A stretch of 64,000 nt of DNA. It comes from Paludibacteraceae bacterium (GTDB lineage: Bacteria > Bacteroidota > Bacteroidia > Bacteroidales > Paludibacteraceae). Made by a program: the position numbers and the translations under genes. This document shows, one piece after another, positions 1 through 64,000 of the stretch (positions are counted from its first letter, which is position 1; each line of letters opens with the position of its first letter). The notes under the pieces were generated by a model that worked only from the letters and a program-made list of their open reading frames with translations, did no database searches and had not been told where the DNA came from. The DNA is taken from the NCBI GenBank assembly GCA_017527905.1, contig JAFXPK010000053.1:1-64000 (forward strand), in the 5' to 3' direction.

Positions 1-3000
1 GAATTCCTTGATATCATCATAAATGAATTCGCCACAATTAGAAGCAAATTTGCCATGCTGTTCACAAGAATGTGCCTGGCACCACCAATCAAGGCATCCA
101 AACGGAACAAAATCTCCCACGACAGGAATAAATCCGAAGGCTATGGTTCCAGCGTCATACACATGACTGACCACATTCCTCGCTGACATTCCATTGCTTA
201 AGGCATCACCCCATGCGTCCACCGCAGAACCGGTTGCGCTATAGACATCATATTCATCCTTAACGAATTTAGATACCTTCTTTACGGTTTTCCAAGTATT
301 CGACGCGCCTCTATAGCCACCCTCAATAAGATCACCAAACGCAGGTATCCATCCGACTATATCCATAAAGCAGCTAAAGCCTCCATCGATTTCCTCTTCG
401 CAATCATCATCATCGTCGTCATCATCTCTATCACAATCAAACTCAACGGTCGATGAGGCACCAGAACCAACATGCCAGCTTCCGCCATGGAAACTAAAGT
501 AACCGCCTTCCAATAAATGTCCGAGGCAATCCCAGAGTTTCACATATGCCAACTTCTTGATATATATTTCACAATCATAGAAGTATATGATATAGAGGAA
601 ACAACCCTCATCTGGGCTATCGACCGAATCGTCTGTGCCCGTCGAACCTCCGCTGTATCCGCCCACATTGGTAGTGACACCCGCATTATTGTCGAACGAA
701 CCGCCGCCAAAAACAGTAGGATAGTAGAACAAATAAGGGTATCCTATGCCCGTGTTATCATTATTCGGATATCCACTACCACTCTGTCCATCTCCACCAG
801 AAGGTGCTTGCTCAGAAAGTCTCTCTATGGTCACTGGCACCACCACAGAATAGTTCGCTGGGAGAGAATCGATATGATCCACATCCGGCGTGAACTTGAA
901 GTACTTCATGGCAGGAGTTTCTATGCTCACATTCTTTGCGGCGATCATTCCATGATTTGTAATCAAAAGATTCGCAACATACTTAGTGCCAGGAGCGAAG
1001 TCCTCTCTTTTTGGCAAGCCATCAGGGAATTCAGCCGTCACAACCGGAGCAGGAACATTCGTCTCGTATTTGGCCTCGATATCCAAATTATACTTATCCT
1101 CAATCTCCGTACGCACCACATTCCATGTATACGTCACAGCCTGATAGGAGACAAAGACGAACTTATTCAGAGTCTGACCGGCCTGTACAGTAATCGTCTC
1201 TTTATGTCCGGAATGCTTATCTGCATTGACTATCAACGAATAATCTCCCTCCGGAATTTTGTCGAAACGAACCTTACCGTCAACATCTGTAACGCCAGAC
1301 GCTACAACAGCGGAATTGAATGCGTTCCTGATCTCAACTGTCGCACCGGCAAGATGGTTCTTTGAAGAAGAGTTGTAATAATATTCGTCCACCACATCAA
1401 CGCTAACGCTTCCCACAAGAGAAGACGTGTATTCCATCGTGTAGCTAATCGATGTGGACTTGCCATTCTCACAGTTGAAACCGATCGTACCGCTGTACGG
1501 AGTATTCAGCTTAGCGCCGTCAAAATAAGAGAGCTTCAATGTCGCTTTCACCGTATCGCCAGGTTTTATGCTCTCGATTACAGTGCCACTAGGCATTGAC
1601 ATACCCTCAAAATTATTTGGCAGAGCCACCGTCACCTTACCAGTCTCTCCTATACCGGTGTTGCAGAGCAAAAGTTCAACATACTTGTTCTTCTGCTTAG
1701 AGACATATGCACTGATAGTCGAAGGCATCACCTTGATTTGTCCATATGGCATCTCGCAATAGAAATACGAAGTGAAGCTAGACATCAGACCTTCGGCAGT
1801 CTCCACACGGAACGTCGACATCAGATACCTATTCCCTTCTGTCACAGACTCACCCGTCACATAGAAGCTGATGGTCTTAGACTCAAGGCCATTCAACACT
1901 GCGATCGAATCGAACTCAACCTTGCAACCATTAGCCAAAGCCAACGTATTGACCTTCACATTGGAAGCCACGACATTGCTTAGGTTCCTCACAGTAATAG
2001 TACCACGGATGGTGTCTCCTTTCTGCACAACCCACTTATCCATGCCCACACTGCAAGAGATTCCAGGAATATCAAACGCATCATATGTGACATCCGAGGA
2101 TTCTCCGCTCAGACATACACCAACGGAATAAACACCGCTCTCGAACACCGTGGAGGCATACACAACCTCGACCTTGCCATCGGCATCAGAAACGACCTCA
2201 TATGTCCTGATTTCAGAATCACCCTTCCTCAACGACACCTTCAGACGTTTGCCTTCCAATGGGTTACCAAATGCGTCAGACACAGATCCCTTAATTGTAA
2301 TCGAATCTCCCGCCTTGTACACCTCTTTCTCGACCACAGCATCGAACACATAGTAGTTCGCGAGAATACCCTTCAAATCCATCACCGCGGTATGGGTGCC
2401 GGACTGGAATGTCAATGTGGCGCTGCTCAATGGCTTATTCGCATCAGTAGGTGTGAAATAGACATCGTAAGAGCCTCCGGTCAACGCATTCCAATTGTCG
2501 GAAAGTTGAACGGAGAAATCCGCCGCATCCGTTCCGGAAATCGTATAGGAGATCGAATCCTGCAATTCGAATCCCTTGACAGACCTGCGGGAGGAAGTGG
2601 TGGCGTTCAGCTTCGTTCCCAACTCGCAAACCGACGAACCGTTGATCTCCAGACTTACAGGAATCTCAATCCTGAAGCTATCGATGTCGGAGTATATCGT
2701 ATCGCATGAGAGGATGGCCGCCACCATGTATTTGTACGTGGTATGGTTATCCAAATCCGACAGGGTTTGGTAATGATTATTCACGTAAGAAGCCATTGGT
2801 GCGGACGGCATGCTCTGAGCGGCCTTCCATACATACAAGTCGTATTTCTCCACCTCAACAGGGAGCGACAACCGCCAATCTATGGTCATGTTTCCATCCT
2901 GCTCATTCACCACATACGATTCACGAGGGCTGGCGAATGTCACCTTCTTTTCGGAGAGATCCGGATATACGTAGTAGTTATAGTTGAATGGAGCGCTAGC

Positions 3001-6000
3001 CACACCCGCCTTGTCGTAAGGAGTAACCATCAAAATCATCGTATCGATATTATCCCCCGACGTACGGAGCTTCATGGACGGAATCGACGTGCCGCTACCT
3101 GATGTGCTCTCATATCCCGTGACATTTCCCGCACGGGCAATCTCCCAAGTAATCGTGGCGATTGTGGAATCGAACGTAGCCTCGAGAGAATAGCTGTTGT
3201 GACATACCACCTGACCGTAATCCAGCATCTGAATATATTCGCCATCAAACTCAAATGCGCCAAGGTCGATCGACTTGCCATAGATTCTCGCGCTACCGTT
3301 CATGTCGGTCTTAGCCGTCATCAAACTGTCAAGACCCTTGTCGACGCAAGAAGATGTCGCATGCAGACGATAGTCGCCACCCGCAGCATTGATGAAACAT
3401 ACATAATTCTGCGATGCGTCAGAACCGCTATTGGCAGTGGCCAACCTGATATTGTTCTCGCCGGACAATTCATCATCGGAAGCGCAATACATCACCTTCA
3501 AATAATCCGATGAAACAACCTGAGGGACAACAGCGTTCCTCACCTTGTTGCCATAGATGATGGAGTTGGCGATGGTAGAACGGGTGTCAGTGGAAGTGTA
3601 CGTGCGATAGATCGGACACCTATCCTTCGTAGTGTTGTGAGCGATCGTGGAATTGATAATGGATGAGTTATAATCATGCGAGATGATGCAATAGCCAACA
3701 TTACGCGCCTCATTACCATACACCAAAGAGTTCTCCATTATAGAATTAGACAAATAGATCACATTGCTATACGTGGAGATATTTTTAGAGATCTCACAAG
3801 ACGAAACGACGGATTGACCTGTAGCCTCAAGCACACCATATGTGGTGCTTTGTCCGCTCAACCGTGAGTTGGACATAACAGAGCCCCTCAAAGAAACAAT
3901 TCTATACCCTCTTCCGTCACTATTGTTGATGAACAAACAACTATCCACGACTCCACCATTGAGTTCGAGCGACTGAACGGAATTTCCGATGAACTTACAG
4001 TTCCTGAATTCTGACTTCTCAGCGAAGACGCTTTCCTCTCCATCTTTCGCATTATTGAAGGAACAACCGATGAATGTGACATTCTTTTTACTCTTCACGT
4101 TCATACCGTTATTGTTCCTCAAGGATCCATTCTGGATAGTGAATCCGTCCACCACGATCGCCAATGAATCAGCGAAATCGTAGTTCTGGATGATACATCT
4201 TCTCTTGTATTGACCATCAATCACCGTAGCATTCTCCGCAACATTCCTCTCGTCCAAAGAGGATTCCGTACCGGCGAAACCACCGTACAGGCTCACGCCA
4301 GCGGCAAGCGAGATGGCGGACGACAATGTCGTATCTCCGTAGTAAGTTCCCGAAGCCACCCAGATCTGATGTTTCTTTCCGGTAGTGGAAGCTAGGGTTA
4401 CCGCCTGGTTGATTTCGCCCAGCGCATCGTCCCAGTTCAAACCAGAGCCCTCAGCCCCAGCCTTCACATAGATGATTGAACCGACAGTTGCCCGTTCGCT
4501 GAATGAGGACTCGATCGCACCCATATCCACCGCATTGCTCTGTTTCCTCTCGTTGCCAAGCATATCGAGCGTATCCGCAACGTCTGTTCCAGCATTGATA
4601 CAGAAAGAAGTTTCGGAGAGCGAGTAGTCACCCTTGGCGGCATCCGTAAACGCAGCGCTAGATTTGCTTCCGTCAACATTGCCTTCCCCATTGGCACCAC
4701 CTTCAATCATCGAATATCTGATCGTGACATTACCATTCGTTCCGACACTCGCTGAATTATCCAAACGTTTATTTCCTACGACAATTGAATTCAGGACTTG
4801 CGTGTTAGAGAAACAATACACAGTCTGATATCTAGACTCATTGTCCGCCACAGTACAATTGAATATCCTTGAATTTTCAAAAGCCGCGATCAAATAATTT
4901 CCGCGAGACTTACACTTAGTGATTTGGGAATTAGAAATCAATGAATTGCCATAATCACACAAGACATAACCCTGTGTTTCGTTTCCGTCGATCAAACATC
5001 TATCAACAACTGAGTTGGACCTCATATGGATGATATAGCCACTACCCTTCGAGTTAACGTTGTTGATGATCTTACAATCGGACATCGTAGTACCAACAAG
5101 ATAGAACACATCGCCACCGTAAGATTCGTTTCCGACGAGCACCGAATTAGTAACACGTGCGGATTCTGCCCGCAAAGCGCCCGAATTATTCGCTATATTG
5201 TTTTTCAAGATACAGTTATTAATCGTCGTGTTGGCGTTAATGTTCACACCAGCGCCATTTGCCGCATATCCGTTTTGGATGGTGAATCCATCCACCACAA
5301 CCGGCTTAGCATCAGGGAATCCGAAGCTTTGGGAGATCACGCATTTTTTATTTTCTCCATCCAAGATGGTTGGATTCGTCGCAACATCACGCGCCTCCAA
5401 TGAGGTCTCGTTGCCGGCAAATCCTCCATAGAGGCTGATTCCACTCGCCAAAGTCACAACAGCAGGAAGCGTCGTGTCGCCATAATAGGTACCAGCCGCC
5501 ACCCAGATCTGATGATTTCTATTGTCCGACGAAGCCGCGAAAATCGCTTGCTGAATATCGCCGAATGCAGCATCCCAACTTGAACCATCTCCATTAGACC
5601 CCAGCTTCACGTACACGGTATCTGTGCACGTGATTGATGGCGCACTTGTATGGGCGGACTCGATCGCACCCATATCCACCGCACCACCTTGCTTCCTGAC
5701 TTTCCCGAGCAAATCAAGCGTGTCGGAGATGTCCACACCAGCATTGATGCAATAAGAATTTGCGGACAAGGAATAGTCCCCGTTTTCAGCATCCGTGAAG
5801 TCTGCATACTTCATCGAACCATTAATATTACCCTCCACGAAGGTACCCTCCAACATATTGTTGACTATCGTGTTCGATCTACTTGTGCCCAACACAGAGG
5901 AATAAAGCTCATTCATCTTGTTGCCGACAACAATTGAATTTTTCAACGTGGAACCTTCCACAAAGATAATATTGGAGCCTTTCGTCTCGTTACGCACAAC

Positions 6001-9000
6001 CGTACAGTTAATCATGTTCGCGTAATCATACAGGTTGATAAGCGGACCATCCGACGTAGAAACGTTGTCGCAGACCAGGGAGTTGAAAAGCGCAGCTGAG
6101 CCATAGTTCAGACTTACGACACGAGAAGATGACGTATTGCCCTTTATCAAACACCTGCTGATTTTTCCGTTGGATGAAATCAAAGTCGTCTTCGATGAGT
6201 TATCAAGAATCTGGCAATCTTCCATCAACGCATTACCACCTCCGACATTCACAATATTTGCGCCAGCATTTGTATTACCCTTAATCAAACAATTCCTCAT
6301 TACGGAAGCGTTACCCAGGCTCACGGAAGCACCACTACCCTCCGTGTTCACAAACTTACAACTGTCGACTCGACTTGATTGGAAATAAGAACCACAATAA
6401 TTATCCTTGGAAGAGGTATTCCCTTCAATCACGCAATTGCTTATCTTAGCATTGGATTCAGAGTAGATCGCGCTGCAAGTATATGTCTTGTTATTCTTCA
6501 CCTCACAACTATCCATCACACATCCTCCAAGCCATATGGTGTAGGATAGCTCACCCACATACGAATTGTCCTCAATCAGCGAGTTCTTAATGACCGCTCT
6601 CTTCGCATAGATGGCAGATCCATGGACTGAAGCCGAATTGTCCTTGATGATACAGTTGTTAACCGTGGCGTTGGCATTGATGTTCATACCACCTCCATAC
6701 ACCGCATATCCGTTCTGGATAGTGAAACCGTCCACCACGACCGCCAAGGAATCGATGAAATCATAATTCTGGGAGATGACACATCTTCCATGCATACCAT
6801 CCAAGACAGTAGGGTTCTTCGCGACGTCTCTTGCGGAGAGTGAAGTTTCAGTGCCCGCGAATCCTCCATATAGGCTGATTCCACCCACAAGGCTCACCAC
6901 AGAAGAAAGCGTCGTGTCACCGTAATATGTACCGGCAGCCACCCAAATCTGGTGTTTCTTTCCGTCTGTCGATGCGGCGGCGATCGCCTGTTGGACATCA
7001 CCGAATGCGGATTGCCAACTTGAGCCATCACCGTTGGAACCCTGCTTCACATACACGACATCACCACACGGCACAACCGTCTGACTCTTCGTATAAGCAG
7101 ATTCTATGGCACCCAAATCCACGGTGCCACCCTGTTTTCTCGCATTCCCCAACAGGTCAAGTGAGTCAGCGACATCCACACCAGCATTGATGCAATTAGA
7201 ATTCTCCGACAACGAATAGTCTCCGTTTTCAGCATCCGTGAATGCGACATACCGCATCATACCATCAACACCATCCACGTAGGAAGAACCAATCATATTG
7301 TTGGTGACCGTATTGGTGCCATTGGCATTCAGAACACCGGAATAATTATTGGCAGCCCTGTTGTCAACAACAATTGAGTTTTTCAACATGGAATTAAGCA
7401 GGGCAACGGCATATCCACATTTCGTCTCGTTATGAACGACCGTACAATTGATCATGGCAGCGCCATCCCGCAAATAGATAGGCTCATATGATGTTGACGA
7501 ACTAACATTGTCGCAAATCAAGCAATTGGAGAACGCCGCACTAGTACCACGAATCTCCGCTATACGACCAGTCACGGTGTTGCCCTTTATCTGACATCTG
7601 TTGAGCTTTCCATAAGAAATCATCAAATCAGAGTTCACCGTATTGTTAATAATCTGGCAATCCTCCACCCTGGCATTGCCACTTCCGATATACATAAAGA
7701 CTGTGTTACAATTCGAGTTGCCATCGAACAAGCAACGCGTCAGCAAGGTTGAGCCCTGCAACTCCACGGCAGCTCCTTCTCCAATGGCATTCACGAACCT
7801 ACAATCGCTGACTGTCGTAGAGACGAAATAGGAACCTCTGTTACCGTTCCTATAGGAACTGTTCCCCTCAATTGTACAACTACTTACCGTGGATTCTTCC
7901 GCATAGATTCCACTATTATAAGTTGCCTTATTATCCTTCAGCACACAATCCTTCATTTCACAGCCAATCAGCCATACAGTGTAGTAAAGATTGTTCGAAT
8001 ACGTATTGCCAATGATTTGGGAATTCTTGATTGTGGATTTTTGCGCATATATGGCCGAAGCTCTATCGGTAGCCTTATTGTTTTTGATGATACAATTGTC
8101 AATCGTAACATTGGAGGAGACGTTCACACCACCGCCATACGAAGCGACTCCGTTTTGGATGGTGAATCCGTCCACCACGACCGCCAAGGAATCTGGGAAT
8201 CCATAATTTTGGTAAATCACACGTTTGGTACTCCTACCATCCAGAATAGTCGGATTCTTCGCGGTATCACGAGCGGACAAAGAAGTTTCATTTCCGGCGA
8301 ATCCACCATATAAGTCGATTCCCCTCTCCAAAGAAAAGGCCGATATCGAGGATGTTGAGTCTCCGAAATATGTGCCGGCCGCCACCCAAATCTGATGTCT
8401 CCTGCCATCGAGAGTGGCCTTTCTTATCGCCTCGTTCACATCTCCGAGTGCGGACGACCAGCTTGAGCCATCGCCCTTCGAGCCTTGCTTCACATACAGA
8501 ATGTCTCCCATGGTTGGAGCCTGAACCATCGCATGCCGAGATTCAATCGCACCCATATCCACCGCACCATTCTGTTTCCTGGCATTACCCGTCAAATCGA
8601 TTGTATCCTGCACATCCTGACCTCTGTTGATGCAATACGACTTCTCGGAAAGTGAATAATCGCCCTTCTCAGGATCCGTGAATGCGGCCAACTCTTTCGT
8701 ACCGGTAATATTCCCCTCACCCCATACACCTCCTTCGATCATCGAATGGCGGAACGTGTTTGATCCGACCGACAAAACATGTCCTCGGAAAGAACCTGTG
8801 TGCTTTGTGCCTACAATGATGGAATTAATTACCGAACTACTATTCATTCTAAGAGAATATTCGGCACCCGTCTCATTATCCGCGAATGTTGTGTTTATCA
8901 TATTGGCGGAATATAAACAAAGAGGGGCAGACGCAGCCTTTACGTTCTTATTCCCATAAATCAACGAATTGGAGAGAACAGACGAAGTACGGATATTCAC

Positions 9001-10032
9001 AATATAATGATCATTGTCCACCACATTGTTATAGACCTTACAACGGTTCATGTACGACACATAATACACATATACAATTTCAAAATCGATTCCCCTATTG
9101 TCGAAAATTTCAGAATCCTCAATCTTCGAATAATCCTGAATATGGATTAGGCTATTAGCCGTACTTGTATTCTTTGAGAACGAACATCCTTTAACCAAAC
9201 TTTCATTGTAGGCACAGACTCCGGCATTGCGGCCATAATTATTTGTCACCACACAATCGATCAGCTTTGACCTAAGATTCAAGTACAAAGGGGATTCATT
9301 TTCCGCATAAATGTTCTTATTGGAATCTATCGTGGTATTTGACACCACGGAACTATTATACACATATATACCGGAACAAGAATACGCCGTATTGTTCTTC
9401 ACAACACAACCGTCCATCTCCGAAGCATTCAAAAAAACGGTTCTATAGGCAGTACCGGAAGTGGTATTGTCGGAAATTATACAATTCTTGACCTTAGCAT
9501 TCGTGGCATATATCGCCAAACCGAAATCTGTCGCCGTATTATTCTTCAAGATACAATTGTTCAGCGTGGAGTTCTTTTGCAGATAAGCTCCACCACCATT
9601 GGATGCAGTACCATTCCGGATAGTAAATCCATCCACCACAACCGCGGACGCATCTTCAAAATCACTTACCTGATAGAGCACCTGAGACTTCCCGTCTCCG
9701 TCCAACACGGTGGCATTCTTCGCAGTATCCCTTGCGGCAAGAGAAGTCTCCCCCCCCGCAAAACCGCCATACAGACTGACATTGGGCTTTAATTTAACCA
9801 CCACGGAAGAGTCGCTTTTGTAGACTCCCTTGGCTACCCAAACATCAGCACCTTTTTGGGCGGCCAAATCCACCGCCTGCTGGATGTTTCCGATTGCATC
9901 ACTCCAAGAACTACCACCTCCACTAGCTCCTGACTTCACATAAATAACATCTTTCGCCGACGCAGCAAGCGTCACAAAAGAAAGCGCTAAAACCAACCAC
10001 AGCGGTTTTAGCCTAAAAATAATAGAATTCAT
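1..10032 (-). CDS. Giant secreted multi-module beta-helix protein, C-terminus beyond left edge
   Basis: This frame is open from an ATG at 10032 to base 1, giving 3344 codons with no stop in the lines I checked; the rest lies outside the window. The N-terminus is a signal peptide (basic start, LVLALSFV core, cleavage near ASA-K). Five beta-helix modules start near residues 25, 507, 988, 1471 and 1851, each opening with a YVKxGxxGxGSSW-type motif, then LYGGFAG and VVVDGFTI, and mostly closing with D(M/L)GAIES. Next come an Fn3-like region (about 2390), an Ig-like region (about 2564), a carboxypeptidase-regulatory-like domain (about 2879) and a Cys-rich segment with eight consecutive Asp. The whole protein parallels its upstream neighbour at 10378-24558, so it is probably a cell-surface or secreted adhesin-like T9SS cargo. 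The sorting domain itself cannot be seen here. Ligand unknown. Confidence 0.93.
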   Translation of the reverse strand, partial: MNSIIFRLKPLWLVLALSFVTLAASAKDVIYVKSGASGGGSSWSDAIGNIQQAVDLAAQKGADVWVAKGVYKSDSSVVVKLKPNVSLYGGFAGGETSLAARDTAKNATVLDGDGKSQVLYQVSDFEDASAVVVDGFTIRNGTASNGGGAYLQKNSTLNNCILKNNTATDFGLAIYATNAKVKNCIISDNTTSGTAYRTVFLNASEMDGCVVKNNTAYSCSGIYVYNSSVVSNTTIDSNKNIYAENESPLYLNLRSKLIDCVVTNNYGRNAGVCAYNESLVKGCSFSKNTSTANSLIHIQDYSKIEDSEIFDNRGIDFEIVYVYYVSYMNRCKVYNNVVDNDHYIVNIRTSSVLSNSLIYGNKNVKAASAPLCLYSANMINTTFADNETGAEYSLRMNSSSVINSIIVGTKHTGSFRGHVLSVGSNTFRHSMIEGGVWGEGNITGTKELAAFTDPEKGDYSLSEKSYCINRGQDVQDTIDLTGNARKQNGAVDMGAIESRHAMVQAPTMGDILYVKQGSKGDGSSWSSALGDVNEAIRKATLDGRRHQIWVAAGTYFGDSTSSISAFSLERGIDLYGGFAGNETSLSARDTAKNPTILDGRSTKRVIYQNYGFPDSLAVVVDGFTIQNGVASYGGGVNVSSNVTIDNCIIKNNKATDRASAIYAQKSTIKNSQIIGNTYSNNLYYTVWLIGCEMKDCVLKDNKATYNSGIYAEESTVSSCTIEGNSSYRNGNRGSYFVSTTVSDCRFVNAIGEGAAVELQGSTLLTRCLFDGNSNCNTVFMYIGSGNARVEDCQIINNTVNSDLMISYGKLNRCQIKGNTVTGRIAEIRGTSAAFSNCLICDNVSSSTSYEPIYLRDGAAMINCTVVHNETKCGYAVALLNSMLKNSIVVDNRAANNYSGVLNANGTNTVTNNMIGSSYVDGVDGMMRYVAFTDAENGDYSLSENSNCINAGVDVADSLDLLGNARKQGGTVDLGAIESAYTKSQTVVPCGDVVYVKQGSNGDGSSWQSAFGDVQQAIAAASTDGKKHQIWVAAGTYYGDTTLSSVVSLVGGISLYGGFAGTETSLSARDVAKNPTVLDGMHGRCVISQNYDFIDSLAVVVDGFTIQNGYAVYGGGMNINANATVNNCIIKDNSASVHGSAIYAKRAVIKNSLIEDNSYVGELSYTIWLGGCVMDSCEVKNNKTYTCSAIYSESNAKISNCVIEGNTSSKDNYCGSYFQSSRVDSCKFVNTEGSGASVSLGNASVMRNCLIKGNTNAGANIVNVGGGNALMEDCQILDNSSKTTLISSNGKISRCLIKGNTSSSRVVSLNYGSAALFNSLVCDNVSTSDGPLINLYDYANMINCTVVRNETKGSNIIFVEGSTLKNSIVVGNKMNELYSSVLGTSRSNTIVNNMLEGTFVEGNINGSMKYADFTDAENGDYSLSANSYCINAGVDISDTLDLLGKVRKQGGAVDMGAIESAHTSAPSITCTDTVYVKLGSNGDGSSWDAAFGDIQQAIFAASSDNRNHQIWVAAGTYYGDTTLPAVVTLASGISLYGGFAGNETSLEARDVATNPTILDGENKKCVISQSFGFPDAKPVVVDGFTIQNGYAANGAGVNINANTTINNCILKNNIANNSGALRAESARVTNSVLVGNESYGGDVFYLVGTTMSDCKIINNVNSKGSGYIIHMRSNSVVDRCLIDGNETQGYVLCDYGNSLISNSQITKCKSRGNYLIAAFENSRIFNCTVADNESRYQTVYCFSNTQVLNSIVVGNKRLDNSASVGTNGNVTIRYSMIEGGANGEGNVDGSKSSAAFTDAAKGDYSLSETSFCINAGTDVADTLDMLGNERKQSNAVDMGAIESSFSERATVGSIIYVKAGAEGSGLNWDDALGEINQAVTLASTTGKKHQIWVASGTYYGDTTLSSAISLAAGVSLYGGFAGTESSLDERNVAENATVIDGQYKRRCIIQNYDFADSLAIVVDGFTIQNGSLRNNNGMNVKSKKNVTFIGCSFNNAKDGEESVFAEKSEFRNCKFIGNSVQSLELNGGVVDSCLFINNSDGRGYRIVSLRGSVMSNSRLSGQSTTYGVLEATGQSVVSSCEISKNISTYSNVIYLSNSIMENSLVYGNEARNVGYCIISHDYNSSIINSTIAHNTTKDRCPIYRTYTSTDTRSTIANSIIYGNKVRNAVVPQVVSSDYLKVMYCASDDELSGENNIRLATANSGSDASQNYVCFINAAGGDYRLHATSSCVDKGLDSLMTAKTDMNGSARIYGKSIDLGAFEFDGEYIQMLDYGQVVCHNSYSLEATFDSTIATITWEIARAGNVTGYESTSGSGTSIPSMKLRTSGDNIDTMILMVTPYDKAGVASAPFNYNYYVYPDLSEKKVTFASPRESYVVNEQDGNMTIDWRLSLPVEVEKYDLYVWKAAQSMPSAPMASYVNNHYQTLSDLDNHTTYKYMVAAILSCDTIYSDIDSFRIEIPVSLEINGSSVCELGTKLNATTSSRRSVKGFELQDSISYTISGTDAADFSVQLSDNWNALTGGSYDVYFTPTDANKPLSSATLTFQSGTHTAVMDLKGILANYYVFDAVVEKEVYKAGDSITIKGSVSDAFGNPLEGKRLKVSLRKGDSEIRTYEVVSDADGKVEVVYASTVFESGVYSVGVCLSGESSDVTYDAFDIPGISCSVGMDKWVVQKGDTIRGTITVRNLSNVVASNVKVNTLALANGCKVEFDSIAVLNGLESKTISFYVTGESVTEGNRYLMSTFRVETAEGLMSSFTSYFYCEMPYGQIKVMPSTISAYVSKQKNKYVELLLCNTGIGETGKVTVALPNNFEGMSMPSGTVIESIKPGDTVKATLKLSYFDGAKLNTPYSGTIGFNCENGKSTSISYTMEYTSSLVGSVSVDVVDEYYYNSSSKNHLAGATVEIRNAFNSAVVASGVTDVDGKVRFDKIPEGDYSLIVNADKHSGHKETITVQAGQTLNKFVFVSYQAVTYTWNVVRTEIEDKYNLDIEAKYETNVPAPVVTAEFPDGLPKREDFAPGTKYVANLLITNHGMIAAKNVSIETPAMKYFKFTPDVDHIDSLPANYSVVVPVTIERLSEQAPSGGDGQSGSGYPNNDNTGIGYPYLFYYPTVFGGGSFDNNAGVTTNVGGYSGGSTGTDDSVDSPDEGCFLYIIYFYDCEIYIKKLAYVKLWDCLGHLLEGGYFSFHGGSWHVGSGASSTVEFDCDRDDDDDDDDCEEEIDGGFSCFMDIVGWIPAFGDLIEGGYRGASNTWKTVKKVSKFVKDEYDVYSATGSAVDAWGDALSNGMSARNVVSHVYDAGTIAFGFIPVVGDFVPFGCLDWWCQAHSCEQHGKFASNCGEFIYDDIKEF
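3240..9957 (-). repeat. Array of five beta-helix modules inside the left giant gene
   Basis: Module starts lie near 9957, 8512, 7069, 5620 and 4480, so the first three spacings are about 1445 bp and the next about 1140 bp. Each module has a conserved first third (YVKxG motif, WVAAGTYYGDTT, LYGGFAG, VVVDGFTI) and a more variable beta-helix body with many short N-x-x-(I/V)-x-x-N/C turns. The last module (from 4480) resembles the last module of the neighbouring giant gene more than its own siblings. Confidence 0.85.
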
Positions 10033-10069
10033 GGTATAACTTTATTATATCTCCAAAGTGTAATTTTTG

Positions 10070-10101
10070 CAAATGTATATCAAAAAATTACATTCATCAA
10101 C
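10070..10101 (-). promoter_or_regulatory. Bacteroidota-type promoter for the left giant gene
   Basis: On the minus strand a GTTG sequence (10101-10098) stands 20 bases before TACATTTG (10077-10070), an exact TAnnTTTG -7 box. The predicted start of transcription near 10063 leaves a leader of about 30 bases before the ATG at 10032. The -33 box is GTTG rather than TTTG. Confidence 0.55.
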
Positions 10102-10313
10102 ACAATTGACCAATGTATAGTATAATTTACCTAAAAATATCAAATATTGTGATTTTATAATAAATTACGGCCAACATATGAGATTTCCGCCACACATCTA
10201 TCACAATACACATTTATAGCCCAACACTTTTTCAATCAAGCAGTTCGCATGCAAGGCAATATCGGATGTCCAGTCTGCAGAACGGTCAACAAACCATTGA
10301 GCGTGAATAATAC

Positions 10314-10346
10314 AAACCCCTTCCCGAAACCATCGAGAAGGGGTTC
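10314..10346 (-). terminator. Hairpin terminator after the right giant gene
   Basis: Read on the minus strand, AACCCCTTC pairs with GAAGGGGTT around a 13-base loop and is followed by a T-rich run (TTTGTATTATT). It lies about 30 bases after the stop at 10378. With the promoter at 10070-10101 it suggests that the two giant genes are separate transcription units. Confidence 0.65.
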
Positions 10347-10377
10347 GCTTTATGTACGGACAAGCATCCGGCTTGCC

Positions 10378-13300
10378 TTACTTCACAATCACCTTGGTGC
10401 CGTTAACGATATATACACCCTTCGGCAATGTAGCCACCATCGTGACTCCCTCGCCATACCGCGCATTCTTCACAACAAGTCTGGAGAGCAGATCATAGAT
10501 GTCAAGCACGCCCGCCATTTCAGATTTAACATAGATGTTATTCCCGTAAGTATAAATGACGATTTTGTCCGTCTCCGTCTCTTCGACAGAAGTAACGATA
10601 GGACCATATCCTTCAATGTACTGACTCCAAGTGGCATTCTTGCCGAACTCGCCAGGATAGCCATCTTTGTCATACACATTATTGACATTCACCTCAATCT
10701 TGAAGAAGCCGGTAGCCATCGTCTTTGAAGAGATATTCACCACATACGTGTAGTCATCACGTTGCGCAACTGTGATGGTCGAATCGCTCAGGTTATCGCC
10801 AGCCTGACAGTACAACTCAATATCCCTATAGTCGAACGATTCCTTCTGAATCTTATGGCTAAATGTGACAATCACGCTATCGACAGGAGAGGTAACTGCC
10901 TCCACCGTTGTCGGAACGCCCGTGATCGATGTAACCCTCAGAAGATTCTTCCTCACGCTATAGTAAATGTCATAATCATTCTCGCCCAGAGTCGTCATGT
11001 GATCCAAGAAATGCAGACGGTTCACATAGACTGGTTCCATGCCGTCAGGAAGCGTGACGAACGTTGTCCAGACATTGTCCAGAGGAATCTCGACGCTATC
11101 CTTCACTCTCACCACCTTCTGTATCTCATAGCAATTATTGCCTGGATCCATCATCTGAGCATAGTTCCAACCCGCATTAGAAGGCGTGACGGTAAGCCTA
11201 ACCACCGTGTCCACAGGAGAAACCCTCTCCTTGTCAAGTCTAGTCCACTGCGTACCATACACAGGATCCATGCCTCCGTTAGAATAATAGATCGCATCAG
11301 GAGTGTCGTCATCATCTTCCTTGTCATTCACAAGGAAGTCAACAATACTATCCTCCTTCACGCCGTAAGCGTCAACCGTCTTGATCAGTTCATGGATTGC
11401 GATACCCTTCACCAGGCTCAGTTCCGGATTACCGAAGCTGTTCGCATGAACCACGCTCGCCTCATACTTCGTGAAGTGTCCAAGCAAGGAGCTTGTCATC
11501 CACCACACACCCGTCTTAGCGGAATGAGCCTCGATATTACCGAAGTCTATATTCTCAGAACCGAGGTCACAATCCTTGCCATTCAGGCTAGAGCCGATGA
11601 TCGAGAAGTCGATCAGCAAGCCCTTCTCGTTGTCTACGATCTCTGGTTGGGCGGTCTCAAGCTTCACATTCTTAGCGTCACCATAGCCTTGGTTATCGAT
11701 TCGCACACCCAAAGCCGCCGGCACACTTGGCTCGACACGGTCAAGCGTCAGAGCATCGTCGGCAAGGATATTACGTTGCATAAAGTAATCGATCTGCAAG
11801 TCTGGGCTAGGGTTAACCGTCAGCGTCACAGGATACAAGTCAGCCGACACAGTGTCGCCGGAAGAAGGATCCACGTAGATGATACGTCCGCCGAACGAAT
11901 AGTTCACAGGAGCAGTCGGAGCCGCGCCTCTCTCAGGGATGAATCGGAACACAGCGGTAGCCTCCGACTTCGGAGCGATCTCACCCGTGCCATCGATAGC
12001 GGAAGCGCCCGTCACCTTCTCGGTATTGATCTGGAACAAATCGTTTGCAAGATTTCCTTCCTCGTCACGGACCTCAAGTTCGACCTTGAATCCCTCCATC
12101 GCACCCGTCTCGTTACCATTGTTGACAGTAAGCGTACCGTCGAATGCCTCGCGCGTCATGGTCAGCGTCTGGGAGATATGGAGCTTAACGCTTGCGCAAA
12201 TATTCTTTTGCGTCGGCTTGTGAACCTGTTTGTTGATGGAAAGCAACATGTGATCAAGCGTTCTGTGACCACGCAATCTCATATAAGTATAGAAATTAAC
12301 AATGCTATCCATATATGTGCTAATCACTGACTTGTCGATGATGTTAGGATACTGCTCGTTAGGAGAGTAGACACCATTTTCGTTCGCCTCCACCGTTTCG
12401 TTCCAACGCTGAGCGATCTCAAGCATTTCCGTCGTAGGAAGATCCAAAGTCGGAAGCTTCTTAATAGAATCCAGACTAATCTTCCTGCCATGAGAATAAT
12501 CCTTGATGGTATAGTCGAAATAATCAACGATTCCACTCACTGAGAGTCGGTCTTCCGAACCAGCAAGTTCCCTCAAGATATTAGTTTTATAAGAGAGGAA
12601 TCCAGCCAACTCCACAGCATCTTGAGCAGCCAACGAACGAGCATCGGATGTCTGATAAATGCTGTTCTGCATTTCGAACTGAGCCTTTCTCATCGCAGGC
12701 TCTTTCGGTTTGTTTTGAGCGCTCAAGCTATCTCCGTCCGAATAAAGCACATCAACCATCACACCATTCTCAATCACAACAGTATCTCCAGCCGTAGTGA
12801 CAGCCTTTCTCGTATCCGCATCCTCCTCATTATTACCCATGATACGATCATAGACATAGCGTCCACAGTTCTCCGCATATCTACCAGCATCACAGGAATT
12901 CAATTGGCATAACATGTCTATACATTCCCAAGGAACATACTTAACCACAGGAATCTTATCCTTGGCATCATCCAAATACTCCTTGCCTTGATCCCAAATG
13001 AAATCGACAGCCTCATAAGGGTCCAATTCCCCGCTGTAGGCATCCACAAGCAACCTCACTGCCTTATACTCCGTCTGCAAAGAACTTATGCTTGCGGACA
13101 AGAAAGGAAGATCCTCATCATCTTCATCGTCGTAATCAATATATCCGTTAAAGAAATAGCCGTCTTGCCTATCCATCCTCTCAACCAAATCCTCTGGAGT
13201 CGCATTGTTGAGTTCATAGTCGTTGAATGGAGATTCGGCCGTCTCAAACCAATGCGCATGATCTTCCTCTTCTTCCTCCACCTCACAACTCAATCTTTTA

Positions 13301-16300
13301 CGTCGCTCTTCCGCATCTTTCTCAAGCGCGTCATGCAACTTTTCTGTTCCCCAAGAAAGAGCAGGACCAACTACTGGTATCAGGCCAAGCAAGCCACCTG
13401 CGCAACCCCAAGGATCGACTTTCGAGAGACATGTGTTACAAGGCAAATCCAAGTTGACGGCATGGCTATGGTTCTGGACATTGCCCATCTGATGAGATTC
13501 CCTATTTGTTCCACCATAAATCGGCACATCAAATCCGCCACCGCCATTACCACCTCCGCCAAGAGGAGTCAAATATGGGCAACCCTTTACAGGCTTAGTA
13601 ACGGCTGACTTCTGTCTCAACAAGCCACAGACATAAGAGTATTCCGCATGGACACTTGGACATTCAGATTTTCCGAGCGACTCATTCTCAAGAAGTAAAC
13701 CATAACCATTGTCGATACTATAATCCGCAGCGGAAGGGTACTCGTAAGAAGTGCGGACAATCGTGATTGGCACAAATTCCGTATGATTTGCCGGCAACGA
13801 ATCGATATAGTTGTACGGCACATAGAATCTATAGTATGGCATACTAGGCATACCGAACTTCACATAATGCGCGGCGATCAAACCATGGTTGGTAATCTGA
13901 AGAAGGACAGTCTTCGGCACACCCACTTCAAATCTTTCCACATCAGGGACATCATTAGGAAACGACAATGTCACGACAGGAGCCGGAACGTTAGTCTCAT
14001 ACTCAAAGTCGAGATCGATATCGTACTTGTCTTCTATCTCAACACGCTCCACATTCCATGTATAGGTGATTGCCTGATAAGACAAGAAGACGAACTTGCT
14101 CAATTTGCGACCCGCCTGGATCTCAATCGTCTCCTGATATTCGGAGTGTTTGTTCGCCTTGACGCTCAACAAATAAGTTCCCTCAGGGATACTATCGAAA
14201 TTCACGATACCGGTAGAATCCGTATAACCAGATGCCACCACTACATTGTTGAACTGGTTGCGAACCACAACTTGAGCGTCGCTCAAATGCTTCTTGTCCG
14301 CCGTGTTGTAGAAGTACTCATCCACCACGTCAACCTCCAAGCTACCCTTGGACTCGGAAGAGAACTCGATTCTAAATGGCAGGCTAGTAGACTTACCATT
14401 CGCGCAGTTGACACCGATCGAACCAGTGAACGGCACATTGATAGGTGCCCCATCGTAATACGCAACCTTCAATGAAACCCTTGATGTGTCACCAGACTTG
14501 AGGCTAGGCAAGGTCGTTGACGGCACACTGAACCCAGAGAAATCAGGCATGGCCAACGTAATCTCGCCCGTCTCTCCGAATCCCGCATTCGTCAACTCAA
14601 GGCTGATATACTTAGCCTTCTGTTTAGAGACATACTCGTCGATATTCGCAGGAGAAACCTTGATTTGTCCGTAAGGTTGCTCACAGAAGAAATACGTTGA
14701 GAAGTCGCAAGTCGTTTCCTCATCGCTAGAGACTCTGAACACACTTGGGAGATAGAACTTATCCTCCGTCAATTTTGTTCCTGTCGCCCTATACGGAATC
14801 CTTGCGGATTCATTTCCCTTAAGGGTCTCCAACGTGTCGAATTGGACGGACAAGCCGTCAGCCAACTCACGGGTCTCGACCACAAGGTTGTGAAGAGGGA
14901 CAGAACTTCTATTGGTTATCGTGATAGAACCATCGATGGTATCACCCTTTTGAATCGTCCACTTCGTAGTACCGCCCGTATAAGCCATGCCTGGGATTTC
15001 GAATTTAGCGAGAGCCGCATCATCCGACTTAGAACCGATATAGACCTTCACCGTGTAGACACCACATTCCGTCGGGGAAGTGGCGAACCTGACAGCAGCC
15101 TTACCCGTGGAATCCGTGACATCCGTGGTTGAGTGAGTGAATCCTGTATTAGAGTTGGCCTCAATCGTAAGCGATTTACCCTGCATCGGCGAGCCATAAG
15201 CATCCGTCAAAACACCGACGATATCCACAGTGTCTCCCGCATGGTAGACATTCTGTCCGACTATAGCGTCGTACACATAGTAGTTGGACAACGTACCTGC
15301 CAGATAAAGCGTGATTTTATACTTGTCTGATTTACCGGACCTGATCGTAATCTCCGCATCGCTCTGTTGCTTCTTCACATCCGTTGGCGTGTAGAAGATC
15401 CTCAGATAACCACCATTCAGTTTATCCCAGCCCTTCTCAACCTGAGCGGAGAAATCAGAAGCATCCCTTCCGGAGATCTCATAGGTGATCGAATCCGTCA
15501 ACTCAAATCCCTTCACATAGCGCGTCAGGGATGAGGTCTCGTTCAACTTCGAGCCGAACACACAATTAATGTTTCCACTCAAAGTAAGGCTTACAGGAAT
15601 ATCAATCCTGAAGCTGTCGATTTCAGAGCAGATGGTGTCACAAGCGATCACCGCCTTCACCATGTACTTGTACGTGGTATGGTTGGCCAGACCCGTCATG
15701 TTTTTGTAATGCTCCTTCACAAATGAACCCACCGGAGTAGCAGGCATCTTTTGGGTAGACTTCCACACATACAGATCATAGCTGTCCACCTCGACAGGAA
15801 GCGAGAGCCTATTCCACTCTATCGACATGCTGTTGTTTTGCTCATTCACCACATAAGCGACCTGAGGCTGAGAGAATGTCACCTTCTTCTTAGAGAAGTC
15901 TGGATAGACGAAGTATTTGTAGTCGAACGGATTACCCGCCACACCATTCTTGTCATAAGGAGTAACCTTCACGACCAAAGTGTCCACCGTGCTCTTAGAC
16001 GTGTGCAACTGCATAGCCGGGATCGTCTTGCCGCTGCCTGAAGCGACCTCAAAGCCTGAGACTCCACCCGCATTGGAGATTTTCCAATCAATCTTGGAGA
16101 TTGTGGAGTCGAATGAAGCCTCAAGAGAGTATCTGTTGTGGCAAACCGCCTGGCTGTAATCCAACATCTGAACATATTCACCATCAAACTCGATAGCGCC
16201 CAAATCAATCGCCTTGCCGTAGATCCTCGATCCGCCGATGGCATCATGCGCGGCGGTCATCACACTGTCAAGACCCTTATCGACGCAAGATGATGTCGCA

Positions 16301-19300
16301 TGCAAGCGGTAGTCGCCGCCAGCCGCATTGATGAAGCATACATAATTCTGAGAAGCGTCAGATCCGCTGTTCGAGGAAGCCAATCTAATGTTGTTTTCTC
16401 CCGTCAACTCGCCATCAGATGCGCAGTACATCACCTTTATGTAGTCAGACGCAACCACCTGCGGGCATACAACATCCTTCACCTTGTTGCCATAGATGAT
16501 AGAGTTGGCGATCGTGGTATATCTGCCCGAATATGAGTTTGAGAAATAGATCGCACTCACAGACTTGGTCGTGTTATGGGCAATCGTGGCATTGGTGATG
16601 AAGGAAGTGGAATTAGCAGAAATCACACCATAGTTAGAGCCGCCAGTCACCACATTTCCACACACCAAAGAGTTCTCCAAAGTAGAGGTACCCAAATAGA
16701 CTATGCTTCGGTACGGCGTCACATTGTTCATGAACTTACAAGATGTAATGAATGACCTATCCTCAGCCTCAACGACACCATAATTAGTGACATGGTTAGA
16801 TATCTCCGAGTTAGACATCCTTGAGCGCTCAAGGTAGACTATTCTCTTACCGTTTTGATTAGACGAATTGTCTTTGAACGCACAGCTATCCACGATTCCA
16901 TCATGAACTTCAAGCGCTTGGATAACATTATCCTTAAACTCACAGTTCCTGATCACAGACTTTTCCGCGAACACAACATCATCACCCTCTCTAGCGTTTC
17001 TGAAGACACAATTGTTGAACGTAGTGTTTTTCTTCGTCTTCGCATTCACACCGTTGTTGTTCGCAAGGCCTCCGTTCTGGATCGTGAATCCGTCCACCAC
17101 GATCGCCAACGAATCAGCGAAATCGTAGTTTTGTATAATACATCTTCTCTTGTATCTACCGTCAATCACAGTGAGATTCTTTACAGGGTCTCTCTCTTCC
17201 AAAGAAGACTCCCCTCCAGCGAAACCTCCGTACAGGCTCACACCAGCCGCGAGCGAAATCGCGGACGTCAACGAGGTGTCACCGTAATAGGTGCCCTTAG
17301 CCACCCAAATCTGGTGATTCAATCCCGTCATGGAGGCAAGAGACACAGCCTGGTTGATTTCACCAAGCGCATCATCCCAGCTTGATCCGGAGCCTGTGGC
17401 CCCAGCCTTCACGTAGATGATTGTGCCGACAGAGACTCTCTCTGTGAATGGAGACTCTATCGCACCCATATCCACGGCCTCGCTCTGTTTCCTTTCGTTG
17501 CCAAGCATATCCGTTGTGTAATCAACATCCGTTCCCGCATTGATGCAAAGAGATCTTTCCGAAAGTGAATAATCACCCTTCGACGCATTCACAAAGGCAG
17601 CACTCGACTTGCTACCGTCTATATTGCCATCACCAGCTGCACCGCCCTCGATCATTGAATGTTTGATTGTGGCACCATTCACGTAGACAGTCTCTTTATT
17701 GTTTGAACGCTTGTTACCAACAACAATCGAGTTCAGAATCTGAGTATTGGCATAGCAGTAGATTGACTGATCGTTAGACTGATTATCAGCCACAGTACAG
17801 TTAACCATCTCGGAACTGCCAGAAAGAGAGAGCACACTAGCACTGCGTGAAACACAATTTGTAATCTGAGAATTAGAAATAGACGAATTGCTGTAGAGAT
17901 ACACCACATTGCTATTCGTCTCATTTCCATCTATCAAACATCTTTCCACAACAGAGCCACCATCCAATCGAACCAGGATGCAGTAATAAGAAACCGTGCA
18001 GATGTTGTTGAGGACCTTACAATCGGACATTGTGGAACCATTCGTCAAACTGATCATACACTCACGAACCGTTCCATTTCCTTCAAACAACGAGTTGGTG
18101 ATCCTTGAGGACTCGGCATACAAACCGCTAACGACATATCCCTTATTATCCTTCACGATACAATTGTCGACCTGACTTCTAATCAAATACAAGGCTCCAC
18201 GCTTGTTCGAATTGCTAGCATAATCTCCATTATCACAAATCACAGAGTTCGTGACAGAAGCATCGGCAGCATATATCGCGGTTCCATTCTCTACTGCGTG
18301 ACAATTTCTCACGATACAATTGTTCAGAACAGTGCTCTTCCTCAGATAAGCACCAGCGCCCTCTGCCGCAGCTCCGTTTTGGATGGTGAATCCATCCACC
18401 ACAACCACCATAGAGGTATCAAAATTATAGTTCTGCGTGATGACACGTCTCTTGCCCATACCGTCCAAAATGGTCGGATTCTTTGCGGTGTCCCTAGCGG
18501 ACAATGACGTCTCCGTTCCCGCGAAACCTCCGTATAGGCTAACTCCGCTTGCCAGGTTCACCACCGTGGAAAGCGTCGTGTCGCCGTAATAAGTACCGGC
18601 GGCCACCCATATCTGGTGTTTCTTTCCGTCAGCCGCGGCGGCGAAGATCGCTTGTTGCACATCACCGAATGGGGAGCTCCAACTAGAACCATTTCCTTGA
18701 GCACCCGCCTTCACATAGACGATCTCACCAATCGTGATCACAGGCGCTGTCGTGTGGGCCGACTCGATCGCACCCAAATCCACCGCATCACTCTGCTTTC
18801 TAGCGTTTCCAAACAAATCCAACGTGTCCGCGACATCCGCTCCCGCATTGATGCAATAGGAGTTTGCGGACAAGGAATAGTCTCCATTTTCCGGATCCGT
18901 GAAGGCGGCATACTGCATGGAGCCATCAATATTACCTTCCAAGAAGGTAGCCTCCAACATGTTATCAGAGATCGTGTTCGTTCCACTCTGAGACAAGATT
19001 CCACTATAGTTGGCGTCCATCTTATTGCCGACCACGATCGAGTTCTTCAGAGAGGAATTCGTTATGCTAACAATACTCTTGGCCTTTGTGCTGTTGCGGG
19101 CAACCGTACAATTGGTCATGGATGCGCCATTGTATAGATTAACAAGCGTGGAAGTCGACGTACATATGTTGTCACAAATCAAACTGTTCGAAATGGTGGC
19201 TCCTGCGTAAGTGAAATCCAACACATTGCCATAGGTCGTGTTCCCCCTCAATATACACCTGTTCCATTTTCCTCTGGAAGAGACTAGAACAGTATTGGTC

Positions 19301-22300
19301 GTGTTATTCACAAATCGGCAATCCTCCACCAAAACAGTTTCGCTCCAATCATAAATAATGTTTGTGTTTATATCCTGGTTCTTTTCGAACAGACATTCAC
19401 GCACGATCGAGTTACCCTGAAGGTACAACGATGCACCTGAGCCAACCGTGTTCACAAACTTACAACCGATAAGGCTTGAGGCATTAATGTAAGATCCCCT
19501 TGAACTATTGTCCTGAGAGCTATTTCCCTCAAACACACAATTCGTCACAATCGAACCGGATTCAGCATACATCGCACAAGAGGAATACGTTCTATTATTC
19601 TTCAGCACGCAGTTTTCCATCTGACAATTGGCAAGGCGAACCGTGTAATTTAGGCGATCCAAATATGTGTTGCCGAAGATCTGCGTATTCTTAATGGTCG
19701 CATTCGTTGCATAGATGGCAGAAGCGTTGCTTATCGCCTTATTCTCCTTCACGATACAATTATTGATCGTCGTGTTGGCATTGATGTACAAACCACCACC
19801 ATTTGTCGCCAAACCGTTTTGGATGGTGAATCCGTCCACCACAACCGCCTTAGTGCTATCGAAATCATAATTTTGCGTGATGACACGTCTCTTGCCCATA
19901 CCGTCCAAGATGGTCGGGTACTTTGCGGTATCCCTAGCGGCCAATGATGTCTCCGTGCCTGCGAAACCTCCGTATAGGCTGATTCCGCTTGCCAGGTTCA
20001 CCACCGTGGAAAGCGTCGTGTCGCCGTAGTAAGTGCCGGCGGCCACCCATATCTGGTGAGTCTTCCCGTCGGCCGCCGCAGCGAAGATCGCCTGTTGCAC
20101 ATCGCCGAACGCGGAACTCCAGCTTGAACCGTTTCCTTTAGCGCCCGACTTCACATAGATGATGTCGCCAGTCGTGATCACAGGCGCTGTCGTATGGGCC
20201 GATTCGATCGCACCCATATCCACCGCACCGCCCTGCTTTCTCGCTTTTCCTAACAAATCAAGCGAATCCGCAACGTCCAATCCTCCATTGATGCAATAAG
20301 AGTTCGCCGACAATGAATAATCATCATTCTCCGCATCCGTGAATGCCGCATACTGCATCGAACCATCTATATTACCCTCCACGAAGGTGCCTTCCAACAT
20401 GTTATTAGAGATAGTGTTTGTTCCATCCAAACTCAAGACTCCGCTATAGTTGGCATCCGTCAGGTTACCGGCCACGATTGAGTTTTTCATCGTGGAATTG
20501 TGCAAGCCGATAACTTTCGCACTCTTCATACTGTTGCCGACAACGGTACAATTGATCATGGAAGCGCCACTGAACAAATAAACGGGTTCATTGGAGGACG
20601 AGGTGCATACGTTATCGCATATTAAGCTATTTGAAATTCTCGCCTCGGAATAATTGAAACTAGCCAAATGGGCAGAGGTTGTGTTCCCCTTTACCAAGCA
20701 CCTGTTATATTTTCCACGGGAGCCCAGCACATTGACACTTAACGTATTGTTCAGGAATTGGCAATCCTCCACACGGACATCCCCATTCCAATCGCTAAGC
20801 ATGGTTACGTTGACATCCGTATTCCCCTCGAACAAGCATCCTCTCATCACTGCCGCATTCTGCATCTCCACGCTAGACCCACAACCTACCGTGTTCACGA
20901 ACTTACAGTTGATGACCTCCGACGAGGAGAAGGCCGAGCCCGTATAGTCATTATTTCTGCTCTTATTACCGGAAATTTCGCAATTAGACACTATTGCCTT
21001 ATCCTTCGCATAGATTGCGCATTGGTTATATCCCTCGTTATTCTTCACCGCACAACTATCCATCAAACCTCCGGTAAGATAGACGGTGTAGTGCATATAA
21101 GGAGCATACGAGTTGCCAATGATCTGCGTGTTTTTGATGGTCGCCCCTGTCGCATTGATGGCCGATCCATAACCAGAAACCTTATTCTCCTTGACGATAC
21201 AGTTATTGATCGTCGTGTTAGCGTTGATGTTCAAGCCACCGCCATTCACCGCAGAACCGTTTCGTATGGTGAAACCATCCACCACGACCGCTTTAGACTT
21301 ATCGAAAGCATAATTCTGTGTGATGACACGCCTTTTCTCCATACCATCCAAGATAGTAGGGTTCTTTGCAGTGTCCCTAGCGGACAATGACGTCTCCGTT
21401 CCCGCGAAACCTCCGTATAGGCTGATTCCGCTCGCCAAGTTCACCACCGTGGAAAGCGTCGTGTCACCGTAGTAAGTGCCGGCGGCCACCCATATCTGGT
21501 GTTTCTTCCCGTCAGCCGCCGCAGCGAAGATCGCTTGTTGCACATCGCCGAATGCGGAGCTCCAACTAGAGCCGTTCCCTTTAGCGCCAGACTTCACGTA
21601 GACGATGTCGCCACATGTGAATGATGGCGCCTTCGTGTGGGCCGACTCGATCGCACCCATATCCACAGCACCACCCTGTTTCCTTGTCTTACCGAACACA
21701 TCCAACGAATCCGCGAGATCCGCTCCCGCATTAATGCAATAGGAGTTCGACGACAAGGAATAATCTCCATTTTCCGCATCCGTGAATGCCGCATACTGCA
21801 TTGAGCCGTCAATATTACCCTCCACGAAGGAACCCTCCAACATGTTATTAGAGATAGTGTTCGTTCCCAGCAGATTGAAGACTCCGCTATAGCCAGAGTT
21901 CTTCTTATTGTCGACCACGATCGAATTCCTCATAGAGGAAGTATTCATGTACACTATTTTCGTGCAATTAGTGCTATTGCGGGCAACGGTGCAATTGTTC
22001 ATGGAAGCGCCGTCGTACAAATAAATAGGCTCGTCGGACGAGGAAGAAATATTATCGCTGATCAAACAGTTCGAAATCGTCGCCGCCGAATATGAGAAAT
22101 CGATAATGCGGGAGGATATCGTATTCCCCTGAATTACACATCGATTGTATTTTCCTCGGGAACTCAACAAAACAGATGTTGTCGTATTGTTAAGGATTCG
22201 GCAATCCTCCACTCGAGCATCCCCACTCCAATCATAGATCAAAGTTCCATTGAGGCTATTCTTCTCGAACAGACAATCGCGCACCACCGCTTTGCCCTGA

Positions 22301-24558
22301 AGCTCCAAGCTTGCCCCACCATTATTCGAGTTCACGAACTTACAGCCGATGGCGCTTGACGCATCGAAAACACCGCCCCTTGACGAGCTTTCCTGTGCGC
22401 TATTCCCTTCAAACACACAATTGCTCACAATCGAACCTTTTTGGGCATATACCAAACAGTGAGAATACGTTTTGTTGCTCTTCACCTCGCAATTATCCAT
22501 CTCACAACCGACTAACTGAAGCGTATAATTGAGGCGATCCTTGTCCCTATACGAGTTGCCGATAATCAACGAATTTTTGATGGTCGAACCAGTCGCATTG
22601 ATGGCAGAAGCACTGTTTGATGCCTTGTTGTCTTTGACGATACAGTTATTGATTGTCGTGTTGCCACAGATACCCAAACCACCACCATTCGTCGCAAAAC
22701 CGTTTTGAATAGTAAATCCATCCACCACGACTGCCTTAGACTTGTCGAAATCAAAATTCTGAGAAATAACACGTCTTTTACCCATACCATCCAAAATAGT
22801 AGGGTTCCTTGCGGTATCCCTAGCGGACAAAGACGTCTCCGTACCTGCGAAACCTCCGTATAAGCTGATTCCGCTCGCCAAGCTCACCACCGTGGAAAGC
22901 GTCGTGTCGCCGTAATAAGTGCCGGCGGCCACCCAAATCTGGTGAGTCTTTCCGTCGGCCGCTGCTGCGAAAATCGCCTGTTGCACATCGCCGAACGCGG
23001 AGCTCCAGCTTGAACCGTTTCCTTTAGCGCCCGACTTCACATAGACGATGTCGCCACACGTGAAGGATGGAGCCTTTGTATGGGCCGATTCGATCGCACC
23101 CATATCCACTGCGCCGCCCTGCTTCCTCGTTTTTCCTAACACATCCAACAAGTCCGAGACATCCGCTCCCGCATTGATGCAATAAGAGTTTGCGGACAAA
23201 GAGAAGTCGGCATTACCAGCATTCGTAAACGCGGCATACTGCATCGAGCCGTCCATATTACCCCCCACAAAGGTGGCCTCCAACATGTTATTAGAGACAG
23301 TGTTTGTCCCATCCAGCGTCAAGACTCCGCCATAGATGCCATCCGTCTTGTTGCCGACCACTATAGAGTTTTTCATCACGGAATTTCTCACGCGCACGAT
23401 CTTCCCGTTCGTTGTCTTATTACGGACAATAGTACAGTTGATCATGGAAGCGCCACCGTTCAGATAGACAGGTTCATCGTTTGATGAACAGATATTGTCG
23501 TATATCAAACAATTCGAGACCGACGCAGTCGATCTATATAAATCGAAGATACGGGAAGCCAACTTGTTCCCTTTTATCACACACCTATTGTATTTCCCTT
23601 GGGTGCTCAGCAATATGTAGTTCGACTCATTGTTAAGGATCTGGCAATCCTCTACCCGGGCATCCCCACTCCAATCAGCAATAAGGTTATTGTTGGGAAT
23701 CTTGTTCCCCTCGAACAAGCAATTGCTCAACACCGCATTTCCCTGGAGTTCCACGCTCCCCCCATCACTATTCGTATTGATGAACTTACAATTGCGAACC
23801 GTTGAGGAGATGAAACATGATCCTCTATAGTTATAATAAGACTTATTAGCTTCGACCACGCAATCAGATATCTCGGAACCATTCTCCGCATAAATAGCGG
23901 CATAGAAATACCCCTCATTGTTCTTCACCAAGCAACCATCCATTTTACTGCCGTTAAGATAGACTGCATAATGATTGGAAGTTAGGTATTTATTGCCAAT
24001 GATCTGGGTATTCGTGACCCTAGCGCCTTTCGCATATATGGCCGAGCCATAGCCGGAAGAGGTATTGCCCTTGATGATACAGTTGTTGATTGTCGTGTTA
24101 GCGTTGATGTTCACACCACCACCATTTTCCGCCGTTCCGTTTTGGATAGTGAATCCATCCACCACAACCGCAGAAGTCGAATCGAACGCACTCTCCTGAA
24201 AGACGACCCGATTTTTTTCGGAACCGTCCAACACGGTAGGGTTCGCCGCAGTGTCTCTCGCCGCCAACGAAGTCTCGTTACCAGCGAAACCGCCATAAAG
24301 GCAGACATTAGGTTTTAGCGTAACGACGGGCGATGACCCGTTTTTGTAAACGCCCTTAGCCACCCAAACGTCAGCGCCTCTCTTTGCCGCGGAATCCACA
24401 GCCTGCTGAACATTTCCAAATGCATTACTCCAGGAACTACCATTTCCGTTAGCCCCTGATTTCACATAAAAAACACCTTTCGCCGACACAGAAAGCGAGA
24501 CGAAAGATAATGCCAAAACCAACAACAATGATTTTGACTTCACACAGAAATAACTCAT
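10378..24558 (-). CDS. Giant T9SS-secreted multi-module beta-helix protein (about 4726 aa)
   Basis: I place the start at 24558 although the frame is open to an ATG at 24651: from 24558 there are 12 residues before the LVLALSFV signal core, exactly as in the paralogue at 10032. Six right-handed beta-helix modules begin near residues 26, 502, 983, 1463, 1943 and 2376. They are followed by an Fn3-like region (about 2900), a bacterial Ig-like domain (about 3095), a carboxypeptidase-regulatory-like domain (about 3403), a Cys-rich segment with acidic runs and hydrophobic IPVVG stretches (about 3703-3903), a long region of beta-rich repeats and a final T9SS type A sorting domain (about 4653-4726, with GVYIV and a closing KVIVK). 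Likely exported through the outer membrane and anchored or released at the surface. The ligand is unknown; adhesin or glycan binding is inference from domain type only. Confidence 0.93.
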   Translation of the reverse strand: MSYFCVKSKSLLLVLALSFVSLSVSAKGVFYVKSGANGNGSSWSNAFGNVQQAVDSAAKRGADVWVAKGVYKNGSSPVVTLKPNVCLYGGFAGNETSLAARDTAANPTVLDGSEKNRVVFQESAFDSTSAVVVDGFTIQNGTAENGGGVNINANTTINNCIIKGNTSSGYGSAIYAKGARVTNTQIIGNKYLTSNHYAVYLNGSKMDGCLVKNNEGYFYAAIYAENGSEISDCVVEANKSYYNYRGSCFISSTVRNCKFINTNSDGGSVELQGNAVLSNCLFEGNKIPNNNLIADWSGDARVEDCQILNNESNYILLSTQGKYNRCVIKGNKLASRIFDLYRSTASVSNCLIYDNICSSNDEPVYLNGGASMINCTIVRNKTTNGKIVRVRNSVMKNSIVVGNKTDGIYGGVLTLDGTNTVSNNMLEATFVGGNMDGSMQYAAFTNAGNADFSLSANSYCINAGADVSDLLDVLGKTRKQGGAVDMGAIESAHTKAPSFTCGDIVYVKSGAKGNGSSWSSAFGDVQQAIFAAAADGKTHQIWVAAGTYYGDTTLSTVVSLASGISLYGGFAGTETSLSARDTARNPTILDGMGKRRVISQNFDFDKSKAVVVDGFTIQNGFATNGGGLGICGNTTINNCIVKDNKASNSASAINATGSTIKNSLIIGNSYRDKDRLNYTLQLVGCEMDNCEVKSNKTYSHCLVYAQKGSIVSNCVFEGNSAQESSSRGGVFDASSAIGCKFVNSNNGGASLELQGKAVVRDCLFEKNSLNGTLIYDWSGDARVEDCRILNNTTTSVLLSSRGKYNRCVIQGNTISSRIIDFSYSAATISNCLISDNISSSSDEPIYLYDGASMNNCTVARNSTNCTKIVYMNTSSMRNSIVVDNKKNSGYSGVFNLLGTNTISNNMLEGSFVEGNIDGSMQYAAFTDAENGDYSLSSNSYCINAGADLADSLDVFGKTRKQGGAVDMGAIESAHTKAPSFTCGDIVYVKSGAKGNGSSWSSAFGDVQQAIFAAAADGKKHQIWVAAGTYYGDTTLSTVVNLASGISLYGGFAGTETSLSARDTAKNPTILDGMEKRRVITQNYAFDKSKAVVVDGFTIRNGSAVNGGGLNINANTTINNCIVKENKVSGYGSAINATGATIKNTQIIGNSYAPYMHYTVYLTGGLMDSCAVKNNEGYNQCAIYAKDKAIVSNCEISGNKSRNNDYTGSAFSSSEVINCKFVNTVGCGSSVEMQNAAVMRGCLFEGNTDVNVTMLSDWNGDVRVEDCQFLNNTLSVNVLGSRGKYNRCLVKGNTTSAHLASFNYSEARISNSLICDNVCTSSSNEPVYLFSGASMINCTVVGNSMKSAKVIGLHNSTMKNSIVAGNLTDANYSGVLSLDGTNTISNNMLEGTFVEGNIDGSMQYAAFTDAENDDYSLSANSYCINGGLDVADSLDLLGKARKQGGAVDMGAIESAHTTAPVITTGDIIYVKSGAKGNGSSWSSAFGDVQQAIFAAAADGKTHQIWVAAGTYYGDTTLSTVVNLASGISLYGGFAGTETSLAARDTAKYPTILDGMGKRRVITQNYDFDSTKAVVVDGFTIQNGLATNGGGLYINANTTINNCIVKENKAISNASAIYATNATIKNTQIFGNTYLDRLNYTVRLANCQMENCVLKNNRTYSSCAMYAESGSIVTNCVFEGNSSQDNSSRGSYINASSLIGCKFVNTVGSGASLYLQGNSIVRECLFEKNQDINTNIIYDWSETVLVEDCRFVNNTTNTVLVSSRGKWNRCILRGNTTYGNVLDFTYAGATISNSLICDNICTSTSTLVNLYNGASMTNCTVARNSTKAKSIVSITNSSLKNSIVVGNKMDANYSGILSQSGTNTISDNMLEATFLEGNIDGSMQYAAFTDPENGDYSLSANSYCINAGADVADTLDLFGNARKQSDAVDLGAIESAHTTAPVITIGEIVYVKAGAQGNGSSWSSPFGDVQQAIFAAAADGKKHQIWVAAGTYYGDTTLSTVVNLASGVSLYGGFAGTETSLSARDTAKNPTILDGMGKRRVITQNYNFDTSMVVVVDGFTIQNGAAAEGAGAYLRKSTVLNNCIVRNCHAVENGTAIYAADASVTNSVICDNGDYASNSNKRGALYLIRSQVDNCIVKDNKGYVVSGLYAESSRITNSLFEGNGTVRECMISLTNGSTMSDCKVLNNICTVSYYCILVRLDGGSVVERCLIDGNETNSNVVYLYSNSSISNSQITNCVSRSASVLSLSGSSEMVNCTVADNQSNDQSIYCYANTQILNSIVVGNKRSNNKETVYVNGATIKHSMIEGGAAGDGNIDGSKSSAAFVNASKGDYSLSERSLCINAGTDVDYTTDMLGNERKQSEAVDMGAIESPFTERVSVGTIIYVKAGATGSGSSWDDALGEINQAVSLASMTGLNHQIWVAKGTYYGDTSLTSAISLAAGVSLYGGFAGGESSLEERDPVKNLTVIDGRYKRRCIIQNYDFADSLAIVVDGFTIQNGGLANNNGVNAKTKKNTTFNNCVFRNAREGDDVVFAEKSVIRNCEFKDNVIQALEVHDGIVDSCAFKDNSSNQNGKRIVYLERSRMSNSEISNHVTNYGVVEAEDRSFITSCKFMNNVTPYRSIVYLGTSTLENSLVCGNVVTGGSNYGVISANSTSFITNATIAHNTTKSVSAIYFSNSYSGRYTTIANSIIYGNKVKDVVCPQVVASDYIKVMYCASDGELTGENNIRLASSNSGSDASQNYVCFINAAGGDYRLHATSSCVDKGLDSVMTAAHDAIGGSRIYGKAIDLGAIEFDGEYVQMLDYSQAVCHNRYSLEASFDSTISKIDWKISNAGGVSGFEVASGSGKTIPAMQLHTSKSTVDTLVVKVTPYDKNGVAGNPFDYKYFVYPDFSKKKVTFSQPQVAYVVNEQNNSMSIEWNRLSLPVEVDSYDLYVWKSTQKMPATPVGSFVKEHYKNMTGLANHTTYKYMVKAVIACDTICSEIDSFRIDIPVSLTLSGNINCVFGSKLNETSSLTRYVKGFELTDSITYEISGRDASDFSAQVEKGWDKLNGGYLRIFYTPTDVKKQQSDAEITIRSGKSDKYKITLYLAGTLSNYYVYDAIVGQNVYHAGDTVDIVGVLTDAYGSPMQGKSLTIEANSNTGFTHSTTDVTDSTGKAAVRFATSPTECGVYTVKVYIGSKSDDAALAKFEIPGMAYTGGTTKWTIQKGDTIDGSITITNRSSVPLHNLVVETRELADGLSVQFDTLETLKGNESARIPYRATGTKLTEDKFYLPSVFRVSSDEETTCDFSTYFFCEQPYGQIKVSPANIDEYVSKQKAKYISLELTNAGFGETGEITLAMPDFSGFSVPSTTLPSLKSGDTSRVSLKVAYYDGAPINVPFTGSIGVNCANGKSTSLPFRIEFSSESKGSLEVDVVDEYFYNTADKKHLSDAQVVVRNQFNNVVVASGYTDSTGIVNFDSIPEGTYLLSVKANKHSEYQETIEIQAGRKLSKFVFLSYQAITYTWNVERVEIEDKYDIDLDFEYETNVPAPVVTLSFPNDVPDVERFEVGVPKTVLLQITNHGLIAAHYVKFGMPSMPYYRFYVPYNYIDSLPANHTEFVPITIVRTSYEYPSAADYSIDNGYGLLLENESLGKSECPSVHAEYSYVCGLLRQKSAVTKPVKGCPYLTPLGGGGNGGGGFDVPIYGGTNRESHQMGNVQNHSHAVNLDLPCNTCLSKVDPWGCAGGLLGLIPVVGPALSWGTEKLHDALEKDAEERRKRLSCEVEEEEEDHAHWFETAESPFNDYELNNATPEDLVERMDRQDGYFFNGYIDYDDEDDEDLPFLSASISSLQTEYKAVRLLVDAYSGELDPYEAVDFIWDQGKEYLDDAKDKIPVVKYVPWECIDMLCQLNSCDAGRYAENCGRYVYDRIMGNNEEDADTRKAVTTAGDTVVIENGVMVDVLYSDGDSLSAQNKPKEPAMRKAQFEMQNSIYQTSDARSLAAQDAVELAGFLSYKTNILRELAGSEDRLSVSGIVDYFDYTIKDYSHGRKISLDSIKKLPTLDLPTTEMLEIAQRWNETVEANENGVYSPNEQYPNIIDKSVISTYMDSIVNFYTYMRLRGHRTLDHMLLSINKQVHKPTQKNICASVKLHISQTLTMTREAFDGTLTVNNGNETGAMEGFKVELEVRDEEGNLANDLFQINTEKVTGASAIDGTGEIAPKSEATAVFRFIPERGAAPTAPVNYSFGGRIIYVDPSSGDTVSADLYPVTLTVNPSPDLQIDYFMQRNILADDALTLDRVEPSVPAALGVRIDNQGYGDAKNVKLETAQPEIVDNEKGLLIDFSIIGSSLNGKDCDLGSENIDFGNIEAHSAKTGVWWMTSSLLGHFTKYEASVVHANSFGNPELSLVKGIAIHELIKTVDAYGVKEDSIVDFLVNDKEDDDDTPDAIYYSNGGMDPVYGTQWTRLDKERVSPVDTVVRLTVTPSNAGWNYAQMMDPGNNCYEIQKVVRVKDSVEIPLDNVWTTFVTLPDGMEPVYVNRLHFLDHMTTLGENDYDIYYSVRKNLLRVTSITGVPTTVEAVTSPVDSVIVTFSHKIQKESFDYRDIELYCQAGDNLSDSTITVAQRDDYTYVVNISSKTMATGFFKIEVNVNNVYDKDGYPGEFGKNATWSQYIEGYGPIVTSVEETETDKIVIYTYGNNIYVKSEMAGVLDIYDLLSRLVVKNARYGEGVTMVATLPKGVYIVNGTKVIVK
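16180..24480 (-). repeat. Array of six beta-helix modules inside the right giant gene
   Basis: Modules start near 24480, 23052, 21609, 20170, 18729 and 17430. Spacings are about 1428, 1443, 1439, 1441 and 1299 bp. The DNA of modules 2 to 5 is nearly identical over long stretches: for example the segments at about 18541-18600 and 19981-20040 lie exactly 1440 bp apart and differ at only a few bases. Such similarity among neighbours points to recent tandem duplication or gene conversion. It will also be a hazard for short-read assembly. Confidence 0.9.
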
Positions 24559-24821
24559 TGCTTTGTCCATATATTCATTATTACACACACATACAAACTT
24601 GCATAAAATATAGTACAAAAATAGTGCCAAAGCCTTTCGTTTTTCGCCCATGGGCCACCAAAAATCAAAAAAACTGCAAAAATGAACTTATTTTTTCCAT
24701 TTTGTGACATTCTTATCACAAAGTCTGGGTCAAACAAACATTCGCATAGCCACCCCTAACCAATCCACCCTTAAAACCACCTTTTCTAGGGATTGCGGGG
24801 ATGGCCAAAACCGCAGAAATT

Positions 24822-24842
24822 TGCAAGCGATATGCAAGCGAT
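24822..24842 (+). repeat. Short direct repeat upstream of the ECF S-component gene
   Basis: The decamer TGCAAGCGAT occurs twice, at 24822-24831 and 24833-24842, an 11-base period close to one helical turn, 37 bases before the ATG at 24879. The position would suit a regulator binding site, but no regulator is known and chance is possible. The rest of the 24559-24878 gap is AT-rich. It should hold the divergent promoters; I saw a TATTTTTG box at 24623-24616 (minus) without a good -33 partner. Confidence 0.35.
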
Positions 24843-24878
24843 GAAAGATCCAGTAATAACCATTAATAGAAAATTAAT

Positions 24879-25451
24879 ATGAAACCAGCAATCAAGATTC
24901 TTCTCATGGCAATCGCTTACCTTGCCATGTTTGTGATGGGCGCCGCAAGCGGGATGATCCATCCGAGGTGCTATGCCTATGTCGGGGCGATTCTGCCTCT
25001 CATCTCCGCATTCATTTACCTTTACACATCGACCCTCATCCGCAAGTTCGGTGCAGCGGTCGTCCTGAACGGTTTCCTCCTACTTCTTTTCCTGCTGGCG
25101 GGAGAGGCGGACATTGCCCTCGTCATAGGATTTGTCATCCTGACGGCACTCGCAGAAATCATCCGATGCCACTACGGATACGACACGATCAAGGGAATCC
25201 GTTGGAGTTTCCTACCGTTCGCCTATTCGTTCTTCGCCTACACCGCACATTGGTGGACCGACACGGAAGGCTCGCTGGCGGCCGCAGTCGAGGAGATGCC
25301 CGCAGGGTACGACGAACTGATGAAACCGGTGATCGACAACGTGCCCATGCTAATCATCGTGCTGCTGCTGACAACACCCGTGGCCATCTATGCGATGCGC
25401 ATTGCGGAACGCTCATTGAAGGCACAAACCGAGGGCATGAAACAGAGTTGA
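24879..25451 (+). CDS. Hydrophobic membrane protein, probable MptD-family ECF transporter S component
   Basis: The protein has 190 residues with five or six membrane segments and a basic C-terminal stretch (AMRIAERSLKAQ). Length, hydrophobicity and the central region around IIRCHYGYDTIKG and HWWTDTEGS recall the Trep_Strep/MptD family of putative ECF transporter substrate-binding subunits, which would capture a vitamin or similar small molecule and share an energising module encoded elsewhere. No EcfA or EcfT gene is adjacent, so it would be a solitary group II S component. Family assignment is from memory of the pattern and moderately sure; a generic conserved membrane protein is the alternative. 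It lies alone on the plus strand between minus-strand genes and ends just before a strong terminator. Confidence 0.6.
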   Translation: MKPAIKILLMAIAYLAMFVMGAASGMIHPRCYAYVGAILPLISAFIYLYTSTLIRKFGAAVVLNGFLLLLFLLAGEADIALVIGFVILTALAEIIRCHYGYDTIKGIRWSFLPFAYSFFAYTAHWWTDTEGSLAAAVEEMPAGYDELMKPVIDNVPMLIIVLLLTTPVAIYAMRIAERSLKAQTEGMKQS

Positions 25452-25487
25452 CAAGCCAAGGTCTCGCACAGAGTCTGGCACAAGAAA

Positions 25488-25518
25488 GCGGGCTGTTCCA
25501 CAAGATGGAACAGCCCGC
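25488..25518. terminator. Strong bidirectional terminator between convergent genes
   Basis: A perfect 13-bp stem (GCGGGCTGTTCCA with its complement) closes a five-base loop. It is followed by GTCTTTT on the plus strand and TTTCTT on the minus strand. It sits between the stop of the plus-strand gene at 25451 and the stop of the minus-strand gene at 25540, so it can serve both. Confidence 0.85.
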
Positions 25519-25539
25519 GTCTTTTCGGGGTGGGTTAGA

Positions 25540-28500
25540 TTACAGTTCAACCAACACCTTCTCGTGACCTACGATGTAGTAGGAACCCTTCTTCAATCCA
25601 TCCAAAGCCTCAGACTTCTTGACGTTGGATTTTACGATGACACCAGAGATGGTATAGACATTAACCAACTCGTCCATGTCTCCCGCAAGTTGTGTCTTTA
25701 CGCCCACATGCTCAGAATCATCGCACATGTAGAGTTGGATATCATCCAACACCAAATCATTACCTTCCTTGTTATAGTCTAGGATTCCATCCGTTCCATC
25801 TCCCGCACAAGAAACGACGGACAACTCCATATCGGTTCCCTGCAAATAAAATTCCACTTGAGCGGCAACCCAATCTACGCCACTAGTTATAGATTTCACC
25901 GCATGTTTTGACTTATGGATATCACCTGTGGTCAGATCCTTCACTTGGATGCGAATATCCACTGGATATGGGGAGCCAGCGAATGTGTTCACATAGCAAA
26001 TAGCCGTATAGTTTCCAGATTGCAATCCGCTAACCTGTCGTGTGTAAATCGGAGCCTCTGACTCATTGTTGCAGTTTAGGAACAGCATGCCTCCATAAGC
26101 GGTCGTGTCATAGGTGTGGTCCGGGATGAATGTCCAGCCATTCTCTATCGGGCGTTTCCCGTCCCCGAAATAGGCTTCCCAACCCCACTGCGTACCACCT
26201 TCAAGACCATCATAAGCGCATGTCACATTCCCGGCGACGCAATACCTACCTTCAGAAGACGGAGACTCTGCACACTCCACATTAGCTTGTGGCGTCAATT
26301 CGATGCATGTCGCCCAATTTTTTCCATCCGTATGATCCAGTTTCTTCGGGTTGCTGAGGTCACTGTAGTCCCACGTCCAATAGTTTTTATCGGAAGTGAA
26401 CGTACCGAAGTCCTCCTGCCAAACCAGTTTCTTCGGAATCTTGTTGCCGTAATCGTCCAAACAATAAGAATCTATTACAGAGACAGGGTCAACGTCCGCA
26501 TAGACAATCAATGTGTCGTATGTATTGCAATCGTTTATTTCTTTGCCATAGGCATCCAAGACGTTGTCCTGCACCTTTAGGATGAATAAGGTACCATTCT
26601 TGTCCGCATCTTCCCAGTTCACCGTCAATGGTCTAGCGACCGCACCTAAGATATCGCTGATCGGCATCGATTCGGCATCATCTATGTGCCAAGACATTAT
26701 GTAGTCGGCATAAGGCTTGCCATTCATGTCCATGACTGTCACATCGCTCGAGGTCAGTGTCACGGACTCTCCTGATTTAAGATGGATGCTCTTCACGTAT
26801 TTGCCATCCGCATAGATAGTAGGTTCTCCGGATTTAGTACATTTAACCGGATTCTCTGCTGAGCATAAGAAGAGTTGGATATCGTCCAAGATGAAGTCAC
26901 TACCTGTCGGAGTGTTGGAGCGCATAATGACCTCAAGTAAAATCTCATCCCCCTCAAAATTAGTACGGATAGAAAACTCCGCCCAATCTGACCCGACGAG
27001 TTCCAACCCGTCCACAACATTCGATTTCACGACTGTACCTGACTTCAAATCGGTCAGACGCATATATACTTCTCCCTTTGTCGTTTCCGCAATAAATGTA
27101 TTCAGATAACCCCTTGCCAACAAAGAAGCGTTCGGTATGAGTGAACTTTTTATCGTTTTCGAATAAACGACAGAATCAGTAAAGCTGCCGTTCACAAAGA
27201 ACATGCCTCCATAATCCAAACCTTGGTAAGTGTGGTCGGGAGCGAATGCCCTGCCGTTTCTCCCAGGAGTCTCTCCGTTAAAACAATAAGCTTCATATGA
27301 CCAACACGTACCACCCGACACATCAACATCATTCGAACAAGTCACGTTGCCGGCAACGGTATAGGTGGCGTCATAAGAAGGACTTGTGGCACAAAAATAC
27401 CCACTAAGTTCCAGGCCATAACATGTGCTCCACTTCTCGGCATCGTCATGCATCACTTTCTTAGGCGCATCCGGATCGGAATAGTCCCACGACCAATAAG
27501 TGGAATCGGACGTGAAAGTTCCGAAGTCCTCTTGCCAGAGCAAACGGCGAGGCAACGGCTGACCAATATCGTTTTTACAACACTCTATTTCCTTGATTTG
27601 AAACGACGCAGACTGCATCTCTACGCTAGATGACGAGAGAGAATAAGAATAGACAGTCTCTTTTTGAGGAGAAACAGGATATGGGACATGAACATACTCC
27701 CAATCAGTAGCCCCTTTGATTGCACGGCCATTCTCGTACCACTGGATGGTGGTATTACTGTAGATCGTATCAGCGGACAGCACAACTGCGTCCGAACCCA
27801 CACACACCTCTTTCGGTCCATAAACAATAGGCGCAATGTCCGCATAGAGTCTGATGGACTTAATCATGAGCGCAAAACCTGTATACAAGTTGGTTGCCAA
27901 ATGGAAATCCAAGTCTCCCTTTTCGTTAAGATTAGCCAAATATGCGGAAGTCTCGAATATACTCAAAGAACACTTTTTCGCAGCCAAGGACCTCAAGGAA
28001 AACATTTCATAGGCAGCAGCCAAAGGTTTTTTACCCGAATTAATCATCAACTCTCCCGAGTACACAGCAATGGAATGCGGTTCCGGGTTAGTTGGGCTAT
28101 AATCAACATATGACGGCGTATGAGGATTACAATATTCCACTTCGATTCTGCATTTGCCTTGGGCTTTCAATCCCTCCACATGACAAGACAACACGCATTG
28201 CTGCTGTAGGCCTCTCTTCCCAGAAGAAACGACGAAGCCCCATTCTCCGTTATCTTCATTATCCATCATACGGAACGAATCCAAGCGGACTGGATTAGGA
28301 GTGATGGCATAGCAAGGTTGATTGTCTAGGAACGACGAGCTTTCCTCGCTGAAGGCAATGGAATCAGCCATTTTCATCTCCGTAGAAAATGTGATAGGCA
28401 CGATTGTATTGCCCGTGGCACTTACCTTATCCAAGGATACCATCTGCGCACCTTCCTGTCCAGGCACAGAGAAGTCGATCTCCGCCACCAAAGGCAATTT

Positions 28501-28596
28501 TTCTTGTTGTGCAAGAGCACCCACCCACATTCCTAATAGGAGTACCAGGAATGTCAAACATCTTGTAAAGTTGTTTCTCATACTCGATTTTCTCAT
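25540..28596 (-). CDS. Secreted T9SS type A protein with a duplicated module (1018 aa)
   Basis: A signal peptide (hydrophobic core LVLLLGMWVGALA, cleavage near ALA-QQ) begins the protein; an ATG at 28581 is an equally good start. An N-terminal beta-rich region is followed by an Ig-like segment (about 270-340), then two copies of a roughly 225-residue module (about 354-575 and 724-954). Both copies open with WQEDFGTFTSD and close with LDDIQL(F/Y)(L/M)C. The last 60 residues (VNVYTISGVIV, GLKKGSYYIVG, KVLVEL) form a type A T9SS sorting domain. The paired modules look like jelly-roll or carbohydrate-binding folds of T9SS cargo, but I do not recognise the family and give no substrate. A possible promoter at 28796-28826 would leave a leader of about 190 bases. 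Confidence 0.9.
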   Translation of the reverse strand: MRKSSMRNNFTRCLTFLVLLLGMWVGALAQQEKLPLVAEIDFSVPGQEGAQMVSLDKVSATGNTIVPITFSTEMKMADSIAFSEESSSFLDNQPCYAITPNPVRLDSFRMMDNEDNGEWGFVVSSGKRGLQQQCVLSCHVEGLKAQGKCRIEVEYCNPHTPSYVDYSPTNPEPHSIAVYSGELMINSGKKPLAAAYEMFSLRSLAAKKCSLSIFETSAYLANLNEKGDLDFHLATNLYTGFALMIKSIRLYADIAPIVYGPKEVCVGSDAVVLSADTIYSNTTIQWYENGRAIKGATDWEYVHVPYPVSPQKETVYSYSLSSSSVEMQSASFQIKEIECCKNDIGQPLPRRLLWQEDFGTFTSDSTYWSWDYSDPDAPKKVMHDDAEKWSTCYGLELSGYFCATSPSYDATYTVAGNVTCSNDVDVSGGTCWSYEAYCFNGETPGRNGRAFAPDHTYQGLDYGGMFFVNGSFTDSVVYSKTIKSSLIPNASLLARGYLNTFIAETTKGEVYMRLTDLKSGTVVKSNVVDGLELVGSDWAEFSIRTNFEGDEILLEVIMRSNTPTGSDFILDDIQLFLCSAENPVKCTKSGEPTIYADGKYVKSIHLKSGESVTLTSSDVTVMDMNGKPYADYIMSWHIDDAESMPISDILGAVARPLTVNWEDADKNGTLFILKVQDNVLDAYGKEINDCNTYDTLIVYADVDPVSVIDSYCLDDYGNKIPKKLVWQEDFGTFTSDKNYWTWDYSDLSNPKKLDHTDGKNWATCIELTPQANVECAESPSSEGRYCVAGNVTCAYDGLEGGTQWGWEAYFGDGKRPIENGWTFIPDHTYDTTAYGGMLFLNCNNESEAPIYTRQVSGLQSGNYTAICYVNTFAGSPYPVDIRIQVKDLTTGDIHKSKHAVKSITSGVDWVAAQVEFYLQGTDMELSVVSCAGDGTDGILDYNKEGNDLVLDDIQLYMCDDSEHVGVKTQLAGDMDELVNVYTISGVIVKSNVKKSEALDGLKKGSYYIVGHEKVLVEL

Positions 28597-28795
28597 TAAA
28601 ACATTGTTTTAGGGTTCCATCTGTTTATTCCCAAATTCATAGGCTGCAGAACCCTGACATTACAACCCACAAATCCATTCATGCCAATTAATTGATTTCT
28701 AATTATTTAATATATAACACTCTGCAAATACCATGTGAATCCACATATGCTAAACATTTATACAAATCCACAATCAGCACTTCAAATATTTCGTG

Positions 28796-28826
28796 CAAAT
28801 GTACGCATATATTTTAAATGAAACAA
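28796..28826 (-). promoter_or_regulatory. Candidate promoter with a long leader, minus strand
   Basis: On the minus strand TTG (28826-28824) stands 20 bases before TACATTTG (28803-28796). Its nearest downstream gene is the T9SS protein at 28596, which would leave an untranslated leader of about 190 bases in the AT-rich stretch 28597-28790. I found no better box nearer to the gene and no obvious riboswitch fold in the leader. Confidence 0.45.
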
Positions 28827-28951
28827 TCAAGCGGCACATTTATTTTTGACATTTCACGTCATAACAGGCATGAAGTCCTTTCAGAACCCATCCTATAGCA
28901 TCCACAAACACAAAAGGAGGAAACACCTCCTATCAAACTTTGAAAAAAACC

Positions 28952-28984
28952 TTTGGGGAGTCAGCCAAAAAGGATTTATCTTTG
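28952..28984 (+). promoter_or_regulatory. Promoter for the 82-aa protein
   Basis: TTTG (28952-28955), 21 bases, then TATCTTTG (28977-28984), both boxes exact. Transcription would begin near 28991, 22 bases before the ATG at 29013. This places the upstream ATG at 28953 inside the promoter and decides the start of the gene. Confidence 0.7.
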
Positions 28985-29012
28985 TGAAGAATTTTATGTT
29001 AAGCGAAAGATT

Positions 29013-29261
29013 ATGGCTTTGTTGGATAGTATCCGGAATGTGTTCGAGAACATCATTCCGACGGCGGACGCTGATGTCACGAAGAATTATCAAATCACCT
29101 TCACGGTGCAGGGGACAGGAGACTGGGACGGGTTCCACACCCTTAACATACCCGTCAAAGGAAAGTACACAGACGAGAAGGCCATACTGGCCATCCGTAG
29201 GGCGAACGGTGTGGAACGATCCGCGAAGGTGACCATCAACAACGTGAAGGAAGCACGCTGA
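29013..29261 (+). CDS. Small protein of unknown function (82 aa)
   Basis: The frame is open further upstream, but an exact promoter at 28952-28984 makes the ATG at 29013 (MALLDSIRNVFEN) the likely start. The protein is soluble and without a signal peptide. It has an amphipathic N-terminal helix, a central beta-like stretch (NYQITFTVQGTGDWDGF) and a basic C-terminal half (AILAIRRANGVERSAKV). I do not recognise it. It stands alone upstream of the pyrK-pyrD cluster, which has its own promoter, so it is probably a separate transcript. A role cannot be stated. Confidence 0.75.
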   Translation: MALLDSIRNVFENIIPTADADVTKNYQITFTVQGTGDWDGFHTLNIPVKGKYTDEKAILAIRRANGVERSAKVTINNVKEAR

Positions 29262-29283
29262 CAACATTTTTTCGGGGAGAGTA

Positions 29284-29314
29284 TTTCTCTTCCCCATCGT
29301 TTTGTATATATTTG
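29284..29314 (+). promoter_or_regulatory. Promoter of the pyrK-pyrD cluster
   Basis: TATATTTG at 29307-29314 is an exact -7 box. A TTTC lies 19 bases upstream (29284-29287), one base from the TTTG consensus. Transcription near 29321 would leave about 14 bases before the ATG at 29335 and would exclude the upstream ATG at 29302. Confidence 0.5.
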
Positions 29315-29334
29315 TATTGAAGCACATTAAGCTT

Positions 29335-30111
29335 ATGAAGAAACATATATTGGACTTGGACATAGTCTCCAACGAGATGTTGGGCGACAAGCATGTCCTG
29401 ATGAAACTGACCTCGTCGGCCGCTCTTCCCGAGATGCGCCCGGGGCAATTCGCGGAGGTGCGGGTGGACAATTCCGCCACGACATTCCTCCGCAGACCGA
29501 TCTCCATCCATTACGTGGACAAGGAGAAGAACGAGTTATGGTTGCTCATCCAACTGGTGGGTGACGGCACACGTAAGCTAGCCACGTTGAAGGCGGGCGA
29601 TTCACTGAACGTGGTGTTGCCTTTGGGCAATGGATTCTCCGAGCCTCAACTGGGGCAACGTTCCCTGCTGCTGGTAGGCGGCGGTGTGGGTGTGGCCCCA
29701 TTGCTGGATCTTGGTCGGCATCTGCGCCAGAAGGGCTATGAGCCCACATTCCTGTTGGGCGCACGCTCCGGTAAGGATCTGTTGCAGATGGAGCAGTTCG
29801 AGCGTTTCGGACGGGTCTGCGTGACCACAGAGGACGGTTCGCTTGGCGAGAAGGGCTTCGTCACCAACCATTCGATATTGAACAATGAATCATTCGACAA
29901 AATATATGTATGTGGTCCAACCCCAATGATGAAGGCGGTGGCCTCCTTCGCCACGAAGAAAGGCATCGACTGCGAGGTGTCGCTGGAGAACAAGATGGCC
30001 TGCGGCTTGGGCGCCTGCCTCTGCTGCGTGACCGAGACCCAGACGGGGCATAAGTGTGTATGTTCGGACGGACCAGTATTTAACATAAAGGATTTGACAT
30101 GGCAGATTTAG
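29335..30111 (+). CDS. pyrK: Dihydroorotate dehydrogenase B electron-transfer subunit
   Basis: PyrK is the FAD and [2Fe-2S] subunit that passes electrons from dihydroorotate dehydrogenase type 1B to NAD+. A ferredoxin-reductase-like fold is visible: a flavin-binding FLRRPISIH motif, a GNGF loop, a GGGVGVAPL nucleotide motif and a C-terminal cluster of cysteines (CGLGACLCC then a later C before SDGPVF) that binds the iron-sulfur centre. About 258 residues, the usual length. I use the ATG at 29335 ([10 protein letters not shown]) because the earlier ATG at 29302 falls within the promoter. It overlaps pyrD by 13 bases, which supports translational coupling of the two subunits. Confidence 0.95.
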
Positions 30112-31010
30112 CTGTTAAGATAGGCGGGTTGCAGATGCAGAACCCGGTGATGACCGCATCCGGCACGTTCGGATACGGAGAGGAGTACGCTGATTTCATC
30201 GACATCAGCCGTATTGGTGCAATTATCGTGAAGGGTACTACCCTAGCCCATCGGGAAGGTAATCCCTACCCCCGCATGGCCGAGACCCCTTCCGGCATGC
30301 TGAACTGCGTGGGCCTGCAGAACAAGGGAGTGGACTACTTCATAGAGAACATCTACCCCCGCATCCGCAAGGTGCAGACGAACATGATCGTGAACGTTTC
30401 CGGGGCTTGCGTGGAGGATTATGTGGCCACGGCCGAGAAGATCAACGCATTGGAGGATATCCCAGCCATCGAGCTGAACATCTCCTGCCCTAACGTGAAG
30501 CAGGGCGGCATGGCCTTCGGAACGACTTGCGCAGGTGCCGAATCGGTGGTCTCCGCTGTCCGCAAGGCCTATAAGAAGACATTGATCGTGAAGCTCTCCC
30601 CGAACGTCACAAGCATCGCCGACATCGCGATGGCGGCTGAGGCGGCGGGTGCGGATAGCGTCTCCCTCATCAACACGTTGATGGGTATGGCCATCGATGC
30701 GGAGCGGATGAAACCGGTCCTCTCGACCGTAACGGGCGGATTGTCAGGCCCTTGTGTAAAGCCAGTAGCCTTGCGCATGGTTTGGCAGGTGGCCAAAGCG
30801 GTGAAGATACCAGTTGTCGGTTTGGGAGGCATCATGAACGCTACGGACGCTGTCGAGTTCTTCCTGGCGGGCGCATCCGCCATTGAGATCGGCACCGCCA
30901 ACTTCATCGACCCAGCCGTTTCGCTGAAGGTTGTCGAGGGCATCAACGATTACCTGGAGCGCCATGGATGCAAGTCCGTGAAGGAGATAATCGGAGCGTT
31001 AAAAGCATAA
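30099..31010 (+). CDS. pyrD: Dihydroorotate dehydrogenase (type 1B catalytic subunit)
   Basis: Catalyses oxidation of dihydroorotate to orotate in pyrimidine synthesis, using FMN and the adjacent PyrK subunit. The 303-residue TIM barrel has the class 1 motifs: [17 protein letters not shown], and [11 protein letters not shown] with the catalytic Cys that distinguishes class 1 enzymes from the Ser of class 2. The phosphate-binding end is [11 protein letters not shown] and AIEIGTANF. The pairing with pyrK shows the NAD-dependent 1B type, common in anaerobes and independent of the quinone pool. Confidence 0.97.
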
Positions 31011-31058
31011 GGTGAGTCATAACATTCATCATATCAACAACATAAAACAATCGGACAT

Positions 31059-31583
31059 ATGAAAAAATACGTGTTATTCATCATTTTGGCGTTGTGCGCA
31101 CTTTCCGCACTGGCCGTGGCTTTCCTGAACGGCAAGGGAGACAACCAGGAGAAAAAGGATATAGAGTGGAAATACCTTTCCATGCGAAGCGTATGTTATA
31201 TGTCCGTGGAGTGTGTGACGCCAGACTTCTCCCCGGTGCAGGAGTCCATCTATGCGAACCGCCTGATGTACGGAGAGTTGCCGATGTCTTTCATACTGAA
31301 TTTCGAGACCAATGCGGATAGCGTGCAAGCCCTCACGTGCCTAGTGGAGTGTGAAAACGTGAAGATGGAGGCCGATTTGAAGGAGCTCAAGTTGGAGGCG
31401 TCGGACACGAGCAAGGTATGTTCGGGCATCTTTGTCTACAACCTGTCCGAATTGTCCAGCGAGATAGGAGTACCCGCCGTGATGAATATGATGAGGGTCT
31501 TCCCAGACAAGGTGGCGATATCCATCAAACCGACCTGCAACGGGAAAAAGCCTTCCAAATATATTAAAGTGAAGAAAAAATGA
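31059..31583 (+). CDS. Hypothetical exported or membrane-anchored protein (174 aa)
   Basis: An N-terminal hydrophobic segment (VLFIILALCALSALAVAFL) without a lipobox suggests a membrane anchor or signal peptide. The remainder is a soluble domain of about 145 residues with alternating beta-strand patterns and a lysine-rich tail (KPSKYIKVKKK). I recognise no family. It is 48 bases after pyrD and overlaps the next gene by four bases (ATGA), so it is very likely translated with the HAD hydrolase and perhaps co-transcribed with pyrKD. No link to pyrimidine synthesis is evident. Confidence 0.8.
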   Translation: MKKYVLFIILALCALSALAVAFLNGKGDNQEKKDIEWKYLSMRSVCYMSVECVTPDFSPVQESIYANRLMYGELPMSFILNFETNADSVQALTCLVECENVKMEADLKELKLEASDTSKVCSGIFVYNLSELSSEIGVPAVMNMMRVFPDKVAISIKPTCNGKKPSKYIKVKKK

Positions 31584-32209
31584 TACGTAACATCGTATTC
31601 GACTTCGGAGGAGTGTTGATAGACGCTGATTTGGAAAGCGTCCTACGGTCCTTTCGGGACATGGGTGTCGACAACATCTCCGAATACCTGAACCTTTACC
31701 GACAGAACGGCCTCTTCCTCGACTTGGAGGATGGCACCAAAAACAAGGAGGAATTCAACGAAGCCCTCCGCGCCATGACAGGCAGGAACATACCTGACGA
31801 AGCCATCGCCTCCGCATGGCTGGCCATCGTGGAACGGGTGGATCCCAACAAACTGTTGTACCTGGAGGAGTTGCGGAAGAAATACAAGCTATACCTCCTC
31901 AGCAATATCAACCCACACGTTTTCGAATGGGCCGAGACCCCTGCGTTCTCCGAATTGGGGCAACCGATCCACCATTACTTCGACAAGATGTTCGCCTCCT
32001 ATCAGCTGAAGATGACGAAGCCTTCGCGGGAGATCTTCGAGCACGTGTTGCGCACGGCAGGCATCAAGGCGGAGGAGACGCTCTTCGTGGACGATGGTGC
32101 AAAAAACGTGGCGACGGCGCAATCCATGGGCTTCCACGTCTATCAGCCACAGAACAGGGAGGATTGGAGGGAGAACGTTTCCCATATCCTGAGCGAGCAA
32201 AACGCCTAA
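31580..32209 (+). CDS. HAD-superfamily hydrolase (subfamily IA)
   Basis: A 209-residue haloacid-dehalogenase-like phosphatase. Motif I is IVFDFGGVLID with the nucleophilic Asp, motif II is LYLLSNIN, motif III contains the Lys in KMTKPSREIF, and motif IV is TLFVDDGAKN. The inserted helical cap between motifs I and II marks subfamily IA. Substrates of this group are small sugar phosphates, nucleotides or flavin precursors, and none can be named from sequence. Start codon overlaps the stop of the preceding gene. Confidence 0.9.
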   Translation: MIRNIVFDFGGVLIDADLESVLRSFRDMGVDNISEYLNLYRQNGLFLDLEDGTKNKEEFNEALRAMTGRNIPDEAIASAWLAIVERVDPNKLLYLEELRKKYKLYLLSNINPHVFEWAETPAFSELGQPIHHYFDKMFASYQLKMTKPSREIFEHVLRTAGIKAEETLFVDDGAKNVATAQSMGFHVYQPQNREDWRENVSHILSEQNA

Positions 32210-32378
32210 TAACCAAGGGGGAAGCACAGGAAAGCATGAATTATTCCTTTCGGGGGAAACGCAAATGGACGGAGTGATTGGTCGATGAAATATGCCGATT
32301 CGTCGATTTTTGTTTTTCGGTCAATCTGTTTTTACTAATTTTAAGAGTTTAATGTGTGCGAATAAATTATTCTAATAT

Positions 32379-33590
32379 ATGAACAAGAAGAAGGTCATTT
32401 TGATTGTCGGGATACTGCTGTTGGCGGTAGCCGCGTATTTTTTATTTTTCGGAAAGAAGAAGATGCCTCAAACCATCGTGAAGACGGAGTTGGTGGAGTT
32501 GGGAAGTATCACCAACTCGATCACCGCCACGGGAAAGGTGGAGCCAGTAACGGAAGTTGAGGTCGGTACGCAGGTCTCCGGAAAGATCGACAAGATCCAT
32601 GTGGATTACAACTCGAAGGTGAAGAAAGGCCAATTGTTGGCCGAGTTGGACCGTTCTACCTTGTCCACCTCATTGGAGTCCGCTAAAACAGATTATTCCA
32701 ACGCCATGAACGAGTACGCCTACTACAAGAAAGTATACGACAGGAACGTGGCCCTCCACGAAAAGAAACTGATCAGCGAGGCTGAGTTCGAGGAAATAGA
32801 GTTCCAGTACATGAAGGTCTCCAATTCTTTGCGCAAGGCTAAATACGAGGTGGACAGGGCAAAAACCAACTTAGGCTACGCGACCATCACATCACCAATC
32901 AACGGTGTGGTCATCTCCGTAGAAGTGGAGGAGGGACAGACAGTGGCCGCCAGCATGACGACCCCTACGTTGTTCATCATCGCTGAGAACTTAGTGGACA
33001 TGCAGGTGGTAGCCAACATCGACGAGGCGGACATAGGTCAGGTCAAGGAGGGACAATCCGTGCAATTCACGGTGGATGCCTACCCGAACGACAAATTCAC
33101 CGGTGTGGTTCGCCAGGTACGTTTGGAGCCTACCACAACCTCTAACGTGGTGACCTACGAGGTGATTGTCGACGCCAAGAACCCAGACATGAAACTGAAG
33201 CCAGGACTCACGGCCAACATCACCGTCCTCACCCTGAGCAAGGACAGCATCATGACCATCCCTAACAAAGCGTTGCGTTTCCAGATGGACGAGAAGATTT
33301 TGCCTCCGGGGATGAAGGTGAAGTACTTGGATCCAGAGGAGATACACGGTCCTACCGTATGGGCGATCGTCGATCGTGAAACGGCCGAGCAGCGTTGCAT
33401 CAAGACCGGTGCGAGCAATGGCACCCGCACGGAAGTGTTGGAGGGTCTGAACCTAGGCGAGCGTCTGATCGTCTCTTCCATCGAGACGGCCGATATGGAT
33501 TTCAAGAAAGGAAACATGCCACCGGAGGGAGGCAAGGGAGGCAACAGCCCATTCATGCCGAAACGTCCAGGCGGTGGTAAACGTAAATAA
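32379..33590 (+). CDS. Periplasmic adaptor subunit of an ABC efflux system (MacA-like)
   Basis: A 403-residue membrane-fusion protein. A single N-terminal membrane segment (ILIVGILLLAVAAYFLFF) is followed by the first half of a lipoyl domain (ITATGKVEPVTEVEVGTQVSGKI), a coiled-coil hairpin (about residues 85-170), the second lipoyl half (GYATITSPINGVVISVEVEEG), beta-barrel and membrane-proximal domains, and a Gly-Lys-rich tail. It would bridge the permease encoded two genes downstream to a TolC-type outer-membrane channel. No such channel is encoded here, so it must come from elsewhere. The three genes 32379-35613 form one operon with gaps of 9 and 19 bases. Confidence 0.93.
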   Translation: MNKKKVILIVGILLLAVAAYFLFFGKKKMPQTIVKTELVELGSITNSITATGKVEPVTEVEVGTQVSGKIDKIHVDYNSKVKKGQLLAELDRSTLSTSLESAKTDYSNAMNEYAYYKKVYDRNVALHEKKLISEAEFEEIEFQYMKVSNSLRKAKYEVDRAKTNLGYATITSPINGVVISVEVEEGQTVAASMTTPTLFIIAENLVDMQVVANIDEADIGQVKEGQSVQFTVDAYPNDKFTGVVRQVRLEPTTTSNVVTYEVIVDAKNPDMKLKPGLTANITVLTLSKDSIMTIPNKALRFQMDEKILPPGMKVKYLDPEEIHGPTVWAIVDRETAEQRCIKTGASNGTRTEVLEGLNLGERLIVSSIETADMDFKKGNMPPEGGKGGNSPFMPKRPGGGKRK

Positions 33591-33599
33591 GGGATTCAC

Positions 33600-34361
33600 A
33601 TGGAACAGAAGAACGGAAAAGGCAAGCCTATCATTGAGTTACGCAATGTGAGGCGTGATTTCGTGGTTGGAGACGAAGTGGTGCACGCTTTGCGTGGCGT
33701 CTCTTTCTCCATCTACGAGGGCGAGTTCGTGACCATCATGGGTACGTCCGGTTCGGGCAAGTCCACCCTGCTGAACGCCTTGGGATGCTTGGACACGCCT
33801 ACGTCAGGCGAATATTACCTGGACGGTGTGGAGGTGCGTTCCATGGGAAAGAACGAGCGCGCCATCCTGCGCAACCGCAAGATCGGTTTCGTGTTCCAGA
33901 ACTATAATCTTTTAGCCAAGACCACTTCCGTGGAGAATGTAGAGTTGCCATTGATGTATAACTCATCCATCTCAGACGAGGAACGGTATGAACGTGCGGT
34001 GAACGCCTTGAAGGCCGTCGGCTTGGGCGAGCGGTTGAACCACAAGTCCAACCAAATGTCGGGTGGTCAGCAGCAGCGTGTGGCGATCGCCCGCGCGTTG
34101 GTCAACGATCCCGTCATCATTCTGGCGGACGAGGCGACGGGTAACTTGGACTCCCGCACATCCTTCGAGATACTAGTGCTCTTCCAAGAGCTACACGCCA
34201 AGGGCAGAACAATCATCTTCGTGACCCACAACCCTGAATTGTCCCAGTACAGCAGCCGAAACATCCGTCTGCGGGATGGTCAGGTGATAGAGGACACATA
34301 CAATGACAACATAGCGTCGGCGAAGGAGGCTTTGGCGGCATTGCCAGTCCAAAAAGACTAA
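33600..34361 (+). CDS. ABC transporter ATP-binding protein (MacB/LolD-type)
   Basis: A 253-residue nucleotide-binding subunit. Walker A is GTSGSGKSTL, the Q-loop is FVFQNYNLL, the signature is MSGGQQQRVAIARAL, Walker B is VIILADEAT, and the H-loop is FVTHN. The FQNYNLLAKTT region and overall length fit the LolD/MacB-like group that partners with FtsX-type permeases. Here the ATPase and permease are separate genes, whereas E. coli MacB is a fusion. It would power export of peptides, lipids or drugs through the MacA-like adaptor. Confidence 0.95.
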   Translation: MEQKNGKGKPIIELRNVRRDFVVGDEVVHALRGVSFSIYEGEFVTIMGTSGSGKSTLLNALGCLDTPTSGEYYLDGVEVRSMGKNERAILRNRKIGFVFQNYNLLAKTTSVENVELPLMYNSSISDEERYERAVNALKAVGLGERLNHKSNQMSGGQQQRVAIARALVNDPVIILADEATGNLDSRTSFEILVLFQELHAKGRTIIFVTHNPELSQYSSRNIRLRDGQVIEDTYNDNIASAKEALAALPVQKD

Positions 34362-34380
34362 CCGATAAAAGGAGGTTATT

Positions 34381-35613
34381 ATGAATCTTTCGAATCTTTT
34401 CAAGATTGCGCTTAGAGCAATTAGCAATAATAAGTTGAGGTCATTCCTGACGATGTTGGGTATCATCATCGGTGTGGCCTCCGTCATCGCCATGCTGGCG
34501 ATCGGACAGGGCTCTAAGAAGAGCATTCAGGAGCAGATCTCCGAGATGGGCTCCAACATGATTATGGTCCACCCGGGCAACAACGACCGTATGCGGGGAG
34601 GAGGCGCACGTATGAACTCCTCCGAGATGCAGACGTTGAAGAACGCCGACTATGAGGACATCGCCAACAAATGTACCCATTACGTGGCGTATGTCTCCCC
34701 GACCGTGAGCGGTAGCGGACAGATGATTTACGGCAACAACAACTACCCTACATCCGTCACGGGTGTCTCTTTGGATTACCTGGAAATCAGAAAGTTAACC
34801 ATAGACAAGGGCGACATGTTCACCGAGCAGGACATCGCTTCCTCCGCCAAGGTGTGCGTCATCGGGAAGACCATCGTCGACAACCTCTTCCCTGACCAGG
34901 AAGAGCCAGTCGGGAAGGTGGTACGCTTCGGCAAAGTACCTTTCACCGTGGTGGGCGTGCTTGCCGCAAAGGGTTACAACAGCATGGGGCAAGACCAGGA
35001 TGCGGTGGTGCTAGCCCCTTACACGACGATACAGAAAAGGGTGAGCAACATCACCTACCTGAACAGCATCTACGCCTCCGCCAAGTCGGAAGACCTTACG
35101 AGCAAAGCGATTGAGGAGATCTCGGAGGTGCTGAGGACGAACCACAAGATCAGGGAGGGTGCGGAAGATGACTTCTCCGTCCGTTCCCAAGAGGAGTTGA
35201 GCTCCATGATGACCTCCACGACAGACATGATGACGGTTCTTCTAGCCTGCATAGCGGGCATCTCCCTCGTGGTGGGAGGTATCGGCATCATGAACATCAT
35301 GTACGTCTCCGTAACGGAGCGCACAAGGGAAATCGGTCTACGCATGTCCGTGGGAGCCAGGGGGATCGATATCCTCTCCCAGTTCTTGATAGAGGCCATT
35401 CTGATCAGTGTGACAGGTGGTCTGATCGGCGTGGTCGTCGGTGTCGGCGCCTCATACGCCTTGCAGCTCGCATTGGGTTGGCCTATCTACATCCAGCCAT
35501 ACTCCGTGCTGCTCTCCTTCCTAGTGTGTACGCTGACAGGCGTCTTCTTCGGCTGGTATCCTGCCAAACGGGCATCCGAATTGGATCCAATCGAAGCTAT
35601 CAGATACGAGTAA
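34381..35613 (+). CDS. ABC transporter permease (MacB/FtsX-type)
   Basis: A 410-residue permease with one N-terminal membrane segment (FLTMLGIIIGVASVIAMLAIG), a large periplasmic domain of about 230 residues, and three C-terminal segments. The motif GGIGIMNIMYVSVTERTREIG and the closing WYPAKRASELDPIEAIRYE are typical of MacB-type permeases. A GG-rich N-terminal part of the periplasmic domain (NNDRMRGGGARM) is present. It completes the tripartite set with the two genes upstream. Confidence 0.95.
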   Translation: MNLSNLFKIALRAISNNKLRSFLTMLGIIIGVASVIAMLAIGQGSKKSIQEQISEMGSNMIMVHPGNNDRMRGGGARMNSSEMQTLKNADYEDIANKCTHYVAYVSPTVSGSGQMIYGNNNYPTSVTGVSLDYLEIRKLTIDKGDMFTEQDIASSAKVCVIGKTIVDNLFPDQEEPVGKVVRFGKVPFTVVGVLAAKGYNSMGQDQDAVVLAPYTTIQKRVSNITYLNSIYASAKSEDLTSKAIEEISEVLRTNHKIREGAEDDFSVRSQEELSSMMTSTTDMMTVLLACIAGISLVVGGIGIMNIMYVSVTERTREIGLRMSVGARGIDILSQFLIEAILISVTGGLIGVVVGVGASYALQLALGWPIYIQPYSVLLSFLVCTLTGVFFGWYPAKRASELDPIEAIRYE

Positions 35614-35674
35614 ACGGTGCAGTTCACACATAGATTACGCTTTATCAATCGACTGACATTAAAAACTAGAAAAC

Positions 35675-36508
35675 ATGTCATTAACAAGACTATTCGCACT
35701 ACTGTTCATTCCACTTATGGTCAGTTGCTCCCTCTTCGATTCAGGAAAGAGCGATAGGGAGAAGGCCGGGCTCAAGGGGAAAGTGAAGACCCTTACCGAA
35801 TATGAAGGCGTGGTGGAATCAGACAATTTGGTGCAAGGGAAAATCATCTGCAGGACCACCTTCGACGAGCGGGGCAACCAGACGAATGTTGAACTATTCA
35901 ATGAGGAAGGCAATATATACCAGAAGAGGAACACCGAATTTGACGAGAACAACCACAAGACCATTTCTCAAGTGTATGATGAGGAGGGCGCATTGGAAAG
36001 AACCTTGGTGTTCTCCTACAACGAAAACGGGTATATGACGGAGTGCGAAGACTTTAGCAACAGAGGCATCCTGATGTACCGGGCGAACAACACCTACGAC
36101 GAATTTGGCCGACTGACAGAGAACCTCATCACCACCTCCGATGGCAAGTTCATCAGCAAGACCACCATGGCATACGATGAGTTTGGCAACGACACGCTAC
36201 TTACCACCTTCTCCGACCAATCCACCGTCTCGCAAAAGGAATACAGGGATTACGACGCAAATGGCAATGTGTCGGAGCTGAATGTCTACGACTCCTTGGA
36301 CATGCATCTCTCACAGGAGACTTACCTGTATGACAAAGACGGAAACATGACGGAGAGATGCACCTACTCGGGCTATTCCGTGCTGGAGGAGAAAGCGATC
36401 ATCCGCTACGACGAATACGATTGGTGCGGCAACTACCGCAAGGCACTGCTCTATGACAAGGATTCCACCCTTTCGGGCGGCACATTCCGCAAGTTCGAGT
36501 ATTATTGA
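35675..36508 (+). CDS. Lipoprotein with YD-like repeats (277 aa)
   Basis: A lipoprotein signal peptide ends in LMVSC, so the mature protein starts at Cys18 and is lipid-anchored. The rest is a series of about nine repeats of 20-25 residues with the pattern Y/F-D-E/x-x-G/N-x-x-T (for instance TYDEFGRLTENL, AYDEFGND, DYDANGNVSEL, LYDKDGNMTE), the RHS/YD-repeat type of beta-strand that makes large hollow shells in RHS proteins. At this length it would make only part of a shell. There is no toxin domain. It follows the ABC efflux operon by 61 bases and could be read with it. Confidence 0.85.
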   Translation: MSLTRLFALLFIPLMVSCSLFDSGKSDREKAGLKGKVKTLTEYEGVVESDNLVQGKIICRTTFDERGNQTNVELFNEEGNIYQKRNTEFDENNHKTISQVYDEEGALERTLVFSYNENGYMTECEDFSNRGILMYRANNTYDEFGRLTENLITTSDGKFISKTTMAYDEFGNDTLLTTFSDQSTVSQKEYRDYDANGNVSELNVYDSLDMHLSQETYLYDKDGNMTERCTYSGYSVLEEKAIIRYDEYDWCGNYRKALLYDKDSTLSGGTFRKFEYY

Positions 36509-36585
36509 TCCTTGGTGTGACACACCTGCACAACGGTGAATCCATCCCTGCCAAGGAACTTTTCAGTCCACACCGTCGCATTTGA

Positions 36586-36617
36586 TTTGTCGGTTTGATA
36601 TTTTTTACCTACCTTTG
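36586..36617 (+). promoter_or_regulatory. Canonical Bacteroidota promoter upstream of the YifB-type gene
   Basis: TTTG at 36586-36589, exactly 20 bases, then TACCTTTG at 36610-36617. Both boxes match the consensus fully. Transcription would start near 36624, leaving about 66 bases before the ATG at 36690. Confidence 0.75.
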
Positions 36618-36689
36618 TGTCATACGTTTGCGAAAAAAGCTTGTTTGCCTGTTTCGTGAAAGTTTACTTGTTAATAATACGTTGATAAA

Positions 36690-38228
36690 ATGTTAGTAAA
36701 GACTTTTGGCGCTGCTGTGCAAGGCATAGACGCCACGATTATCACCATTGAGGTGAATGTGTCGCAAGGTATCCGTTTCATGTTGGTGGGTTTGCCCGAC
36801 AACGCTATCAAGGAGAGCCACGAACGGATTATCTCCGCCATTCAGTATTGCGGAATGAAGTTTCCTCATTTCCAAGTTATTATCAATATGGCCCCGGCCG
36901 ACATCCGAAAGGAGGGCTCCGCCTACGACCTGCCACTCGCCATCGGTATCTTGGCGGGTGCGGGGGACATCCTCTCGGACGAGCTGGATCGGTACGTCAT
37001 CATGGGCGAACTCTCACTGGACGGCACGCTACAGCCTATCAAGGGCGCCCTTCCCATCGCCATAAAGGCTAGGCAGGAGGGCTACAAGGGGCTGATCCTG
37101 CCAGCGGAGAACGCAAACGAGGCGGCGGTGGTGAACAACCTGGAGGTGTATGGCGCGGTGAACCTCATGGAGGTGATCGATTTCCTGAACAAGAAGCGGG
37201 AAATCACGCCAACCGTCATCGACACCCGCAAGGAATTCTTCTCGCACCTAGGACAATTTGAGATCGATTTCTCGGATGTCAGGGGACAGGAGAATGTGAA
37301 GCGAGCATTCGAGGTGGCGGCAGCCGGTGGACACAACCTGATTCTCGTCGGACCTCCCGGTGCGGGCAAGTCCATGTTGGCGAAACGCATCCCGACCATC
37401 CTGCCTCCCTTCACGCTCTACGAGGCGCTGGAGACGACCAAGATCCATTCCGTGGCGGGCAAGATAGGGAAAGAGACCTCACTCATGACAGAGCGTCCGT
37501 TCCGCTCTCCGCACCACACCATCTCGGACGTCGCATTGGTAGGCGGAGGAGGCAATCCGCAGCCTGGGGAAATATCCTTGGCGCACAATGGAGTGCTCTT
37601 CCTCGATGAGCTTCCGGAGTTCAAACGCACCGTTTTGGAGGTGATGCGTCAGCCGTTGGAGGACCGTAGGATCACCATCTCCAGAGCACGCTCCACAGTA
37701 GAGTTTCCCGCCAGTTTCATGCTGGTGGCGGCCATGAACCCTTGTCCGTGCGGCTACTACAACCATCCGACCCGTGAGTGTGTCTGCGGACCAGGCGTGG
37801 TGCAGAAATACCTCAGCCGCATCTCCGGTCCGCTGTTGGACCGTATCGACATCCACATCGAGGTGGTGCCAGTCCCTTTCGAGAAACTCTCCGAGTGCCA
37901 GCCGTCCGAGACGAGCGAGCAGATACGTGAACGGGTCATACAGGCCAGGAACATACAGTTGGAGCGTTTCAAGGAAGAAAAAGGGGTGCACTGCAACGCA
38001 CAAATGACCTCCAAGATGTTGCACAAGTATGCGCAGTTGGGCGATGAGGCCGCCGCCCGACTGAAGTCCGCCATGCTGAAACTGAACCTCTCCGCCCGCG
38101 CCTACGACAGAATCCTCAAGGTGGCCCGCACCATAGCGGACCTGGACCATTCCGAGAACGTGGAGGCGAGGCATATCTCCGAGGCGATCAATTACAGGAA
38201 CCTGGATAGAGAGGGATGGGCTGGATGA
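36690..38228 (+). CDS. YifB/ComM-family Mg-chelatase-like AAA+ ATPase
   Basis: A 512-residue protein with the ChlI N-terminal ribosomal-S5-like domain (VGLPDNAIKESHERI), an AAA+ core with Walker A GPPGAGKSMLAKR and Walker B LFLDELPEF, a sensor region (AAMNPCPCGYYNHP with zinc-like cysteines) and the C-terminal Mg-chelatase helical domain (LSARAYDRILKVARTIADL). ComM in naturally transformable bacteria is a hexameric helicase that drives branch migration during integration of incoming DNA; the family is also widespread in non-competent species. No competence gene is adjacent. It has its own canonical promoter. Confidence 0.96.
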   Translation: MLVKTFGAAVQGIDATIITIEVNVSQGIRFMLVGLPDNAIKESHERIISAIQYCGMKFPHFQVIINMAPADIRKEGSAYDLPLAIGILAGAGDILSDELDRYVIMGELSLDGTLQPIKGALPIAIKARQEGYKGLILPAENANEAAVVNNLEVYGAVNLMEVIDFLNKKREITPTVIDTRKEFFSHLGQFEIDFSDVRGQENVKRAFEVAAAGGHNLILVGPPGAGKSMLAKRIPTILPPFTLYEALETTKIHSVAGKIGKETSLMTERPFRSPHHTISDVALVGGGGNPQPGEISLAHNGVLFLDELPEFKRTVLEVMRQPLEDRRITISRARSTVEFPASFMLVAAMNPCPCGYYNHPTRECVCGPGVVQKYLSRISGPLLDRIDIHIEVVPVPFEKLSECQPSETSEQIRERVIQARNIQLERFKEEKGVHCNAQMTSKMLHKYAQLGDEAAARLKSAMLKLNLSARAYDRILKVARTIADLDHSENVEARHISEAINYRNLDREGWAG

Positions 38229-38231
38229 AGA

Positions 38232-38405
38232 CAATTAAGAATTTTGAATTGGGGCCGTGGATCCATTTTTTGTGGAATTTATGAATCCGTTGTGTGTTTC
38301 GGTTCTGTAGAGACGCAACATTTTGCGTCTCTACTGCGCCTGACCGACAAACATCGGATGCCTAGGGCACCGAAAACACATTAACACATGGTGTGAATTA
38401 TGAAA
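38232..38405. repeat. Dispersed MITE-like element with central palindrome, copy 1
   Basis: About 170 bases between the YifB-type gene and the next lipoprotein match, in reverse complement, 62722-62885 at the other end of the window. The core is a near-perfect palindrome at 38307-38334 (GTAGAGACGCAA, 4 bases, TTGCGTCTCTAC). The flanks match too: CCGTTGTGTGTTTCGGTTCT on one side and CATCGGATGCC...ACCGAAAA on the other. No coding potential is likely, though short spurious frames cross it. It could also act as a terminator. Confidence 0.8.
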
Positions 38406-38484
38406 CGTTAGTTCGGTGTGGTCAATTTTGAATTTTCTTTCTAATTTAGCATAAAGAATTAGATGCAGATAAATTTTAAGTATC

Positions 38485-39435
38485 ATGAAGAAACTATTCA
38501 TATTTTTATTCCTCATTCCTTTATGTTCCTGTGGCGGGAAACAGGACAAAGACGGTAACACGGCAGAAACCACCACGGTAGAGCTTGAGGAAGAGACAAT
38601 GGACAGCAAAGGGGGAGGAAGGACGTATGACACCGAAGAGACAGAGGAGTCCGACAGAACGGCAGAATCTCCTTCTCTAGAAAAAGCCGTTTCATTAATC
38701 GACACTTTCCATGCCAACTATGGGCCAGCATCGTCTAAATCAATAGAGACGACCATCAATGCCTACAATAATGATTTGTCGGGGCTGACCGACTCGAACA
38801 TAGAGGAGATAAAGCAATACATATCCCAACTAAGTGAAGGTCAATCTTTTGACATCAGCCTTTCATACGAGGTCGAACAACATCTTATTTTCTACAAGAC
38901 CATCACGGAATACGCAGAGGTTTTTGAAATGGAAGGAGAGACATCCACGCGTGAACTCATCGCTAACGAATACGAGAAGTGGAACAAACTGACTGAAAAG
39001 ATCAACGACATAGGTGCTTACATCATGGAATTAAACTATTTCAACGGATCCATGGCGGGTATAGCATGTTCCAGTTTTCTTGTGTCAGTCGCACAGGTTA
39101 GCCACTACAATGCCCGTGTATTGAAATGTTGTCTGTCAAGGAACTGCGAAAGATTCAAGAACGGGATACCTGCAGCAGCTGCCAAAGAAGCCCTATTGAA
39201 GACCATCGATATTATACTCGTGAGACTCGACGATGTAGATGGTCATAATGGAGAGTCTTACGCTAACGCATACAACAAAATAAAAACAGGGCGTGATGAA
39301 CTTGTCGTTTTGATCGACAATTGGATACGCGCCCATTTAGCTTTAAGCGGGAAAGTCGACCACGATGGTTATAGTCCATGCCACGATTCGATAGGTGTAC
39401 TCCTGATAAGTCTGGCAGAGGCGATTAACTCATGA
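38485..39435 (+). CDS. Lipoprotein of unknown function (316 aa)
   Basis: A short lipoprotein signal (MKKLFIFLFLIPLCSC) places the lipidated Cys near residue 16. It is followed by an acidic low-complexity linker rich in Thr and Glu (about residues 20-60) and a mostly helical domain of about 250 residues containing four cysteines. I recognise no domain. It is alone between a dispersed repeat and a strong terminator, which fits a monocistronic accessory gene. Base composition is more AT-rich than its neighbours. Confidence 0.82.
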   Translation: MKKLFIFLFLIPLCSCGGKQDKDGNTAETTTVELEEETMDSKGGGRTYDTEETEESDRTAESPSLEKAVSLIDTFHANYGPASSKSIETTINAYNNDLSGLTDSNIEEIKQYISQLSEGQSFDISLSYEVEQHLIFYKTITEYAEVFEMEGETSTRELIANEYEKWNKLTEKINDIGAYIMELNYFNGSMAGIACSSFLVSVAQVSHYNARVLKCCLSRNCERFKNGIPAAAAKEALLKTIDIILVRLDDVDGHNGESYANAYNKIKTGRDELVVLIDNWIRAHLALSGKVDHDGYSPCHDSIGVLLISLAEAINS

Positions 39436-39527
39436 CACGTAGCATATAACCCTCCTTGGGAATGCAAGTTTCACCACGCATGATGGTTCCCGAAAAGAGG
39501 AGGAGATAGCAACAACCGTAAGGGAAG

Positions 39528-39569
39528 AAAAAGACAGGGGATGTGCGGAAACACATCCCCTGTCTTTTT
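39528..39569. terminator. Perfect bidirectional terminator
   Basis: An 18-bp perfect stem (39528-39545 with 39552-39569) closes a six-base loop (CGGAAA). It starts with A5 and ends with T5, so it works on both strands. It separates the convergent genes ending at 39435 (plus) and 39589 (minus). Confidence 0.92.
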
Positions 39570-39588
39570 ATCGATGGATCACCCAACA

Positions 39589-41034
39589 TCAGTTGTTAGG
39601 CTGTTGGGTGGAATCTGTCTGTGGAGCAGCAGGCACGACGGAAGGCTTATCGTCACTAGCGTTCGAGGCAGGAACCGCAGTCGTATCCTTTGCCTTCGTG
39701 TTAGCGGTCGAATCCTTCTTCGCTGCACTCTCCGCAGGAGCCTTAGACATGGAGAGGGCGGCCTTCACCTGACCGTAGCGGTTGGACGCGTTCCAGAGGA
39801 TCCACTCGTCGTATCCGGCGTCATAGACCGCCTGGATTTGCTGTTTCACCTGTGCACTGCCATAGTTGATGTGGCCAGGCACCCAAGGGGCGGAGAAGCA
39901 TTGCAGCCAAGCCCTCACCCTAGCCTTCGGAAGAGAATCCTTAGCCAGCTCGTCCTGTGACAATTGCATCGCCTTCAGAATCGTCGTGTACGGATGCGCA
40001 TCCGGCACATCCAAGCCGAAGGTCCTCGACGCATAGTGCGAAGGATAGACCATCGGGCAGATATTATCCGTCATGGAGGCGATCTTCACGTAGTCCTGGC
40101 CCGTGCTTTTCCTGTCCGTAGGGCTACCGATGACCGTACCGAACAAGTCCGCGCCGAAGATGATATTGCTCTTATGCAAGCGCTTCTCCACGTAAGAGAA
40201 GAAGTCCGTCAGGCCCTGCTCCTTGGAGTAGGTGTTGAGGTCCACCCCGTAGACCGCCTTGTTGGCGCTGCTGCCGATAGGGAAACGCACGTAGTCGAAT
40301 TGTATCTCGTCGAAACCGTCTCTAGTGGCCTGTTCCGCCAAATCGCAGATATATTCCCACACGCCCTTCTTGAACGGATTCACCCAAGGGTTGCCCTTAC
40401 CGTCCGTGACAGGAGTGCTGTCAGGCTGGCAGAGTGCCAAATCAGGACGTTTCCTAGCCAAGATAGGGTCTTTGAAGCAGACGATACGGCCGATGACGTA
40501 GATGCCCTTCTCATGGAGCTCTTTGATGAGCGCGGGCATATCCTTCACGTAGCGGACGCAGGCACCGATGCTTTGCGCTTGGGCGTTATCCATCTTGTAG
40601 GTCACATTTCCACCATCGTTCTTGATGTCGAGGACGATAGCGTTCATCTCCGTCGTCTCCACCAATTCCACAAGGTTCTTCATGTTCTTGGTACCCGCCA
40701 TCGCACCAGTGATGTAGATACCCTTCACCTTGATCGGAGGGATAAGCAGTTTGCAGCCATTCGGGCTTCCGCCACGGCTTTGAATCAATATGGAGTCTTT
40801 CGAGAACGGAATCTTCTCGATGTTTTTAGGGAGGGAATCAACCGCAACGGTATCCTTAGGAGCGATAGAGTCCTTAGGAGCCACAGAGTCACCCGGGATG
40901 GAATCACCATACATACCCTCAACATAAGTACCCGTACCATCCCCTGGATGCGGATTCCTTTGGTTCGAGCAACCACTCACGCAAAGCAGTGCGGCCAAAG
41001 ATAATGTTCCCCAAAATAATTTCATCTTCAACAT
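39589..41034 (-). CDS. Lipoprotein with DUF4015 putative glycoside-hydrolase domain (481 aa)
   Basis: A lipoprotein signal ends in LLCVSGC (an ATG at 41025 is an equally good start). A linker with repeated KDS/IAPKD-type residues leads to a TIM-barrel-like domain (about residues 100-400) of the DUF4015 group of putative glycosyl hydrolases: KGIYITGAMAG, AIVLDIKNDGG, IVCFKDP, FDEIQFDYVRFP, and the final GYDEWILWNASNRY. Asp and Glu in the DEIQFDYVRFP and DIKNDGG strands are candidate active-site residues. The tail after residue 415 is low-complexity Ala/Thr/Ser/Pro. It would act at the cell surface or in the periplasm on an unknown glycan. Last gene of the run starting with iorB. Confidence 0.88.
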   Translation of the reverse strand: MLKMKLFWGTLSLAALLCVSGCSNQRNPHPGDGTGTYVEGMYGDSIPGDSVAPKDSIAPKDTVAVDSLPKNIEKIPFSKDSILIQSRGGSPNGCKLLIPPIKVKGIYITGAMAGTKNMKNLVELVETTEMNAIVLDIKNDGGNVTYKMDNAQAQSIGACVRYVKDMPALIKELHEKGIYVIGRIVCFKDPILARKRPDLALCQPDSTPVTDGKGNPWVNPFKKGVWEYICDLAEQATRDGFDEIQFDYVRFPIGSSANKAVYGVDLNTYSKEQGLTDFFSYVEKRLHKSNIIFGADLFGTVIGSPTDRKSTGQDYVKIASMTDNICPMVYPSHYASRTFGLDVPDAHPYTTILKAMQLSQDELAKDSLPKARVRAWLQCFSAPWVPGHINYGSAQVKQQIQAVYDAGYDEWILWNASNRYGQVKAALSMSKAPAESAAKKDSTANTKAKDTTAVPASNASDDKPSVVPAAPQTDSTQQPNN

Positions 41035-41090
41035 TTTCTTTTACACATAACACCAAGGACTGCCAAGAGTCCCCTTACAATACCAAACAA

Positions 41091-42416
41091 TCACTTTTTG
41101 GGATGATCACGCTCGAAATCAGCCAAACGCTCATCCAACACGTCATACTGGTAGTCTTGGATGAAGGAGGTGCAGGCACGCAGACCCTCCTCGTGGCTAC
41201 CCGTAGTAAGCAAGGAGATGACACTCACGCCATAGAAGAGCAATTCGTACATCAACTCGCCACCGGTCATGCCCTCATAGCCTACCGTGAAGTAGAAGCC
41301 ATCGCCGATCGGGCGGTCAATATCCTTGTCATAGACGATATGGAAGCCATGCTTCAGGAAGATTGCCTTCAACTTAGCGGCACGTCTTCCATACTCCTGC
41401 ACGCCCTCCAAGAAGTTGTATTTTCCGTCGCAAGCCGCCTTAAACATAGCCGCCAAAGCATACTGTGCGGAGTGTGCCGTACCGGAGGAGAGCACGTAGA
41501 GAATCCTATTCACGAAGATCGTACCGAACTCGCCAATCGAGTAACGGTCCGCAAGCCCCTGGTAGAAGCGATGATACAACTTATTCGAGATCGCGGAGAC
41601 ACCAATACGTTGTCCCGCATAGCTAAATGCCTTGGAACCTGATATCAACAGGATATAGTTGTCCGTGTATTTCGCGACGGAAGGTTGGAAAGGAGGCACG
41701 AAAGGCTTGCTGAGATCCTTGCGGAAGTCCATGGCGAAGTAGGCCAAATCCTCCATGACGATGACGTCATATTTAGTGGCCAATTCACCGATGCCCTTCA
41801 ACTCATCCTCCGTCAGGCAGAACCACGACGGGTTGTTCGGGTTGGAATAGATGATATTGCAGATATTACCCTTCTTCAGGTAACTCTCCACTTTCTCGAT
41901 CAACTTAGCGCCACGATACTCGTACATATCGAACGACTCGTACTTCAGTCCCAAGACGAGCAACTGTGTCTTCTGCACAGGGAATCCCGGGTCGATGAAG
42001 AGAACAGTATCCCTCTTAGGGTCACACTGTCCGGAGACGAGGAAAGAAGCGTAGGTGCCTTGCATGGAACCCGACGTAGGCACGCAGCCCTCCGGATTGA
42101 CATCCACATCGATGAAAGCCTTGATGAAGCGGGAAGCCTCTTTTTTCAGGTCCGGATGGCCATCCAGCATCGGATACTTGGAAGCCACACCCTTCTGCAG
42201 CGCCTCGATCTCAGCCGCCGTACCGATAGCGTCCGGCGCCAGTCCAGGAACACCCATCTCCATCCTGACGTACTTCTCGCCCGTCAAAGACTCCACTTTG
42301 TTGGCAATCGCCACAATCTCACGAATCGTCGCTTTATTGAAATCCGGAAGATGCATCTCTTCGATCACGGACTTCACAACACTTTTATCTATCATGTCTG
42401 AATAATTTATTTGCAA
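41091..42416 (-). CDS. Class I/II PLP-dependent aminotransferase (441 aa)
   Basis: Fold type I aminotransferase. Visible features are YSNPNNPSWFCL with the conserved NPNNP, MEDLAYF with the PLP-contacting Asp, and ISGSKAFSYAGQRIG with the Schiff-base Lys. Slightly longer than aspartate aminotransferases and with an N-terminal extension. Substrate is not predictable; aromatic or branched amino acids are possible given iorB three genes upstream, because indolepyruvate oxidoreductase acts on aryl 2-oxo acids made by such transaminases. The start at 42416 overlaps the preceding gene by 10 bases; an ATG at 42395 is an alternative. Confidence 0.93.
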   Translation of the reverse strand: MQINYSDMIDKSVVKSVIEEMHLPDFNKATIREIVAIANKVESLTGEKYVRMEMGVPGLAPDAIGTAAEIEALQKGVASKYPMLDGHPDLKKEASRFIKAFIDVDVNPEGCVPTSGSMQGTYASFLVSGQCDPKRDTVLFIDPGFPVQKTQLLVLGLKYESFDMYEYRGAKLIEKVESYLKKGNICNIIYSNPNNPSWFCLTEDELKGIGELATKYDVIVMEDLAYFAMDFRKDLSKPFVPPFQPSVAKYTDNYILLISGSKAFSYAGQRIGVSAISNKLYHRFYQGLADRYSIGEFGTIFVNRILYVLSSGTAHSAQYALAAMFKAACDGKYNFLEGVQEYGRRAAKLKAIFLKHGFHIVYDKDIDRPIGDGFYFTVGYEGMTGGELMYELLFYGVSVISLLTTGSHEEGLRACTSFIQDYQYDVLDERLADFERDHPKK

Positions 42417-42940
42417 TTAATTAATTGGAACAGAGCGCAATCCGACCAACCGTCACCATCCCGTACCCAATCCGTCAGCATACCTGCCTGAGTAAATTCC
42501 ATATCACGGAAAAGCCTAAGGCTCGGTTCGTTCTTCGCATTGACCTTCACCATGATCTGATGGCAACGCAAGTAGTCAAAGACATAGCGCACCACCATTT
42601 CGAGCGTCTCCTTCGCATACCCCAAACCGCGCACCTCCTCGTCAATTAGGATACCCAACTCCACGCGTTGCGCGATCGGCTCGAAGTCGAACAGATCCAC
42701 CACCCCCACTTGCTTGCGGGAGGCGTTCTCCTCCACGATGAGGCGCAATTCCCTCGACGTGAAGATGTCCGTCGCATTGGCGATGTAGTTTTTCAGGTCG
42801 TAGCGGGAAAATGGAGGAATCATGCTCCCCTCTCCCCAAATGGACGAATCATTCTCCCAACGGTAGAGGAAGTCCAAATCTTCCGGTTCCAAAGCCCTGA
42901 GGGCAAGACGGTCGGAGGAGAGCAGAGCCATGACGGTCAA
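42407..42940 (-). CDS. GNAT-family N-acetyltransferase (RimJ/RimL- or SpeG-like)
   Basis: A 177-residue acetyltransferase that uses acetyl-CoA. The N-terminal SDRLALRALEPEDLDFLYRWEND is typical of the Acetyltransf_3 group, and the acetyl-CoA loop is EEVRGLGYAKETLEMV. The acceptor could be a ribosomal protein N-terminus, a polyamine or another amine. The start region overlaps the stop of the DUF4293 gene by four bases, so the two are probably translationally coupled. Confidence 0.92.
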   Translation of the reverse strand: MTVMALLSSDRLALRALEPEDLDFLYRWENDSSIWGEGSMIPPFSRYDLKNYIANATDIFTSRELRLIVEENASRKQVGVVDLFDFEPIAQRVELGILIDEEVRGLGYAKETLEMVVRYVFDYLRCHQIMVKVNAKNEPSLRLFRDMEFTQAGMLTDWVRDGDGWSDCALFQLINCK

Positions 42941-43434
42941 CGTAATCTATCCAAAGAACGCACCAACGCCTCATCGCTACCAATGGCACGAATCGCCAAG
43001 TATGTCAGAATGACATTCACGATAGGCAAAACGATGGTCCAGTTCGGTTGGAACGAGCCCTGTATAACCCCCTGATTAGGCATCAGGAAGAAATAGTAGA
43101 ACGCGAAGAGCGCATATATGCCCAAGTGCAGCATCATGTTGAAGATAGCCACACGGATCTGGAAGAGGCGTCTCCTAAAGAGCAGAATATCATATGCGGT
43201 GACTCCCAAGATGATGCTTACCAAGGCGAACAATGCCCACGCACCCTTCACGAACTGGGTGGTGACATCCGACGAGTTAGCGTCAGTTATGATTCGGTAG
43301 GCACCCACCGCATTCAGTTCAAATGTTCTCACTGCCCCATCCCCCATCACATTGTAGCCCATTGGCAGGAAGAATAGAAGGACTGTGAGGATAAACGTCA
43401 CAAGAAGATAAACGGTTTGGATTCTTTGAAGCAT
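42937..43434 (-). CDS. DUF4293-family four-helix membrane protein
   Basis: About 165 residues with four membrane segments. The N-terminus MLQRIQTVYLLVTFI is characteristic of the DUF4293 family, which is conserved in Bacteroidota and has no known function. I start it at 43434; the frame extends to an ATG at 43479, but that would overlap iorB by 35 bases and add a hydrophilic stretch unlike the family. With this start the gap to iorB is 10 bases. Confidence 0.9.
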   Translation of the reverse strand: MLQRIQTVYLLVTFILTVLLFFLPMGYNVMGDGAVRTFELNAVGAYRIITDANSSDVTTQFVKGAWALFALVSIILGVTAYDILLFRRRLFQIRVAIFNMMLHLGIYALFAFYYFFLMPNQGVIQGSFQPNWTIVLPIVNVILTYLAIRAIGSDEALVRSLDRLR

Positions 43435-43444
43435 AACGTGTGAA

Positions 43445-44023
43445 TTATTTTTTCTCTGTAATATTTTTGCCAGCCTCAAGCGCCTTCAGGTTCAGGTTCA
43501 CGATCTCGTCTCCCTTTCTGCCGAAGATGGAACGGATACCCTCTTGGATCTTATCATAAGAGATGCCCAGGAACGGAGTGGCCGCACCCAGCATCACGAT
43601 GTTAGCGACACGAGGTGAACCGACCTCCTTGGCGATGGACTCCACATCCAAAATGACGTGGTTCTTCACCTTCTTCACCTCCGCCAACACGTCGTCCACA
43701 TTCGGATAATCAGGGATGTTGATCAAAGGGACATTACTGGTGACCACGCAACCATCCTCCTTCAGGAAAGGAAGGTAGCGGAGAGACTCCATAGGTTCCA
43801 GAGAGATTATCAAATCGGCTGTCCCCTTCGCAATCAGGTCTGACGCGATCGGTTTGTCAGAGATCCTCAAATTGGATTGCACATCCCCACCCCTTTGGCT
43901 CATTCCATGGACCTCAGCCTGTTTCATATAAAGATCATTCTTAATAGCCGCTTCACCAATCACCGCGGCGATGGACAAAATGCCTTGTCCTCCAACTCCT
44001 GACAAGATAATATCAGTCTTCAT
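43445..44023 (-). CDS. iorB: Indolepyruvate:ferredoxin oxidoreductase beta subunit
   Basis: The 192-residue gamma-domain-like subunit of a 2-oxoacid:ferredoxin oxidoreductase. The N-terminus MKTDIILSGVGGQGIL carries the typical GxGGQG loop, followed by the EVHGMSQRGGDVQSN motif specific to IorB-type subunits. With IorA it oxidatively decarboxylates aryl pyruvates to acyl-CoA, reducing ferredoxin, in anaerobic amino-acid breakdown. I start it at 44023; the frame is open to 44047. Usually iorA lies directly upstream, but here the upstream gene is an unrelated small membrane protein, so iorA must be elsewhere. A TACTTTTG box at 44099-44092 could be its -7 element, without a clear -33 partner. 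Confidence 0.93.
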   Translation of the reverse strand: MKTDIILSGVGGQGILSIAAVIGEAAIKNDLYMKQAEVHGMSQRGGDVQSNLRISDKPIASDLIAKGTADLIISLEPMESLRYLPFLKEDGCVVTSNVPLINIPDYPNVDDVLAEVKKVKNHVILDVESIAKEVGSPRVANIVMLGAATPFLGISYDKIQEGIRSIFGRKGDEIVNLNLKALEAGKNITEKK

Positions 44024-44047
44024 AATATATAATTTTTTTAAATCCAT

Positions 44048-44204
44048 TCACGAAAGGGCTTTCCATCCGTGAACCATGTCATATCACACTACAAAAGTAA
44101 TAAAATTATAGGACAAAAATCACAGCAACGCGACACGAAAAAAGCGCGAGAAGTGAGTCATTGTCCTAAAGGAGAAAAATCCACACGAACCGTCTCCCGC
44201 AAGA
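44048..44204. other. Intergenic gap upstream of iorB
   Basis: AT-rich, 157 bases, no coding potential seen. It should hold the iorB promoter (TACTTTTG at 44099-44092 on the minus strand) and the end of the transcript from 44205-48762. I saw no strong terminator hairpin. Confidence 0.4.
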
Positions 44205-44642
44205 TTATTTCACAACCTTATACACCCGGCTATCAGAGGCATCCGTCATGTCCACCAACACACACCTCACACTATCCTTCTGCAGCACCATACGCAAGCG
44301 TTGGCCCTGCATGTTAAAGCCTGACAAGCCCACCGCAACATGCTGGAAATCGGATACTTCCAGCCTTTCGGAGAATTGTTGCCCGTTCAGATAAAGTTCG
44401 AAATTCCTCACCGACAAGACAGATGCGGAATCACTGTCGGCAGCGGCGGCCAATCGGAAGGTGTGGCTATGAAGGTAGTCCCACATCTCTCCCTGGTCCT
44501 TAAAAGAACCTGGTTCATACGAAGCGGTCGGGAAATCCTCCTTCGATGATTCAATATTGGATTTGTTCTTAATCAGGGTATAGAAAAAGATACCCAAACA
44601 AAGGACCATGACAATGATCGTTGCAATTCTCTTCTTATCCAT
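44205..44642 (-). CDS. Small membrane-anchored protein of unknown function (145 aa)
   Basis: One N-terminal membrane segment (IATIIVMVLCLGIFFYTLI) with a positively charged start (MDKKR), so the C-terminal 115 residues would face the periplasm. The soluble part has an alternating strand pattern and a GLSGFNMQGQRLRM segment. No family recognised. It begins 10 bases after the stop of the T9SS type B gene, so it is probably co-transcribed with it and may serve the same export or surface function. That link is inference from spacing only. Confidence 0.75.
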   Translation of the reverse strand: MDKKRIATIIVMVLCLGIFFYTLIKNKSNIESSKEDFPTASYEPGSFKDQGEMWDYLHSHTFRLAAAADSDSASVLSVRNFELYLNGQQFSERLEVSDFQHVAVGLSGFNMQGQRLRMVLQKDSVRCVLVDMTDASDSRVYKVVK

Positions 44643-44652
44643 GCGTGTTTTT

Positions 44653-47600
44653 TTATTCTTTTAATATTTCAACAGTACCCCTTTTCTCCTTTCCATTCTT
44701 AAAACGGACAGTGTAGAGGTACACGCCCGCATCGGCCGGCTCACCACGGTAACGACCGTCCCATCCGTTGGTGGAGTGGCAAACCAACAATCCGTAACGG
44801 TCGTGTATAAATATCTCATACCCCTCCATAAACACATCGTTGACACCGTTGTTGTTAGGGGTGAAAGATGTCGGGATATCCACATCGTCCTCATTGCGCA
44901 CATACAGCAAAAGGGTGACTATGCTATCGCAGCCGTTCGAGTTAGCGTATGTGGTGTCGAATGTATGCAAGCCAGCGACAGTTTGTGCCGGAAGGTCAAA
45001 ATTCCGGTCGTGATATGTATCGCCGAATAGGATGGTGTCGGAATAGGTGTATTCTGTTTTAGGGAAAGCCTTCACACTCAAGGAGAGGATGCTATCACAA
45101 TGCGTGGAGGATGTGAGCGTTTGGTAATGGACGCTATAGCCCTCCTCATCCGCCACGAAATCGAACCCGTTTCTTTGATAACGTTCCATGAAACAGATGG
45201 AATCGACCATTGAAATCTGATAGACCGTATCGACCGTAAGCGCTAGCACATGGATGAATGTGCAACCCTCCTCGTTGAGCTCCGATCTCTCTTTGTATTG
45301 CAAGCCAGCAGGCTGAAAGGCTGGTATCTCGAACCCGTCCTTATAATAGCCTTCGTTCTGGCAGACATGGGCGTATTGGGTGTCCCGTTGGGCCGGCAGC
45401 ACCTCCAACCGCAGGCAGATGACGCTATCGCACCCATTTCCATCGGACAATGTCGCGGTGTCGTAGACAATGCCTGGAAGCGACGGTTGGAGAAGGAATC
45501 CATTCCGCTTGTAAGTGGCCCCTTGGCAAGTGACATCGCTCACACGGGTGGTGTCTTGCGCATCCAGAACGGTAAGGTTCAAGATGATTTTCTGCGTACA
45601 CTCTCCATTATCGGCCTCAGCCTGATAGACACCCGACTCGGAGGCCTCGAAATAGTCATCTTTGTAGACCTGTCCATGGCATATCGTCTTGTTCAGTGAG
45701 ATAGGGTCAACGCTTTGCACATAGATGGTCGTGTCATGCTTGGAGGAACACTTTCCTCCGTTCGACAGGATCGTGACCTCATAATTGGTTGTATGGGTTG
45801 GATAATCCACGATGTTTGGGGTCGTTTCGCCCGTGTTCCAATGATAGGAGAGCGTGGTGTCTTCATACTCCGTGTAGTCCTCGCAAACAGTGAATTGGCG
45901 CATCGGTCGGATGGACAAACCCTCCGTCAGCCAAGCGTAATCGAAATTGCCTTGCGGGATAGAGAAGACATATCCATAAGGATGCAACGTGACATCACAA
46001 GTCCAGTAATCCTCGGCGGGGAAAGTGGTTCCATTATTCACATAAAGCACAGAATCAAACAGTGTCAAGTTGGAATAAAGGAGGTTCATCTCCGCGCGGG
46101 TCGGGATGTACCACCCGTTCTCGAAGTCCACCGCCCATGCTGCGGGATATTGTGAGGAGTCCCCCAATTCACGGTATTTCCGTGTGCACTCATAGCCATG
46201 GGTAGTGTACAAACGGTCATCCACCTGCGTCATTAAGGTATCCGCAAATGGCTCTTCCGTGTTCTGGATACGGATGGAGTCGATATCCTCCATGGCGATC
46301 ATCGTACCCGTTTTCCCGTCCGGACTGACACAAAGGACAATTCCTTGTGAGCCATCCGCATTTGTAACCAGATCGCCCATCTTATATTTCGGTTGAGACC
46401 AATTCGAGAGCTTCACTTTGCGTGAATACCTAGTGGGCCGGTAGGAGTTTTTGGGTATCGCATAGATGAAGAAGTCCGATTTGAAGCAACAAGCCCAAGC
46501 GTCGTTGTATTCACTACTTGAGAAATAATAGAAGGACCGGCCACCTTGGAAAGCGTCGTAATTGTTGAAGAAGAGGGTATCACCGCCCAAGCGGTTCAGC
46601 GAGGCGTTCACTAGGCTGACGGACCCGAACATTTTCCGAAGCTCCCCTATAGCAGGGATATACCATCCATGCTCCAAATCGGCCGACCAGGCAAGTGGGT
46701 ATTCATTGGCATCACCCGTCCCCCTGATCAGGGCGGTGTGACCGAACCCGTCCATATCCTCCAACAAATTAGGAAGATACTGTTGGTTCTCCAATGCTGG
46801 TATGTCATACTCGGCAGTACTCCATTGCATCGTTTGGGATGGTTCGAACAAATGAACCACATATGCGTACCCCTCCGTATCGTCATAATGGTACACAACG
46901 CCCTCCGCCTGCTTGCCTGACGTAGGGAAGGAATCTATGCTCACGAACGATCCATCGGAGCAGTAGACATCACCGATGGAGACTGGGGACGGATCGCACT
47001 GATGGTAAATGAGGGTACTACCAGAACTCTTGACGGAGAGCCTGAGCATGGACGAATCGCAATGAATGCCCTTGTTAGGAGAGACCTCAAACGCGACCTG
47101 CGGAATAGGTAGCACCGTCAACTGCAACACGATGGTACTGTCACACCCTTTCTTCGTTTGGAAGGAATGGGTGGAGGTGAAAAAGCCTGATTTCTCCTGC
47201 TTGCCTAAAGAGATGCTTCCGTTGCTATAACTTTCGCCCTGACAGATCGTATCGGACAGGATCTTGTAGTAAGAAGGATATGGATAGACAGTATAAGGCG
47301 ATGCGCTTGTTCCGCAACCGTTCTCTCCGATCAGCGTCAACGTAGCCGGTTCTTCGCTAGTGAAATACAAAGCAATCTGCGGGGAGTGCTCTCCGCTAAC
47401 AACCTTCACATTGGCAGGGAGATCCCATTTATACTGGGAAAGGTTGTCTTCCAGTTCAGAGGAATAGGTGACGACCTGGTTGGTGCAAGGGTGGAGCTCT
47501 CCCTTCAGCTCGTTAGAGAGGTTTCTGGTGTCATTGACCACCAAACGAAGGCAGACGATGCTATCACAACGTTGCCTGCTCCGTTCAAACTTCAGCGTGT

Positions 47601-48762
47601 CCGTCAACACACCCACAGGAGGCTGTATGATGCGGAATCCGTTCTCCACGTAATCTTCCCCCTCGCAAATGTAGACATTGATCGGGAAATACTTCTGCAG
47701 GACAGTCAATTCAAGGCTGACCGTGGCCGAGGCGGAGCATGTGGCGGGATTAGCGATCAAGTTGGTGTACCCGAACGTGCCCACATTCACCTGTGGCGGC
47801 AAATCGAAGTTATGGAGGCTATAGGATTCCCCTTGACAGATAGTGTCCCGAATGGTAACATCTCCCCCCGTATAGGAATCGGTGACGTAAGCGCTCTGAA
47901 TAAATTGGCAGCCCGTCGCGGATGTGATCTCACAGAATATGTTCATATCTCCCCCATTAAAGGTACGGGTCGAGACGCGCGTCGTGTCTCCATTGTCCCA
48001 ACGGTAGGAAGGGAAACCTTCCGGTGCGGCCAAGGAGAAACTAGCCCCCTCACACACATCCAGGCTCAGTTTGTTAGGCGCACAGGAGGCGGTGAAATAG
48101 GCGTATCCGTAATGCCCGAAGAGGAAACAGTCGTACGTGATGAACTGGACCTGCACCTCCTGCCCAATGAAGGGCGTCAAATCAAGCCCGATCTTCGACC
48201 AATCCCGCCAACGCACCGTATGATACTCATTGCCCTCTGTATACGAAAAGTCATGGAAGCCCTCCAATCCGGCGGCGGCGGTGACATCATAGACGGAACA
48301 ATCATTCACCAACTTGCCATTCTTGTCTGTGACACGGATGACGAAACGAGGCTGGAATGCGAACTCATGGCCGGGATCCTCCATCACCACAGCAAAGTTG
48401 ACGAACAACAGGGAATTGTCGGGGTCAACAATGTAGTGATACACGATCGCCTCCGACTCGCCTCCGATACTGTCATTGCCCAAACGGATGGACTTCGACT
48501 CTCCATCAGGGATGAGTTTCAGCCTGTTGCCGGTATGGGGATCATACCCTTGCTCTTCATTCAGATGATGTCGTTTCGGATTGATCCCTAAATCCTCAAA
48601 GGGGTTGTCGGTCATACCTGTATAGAAGTCCACATAGGAGGCGGAGATGTCCATGAAATCGGGGCATCCATTGTAGGGTATTGCCTGAGAAACAGATAAG
48701 GCTCCCCCTATGACGCCCAACAGCATCCCTAGCAAGACTTTCCTTATCACTTGGTTTCTCAT
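44653..48762 (-). CDS. T9SS type B secreted protein with PKD-like and DUF1566-like domains (1369 aa)
   Basis: A signal peptide (LLGMLLGVIGGALSVSQA) is followed by a region with a jelly-roll-like pattern (about 25-240), then PKD-like units containing the motif CEG and CDSI (SYRWDNGDTTRVS at about 260, further units to 560). Two DUF1566/Lcl-type lectin-like modules follow near residues 700 and 887, each with GWYIP(A/T) and paired Trp/Cys, then more CDSI-type repeats. The end is a type B T9SS sorting domain (gliding-motility-associated CTD): SFTPNNNGVNDVF, IHDRYGLLV, GWDGRYRGEPADAGVYLYTV. It is therefore exported by T9SS and anchored or released at the surface. Function unknown; adhesion is a guess from the domain types. 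A TATCTTTG box at 48814-48807 may be its promoter. Confidence 0.93.
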   Translation of the reverse strand: MRNQVIRKVLLGMLLGVIGGALSVSQAIPYNGCPDFMDISASYVDFYTGMTDNPFEDLGINPKRHHLNEEQGYDPHTGNRLKLIPDGESKSIRLGNDSIGGESEAIVYHYIVDPDNSLLFVNFAVVMEDPGHEFAFQPRFVIRVTDKNGKLVNDCSVYDVTAAAGLEGFHDFSYTEGNEYHTVRWRDWSKIGLDLTPFIGQEVQVQFITYDCFLFGHYGYAYFTASCAPNKLSLDVCEGASFSLAAPEGFPSYRWDNGDTTRVSTRTFNGGDMNIFCEITSATGCQFIQSAYVTDSYTGGDVTIRDTICQGESYSLHNFDLPPQVNVGTFGYTNLIANPATCSASATVSLELTVLQKYFPINVYICEGEDYVENGFRIIQPPVGVLTDTLKFERSRQRCDSIVCLRLVVNDTRNLSNELKGELHPCTNQVVTYSSELEDNLSQYKWDLPANVKVVSGEHSPQIALYFTSEEPATLTLIGENGCGTSASPYTVYPYPSYYKILSDTICQGESYSNGSISLGKQEKSGFFTSTHSFQTKKGCDSTIVLQLTVLPIPQVAFEVSPNKGIHCDSSMLRLSVKSSGSTLIYHQCDPSPVSIGDVYCSDGSFVSIDSFPTSGKQAEGVVYHYDDTEGYAYVVHLFEPSQTMQWSTAEYDIPALENQQYLPNLLEDMDGFGHTALIRGTGDANEYPLAWSADLEHGWYIPAIGELRKMFGSVSLVNASLNRLGGDTLFFNNYDAFQGGRSFYYFSSSEYNDAWACCFKSDFFIYAIPKNSYRPTRYSRKVKLSNWSQPKYKMGDLVTNADGSQGIVLCVSPDGKTGTMIAMEDIDSIRIQNTEEPFADTLMTQVDDRLYTTHGYECTRKYRELGDSSQYPAAWAVDFENGWYIPTRAEMNLLYSNLTLFDSVLYVNNGTTFPAEDYWTCDVTLHPYGYVFSIPQGNFDYAWLTEGLSIRPMRQFTVCEDYTEYEDTTLSYHWNTGETTPNIVDYPTHTTNYEVTILSNGGKCSSKHDTTIYVQSVDPISLNKTICHGQVYKDDYFEASESGVYQAEADNGECTQKIILNLTVLDAQDTTRVSDVTCQGATYKRNGFLLQPSLPGIVYDTATLSDGNGCDSVICLRLEVLPAQRDTQYAHVCQNEGYYKDGFEIPAFQPAGLQYKERSELNEEGCTFIHVLALTVDTVYQISMVDSICFMERYQRNGFDFVADEEGYSVHYQTLTSSTHCDSILSLSVKAFPKTEYTYSDTILFGDTYHDRNFDLPAQTVAGLHTFDTTYANSNGCDSIVTLLLYVRNEDDVDIPTSFTPNNNGVNDVFMEGYEIFIHDRYGLLVCHSTNGWDGRYRGEPADAGVYLYTVRFKNGKEKRGTVEILKE

Positions 48763-48803
48763 ACAAATACTAGCCCTTTATATTGTTCAAAAAAGATTTC
48801 ACT

Positions 48804-49832
48804 TTACAAAGATAACTTTTTTAACTCTTTTTTTGCCTTTTCCAAAGAATCAATTATGCTATCGCACCATAAATCGAACTCCGGATCGGGGCATTGGCAC
48901 TCCGGATGGGCGAGAACGTAATCAATGGTTTGCTTCACACCCTTGGAGAACGGGACGCTCGTGACATAATCGGGCACCGCTCTTTTCAGCTTCGTGTTAT
49001 CGAAAACGACCGAGTTGGATTTGTCACCGATCAAGCTACCCAACAAGTCATAATGCCCGACTTCCGCCAAGAACTCGGAGGAGACATAGTAGGGTTTCAG
49101 CTTCACGCCCAACGCCTGCGCGATGGATTTGTATATCTGGTTCCACGTCAGGGTCTCGTCCGAAGTGATCTGGAAGGCCTCCCCTATCGCATGCGGATTG
49201 CCCATCAAGCCCACGAAGGCCTTGGCGAAATCGCTGTTGTGCGTCATGGTCCATAGGGAGGTGCCATCGCCTTGAATGATGACCGGCTTCCCCTCCAACA
49301 TACGTTTCACGACCTGCCAGCTACCCTTGTCGCCATGCACGCCCAACGGCACGGAACGCTCGTCATAGGTGTGGCTCGGGCGCACGATCGTGATCGGAAA
49401 GCCCGTCTGACGGTATTGGTCGAGGAAGAACTCCTCACACTCGATCTTCTCCCTGGAGTACTGCCAGTAAGGGTTCGCCAGCGTCGTCCCCTCCGTGATC
49501 AAGTAGGAGGCCAACGGCTTATGGTAGGCAGAGGCGCTACTGATGAAGATGAACTGATTCGTCCTCCCCGCGAAGAGACGGAAGTCACGCTCGGCCTGTT
49601 CCTTGTGGAAGATGATGAAGTCACAGACCACATCGAACTTCATGCCGGCGATCTTGGCCTTCACCTCAGCCTCGTCATTCACATCATTCACACGAATGGA
49701 CTTCACATTGTCAGGAAGTTGAACCGAACGATTGCCACGGTTCAACAGGAACAACTGATGCCCCTCAGCCGCCAACCTTTTCGTGATCGCCATGCTGATG
49801 GTACCTGTTCCACCAATAAATAAAACATTCAT
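48804..49832 (-). CDS. NAD(P)-dependent extended SDR (epimerase/dehydratase family)
   Basis: A 342-residue Rossmann-fold enzyme. The dinucleotide loop is IGGTGTISMAI near the N-terminus and the YSREKIE sequence holds the catalytic Tyr-x3-Lys; Ser in FISSASAYH completes the triad. This subgroup, close to plant CSP41-like proteins and NAD-dependent dehydratases, often lacks a known substrate; a nucleotide sugar is typical for the superfamily. The lysine-rich C-terminus (KAKKELKKLSL) overlaps the likely promoter of the next gene. Confidence 0.9.
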   Translation of the reverse strand: MNVLFIGGTGTISMAITKRLAAEGHQLFLLNRGNRSVQLPDNVKSIRVNDVNDEAEVKAKIAGMKFDVVCDFIIFHKEQAERDFRLFAGRTNQFIFISSASAYHKPLASYLITEGTTLANPYWQYSREKIECEEFFLDQYRQTGFPITIVRPSHTYDERSVPLGVHGDKGSWQVVKRMLEGKPVIIQGDGTSLWTMTHNSDFAKAFVGLMGNPHAIGEAFQITSDETLTWNQIYKSIAQALGVKLKPYYVSSEFLAEVGHYDLLGSLIGDKSNSVVFDNTKLKRAVPDYVTSVPFSKGVKQTIDYVLAHPECQCPDPEFDLWCDSIIDSLEKAKKELKKLSL

Positions 49833-49853
49833 ACTTATAAATTTTTAATAGGA

Positions 49854-50039
49854 TTATTTATGTCGATTCGCTCTTTTCCTGCGATACTCCGCCTTCATCT
49901 TGGCGGAATCGGAGCCATGAGCACCCTTGATGTAGGAGGTCTTCTTCGCCTTGGTCTTCACCTTGGTGCTCTTATTGTTATCGTTATCGGACGATTTACG
50001 GAAAACCTTCCCATGTTCTATGATGTGTTCTATGTCCAT
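49854..50039 (-). CDS. Small basic protein of unknown function (61 aa)
   Basis: A very basic, Lys/Arg-rich peptide with no signal sequence. It begins MDIEHIIEHGKVFRKSS, has a low-complexity linker (NDNNKSTKVKTKAKK) and ends in KAEYRRKRANRHK, a composition seen in nucleic-acid or ribosome-associated small proteins. It lies on the same strand between the CCA-adding enzyme (36 bases upstream) and the SDR gene (22 bases downstream), fitting an operon position. No family recognised. Confidence 0.6.
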   Translation of the reverse strand: MDIEHIIEHGKVFRKSSDNDNNKSTKVKTKAKKTSYIKGAHGSDSAKMKAEYRRKRANRHK

Positions 50040-50074
50040 AATAAAAAGAATATGAGTGGTTAAAATTCAAGCCA

Positions 50075-51484
50075 TTATGCCTCCTTGGGAGTAAGTCCGA
50101 GCTCCTTCGCCTTCTCGATCATGAACTGGTAGGCGGGTTCATACTCGTTCGGAATGATACCGTCCAGGATGGCATCCTTGATGGCCGTCTTGATGTCTCC
50201 GATGGCGCGGCAAGGGGTGAGGTCGAAGATGCGCATGATTTCCTCGCCCGTGATAGGCGGTTGGAAATTGCGCACACGGTCTTTCTCCTCAATCTCCTTC
50301 AGTTTCTCGCGCACGATGCGGAAGTTATCACGGTATCGGCGCACCTTGTCGGCGTTCTTGGAGGTGATGTCGGCGTCGCAAAGGATCATCAGCGCATCAA
50401 TGTCGTCGCCCGCATCGAAGAGCAAACGGCGGACGGCGGAGTCGGTCACGGTCTCCTCCACCAGGGAGATGGGACGCATGTGGAGTTCCACCATCTTCTG
50501 GACGAACTTCATATGCTCGTTCAGCGGGAGTTTCATGAGGGTGAAGATTTTAGGGATCATCTTGGCGCCCACGTAGTTGTGGTTATGGAATGTCCAACCG
50601 ATCCGATTGTCCCACTTCTTCGTGACGGGTTTCGCCACGTCATGGAAGAGGGCCGCCCAGCGCAACCAGAGGTCGTCCGATTGCTCCGCCACAGCGTCCA
50701 GCACCTGCATCGTGTGCAGGAAGTTATCCTTATGTCCCCTGCCCTCCTTTTCCTCCACACCGCATAGCCTATGGATCTCGGGCAATATGAGTTCCAGCAA
50801 GCCACAACGCTCCAGCAGGTCGAAACCCACGGACGGCCGTGGCGAAGCCATGATTTTATTCAGTTCATCAACGATACGCTCCTTCGAGATGATGGAGATG
50901 CGCTCCTTCATGCGGCAGATAGCGTCAAAGGTGTTCGCATCGATGAAGAAACGCAATTGGGTGGCGAAACGTATGCAACGCATCATGCGGAGCGGGTCGT
51001 CACTGAAGGTGATGTCCGGGTCGAGCGGAGTACGGATAATCATGTTACGGATATCCTCCATGCCTCCGAACGGGTCCACCAACTCTCCGAAACGCTTCTC
51101 GTTCAAGCAGATAGCCAACGCATTGATGGTGAAGTCGCGACGGTTCTGGTCATCCTCCAGCGTGCCGTCCTCGACGATGGGTTTGCGGGAATCTTCCCGG
51201 TACGACTCTTTCCTGGCGCCGACGAACTCCACCTCCATATCGCCCCGTTTCACCTGGGCGGTACCGAAGTTCTTGAAGACAGCCAACGTGCTTCCCTTCC
51301 ATTTCTTGTGGAAAGCCTCCGCCACCTCGATGCCGCTACCGACCACCACCACATCAATATCGTTCGAGGGACGCTTCAGGAAGATGTCGCGCACAAAACC
51401 GCCTATCACGTAGCACTCCACGCCCTTCTTGTCCGCCACCTCGGAAATCGACTTGAAAATATTATTGTTTATATATTCTTTCAC
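50075..51484 (-). CDS. cca: CCA tRNA nucleotidyltransferase with HD domain
   Basis: A 469-residue class II nucleotidyltransferase that adds or repairs the 3' CCA of tRNA. The polymerase head has GGFVRDIFLKRPSNDIDVVV with the catalytic Asp pair, followed by RRDFTINALA and the DPLRMMRCIRFA motif that recognises ATP/CTP. The C-terminal half contains an HD phosphohydrolase domain (ALFHDVAKP; HNHNYVGA), as in many bacterial Cca proteins. In Bacteroidota a single bifunctional enzyme is usual; poly(A) polymerase is the alternative within the family. Confidence 0.92.
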   Translation of the reverse strand: MKEYINNNIFKSISEVADKKGVECYVIGGFVRDIFLKRPSNDIDVVVVGSGIEVAEAFHKKWKGSTLAVFKNFGTAQVKRGDMEVEFVGARKESYREDSRKPIVEDGTLEDDQNRRDFTINALAICLNEKRFGELVDPFGGMEDIRNMIIRTPLDPDITFSDDPLRMMRCIRFATQLRFFIDANTFDAICRMKERISIISKERIVDELNKIMASPRPSVGFDLLERCGLLELILPEIHRLCGVEEKEGRGHKDNFLHTMQVLDAVAEQSDDLWLRWAALFHDVAKPVTKKWDNRIGWTFHNHNYVGAKMIPKIFTLMKLPLNEHMKFVQKMVELHMRPISLVEETVTDSAVRRLLFDAGDDIDALMILCDADITSKNADKVRRYRDNFRIVREKLKEIEEKDRVRNFQPPITGEEIMRIFDLTPCRAIGDIKTAIKDAILDGIIPNEYEPAYQFMIEKAKELGLTPKEA

Positions 51485-51533
51485 AACAAAACTTCTTCTT
51501 ATCCTTAATTACGCGAAATTACATAAAAATCAC

Positions 51534-51554
51534 TCTCCCACAAATAGCGGGAGA
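51534..51554 (-). terminator. Probable terminator after hisA
   Basis: On the minus strand TCTCCC pairs with GGGAGA around a nine-base loop and is followed within three bases by ATTTTTATG. It lies about 60 bases after the hisA stop. The rest of the 51485-51616 gap holds no gene I can support. Confidence 0.5.
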
Positions 51555-51616
51555 CAAACAAAACCACTTGGCGAACGCATTAGGTGGGAAGCGGTCTGTC
51601 TCTTCTTCTGATGATT

Positions 51617-52339
51617 TTACCCGATGAATTTCGTCAAATCAGCCATTGTGATCCGGCCCTCATAGATGGCCTTCCCCGTAATGACGGCAGGCACATTCGC
51701 CTCCTGCAATGCCTCGATGTCCGCCATGGAGCTTACGCCTCCGCTGGCGATCAGGTAGAGGTCCGGGAATTGCGCCAAAATCTTTTTATAGAGGTCGATG
51801 GATGGTCCCTGCAACATACCGTCCTTGCTGATGTCGGTGCAGATTACCTTGTCCACACCCTGCGCCTTGAACTTCTCCACGAAAGGCAACAGGTCCGCAT
51901 CGGTCGTCTCGATCCAACCGCCCACGGCAATCTTCTCGTTCTTGACATCCGCCCCAAGGATAATGCGCTCTGAACCGAACTTCTCAATCCATGAAGAGAA
52001 GACGTCCGGCTTCTTCACGGCGATGCTACCGCCTGTGATCATCTTCGCACCGCTCTCGAAGGCGATGCGCAGGTCCTCGTCACTCTTCAGACCGCCACCG
52101 AAGTCGATGGTGAGGCTCGTATGCGTAGCGATGGACTCCAGCACCTTGTAGTTCACGATGTGCTGCGCCTTCGCACCGTCCAAGTCCACCAGGTGCAAGC
52201 GCTTAACGCCCGCATCCTCGAACATCTTAGCCACCTCCAAAGGGTTCTCGTTATAGACTTTCTTTTGCTCGTAATCTCCTTGGGAGAGGCGGACGCACTT
52301 GGCGTCGATGATATCAATGGCTGGTATAATCTCTATCAT
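51617..52339 (-). CDS. hisA: HisA, phosphoribosylformimino-5-aminoimidazole carboxamide ribotide isomerase
   Basis: Catalyses the Amadori rearrangement of ProFAR to PRFAR in histidine synthesis. The 240-residue TIM barrel has both phosphate-binding half-barrel motifs ([16 protein letters not shown]) and the two catalytic Asp residues, in IPAIDI at the N-terminus and in [10 protein letters not shown] in the second half. Histidine genes usually cluster (hisH-hisA-hisF), but here none is adjacent; instead hisA overlaps a redox membrane gene by four bases. This window shows no other his gene. Confidence 0.96.
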
Positions 52340-53238
52340 GGTTTATTTTTTACGAATTCGACAATATCTTTTTCATTAAACGTGGCATTACTCATGACCT
52401 TCGAGACTTCTCCGTCCTCCGTCAGTAGGATGAGAGGAAGGGTACCTTGGGTTATCTTGAGGAAATCCCTTGGTGAAAGAAAGTCATAGCGAACAGGGAC
52501 CACCTCCGTCTCTTCAATGAACTTCTGGAGCCGGACGGAGTCTCCGATGACGAACCAATGCACAGGATCAAGCGAAGCGCCGGCATGGCGCAGTGCGATA
52601 TCCAATTTGCGGGACGCCATCTTACAATGCTTACAGCCCGTGCTGACGAAAGCGAGGATTCGCCTACCATCTTCCTTCAGCTCAGGATGTTGCGAAACGA
52701 GTTGCGCATAGTCGTCGGGGGAATAGCCGACGCTCTTCGTCCCGAATCCGTACGGAGCCTTGAGCACGAAGGCGAAGACCAAGGAACCCACCAATACGAC
52801 GGCCAGCAACGCAGGGCGCCAATTCGCCTTCCAGTCCTCCAGATTCCACCCAAGGAACAAAAGGACACCCAACAGGAGGTTCTTCGCCATGGAAACAAGA
52901 GGTTTCATCTCGACAAAGTCGCCGAAACAGTGGCAATTGTCACTCTTTCCGGTAATAGCTAAATAGAGGAGATAAACGGAGAAGAAAAGCAACAAGGCCG
53001 CGGAAAGCCGAGAAGCCAGCTTCCCGTAGAGTCCCGTGACAAGGCAAACACCCAAAAACATCTCCGTGAAAAGTAGTGCCCTGACTAAAAACGAAGACAC
53101 GCCCAGACTGAACCAGTCTAGACCATAGATGAATAATTCGAATGAATCGACTGATAAAAACTTCAAGACGGCGGAGACAATAAACATGACACCCGCCACC
53201 GACCTACAGAGAAAAAGAATCTTCGTCTTATCTAGCAT
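52336..53238 (-). CDS. MauE/DoxX-like membrane protein fused to a thioredoxin-like domain (300 aa)
   Basis: The N-terminal half has four or five membrane segments of the MauE/DoxX type, with a C102-x-C104 pair in [10 protein letters not shown] between segments. The C-terminal 130 residues look like a thioredoxin-fold domain with C202-x-x-C205 ([15 protein letters not shown]) and [11 protein letters not shown] with the cis-Pro. MauE is required for disulfide formation in methylamine dehydrogenase maturation, and such fusions are thought to drive disulfide exchange in the periplasm. Directly upstream is a small exported Cys-rich peptide, a plausible substrate. The stop overlaps the hisA start by four bases, so hisA is probably translated from the same mRNA. 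Confidence 0.85.
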
Positions 53239-53322
53239 AACTATAGGTGGGTTCTATTTACTGGAAAAAAATCCAGCGCACATAGCTTTGTCTTTTTTAT
53301 TAAACGGGTGAGCCCTGATGAC

Positions 53323-53517
53323 TCATATAGCGGTACATTCCATTTCCTCGGAATCCTCCAATTCGGAGCAATTTCCCTCTTGGTCATAGAATTGGGTGAC
53401 CGTGTTTCTCGATTTGCACTCACAATCTGTCGTACTAGCCGTACAAGCAGTGAATGACGGAAGAGTCGAGCCTGCCAACAAAGTCAATCCCACCCAAAAT
53501 TTAATCTTACTTATCAT
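53323..53517 (-). CDS. Small exported Cys-rich peptide (64 aa)
   Basis: An N-terminal signal segment (KIKFWVGLTLLAGSTLPSF) leads to a mature part of about 40 residues with five cysteines (TAC, DCEC, GNC, MEC) and many acidic residues; the segment SFTAC could also be a lipobox. A perfect Bacteroidota promoter lies upstream at 53560-53591, giving a leader of about 35 bases, which supports a real gene despite its size. It resembles in architecture, not in sequence, the NVEALA-type small peptides of Bacteroidota. It precedes the MauE-thioredoxin gene by 84 bases. Function unknown. Confidence 0.75.
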   Translation of the reverse strand: MISKIKFWVGLTLLAGSTLPSFTACTASTTDCECKSRNTVTQFYDQEGNCSELEDSEEMECTAI

Positions 53518-53559
53518 ATTAACAATATTTTACGGCAATATGCATTGCCAAAATCCGCG

Positions 53560-53591
53560 CAAATGTAACACTTTACAATTAGACCACCAAA
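53560..53591 (-). promoter_or_regulatory. Canonical promoter of the Cys-rich peptide / MauE-Trx / hisA cluster
   Basis: On the minus strand TTTG (53591-53588), exactly 20 bases, then TACATTTG (53567-53560): both boxes are perfect. The next gene on this strand is the 64-aa peptide at 53517. No other promoter was seen before the MauE-Trx and hisA genes. Confidence 0.75.
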
Positions 53592-53616
53592 CAAGCGGAA
53601 TCATACACAGTCAAAA

Positions 53617-55290
53617 TTACAAAACAAATTTCAACAGCACACCGTCGTTTTGCTTGACGTCAACGGAGAAAGGGGCATTAAATGACATTTTTTGTCTAAA
53701 TCGAATTCCTGACAACATATCCGTAAAGGAGCGTTCCTTCCCGTCATCCGGCAACTGCAGAACATCAAAAGCGTGTTGCGGAATATTGATTTTCAGCCTC
53801 ACATCATTGTTCTCGAAATTAACCACAATCAAAAGGCATTCCTTCCCGTACTTGCGGAAGAAGGCATATTGCTTATGTGTATTGTAATCCGGGTTGTTAA
53901 AGTTCGCATAAGTCAAATCGAAGAAGGAGCCTTCAGCGATCGCCTTCTCCTTCTTGCAGACATTGAGCAGAGAGGCATAGAATGAGCGCAGATCGTTCTC
54001 CTCCTTGGTCGATTGTCCGGACAGCCAACGTTGGATAGTCGGAACCGCCCAATAATCGAATATCGTGGTGCGTCCGTCGATGCCACTGAAACCAGCCTTA
54101 TCCATCGCCTTCTCGCCCAGTTCCTGACCGAAATAGAGCATGACAGGCCCCGTATTGATGCACGAGGCGACAATCATGGCAGGTCTGCCCTTCAACGCAT
54201 CGGAAGCGAAGAAATCGGAGGCGACACGCTGCTCGTCATGGTTCTCAAGGAAATTCAACATATGGGATTCTATGCCTGAGAGTCGCTGCCAGCAATCCGT
54301 CACAGCGTGACAAGAGTTCTCATTGCACATGATGCCGCGAAGCGTATCATAGAGCCCCACCTTATCGTACAAGTAATCGAACTTACCGTCGAATATGAAG
54401 CTTCTATATTGGGACGGATCGTACGTCTCCGCAATGAAGATCAGTTCCGGATATTTCTCTTTGACAGAAGGGATGACCCAACTCCAGAACTCGACAGGCA
54501 CCATCTCCGCCATATCGCAGCGGAATCCGTCAACCCCTAAGCCGCACCAATACAGGAGGATGTCGAGCATCTTTTGCCAAGTGTCCGGTCTAGGCACGAA
54601 ATCACGGGAATGTCCATTCCGATAGTCAATGCCATAGTTCAACTTGACCGTCTCGTACCACTCGTAGATACCTGGATTATTGGAGAAGAAATCATTACCC
54701 GTCACCTTACAAGGCATCTCCGTATAGGGTTCCTTCTCACCCGCGTAGAGGTCCATGTGACCCGCGAAAGGCTGGTTGACAAGGTAATAGAAATTATTTT
54801 GGTTCGAGAAGAACACCTCCTTCACGTCATCCTCCCCCAAGTCCCTGACACCTTTCGGTTTCGCATCGGAGAAATACTGACGGGCCACGTGATTCGGGAC
54901 GAAGTCCATGATGACCTTCAAGCCCGCCTTATGGGTACGTTTCACCAGGTCAGCGAACTCTTTCCTACGGTTCTCCACCTTCGTGGCCAAGTCAGGGTCT
55001 ATATCGTAATAATCTTTGATCGCATAGGGAGAGCCCGCCTTGCCCTTGACGACAGCGGGATGGTCCTTGCGTATGCCATACTTGCTATAGTCCGTTTGGG
55101 TGGCATGTTCAATGACACCCGTATACCATACATGTGTGGCGCCCAAATCACGGATACTCCGTAATCGTTCATCGGTAAAATCACTAAGTTTGCCGCAACC
55201 GTTTTGGAAAAGGTCGCCATTCTCCACCAAACGTTCGTTTGTGTTCCCGAACAGTCTCGGAAGCACTTGGTAAATGATGATTTTATCCAT
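53617..55290 (-). CDS. Cytoplasmic GH13 alpha-amylase-family protein
   Basis: A (beta/alpha)8 glycoside hydrolase of about 557 residues, without signal peptide, so intracellular. The four GH13 regions are present: DFVPNHVA (I), GFRCDMAEMV with the nucleophile Asp (II), FIAETYD with the acid/base Glu (III) and FLENHDEQR with the transition-state Asp (IV). I start at 55290 (MDKIIIYQVLPRLF); the frame runs to 55332 but the extra residues are unlike the family. Substrate is an alpha-glucan or maltooligosaccharide. Follows the PurF-like gene by 62 bases with no evident functional link. Confidence 0.93.
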   Translation of the reverse strand: MDKIIIYQVLPRLFGNTNERLVENGDLFQNGCGKLSDFTDERLRSIRDLGATHVWYTGVIEHATQTDYSKYGIRKDHPAVVKGKAGSPYAIKDYYDIDPDLATKVENRRKEFADLVKRTHKAGLKVIMDFVPNHVARQYFSDAKPKGVRDLGEDDVKEVFFSNQNNFYYLVNQPFAGHMDLYAGEKEPYTEMPCKVTGNDFFSNNPGIYEWYETVKLNYGIDYRNGHSRDFVPRPDTWQKMLDILLYWCGLGVDGFRCDMAEMVPVEFWSWVIPSVKEKYPELIFIAETYDPSQYRSFIFDGKFDYLYDKVGLYDTLRGIMCNENSCHAVTDCWQRLSGIESHMLNFLENHDEQRVASDFFASDALKGRPAMIVASCINTGPVMLYFGQELGEKAMDKAGFSGIDGRTTIFDYWAVPTIQRWLSGQSTKEENDLRSFYASLLNVCKKEKAIAEGSFFDLTYANFNNPDYNTHKQYAFFRKYGKECLLIVVNFENNDVRLKINIPQHAFDVLQLPDDGKERSFTDMLSGIRFRQKMSFNAPFSVDVKQNDGVLLKFVL

Positions 55291-55352
55291 ATTCACACAT
55301 CCGTAAGTTAACAATATTATCTCTAAAGCCACATACGGTCAGCGACCCGACA

Positions 55353-56762
55353 TTACTCGAAGTAGCTGGAACCGTCGAAACAGTGGGTGCAAACCTGCTC
55401 CTTAGGCAAGCCTATCGCCTCGACCAAATCCTCCACCGTGCAGAACCTCAAGGAAGTGAGGTTGAAAGTGGAGCGGATATCCTCGACCATCTTCTTGTAT
55501 TCTGGGGAATCCGTCGTCTGATACTTCTGCAAATTCTTATCGTGCGCACCCTCGAACTTCTTAATGATACGTCTTGTGATCAAATCCAATTCGCTGTTCT
55601 TGGAGGCGAAGTTAAGAAATTCGCACGGATAAATCAACGGAGGACAAGAAATTCTCATATGCACCTCCTTCGCGCCGTATCCGTACAGAGCCGACACATT
55701 ATCAGACAATTGCGTTCCGCGGACGATAGAGTCGTCACAGAATATCACACGGCTACCCTCCAACAATTGCTTGTTCGGAATCAGTTTCATCTTAGCGACC
55801 AACTTACGGATCTCCTGCGTGGCAGGGGTAAAGCTACGAGGCCAAGTCGGCGTATATTTGATCAAGGCGCGTTTGTAAGGTATGCCGCTACCGTTGGAGT
55901 AACCGATGGCGAATCCGATACCCGAATCAGGCACAGCAGCCACATAGTCCGCGTCACACTTATCCTTCTTACCCATCAGGCAACCTGCGGCGTGGCGGGC
56001 AAAATCGACGTTCTTATTCTCATACGTGCTGACAGGGTAACCGTAGTACACCCACAAGAAAGAGCATATCTGCATCTTCTTACCAGGAGCGCGCAACTGC
56101 TCATAGTGGTCGGCGAACACCTGAACGATCTCGCCCGGACCGACGTTATAGCAAGGCTCATAGCCCAAGTTATGGAAAGAACAAGACTCGCAGGAGATCG
56201 CATAGCCATCCTCACCCTTGGCGATGATGACCGGCAGACGGCCCAGTTTGTCACGCCCGACGATGATACCGTTCTCCGTCAACAACATGATGGTGCAGGA
56301 GCCTTTGATTTTTCTATAGACATTCTCGATACCCTCCTTGAACGAGTCCGCGTCGGAAATGAGCAAAGCGATTAGCTCCGTCTGGTTGATCTTACCGGAG
56401 CTCATCTCCGAGAAAGGCATTTTCTTGTCCAGCAATTCCTTGCCCAATTCCTCGATATTGTTGATGCAAGCGATCGTGGCGATTGCGAAACGTCCCAGAT
56501 GAGAGTTGATCAAAATAGGTTGCGCATCCGTATCACTGATGACACCTATACCCGAATTTCCCTTAAATTTGGGCAGATTAGGCTCGAATTTCGTACGGAA
56601 ATAAGAGTTCTCGAGGTTATGTATGCTTCGAGTAAAACCGCCTTCCGCATCGAAGATAGCCATACCACCACGCTTAGTCCCCAGATGCGAGTTGTAATCC
56701 GTCCCGTAGAAGAGGTCCATCAAACAACTACTTTTTTTGACTGTACCAAAAAAACCGCCCAT
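55353..56762 (-). CDS. PurF-like protein lacking the N-terminal nucleophile cysteine (469 aa)
   Basis: Homologous to amidophosphoribosyltransferase, which makes phosphoribosylamine from PRPP and glutamine. The phosphoribosyltransferase motif VIFCDDSIVRGTQ (about residue 340) is intact. Four Cys matching the iron-sulfur ligands of the Bacillus-type enzyme can be placed: one in QICSFLWVYY, one in PPLIYPCEF and the pair CTHC near the end. But the mature N-terminus reads MGGFFGT where PurF has Met or a propeptide followed by Cys-Gly-(I/V)-F-G: the catalytic Cys is Gly. So it probably cannot use glutamine by the normal route and may use ammonia, or have become a regulator or another enzyme. I recall similar paralogues in other Bacteroidota beside a normal PurF. 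Confidence 0.88.
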   Translation of the reverse strand: MGGFFGTVKKSSCLMDLFYGTDYNSHLGTKRGGMAIFDAEGGFTRSIHNLENSYFRTKFEPNLPKFKGNSGIGVISDTDAQPILINSHLGRFAIATIACINNIEELGKELLDKKMPFSEMSSGKINQTELIALLISDADSFKEGIENVYRKIKGSCTIMLLTENGIIVGRDKLGRLPVIIAKGEDGYAISCESCSFHNLGYEPCYNVGPGEIVQVFADHYEQLRAPGKKMQICSFLWVYYGYPVSTYENKNVDFARHAAGCLMGKKDKCDADYVAAVPDSGIGFAIGYSNGSGIPYKRALIKYTPTWPRSFTPATQEIRKLVAKMKLIPNKQLLEGSRVIFCDDSIVRGTQLSDNVSALYGYGAKEVHMRISCPPLIYPCEFLNFASKNSELDLITRRIIKKFEGAHDKNLQKYQTTDSPEYKKMVEDIRSTFNLTSLRFCTVEDLVEAIGLPKEQVCTHCFDGSSYFE

Positions 56763-56764
56763 GT

Positions 56765-57376
56765 CTATTTATTGTTTAGATTTGAAATATCACTTTTTCT
56801 TTTTTCCAGCTCCTCGTAGATGCGAAGTGCCGCCCAAGCGTCCAAAGCCGCATAGTGTTTCTGTTTGTCCGTAAGGAAGTCAGCCTCCCAATTGGTGAGC
56901 CGCTGCGCCTTGGAGATGCGCATGTTAAAAATAATCGCATATATCTTCGAGAGGCTGTTGTCCTCTATCCCGAAGTCCTTCACGTAGGTTTGTAAGTCGA
57001 TGAACCCTGCGGGGCCAAACTCCATCTGCTTATGGATGGCATGGAAGTCATCCTTCAGGGAGAGACCTATCTTCAGTATTTTTTCCTCCTCGAAAATGGG
57101 TTTCAGGAGGGGCAGGCAATTGTTTTCCTTCAAGCGGAAGAGGAAACAAGTCTTTTCCGTGGACAATTGCACCAGACACACCGCATTGCTTTTCCCCTTG
57201 GCGAATGAAGGCCTCGTCTCCGTGTCGAAACCCAGCACCTTCTCTTTCATGAGAGCGGCGACCGCCTTTTTAGCCTCCCTTTCACTTTGGATTACGATTA
57301 TAGTTCCCTCGAACTGTGCAGGCTGCAACTGCGCCAGCTCCGTCTTCTCAATCGTTGGTCTAAACATCTCAGTCAT
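56765..57376 (-). CDS. DEDDy-type 3'-5' exonuclease domain protein (203 aa)
   Basis: A stand-alone DnaQ-like exonuclease of the RNase D/WRN type. Exo I is LGFDTETRPSF (Asp, Glu), Exo II is GLSLKDDFHAI (Asp), and Exo III is HYAALDAWAA with the Tyr and Asp that define the DEDDy class. No HRDC domain is present. It degrades single-stranded nucleic acid from the 3' end in the family; the natural substrate is unknown. It overlaps DUF5063 by eight bases and ends two bases before the PurF-like gene, so all three are likely co-transcribed. Confidence 0.92.
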   Translation of the reverse strand: MTEMFRPTIEKTELAQLQPAQFEGTIIVIQSEREAKKAVAALMKEKVLGFDTETRPSFAKGKSNAVCLVQLSTEKTCFLFRLKENNCLPLLKPIFEEEKILKIGLSLKDDFHAIHKQMEFGPAGFIDLQTYVKDFGIEDNSLSKIYAIIFNMRISKAQRLTNWEADFLTDKQKHYAALDAWAALRIYEELEKRKSDISNLNNK

Positions 57377-57968
57377 TGAAAAAATCTACTTCGTTCTGTT
57401 CATCATCAAGTTCTTCCCTTTCTTCCCCTTCGGAGAGCTCCTCGTCACTGTACAAGACGTTGTGGATGGCCCTCAAGGCATTCAGTGCGGATTGTCCCCA
57501 ATAGCCTCTGAATTCCTCCGCACAGGTGATCAGCGAATCGTTCATGATGGCCAGGTCTGCGGACTGGAAATTGCCTATCATGTCACGCAATTGCTGGTAC
57601 ACATCGGCCAAATTCTCCGAAATGCTCGCCACAATCGGTGTATCGCTGTACTTCATATCCTCTTGGAAAACTTCTAGATATTCGTCATGCTCGCCCACGA
57701 TGGATTGGATTTGCTCACGCACCGCATCATACTGACGCTCAGATACGTACGTCGTCAAATCAGAGATAGAGCAGGTGTCCATATCGGGCACCAAAGACAT
57801 CTTCAGATAAAGCAGGGGTAATAGTTTGGACATTTTGTCCAAGAACACCCGTTCGCCCATGCCGCCACATCGCTCGATGAAGGAGCAGTACTCTGCGGCT
57901 ACGGTAACGAACTCTATCGTGTTCTTATCGTAGACTGGATGTTGTGGATATTCTTCGCTAACGCTCAT
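57369..57968 (-). CDS. DUF5063-family protein (199 aa)
   Basis: An acidic, mostly helical, soluble protein (FVTVAAEYCSFIERCGGM; LLPLLYLKMSLVP; ending in a Glu/Asp-rich tail EELSEGEEREELDDEQNEVD). It fits the DUF5063 family, which in Bacteroidota often precedes a 3'-5' exonuclease gene, as here. Function unknown. A TAACTTTG box at 57993-57986 may be its -7 element, giving a leader of about 11 bases. Confidence 0.85.
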   Translation of the reverse strand: MSVSEEYPQHPVYDKNTIEFVTVAAEYCSFIERCGGMGERVFLDKMSKLLPLLYLKMSLVPDMDTCSISDLTTYVSERQYDAVREQIQSIVGEHDEYLEVFQEDMKYSDTPIVASISENLADVYQQLRDMIGNFQSADLAIMNDSLITCAEEFRGYWGQSALNALRAIHNVLYSDEELSEGEEREELDDEQNEVDFFND

Positions 57969-58335
57969 CTCTCACAATTTTGGCGCAAAGTTATAATTTT
58001 TTAGATTCCGAGGGAGGATTTATCCCCGCTTTTTCTCCACAATCGGACCGAATATTTTCCACAAACGTCCACATCCGAGAAACCGAGGTCCTTTCCCACA
58101 CGCCATTCCACTGGCGTTCCGCATCATTTAAAGCATAAAGATTGTTGAATACAACCACGGCGGTTTCATTTACCGCATTAGACAAGTAGCATTATTTACT
58201 ATTTAATCATTTACAATTTACAAATTGTGCTGATGCGGTTTGTTTCGATTCTCTTCCGTAGAGAAGAGACGATGTGTCGGCAGAGACGATGCGCACATCG
58301 TCTCTACATAATATCCGATGGGAAGCGAATTGTTT
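57969..58335. other. Non-coding gap with the DUF5063 promoter region
   Basis: 367 bases between two minus-strand genes. It holds a candidate -7 box for the gene at 57968, an AT-rich stretch (58185-58230), and a diverged copy of the palindromic repeat at 58258-58307. I found no gene here that I would support. Confidence 0.5.
58258..58307. repeat. Diverged copy of the palindromic repeat
   Basis: Two GAGACGATG half-sites at 58264-58276 and 58282-58291 precede the complementary CATCGTCTCTAC, so 58282-58305 forms a near-perfect hairpin and the first half-site offers an alternative pairing. The core AGAGACG...CGTCTCT is shared with the copies at 38307-38334 and 62625-62651, and ATCCGATG follows, as in the flank of those copies. 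It sits just after the stop at 58336 and may end the upstream six-gene transcript. Confidence 0.6.
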
Positions 58336-59118
58336 TTAATACAACTCCTCGTCCGCCGAAGAGCCTCTGTAAAAAGAGAAATAATAGCTAAGCACATAGC
58401 GGAAACCCCACCTGCCGTTCTTTTCGCTGCCATAACCGGGCGCATAGGAATGGTGGATACGATAATCGGTCTGACCCTTAACGTCCGTATGGAGCAACAC
58501 CTTGAATAGCACCTCCACGCCCAAGCAAAAATGGCCGGCCACAGGAGCCTTCATGCCGAGGAAAACCTCCCCCCAACGCGCCGTGTTCTTGCCTTTGTAG
58601 GAAAGGGTAGTTCGCTCCACGCCTTCCATTTCCCAATAGCCGTTCTCTATAGGATAACCACTGATTTCAGCGTTGAACCCCGGAGAACATCCGAAGTTCA
58701 ACCCCACATAGGATATAGGGGTCAGTTTCTTGTAATAGTCTTTCTTCCAGATATTAGCGGACAAGCCCGCCTTAAAGTAGAGTCCATCCACCTTATAGCA
58801 CAAATTGACGGCGGGGATAGGGTAATTATACTTATCGCTCGCATCGTGCGATTGGTAACCCAACACGAAAGACGGATAGAAACGATGGAAGAGGTCGAAC
58901 TCCATGCTGGCATTGTATCCCATGCGGGTAGCATCGAAAACATGCAGGATAGGGTCCATGACATCAACATCCACATAGCACCCGTAGAACACAGTCTGTG
59001 GTTTCGGCGTCGGCTTCTTCTTGTCGGATTGGTCTTCCCCCGCATGCGAAGGGAGGCTGAATGCCAGCAACAAGACTGCACTAATAATTTTCCAAATATA
59101 TCTTGACGTTCTTCGCAT
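58336..59118 (-). CDS. Outer-membrane beta-barrel-like protein, DUF6048-like (260 aa)
   Basis: A signal peptide (IISAVLLLAFSLPSHA) is followed by a Lys/Pro linker and a region of alternating amphipathic strands with many aromatic residues (FYGCYVDVDVMDP, YFKAGLSANIW, WGFRYVLSYYFSFYR), the look of a small outer-membrane barrel. I match it to the DUF6048 family, which in Bacteroidota follows a DUF6452 gene, as here. It overlaps the preceding gene by 38 bases. Last gene of the six-gene run from 62273. Role unknown. Confidence 0.8.
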   Translation of the reverse strand: MRRTSRYIWKIISAVLLLAFSLPSHAGEDQSDKKKPTPKPQTVFYGCYVDVDVMDPILHVFDATRMGYNASMEFDLFHRFYPSFVLGYQSHDASDKYNYPIPAVNLCYKVDGLYFKAGLSANIWKKDYYKKLTPISYVGLNFGCSPGFNAEISGYPIENGYWEMEGVERTTLSYKGKNTARWGEVFLGMKAPVAGHFCLGVEVLFKVLLHTDVKGQTDYRIHHSYAPGYGSEKNGRWGFRYVLSYYFSFYRGSSADEELY

Positions 59119-59749
59119 CGCTTAAATTAGTTACTGTGGAATCCACAACGGATACCGTTCCGATACCATTATGGAGGAATTTGACGTTCTTCAGAACATG
59201 GGAAACGAAACATCCGCATTCAGCGGAAACGAACTCGACCGTATTCGTGTAGTCGAAGACCAACGTGTCGACCTCGGGGCGTGACACCACAAACGTAGTG
59301 TCGTCCTGCGTCCAACGCAACAAACGGACCTCATCGGACCCTTCAAATGTGAAAACACCCGTCGCCTCGTCAAGCTTATATGAAGGGAACTCGACGTCGC
59401 CCGCCTCAGTTGCCAACCGGACGGACGAACCCAAATAGAGGAACTCATACGAGGAATGGTCGGTCACCACCGCACACGAGTACATACACCGTTCCGCCTG
59501 ATTGTCGAGCCGAAGTTGAATCGACGGTTGCAGGCCACAATTCAGCACCGAATCGGTCCCCACGCCCTTCAACACCAGCAACGCCGGTGATACGGCGACG
59601 GATGTGTCCATCTCGGAATAGAACGAGAGCGTCGTCGGCGCATACATCAGCTCATCGCAATGGTCATTCTTGCAGGATGGCAATGTCAATAGAGCGGCAC
59701 TCGCCACAGCCCACAAGACGAACGATAATCTCAACCCAATCTTTTTCAT
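59081..59749 (-). CDS. Lipoprotein, DUF6452-like (222 aa)
   Basis: The signal peptide ends in LLTLPSC, a lipobox, so the protein is lipid-anchored. The mature part is beta-rich with seven or eight cysteines including NDHCDE at the start and SAECGCFVSHVL near the end, a pattern I associate with DUF6452. It is paired with the DUF6048-like barrel protein. The four-base overlap with the nitroreductase gene shows coupled translation, though the functions seem unrelated. Assignment to the DUF is from memory of the pattern. Confidence 0.8.
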   Translation of the reverse strand: MKKIGLRLSFVLWAVASAALLTLPSCKNDHCDELMYAPTTLSFYSEMDTSVAVSPALLVLKGVGTDSVLNCGLQPSIQLRLDNQAERCMYSCAVVTDHSSYEFLYLGSSVRLATEAGDVEFPSYKLDEATGVFTFEGSDEVRLLRWTQDDTTFVVSRPEVDTLVFDYTNTVEFVSAECGCFVSHVLKNVKFLHNGIGTVSVVDSTVTNLSDAKNVKIYLENY

Positions 59750-60264
59750 ATATAGGAAACTATTTCCGACAAATCCTTTCTGTTTTTAGAAGGCGTACTA
59801 TCCGTCGCAGGGAACCCGATAGGAATGATGACGCAAGGCTCCCACTCTTCCGACAAGCCTAGCATCGCCTTGCATGCCACCGCATCGAAGTTGCAGACCC
59901 AGCATGTGCCCAATCCTAAAGATGTGGCAGACAAAGTGATATGCTCCGTGGCGATCGCCACATCGATGTCGCAATGGTCCTTCCCGTCAGCGGGACGCTT
60001 CCATGAAGCCGAATGGTCACCACACACGACGATGTAGACGGGCGCGGTCGCGAACCACTCCCTATCGTAGCAACCACGCAGGCGGGACTTCGCCTCCTCG
60101 CTCCGCACGACGACGAACTTCCATGGCTGTTTGTTGACAGCGGAAGGCGCCAAACGGGCAGCCTCAAGGACCTTGTCCAACAATTCGTCCGGAACAGGAC
60201 GGGCCTGGTAGCCACGGACGGAATAACGAGACTCAGACAATTTCAGGAAATCCATACCGATCAC
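59746..60264 (-). CDS. Nitroreductase-family flavoprotein (172 aa)
   Basis: A short FMN-dependent oxidoreductase. The N-terminal SRYSVRGYQARPVP and RLAPSAVNKQPWKFVVV are the FMN-binding motifs, and GLGTCWVCNFD with the final IPIGFPA completes the fold. These enzymes use NAD(P)H to reduce nitro groups, quinones or flavins; the physiological substrate is unknown. An internal ATG at residue 4 (60255) gives the more usual start MDFLKLSESR. Confidence 0.92.
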   Translation of the reverse strand: MIGMDFLKLSESRYSVRGYQARPVPDELLDKVLEAARLAPSAVNKQPWKFVVVRSEEAKSRLRGCYDREWFATAPVYIVVCGDHSASWKRPADGKDHCDIDVAIATEHITLSATSLGLGTCWVCNFDAVACKAMLGLSEEWEPCVIIPIGFPATDSTPSKNRKDLSEIVSYI

Positions 60265-60785
60265 TTAAACGATTTAACTTCACTCTTCAACGCACTCAAT
60301 GCCAAGTCGATAGGAGTCTCGTTCACCGCATTGTAGCGTTCTATGATCATCTTGGACAACTCCAAGGCTGGCATATCGTCCGGCATATCCGAAGCGATCG
60401 AATTAACCAATTGGATCAGACTATCCTTCGCGTTACGCGTCAACAACCACACGTCATTGCCCACATAGATCTGTTGCGTGACATTGTGCTCGAACTCCTC
60501 GCGGATCGTGTTGAGCAAAGCGATATGCAACTCATGCACCGTCATGTTAGGCATCTGTGTCCTTATCAGCAAAGACTCAGGCTTCATGCGCTCCAAGAAC
60601 AAAGCGAGGCGCTCGTAAGCGGTCAGCTTCACTGGAGTCAACGCCTTCGCCGACTCCTTCTTCATCTCGTAGAAACGGGTACGCTCCGCATTACGGAGCA
60701 GGTCGCGCAGCACATAATAGGCGGCCAGCAACACAAGGATACCCGGAATCGTGATCTTAGCTATTTCCAACAAGAAATTCATCAT
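60261..60785 (-). CDS. Conserved membrane-anchored protein (174 aa)
   Basis: One N-terminal membrane segment (IAKITIPGILVLLAAYYVL) is followed by a mostly helical cytosolic domain with the motif AYERLALFLERMKPESL and HELHIALLNTIREEFEHNVTQQIYV. I recall similar proteins in many Bacteroidota genomes without a known function and cannot name the family reliably. It lies inside the run of overlapping genes between the glycosyltransferase and the nitroreductase (four-base overlap with the latter). Confidence 0.82.
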   Translation of the reverse strand: MMNFLLEIAKITIPGILVLLAAYYVLRDLLRNAERTRFYEMKKESAKALTPVKLTAYERLALFLERMKPESLLIRTQMPNMTVHELHIALLNTIREEFEHNVTQQIYVGNDVWLLTRNAKDSLIQLVNSIASDMPDDMPALELSKMIIERYNAVNETPIDLALSALKSEVKSFK

Positions 60786-60792
60786 ATCGATA

Positions 60793-61761
60793 TCAATCTA
60801 AGTTTATAGTACTATCCAATTTATAATCATTACGCTCCGAAGAGGAACGCGCGATCATCTCGCCCAAGAATCCGCACAGGAAGAGCTGCGTACCGATGAT
60901 CATGGTGGTAAGCGCCAAATAGAAATATGGGCTGGACGTCACCAAAGGAGCGCTTGTCCCTTCCATGATGTGGCACAATTTCGCACCACCCACAACACAA
61001 ACGGAGACAAAACCGACCAGGAACATCAGGGAACCCACCACCCCGAAGAAGTGCATTGGTTTTTTCCCGAAAGTGGAAAGGAACCATAGGGTGAGAAGAT
61101 CCAAGTAACCATTCACGAAACGGTTCAAGCCGAACTTCGTGGTGCCATACTTACGGGCTTGGTGGATAACCACCTTCTCGCCTATTTTCTTAAAGCCTGC
61201 GTTCTTGGCCAGATAAGGCACGTAGCGGTGCATCTCGCCATAGACCTCAATGCTCTTCACCACATTCTTACGGTAGGCCTTCAGTCCGCAGTTGAAGTCA
61301 TGCAGCTTGATGCCCGAGATGAGACGGGTGGTCGCATTGAACAATTTGGAAGGCAAGTTCTTGGCAAGCTTGGAGTCGTATCTTTTCTTTTTCCAGCCGG
61401 ACACCAAGTCATACCCGTCCTCCTTCACCATGCGGTAGAGTTCAGGAATCTCGTCGGGACTATCCTGCAGATCGGCATCCATCGTGATGACCACATCACC
61501 CTGGGCGCGGTCGAAACCGCAGTAGAGAGCGGCGGACTTGCCATAGTTGCGGCGGAACGAAATGCCCTTCACCGCAGGGTTCTCCTTCGCCATATTCTCT
61601 ATGATTTGCCAAGACGAGTCAGAACTTCCGTCATTCACAAAAATCACTTCATAAGTAAATTGATGAGCCTCCATCACACGCTTGATCCATGCGAAAAGCT
61701 CAGGGAGAGACTCCTCCTCATTGTACAAAGGGACAACAACAGAAATGTCCATATCTTTCAA
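60793..61761 (-). CDS. GT2 glycosyltransferase with two C-terminal membrane segments (322 aa)
   Basis: A DPM1/ArnC-type family 2 glycosyltransferase that would transfer a sugar from a nucleotide donor to polyprenyl phosphate at the inner membrane. SVVVPLYNEEESLPEL starts the GT-A fold; DADLQDSPDE carries the metal-binding Asp; the region around FNCGLKAYRKNV is typical. Two membrane segments (FFGVVGSLMFLVGFVSVCVV and LALTTMIIGTQLFLCGFLG) close the protein. It overlaps the DUF4199 gene by four bases; this gene pair recurs in Bacteroidota. Confidence 0.93.
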   Translation of the reverse strand: MKDMDISVVVPLYNEEESLPELFAWIKRVMEAHQFTYEVIFVNDGSSDSSWQIIENMAKENPAVKGISFRRNYGKSAALYCGFDRAQGDVVITMDADLQDSPDEIPELYRMVKEDGYDLVSGWKKKRYDSKLAKNLPSKLFNATTRLISGIKLHDFNCGLKAYRKNVVKSIEVYGEMHRYVPYLAKNAGFKKIGEKVVIHQARKYGTTKFGLNRFVNGYLDLLTLWFLSTFGKKPMHFFGVVGSLMFLVGFVSVCVVGGAKLCHIMEGTSAPLVTSSPYFYLALTTMIIGTQLFLCGFLGEMIARSSSERNDYKLDSTINLD

Positions 61762-62273
61762 CTATTATTTTTTTTATTTTTTCTAACAATGGAGGCGGAA
61801 GCGACAAGCGAAATGAGGCATCCCAAGATTGAGAAGATCCAAATGGAAGAGAATGCCATATCCGCCGCGGAGGTGTTCTTCATTTCTTCCGCCACGGCCA
61901 CTTGATCCTCCGTCGCGGCATGCTTCGCCCAATACTGGGAAGAGACATGCACCGCTTGGGCAAAACCGTCAGGATCGAGCCACCGACAGTAGACAAAGAC
62001 GGCGACCGCCACGATCGTCGATGCGAAGAACGACATAAACACGCACATATGGAACGACTTCCCATAGGGAATAACTCCCCCCAATACGTTGTCCCGGTAA
62101 TCCCCCACATACATCGTCATACACCGATAGATGGAGAAGAACATCATGATCATCAGGAACAATGAAATGGCCGGGGAAAGGACGGTCAGGTATATGCACC
62201 CCGCCAAAATCAAGCCGAGGACAAGTCCCCCGCGCATTGATACCTCAACCATATTTTGTGATGTTTTTTCCAA
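61758..62273 (-). CDS. DUF4199-family membrane protein (171 aa)
   Basis: Four membrane segments with a soluble loop (about residues 110-140, rich in Ala and Gln) and a short basic tail (RKNKKNNS). Topology and position upstream of a GT2 glycosyltransferase fit DUF4199. It may help the transferase work on its lipid substrate, but that is inference from gene order. A TATTTTTG box at 62300-62293 could be the -7 element for the whole six-gene run. Confidence 0.87.
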   Translation of the reverse strand: MEKTSQNMVEVSMRGGLVLGLILAGCIYLTVLSPAISLFLMIMMFFSIYRCMTMYVGDYRDNVLGGVIPYGKSFHMCVFMSFFASTIVAVAVFVYCRWLDPDGFAQAVHVSSQYWAKHAATEDQVAVAEEMKNTSAADMAFSSIWIFSILGCLISLVASASIVRKNKKNNS

Positions 62274-62354
62274 CTTCCACCCAATTTCTCCACAAAAATA
62301 CTCTTTTTTCAGTCCATACCGTAATTTTTCAAGAAAAATAATTAGCCGAAAGCG

Positions 62355-62385
62355 TTTGTCAGTATAAAAAAAATGTCTACTTTCG
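62355..62385 (+). promoter_or_regulatory. Promoter of the SRP RNA gene
   Basis: TTTG at 62355-62358, 19 bases, then TACTTTCG at 62378-62385, one base from the TAnnTTTG consensus, immediately before the RNA's 5' stem at 62387. Confidence 0.55.
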
Positions 62386-62386
62386 C

Positions 62387-62488
62387 GGTGGGTAAGTCCT
62401 ACACGACCAGCTCCCTTCTAGTTCCCCAGGGCCTGACCGCAGCAAGGAGAGTCGGTTGTAGCGGTGCGATGTAGTAAGCTTGCCCACC
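62387..62488 (+). ncRNA. ffs: Signal recognition particle RNA (small bacterial type)
   Basis: GGTGGGTAAG at the 5' end pairs with CTTGCCCACC at the 3' end, closing an RNA of about 102 nucleotides. The apical part contains CCCCAGGGCCTGACCGCAGC followed by AAGGAG, the conserved Ffh-binding loop region (domain IV). The small size with no Alu domain fits Bacteroidota SRP RNA. It binds Ffh to target nascent membrane proteins. It is directly followed by tRNA-Thr with a one-base gap. Confidence 0.85.
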
Positions 62489-62489
62489 T

Positions 62490-62563
62490 GCCTCTTTAGC
62501 TCAGTTGGCCAGAGCACGTGATTTGTAATCTCGGGGTCGTTGGTTCGAATCCGACAAGAGGCT
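62490..62563 (+). tRNA. tRNA-Thr (anticodon TGT)
   Basis: A 74-base cloverleaf. The acceptor stem is GCCTCTT with AAGAGGC and discriminator T; the D-arm is GCTCAGTTGGCCAGAGC; the anticodon loop is TTTGTAA, giving TGT (reads ACA); the T-arm contains GGTTCGAATCC. The 3' CCA is not encoded, which fits the presence of the CCA-adding enzyme at 50075-51484. Confidence 0.96.
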
Positions 62564-62575
62564 CAAAAAGGAATC

Positions 62576-62604
62576 GAAAGCCAGTGTTCTCACTGGCTTT
62601 TTTT
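62576..62604 (+). terminator. Terminator after the tRNA gene
   Basis: AAAGCCAGTG pairs with CACTGGCTTT around a four-base loop (TTCT) and runs straight into T7. It ends the ffs-tRNA transcript. Confidence 0.88.
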
Positions 62605-62621
62605 ATGGCTAATGGGCAACC

Positions 62622-62885
62622 GCATAGAGACGCAAAATGTTGCGTCTCTACAGAACCACGCCTCGCAACGGATCCGAAAATTCCGCAAAAATGATTTCAC
62701 AGGACCTGCCCCAATTCTTAATTCGCACCATGTGTTAATGATTTTTCGGTGTCCTTGGCATCCGATGGTTGTCGCTCAGGCGCATAGAGACGCAAAATGT
62801 TGCGTCTCTACAGAACCGAAACACACAACGGATTCATAAATTCCGCAAAAATGAATCCTCGGCCCCAAAAATTCATAATTCATAA
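62622..62885. repeat. Two tandem copies of the MITE-like palindromic element
   Basis: Two palindromes of TAGAGACGCAA, four bases, TTGCGTCTCTA (62625-62651 and 62785-62811) are each followed by AGAACC, a CAACGGAT motif and AATTCCGCAAAAATGA, and end near AATTC. The second copy with its left flank (62722-62885) matches 38232-38405 in reverse complement over about 170 bases. The first copy is diverged after its palindrome. They fill the gap between the tRNA terminator and the recQ stop. A short spurious frame runs through them. Confidence 0.8.
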
Positions 62886-64000
62886 TTTCATTCTTATCCA
62901 GTCCGCCTCATCCACCTCAACAATCCCTTGGTCACGCAGGTGACGCACGACCGTGAAGAACTTCTTCTCGTCGACATCCGTCATCGACAGCAGGGAACGG
63001 ATCGGCTTGGGGGAATCAGCCAATTGCTCGACGAGGAGATCCCGCACCGAGTCAAACTGGTAGTTCGTCAGTCCCGACTCATTCTTGCCCAAGCAATAGT
63101 CGCACGCACCGCAATCATGTGAGTTCTCCTCCCCGAAATAGCGCAAAAGCATTCTGCTGCGGCAATGTGATTCGTCCGTCGCATAGGCGATCACCCGCTC
63201 GATTCTGCCGGAAAAACGAGCCAGACGCTCCTCGTACACCTCCTTCGAGATGTAGAGGCGGGACTCCTCCACCCTTCGTTTCAGGAACTTGATATAAGGG
63301 GTCTTCTTGCCTGGTATATAATCGATCACACCATAATAGCGCAGTTTGGAGAGCTTGTGGTACATCTCGTCACGGGTGAGTTTCAGCCGCTTCGCCATAT
63401 CGGCCTCATCAATCCGCACATAGTCGGCGAACAACCCCGAATAGGAGCGGAGCAACATCTCCAAGATATCGTCCAACACGGGTTCGGCGGAGAAATCATA
63501 GTCGTACAACTTGCGTCGAGGCACGGAGAACATCACCCGAGAACCCAAGTTCAGCTCGTCCGTCAGCTCCATATATTCCGCCTGCTGCAGAATCTTCAGC
63601 GCACTGAAAGTCTGCGTGATAGGCAAATGGAAAGAACTGCAGAAATCGCTCAGGCTGAAACTATGCATGAAGTCCTCACCCTCCCCCTCACCGATCTGGA
63701 AGTAGCAAGCCACCTTCGTGTAGACGTCCTTGATGAAATCACGGGAAGGATAAGACTCCGCGATACGTTTCTTCAGGTTCGTGATGTCCATCTTATTGTA
63801 GAGCAGCGTGGCATAGGAACGTTTCTCGTCACGTCCCGCTCGTCCCGCCTCCTGGAAGTAGGCCTCCAGCGTGTCAGGCAGGTCGACATGGATGACGGTG
63901 CGCACATCGGGCTTGTCGATACCCATACCGAAGGCGTTCGTCGCCACGATCACGCGGCACTCGCCCGTACGCCAGGCCTCCTGCTTACGGTTCTTCGTCT
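62880..64000 (-). CDS. recQ: RecQ-family ATP-dependent DNA helicase, C-terminal part
   Basis: The frame is open to the right edge, so the N-terminal helicase domain (Walker A and B) lies outside. Visible are VATNAFGMGIDKPDVR (motif V) and QEAGRAGRDE (motif VI) of the second RecA-like domain, then the RQC region with a four-Cys zinc site (CRSRMLLRYFGEENSHDCGACDYC) and a winged-helix-like domain with LTRDEMYHKLSKLRYYGVI. The C-terminal 60 residues resemble a further small domain ending MTDVDEKKFFTVVRHLRDQ. RecQ unwinds DNA during recombination and fork repair. Translation from a GTG at 63953 would be an artefact of the window edge. Confidence 0.93.
   Translation of the reverse strand, partial: TKNRKQEAWRTGECRVIVATNAFGMGIDKPDVRTVIHVDLPDTLEAYFQEAGRAGRDEKRSYATLLYNKMDITNLKKRIAESYPSRDFIKDVYTKVACYFQIGEGEGEDFMHSFSLSDFCSSFHLPITQTFSALKILQQAEYMELTDELNLGSRVMFSVPRRKLYDYDFSAEPVLDDILEMLLRSYSGLFADYVRIDEADMAKRLKLTRDEMYHKLSKLRYYGVIDYIPGKKTPYIKFLKRRVEESRLYISKEVYEERLARFSGRIERVIAYATDESHCRSRMLLRYFGEENSHDCGACDYCLGKNESGLTNYQFDSVRDLLVEQLADSPKPIRSLLSMTDVDEKKFFTVVRHLRDQGIVEVDEADWIRMKL

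What the first reader, a model, noticed from the sequence alone, without database searches (positions are those of the whole stretch)
1..10032. A hidden giant gene: at least 3344 codons open to the left edge
Minus-strand triplets aligned to 10032 run without a stop to base 1 in every part I checked, and the translation repeats the architecture of the intact neighbour. A caller that demands a stop inside the window would miss it and would report only short frames on the opposite strand, leaving 10 kb apparently without a gene.
Basis: seen in the sequence. Interest (0 to 1): 0.7.

Follow-up and report, generated by a model that had tools for sequence, protein, structure and literature searches.

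The report
Giant surface protein cut by contig
The first 10 kb of this contig is the front four-fifths of a very large, repeat-built cell-surface protein gene of a gut or rumen Bacteroidales bacterium, interrupted only because the assembled contig ends there; it is a real gene of a recognisable kind, and contigs often break inside its relatives.

Summary
Confirmed: the minus-strand frame from 10032 to base 1 is open for 3344 codons with no stop, starting with ATG and a signal-peptide-like N-terminus. Base 1 is the end of contig C24, so the gene is cut by the assembly. A tail of 46 codons plus stop, like the neighbour's end, opens contig C26; the gene after it is 95% identical to the one following a tandem array in relative G009. 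About 732 codons are unassembled (estimate); the whole protein should be about 4,120 aa. P0001 has five right-handed beta-helix modules (model pLDDT 85.7), then Ig-like and carboxypeptidase-regulatory domains. Its neighbour (4757 aa) has six modules and a C-terminal domain without a Pfam or NCBIfam model. Most likely these are giant surface proteins exported by the type IX system (SprA present), although the neighbour's tail and the C26 tail score just under the curated cut-off (21.0 and 20.5 versus 23 bits). Internal modules appear to duplicate and homogenise. In 14 relative contigs, 9 end inside such a gene. New member of a known kind.

The parts
1..10032 (-). P0001: 3344-codon open frame, 5' part (about 81%) of a giant gene cut by the contig end
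9955..10032 (-). signal peptide (residues 1-26, MNSIIFRLKPLWLVLALSFVTLAASA)
   Evidence: read by eye; no predictor run
8497..9942 (-). beta-helix module 1 (residues 31-512)
7054..8496 (-). beta-helix module 2 (residues 513-993), modelled
5614..7053 (-). beta-helix module 3 (residues 994-1473), modelled
4471..5613 (-). beta-helix module 4 (residues 1474-1854), penultimate type
3253..4470 (-). beta-helix module 5 (residues 1855 to about 2260), last type
2713..3195 (-). PKD-like and fibronectin III-like domains (residues 2280-2440; below Pfam cut-offs)
2101..2307 (-). Big_1 Ig-like domain (residues 2576-2644; below Pfam cut-off)
1165..1368 (-). carboxypeptidase regulatory-like domain (residues 2889-2956)
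   Evidence: PF13620, 48.3 bits, cut-off 32.3
1..1035 (-). variable Cys-containing linker (residues 3000-3344) at which the contig ends
10378..24651 (-). P0002: complete paralogue, 4757 aa, six modules
10606..12228 (-). conserved C-terminal domain of P0002; core without Pfam/NCBIfam model; its P0001 counterpart lies in the assembly gap
10402..10539 (-). T9SS type A-like sorting tail of P0002 (21.0 bits, cut-off 23)

Best explanation
Bases 1-10032 (minus strand) are the first four-fifths of a gene for a giant secreted surface protein, about 4,120 aa when complete, cut by the contig end. The protein has a signal peptide, five right-handed beta-helix modules in a row, a stalk of Ig-like and carboxypeptidase-regulatory domains, a conserved C-terminal domain (in the unassembled gap) and a short T9SS-like sorting tail on contig C26. 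It is probably exported across the outer membrane by the type IX system and anchored on the surface, where the helices project as a long rod that binds surfaces, fibres or glycans. The open frame, the modules and their predicted fold, the paralogy and the contig end are shown; T9SS export is probable; the adhesive role is inferred. Internal modules appear to duplicate and contract by recombination while the first, penultimate and last modules stay fixed, so rod length differs between species.
For: Open frame, 0 of 3344 codons stop. Beta_helix 112.9 bits versus cut-off 25.9 and choice_anch_Q 113.1 versus 25. Two-module model mean pLDDT 85.7; VIA-align Z 23.6, rmsd 2.6 over 303 residues to the AlgE6 A-module. 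Contig end at base 1. Tail at C26:5-139, 80% identical to the P0002 tail; the next gene, C26:372-1976, is 95% identical to the gene 3' of the G009 array and 57% to the one in G015. SprA 2384.4 bits in the own genome; 62 of 96 TIGR04183 matches over cut-off. Module numbers 5, 6, 6, 7, 2, 6, 6, 6 in eight genes. G034 modules 3 and 4: DNA 94% (cap), 99% (body), 100% (end) identical. First, penultimate and last modules of P0001 find their nearest body match in the corresponding modules of other genomes.
Against: The own 3' end is not joined: about 2.2 kb is absent, and the C26 tail could belong to a further array gene. Both tails score under the TIGR04183 cut-off (21.0 and 20.5 versus 23), and their motif B carries Ser where PMC11969387 reports an absolutely conserved Gly. 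SprA occurs in 41 of 42 family genomes tested, with or without the C-terminal domain, so co-occurrence says nothing. P0001 itself shows no recent module duplication. No binding partner or expression is known.
Confidence: 0.72

Rival explanations
1. The modules are polysaccharide lyases or epimerases and the protein is a giant multi-module enzyme.
For: Closest solved folds are AlgE epimerase A-modules (Z 23.6), with PL6 alginate lyases at Z 22.2.
Against: Over 44 modules the well-conserved residues of the helix body are mainly Asn, Cys, Ser, Thr, Gly and Ile; among charged ones only D182 (40/44) and R300 (36/44) reach 80%, while conservation concentrates in the cap and module end. No DPH motif in P0001 (that motif as an AlgE catalytic mark is recalled, not from a call). 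Tailspikes, pertactin and antigen 43 share the fold.
Confidence: 0.12
2. C24 base 1 continues into a gene end other than that on C26, and the C26 tail belongs to a third, unassembled array gene.
For: G009 has at least three array genes in tandem; the gap size is unknown.
Against: No further module or C-terminal domain turns up elsewhere in the own genome, so a third gene would have to lie almost wholly in the gap.
Confidence: 0.25
3. A decayed pseudogene that happens to be open.
For: None beyond the missing 3' end.
Against: 0 stops in 3344 codons and pN/pS of 0.22 to 0.33 with G034, G009b and G009c.
Confidence: 0.02
4. The real gene is on the plus strand.
For: Plus-strand ORFs of up to 282 aa exist within the span.
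Against: The most open plus frame has 55 stops; protein-level conservation is on the minus frame.
Confidence: 0.01

Closest known systems
Right-handed parallel beta-helix surface proteins with choice-of-anchor Q (PF13229, NF041518)
   Same: P0001 and P0002 match both models over their cut-offs, repeatedly along the module region.
   Different: Tandem array of two to seven modules of mostly 425-484 aa (one of 381) on a long Ig-like stalk with a conserved unnamed C-terminal domain.
T9SS cargo with short C-terminal domains, as in Prevotella intermedia (PMC11969387, passages read)
   Same: Short C-terminal tail with GxY followed by Ile and a basic end.
   Different: Ser in place of the motif-B Gly; TIGR04183 score below cut-off; no experimental cleavage data.
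Flavobacterium SprB-type giant T9SS adhesins (recalled; papers seen only in the listing)
   Same: Giant, repetitive, T9SS-linked surface protein.
   Different: Different repeat type as far as recalled; no link to gliding tested here.
AlgE epimerase A-modules, PL6 lyases and phage tailspikes
   Same: Fold of one module.
   Different: No conserved candidate catalytic cluster noticed across 44 modules; module array on a surface stalk.

Membership tests
Beta_helix (PF13229) / choice_anch_Q (NF041518) | score above the curated cut-off | tested here: met
   P0001 112.9 bits versus 25.9; 113.1 bits versus 25
Beta_helix (PF13229) / choice_anch_Q (NF041518) | right-handed parallel beta-helix fold | tested here: met
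   two-module AlphaFold2 model, mean pLDDT 85.7; Z 23.6 to AlgE6; predicted, not solved
T9SS cargo | Sec signal peptide | tested here: inconclusive
   clear by eye; no predictor run
T9SS cargo | C-terminal sorting domain over TIGR04183 cut-off (23 bits) | tested here: inconclusive
   P0001's own end is not in the window; C26 tail 20.5 and P0002 tail 21.0 bits
T9SS cargo | T9SS machinery in the genome | tested here: met
   SprA 2384.4 bits, cut-off 200; 0 of 14 control genomes match
T9SS cargo | T9SS-dependent export | not testable with these tools
   needs a knockout or proteomics
Uronate-active beta-helix enzyme (PL6, AlgE) | conserved catalytic residues | tested here: inconclusive
   few conserved charged residues in the helix body across 44 modules; no residue-level superposition made

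The most novel reading that the evidence does not exclude
These genes are a length-variable surface-rod system: first, penultimate and last beta-helix modules are fixed while internal modules expand, contract and are homogenised at their caps, all on a C-terminal domain not described in Pfam or NCBIfam that is shared by giant proteins across Bacteroidota and in one Lentisphaerota-type (Oligosphaeraceae-labelled) MAG. Because contigs break inside these genes, metagenome gene catalogues would systematically hold them only as fragments.
Probability: 0.5. Interest if true: 0.5.

Novelty: new member of a known kind. Interest (0 to 1): 0.3.

Why it matters
It shows that a 10-kb stretch that may look geneless is a giant surface gene cut by the assembly, and that this gene class is often cut: 9 of 14 relative contigs end inside such a gene. 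Gene catalogues of rumen and gut Bacteroidales may therefore under-count the largest surface proteins. The conserved C-terminal domain and the homogenised module caps are concrete objects for study.

Tried and rejected
Near-identical paralogous repeats as the reason for this contig break: P0002 and its relatives are about 70-85% identical at the DNA level over most of the conserved C-terminal domain, lower in its flanks, so this is not shown; strain mixture or low coverage remain open. Promoter: a TTG-N20-TACATTTG element lies upstream of the ATG of P0001, but the full element is absent in the other 8 of 9 gene upstream stretches examined and the -7 part alone occurs in 31% of shuffles; not claimed. 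Sequence search of solved structures with the module pair gave one marginal chain (E 0.009, molecule named CA3) and with the C-terminal domain none. The C-terminal model is poor (mean pLDDT 63.7) and its Foldseek matches are not used. T9SS co-occurrence is uninformative (41 of 42). Paper searches for giant T9SS beta-helix proteins showed nothing on this family in the listings of the open library; only PMC11969387 was opened (outline and passages).

Full report
Observation. The minus frame aligned to 10032 has no stop in 3344 codons down to base 1, while the other five frames of the same span have 163, 259, 55, 126 and 182 stops. It starts with ATG and a signal-peptide-like leader (by eye). The window is bases 1-64000 of contig C24, 133,772 bases long, of a 53-contig genome; the frame is open because the contig ends.

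Architecture. P0001 has five modules starting at residues 31, 513, 994, 1474 and 1855; the complete neighbour P0002 (4757 aa) has six. Pfam finds Beta_helix (112.9 bits, cut-off 25.9) and CarboxypepD_reg (48.3, cut-off 32.3), with sub-threshold Big_1, PKD_5 and fn3; NCBIfam finds choice_anch_Q (113.1, cut-off 25). All module matches in the own genome (one module as query) lie in these two genes.

The missing end. The tail of P0002 finds C26:5-139 (80% identity), where a 46-codon frame with stop opens the contig. The next gene on C26 (372-1976) is 95% identical to the gene after the last array copy in G009 and 57% to that in G015, and further C26 genes match the G006 and G015 surroundings, including a dnaK gene. 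With the G034 orthologue as a ruler, P0001 ends at G034 residue about 3917 and C26 starts at about 4650, so about 732 codons (2.2 kb) are missing, and the protein should have about 4,120 aa (from; an estimate). The conserved C-terminal domain is found once in the own genome, in P0002, as expected if the P0001 copy lies in the gap. A third array gene in the gap cannot be excluded.

Selection. pN and pS between P0001 and G034, G009b, G009c and P0002 are 0.164 and 0.748, 0.201 and 0.648, 0.196 and 0.597, 0.321 and 0.691.

Relatives. Of 101 genomes searched (own included), 12 match the P0001 post-helix region at E 1e-5 or better; some of these are short partial matches. The C-terminal domain is in 23 of 300 family genomes (own included) and 3 of 395 of the phylum sample (own included). 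Named relatives are Paludibacteraceae and Bacteroidales MAGs, several from rumen, yak or horse samples, plus more distant ones including a MAG labelled Oligosphaeraceae. The first genome-contig scan had found nothing.

Assembly breaks. Of 14 contigs that carry the module-bearing genes of the Paludibacteraceae group (15 of the 32 loci), 9 end inside such a gene. L081 and L086, more distant loci that also have GGF-type motifs, were not counted. P0001 itself is a further case. The reason for its own break is not shown: paralogue DNA identity is about 70-85% over most of the conserved domain.

Module evolution. Conservation among 44 modules is highest in the first 120 positions and near the module end. 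In P0002, caps of modules 2-5 are 84-89% identical in DNA while bodies are 46-71%; G034 modules 3 and 4 are 94, 99 and 100% identical in cap, body and end; G006 bodies 2 and 3 are 91%. In P0001 the caps are at most 71% identical, so it shows no recent duplication itself. By nearest body match, modules 1, 4 and 5 of P0001 pair with first, penultimate and last modules of other genomes, while internal modules of P0002, G034 and G006 mostly pair within their gene (G034 module 2 does not). These are nearest-neighbour identities, not a tree.

Structure. The two-module model (A3, 24 sequences) has mean pLDDT 85.7 and pTM 0.68. Foldseek's first rows are PL6 lyases with low TM (0.22 for the first), as the query holds two helices; VIA-align gives Z 23.6 over 303 residues to the AlgE6 A-module, then tailspikes, PL6 lyases and autotransporter passengers. 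A shared fold shows no function. The helix body has few conserved charged residues, D182 in 40 and R300 in 36 of 44. A structural or binding role is therefore preferred; enzyme activity is not excluded. The C-terminal model is poor (pLDDT 63.7) and not interpreted.

Export. SprA is present (2384.4 bits). Of 96 TIGR04183 matches in the genome 62 pass the cut-off; P0002's tail has 21.0 and the C26 tail 20.5 bits, cut-off 23. The control for that family is loose: 13 of 14 control genomes show matches, 1 over the cut-off. The tails resemble the short sorting domains of 43-55 aa described in Prevotella intermedia (PMC11969387, passages): GxY with Ile and a basic end are there, the motif-B Gly is Ser. 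SprA occurs in 41 of 42 family genomes tested, so no correlation can be drawn.

C-terminal domain. Its core has no Pfam or NCBIfam model; only its end reaches Big_5 over the cut-off, in two of four members scanned. It sits in giant proteins without GGF modules too.

Verdict. It is a truncated giant surface-protein gene, a new member of a known kind, with moderately interesting evolution.

Noticed in passing
window 10606-12228 (-); L078-L094: Conserved C-terminal domain of about 550 aa whose core has no Pfam or NCBIfam model, shared by giant proteins of several Bacteroidota and one MAG labelled Oligosphaeraceae.
   Followed up: partly
L060 and L062 (G015, G010), middle of the C-terminal part: A segment falling to 61-87% DNA identity between two genes that are mostly 92-100% identical on both sides, which looks like a diversified or exchanged stretch.
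   Followed up: no
own genome, TIGR04183 matches: Both full-length (profile 1-72) and partial (about 12-62) T9SS sorting tails occur, as if this genome also had long and short types; PMC11969387 calls Prevotella intermedia the only species of the phylum reported with both.
   Followed up: no
window 44653-48762 (-): A 1369-aa protein with a CHU_C type IX secretion signal domain (34.3 bits, cut-off 27).
   Followed up: no
window 25540-28596 (-): A 1018-aa secreted-looking protein upstream of the array with two similar halves (by eye) and a weak T9SS-like tail (9.8 bits).
   Followed up: no
L062 1-2405 (G010 contig 43 start): The second array gene of this relative is also cut by its contig end.
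   Followed up: yes

What the first reader, a model, noticed from the sequence alone, without database searches (positions are those of the whole stretch)
1..24558. Tandem giant paralogues with unequal numbers of beta-helix modules
Two neighbouring genes of more than 3300 and about 4726 codons share the same order of domains, but one has five and the other six modules. The last modules of each (from 4480 and 17430) are most alike (RRCIIQNYDFADSLAIVVDG in both), so the ancestor already had several modules before gene duplication. Afterwards modules were gained or lost on one side. This is a candidate system for varying the length of a surface fibre by recombination.
Basis: partly seen in the sequence, partly recalled or inferred. 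Interest (0 to 1): 0.75.

Follow-up and report, generated by a model that had tools for sequence, protein, structure and literature searches.

The report
Recombining giant beta-helix surface proteins
Two neighbouring giant genes from a herbivore-gut Bacteroidales bacterium encode exported proteins built from 5 and 6 large beta-helix modules, and comparison with relatives shows that the inner modules and one tail segment are repeatedly reshuffled by recombination, within genes and between species, while the end modules stay fixed.

Summary
Gene B (10378-24651, minus strand) has six modules. Gene A (1-10032, minus) has five; its C-terminus is cut off by the contig start, and its last codons are on another contig. 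The last modules are the most alike A/B pair, and module trees reject 'each gene's modules form one clade' (p-AU < 1e-43). The duplicated ancestor therefore already had several modules.

Complete relatives carry 2, 4, 5, 6 or 7 modules, but the B-type gene has six in all four species where it is fully assembled. The modules here (72-77% DNA identity among B2-B4) are too diverged for rapid length switching, and strains could not be compared.

What the data show instead is directed shuffling. Penultimate and terminal modules are fixed classes; middle modules resemble others in their own gene. The first ~115 codons of internal modules are homogenised within a gene even between module classes, so they look like a recombination handle. 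The tail holds a hypervariable segment, exchanged almost intact between two species whose neighbouring genes are strongly diverged. The proteins are probably T9SS-exported. Modules are right-handed beta-helices without conserved charged residues in the body, so I favour a binding or stalk role over catalysis. Function is inferred.

The parts
10378..24651 (-). Gene B: 4757-codon giant protein (signal peptide, six beta-helix modules, beta-sandwich stalk, hypervariable segment, C-terminal T9SS-like domain)
   Evidence: ORF; Pfam Beta_helix 6.3e-37, PKD_5, fn3, Big_1/MG2, CarboxypepD_reg
1..10032 (-). Gene A: more than 3344 codons, five modules, C-terminus cut by the contig start; end found at G000:C26:5-139
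23089..24477 (-). B module 1: first-type N-cap joined to a middle-type body
21646..23052 (-). B module 2 (middle class)
20203..21609 (-). B module 3 (middle class)
   Evidence: AF2 model
18763..20166 (-). B module 4 (middle class)
   Evidence: AF2 model
17455..18726 (-). B module 5 (penultimate class); its first 115 codons match B4 at 88% but its body is of the penultimate class
16189..17424 (-). B module 6 (terminal class)
8542..9951 (-). A module 1 (first class, F body)
7102..8505 (-). A module 2 (middle class)
5659..7062 (-). A module 3 (middle class)
4510..5622 (-). A module 4 (penultimate class, shortened to 371 aa)
3250..4479 (-). A module 5 (terminal class)
18382..18726 (-). N-cap recombination handle of B5 (codons 1-115); equivalent stretches in B4 19822-20166, B3 21265-21609, B2 22708-23052
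   Evidence: N-caps of penultimate modules are nearest to own-gene middle modules in 5 of 6 genes although bodies group by class
12169..13401 (-). Hypervariable tail segment of B (tail residues about 930-1340), Cys-containing, predicted mostly alpha-helical at low confidence
11329..11991 (-). Conserved 3' block of the tail (residues about 1400-1620; 83-100% aa identity over its core, residues 1450-1600, across A- and B-type genes)
10381..10605 (-). C-terminal T9SS type A-like sorting domain
   Evidence: TIGR04183 21.3 bits, cut-off 23; SprA in the genome

Best explanation
Genes A and B belong to a family of giant proteins of rumen/herbivore-gut Bacteroidales (several relatives labelled Paludibacteraceae), probably exported by the type IX secretion system. 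Each has an N-terminal array of right-handed beta-helix modules (~470 aa plus linker), a beta-sandwich stalk, a hypervariable segment and a C-terminal sorting domain. SHOWN by comparison: one first-type N-cap, one penultimate and one terminal module are held in fixed positions in nearly all genes; the middle modules evolve in concert within a gene; the N-cap of internal modules is homogenised within the gene even across classes; bodies change independently of N-caps (first modules carry the same N-cap with either of two body types); module number differs between genes (2-7); one gene (G034) is a chimera of a B-like array and an A-type tail centre at an orthologous locus; tail and array tracts are shared between species far more closely than neighbouring genes. 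INFERRED: homologous recombination and gene conversion through the conserved N-caps gives in-frame gain, loss and replacement of module bodies, and recombination through conserved tail flanks swaps the hypervariable segment. The products most likely act as long adhesive or contact fibres whose binding surfaces, more than length, are what varies.
For: Class structure of 84 modules with 100/96-100/100 support. AU tests: A modules one clade p=3e-44, B modules one clade p=3e-51, position-orthology of middle modules p=3e-4 and 4e-22. N-caps of penultimate modules are nearer to own-gene middle modules (0.80-0.95) than to other genes' penultimate modules (0.74-0.79) in five of six genes (tie in G000A, 0.716 v 0.719), while bodies are nearer to other genes' penultimate modules in six of six; 'penultimate modules one clade' p=2e-27 for N-caps but 100% supported for bodies. 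First N-caps 73-84% alike across genes but 57-61% to the second module of the same gene; bodies of two types. G061 v G062: tail windows at residues ~900-1340 pS 0.04-0.07 (98-99% nt) against neighbours 0.49-0.73; sister pair G062/G065 64-73% nt in the middle of the same segment. G010B v G015B: about 3400 codons mostly pS 0.00-0.08 against most neighbours 0.3-0.86. G034 chimera at a locus syntenic with G061, G062, G064B, G065. Beta-helix: (most body blocks pLDDT 80-97). SprA present.
Against: No expression, localisation or binding data. The T9SS signal is just below its curated cut-off (21.3 v 23 bits). B-type module number is constant at six in four species. The named relatives are metagenome assemblies, in which near-identical modules could be collapsed; several arrays are broken at contig ends. 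The tail hypervariable segment gave a poor model (mean pLDDT 52), so its role is unknown. Two neighbours of the G010/G015 array also have low pS (0.02, 0.05), so that exchange may not be limited to this gene.
Confidence: 0.68

Rival explanations
1. One reading: a length-tuning ('Periscope'-like) surface fibre whose module number is switched by recombination.
For: Module number 2-7 between complete genes; at the dnaK locus the last tandem gene has five modules here (A) and two in Tb.RUG.361 (R), whose tails group together (100%) and whose downstream neighbours are 95% identical; G034 modules 3 and 4 are 97.5% identical with a 498-nt exact run.
Against: B-type gene constant at six in four species; modules in this genome at most 77% identical; no strain-level data.
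Confidence: 0.2
2. The modules are polysaccharide-active enzymes arrayed in tandem, like AlgE epimerases or PL6 lyases.
For: Best fold matches are PL6 alginate lyases, chondroitinase B and AlgE A-modules.
Against: Whole-model TM-scores are 0.12-0.24 by query length; no lyase or epimerase family matched; no DPHE motif in 89 modules, and no charged or His residue is at least 90% conserved in the helix body (residues 121-410) over 47 modules; conserved body positions are Asn, Cys, Gly, Thr, Ser, Ile.
Confidence: 0.1
3. Apparent concerted evolution is only shared codon usage and purifying selection on the N-cap.
For: The N-cap is the most conserved part in all modules (45 of its 120 columns at least 90% conserved).
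Against: Constraint alone does not make N-caps nearer to a different class in the same gene than to the same class elsewhere; array GC is nearly equal in the congeners G000, G006, G010 (0.472-0.477), and the bodies of the same modules show the opposite pattern.
Confidence: 0.05
4. Assembly artefact: collapsed repeats and chimeric metagenome contigs create the differences in number and the mosaic tails.
For: Named relatives are metagenome assemblies; in six of nine contig-broken genes the break lies in the middle modules; one 132-nt overlap between the two broken ends.
Against: A and B here are on one contig with modules at most 77% identical, too diverged to collapse; G034 has syntenic flanks on both sides; the G061/G062 and G010/G015 pairs are separately named assemblies.
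Confidence: 0.05

Closest known systems
Periscope Proteins (PMC8201768: SasG, Rib, Sgo0707 and others)
   Same: Surface-type proteins with tandem folded domains; number differs between relatives; recombination between repeats is the likely source
   Different: Here modules are ~480-aa beta-helices, mostly 50-77% identical; ends are fixed classes; B-type number is constant in four species; no N-terminal ligand-binding domain was identified; no strain data
AlgE mannuronan C-5-epimerases of Azotobacter (PMC12269086, PMC7385640)
   Same: Paralogous secreted proteins built from beta-helix modules; AlgE1 has six modules, two of them catalytic (that the family is clustered with unequal module counts is from my own knowledge)
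   Different: No catalytic motif, different secretion route, very different size; no membership
Choice-of-anchor Q domain proteins (NF041518) with right-handed beta-helix (PF13229)
   Same: Each module is a beta-helix ending in this domain, 5 and 6 times over
   Different: Tandem array of 2-7 modules in one giant protein; positional classes and N-cap homogenisation
Fibrillar adhesins of Bacteroidetes (PMC8286594)
   Same: Long multidomain proteins with stalk-type domains (PKD-like, SpaA-like, Big_1) in the tail
   Different: No catalogued adhesive domain found; adhesion untested

Membership tests
Choice-of-anchor Q / beta-helix protein | Match above curated cut-off | tested here: met
   NF041518 119.3 and 113.1 bits v 25; PF13229 127.1 and 112.9 bits v 25.9
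T9SS type A cargo | C-terminal sorting domain TIGR04183 above cut-off | tested here: inconclusive
   21.3 bits v 23, E 2e-4
T9SS type A cargo | Host genome encodes the T9SS translocon | tested here: met
   SprA TIGR04189 2384 bits at G000:C12
Periscope Protein | Tandem array of highly similar folded domains | tested here: not met
   B2-B4 72-77% nt, other within-gene pairs 48-68%; met only by single pairs in relatives (G034 modules 3/4, 97.5%)
Periscope Protein | Repeat number varies between strains | not testable with these tools
   One genome per species held; between species constant for B-type, variable for A-type
Periscope Protein | N-terminal ligand-binding domain projected by the array | tested here: not met
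   Array starts at residue ~30-70 after the signal peptide; no other N-terminal domain found
AlgE epimerase / PL6 lyase | Family-specific match and catalytic motif | tested here: not met
   No family match; no DPHE; no conserved charged residue in helix body
Fibrillar adhesin | Known adhesive domain plus stalk domains | tested here: inconclusive
   Stalk-type domains found, no known adhesive domain reported by Pfam

The most novel reading that the evidence does not exclude
A two-level diversity generator in giant surface proteins. Conserved N-caps serve as in-gene recombination handles that swap or multiply beta-helix bodies between fixed end modules without breaking frame, and conserved tail flanks let a hypervariable segment pass between species, so that fibre binding surfaces are assembled combinatorially.
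Probability: 0.3. Interest if true: 0.7.

Novelty: new variant of a known kind. Interest (0 to 1): 0.52.

Why it matters
It gives a clear natural case in which large folded domains (about 1.4 kb each) evolve in concert, with the recombining part (N-cap) and the diversifying part (helix body) separable by sequence, and with the same protein exchanging a hypervariable segment between species of gut bacteria. That makes testable how giant surface proteins in uncultured Bacteroidales keep frame, fold and end modules while changing their exposed surface. Several such genes are broken at contig ends in the assemblies used here, so this variation is probably under-counted.

Tried and rejected
(1) Gene-precise mobility of the whole gene: DNA similarity between G010 and G015, and G006 and G009P, stops at the gene ends, but protein-level synteny shows G010, G015 and G006 share neighbours with rearrangements, so this idea was dropped. 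(2) Contig breaks as proof of long identical repeats: six of seven broken gene halves in one set break in middle modules, but with the other broken genes it is six of nine, against about 0.4 expected by length; weak, used only as a caveat. (3) Structure of the hypervariable segment: mean pLDDT 52, not searched further. (4) PDB sequence search with the module profile: nothing. (5) Pfam on the hypervariable part: only sub-threshold chance matches. (6) Literature for choice-of-anchor Q in Bacteroides: no paper found.

Full report
OBSERVATION. Gene B (10378-24651, minus) and gene A (1-10032, minus) are as described, with six and five modules. The window begins at the first base of contig C24, so A lacks its C-terminus; 45 residues 80% identical to the end of B lie at the start of contig C26, followed by a gene that also follows the last tandem paralogue in Tb.RUG.361 (95% identity). 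The domain order of the tails (PKD-like, fn3, Big_1/MG2, CarboxypepD_reg) is shared. The last modules are the closest A x B pair.

MODULE TREE. I collected relatives from genomes of the same genus and family and from GTDB species genomes. Named close relatives are metagenome-derived Bacteroidales, several labelled Paludibacteraceae. An 84-module tree gives four classes: terminal (100/100), penultimate (100/96), first (100/100) and middle (100/99). Each fully assembled gene has one terminal and, except the two-module gene R, one penultimate module. Holding A's or B's modules together as a clade is rejected with p-AU 3e-44 and 3e-51; holding second or third modules of four genes together by position is rejected with p-AU 3e-4 and 4e-22. 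So the ends are ancient and positional, and the middle modules are gene-specific.

MODULE NUMBER. Complete arrays have 2 (R of Tb.RUG.361), 4 (L071, Tb.RUG.234), 5 (A), 6 (B; RUI231; UBA1181; RGIG10174; SIG116) and 7 (Q of Tb.RUG.361). By tail sequence B, RUI231, UBA1181 and RGIG10174 are one B-type group, all with six; the A-type genes vary from 2 to 7. At the dnaK-linked locus the number of tandem paralogues is also unequal: one in RUI231 and UBA1181, two here, at least two in RGIG10174, and three on one contig in Tb.RUG.361.

RECOMBINATION IN THE ARRAY. Pairs of modules among B2-B4 are 88-94% identical over the first ~270 nt and fall to 50-80% in the body. For penultimate modules, whose bodies belong to an old separate class, the first 115 codons are nearer to a middle module of the same gene than to any penultimate module elsewhere in five of six genes, while the bodies behave oppositely in six of six. 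N-cap and body trees disagree: penultimate modules as one clade is rejected for N-caps (p-AU 2e-27) and is 100% supported for bodies; penultimate plus own middle modules is rejected for bodies in all five genes tested. The N-cap of the first module is exempt: it forms its own clade across genes, with either a first-type or a middle-type body behind it. The simplest reading is recombination between N-caps one module apart, which keeps frame and deletes, adds or replaces bodies. In G034 modules 3 and 4 are 97.5% identical with a 498-nt exact run, so such an event there is recent. In the window's own genome identities are lower, so the last events are old.

RECOMBINATION IN THE TAIL. Residues about 930-1340 of the tail are hypervariable between flanks that are highly conserved. 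RGIG10174 and UBA1181 are 99-100% identical over most of the array and stalk, then fall mostly to 58-84% nt here. RUG12804 (G061) and UBA3743 (G062) are 96-100% identical here although neighbouring genes have pS 0.49-0.73, and UBA3743's close relative UBA3844 (G065) differs exactly here. SIG116 (G034) sits at the same locus as RUG12804, UBA3743, UBA3844 and Tb.RUG.234 (nearest neighbours shared on both sides); its terminal module and first ~240 tail residues match theirs, but residues ~300-1400 are A-type. These are between-species exchanges or allele replacements.

STRUCTURE AND FUNCTION. AlphaFold2 of B3-B4 gives two right-handed beta-helices with a well-predicted body and a low-confidence stretch of about 70 residues that ends each module and holds the choice-of-anchor Q region. 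Fold matches are beta-helix proteins: PL6 lyases, chondroitinase B, AlgE A-modules, phage tailspikes. No charged residue is conserved in the helix body over 47 modules, only ladder-type residues. SprA is encoded and the C-terminus resembles a T9SS sorting domain just under the cut-off. I infer an exported fibre or stalk with binding surfaces; this is not shown.

COMPARISON. Length variation of tandem-domain surface proteins is known as the Periscope concept (PMC8201768), which rests on highly similar repeats and strain-level number changes; the first feature is not met here and the second could not be tested. AlgE epimerases offer the nearest precedent for paralogues with several beta-helix modules, but membership fails. 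I therefore call this a new variant of a known kind.

CAVEATS. One genome per species; relatives are assemblies from metagenomes; several arrays are broken at contig ends; identities refer to what was assembled.

Noticed in passing
window 44653-48762 (-): A 1369-aa protein with PKD-like domain and T9SS type B C-terminal domain (CHU_C / TIGR04131): another exported large protein in the same window.
   Followed up: partly
G000:C14:34144-44043 (-) and G000:C47:69690-79496 (+) (L061, L062): Two more giant ORFs (3300 and 3269 aa) in the same genome with a choice-of-anchor Q match but no Pfam family.
   Followed up: partly
window 25540-28596 (-): 1018-aa protein directly upstream of B without any Pfam or NCBIfam match and without a counterpart in the neighbourhoods of the relatives compared.
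   Followed up: partly
L055 626-6655 and L057 10255-15939: The hinge before the hypervariable segment holds long low-complexity runs in some A-type tails: (GS)n in G009Q, repeated DPTGG/NPTGG in G034; absent in B.
   Followed up: no
C-terminal matches listed (e.g. L028-L036): The 60-70-aa C-terminal sorting domain is shared with many otherwise unrelated large ORFs in the genus and family.
   Followed up: no
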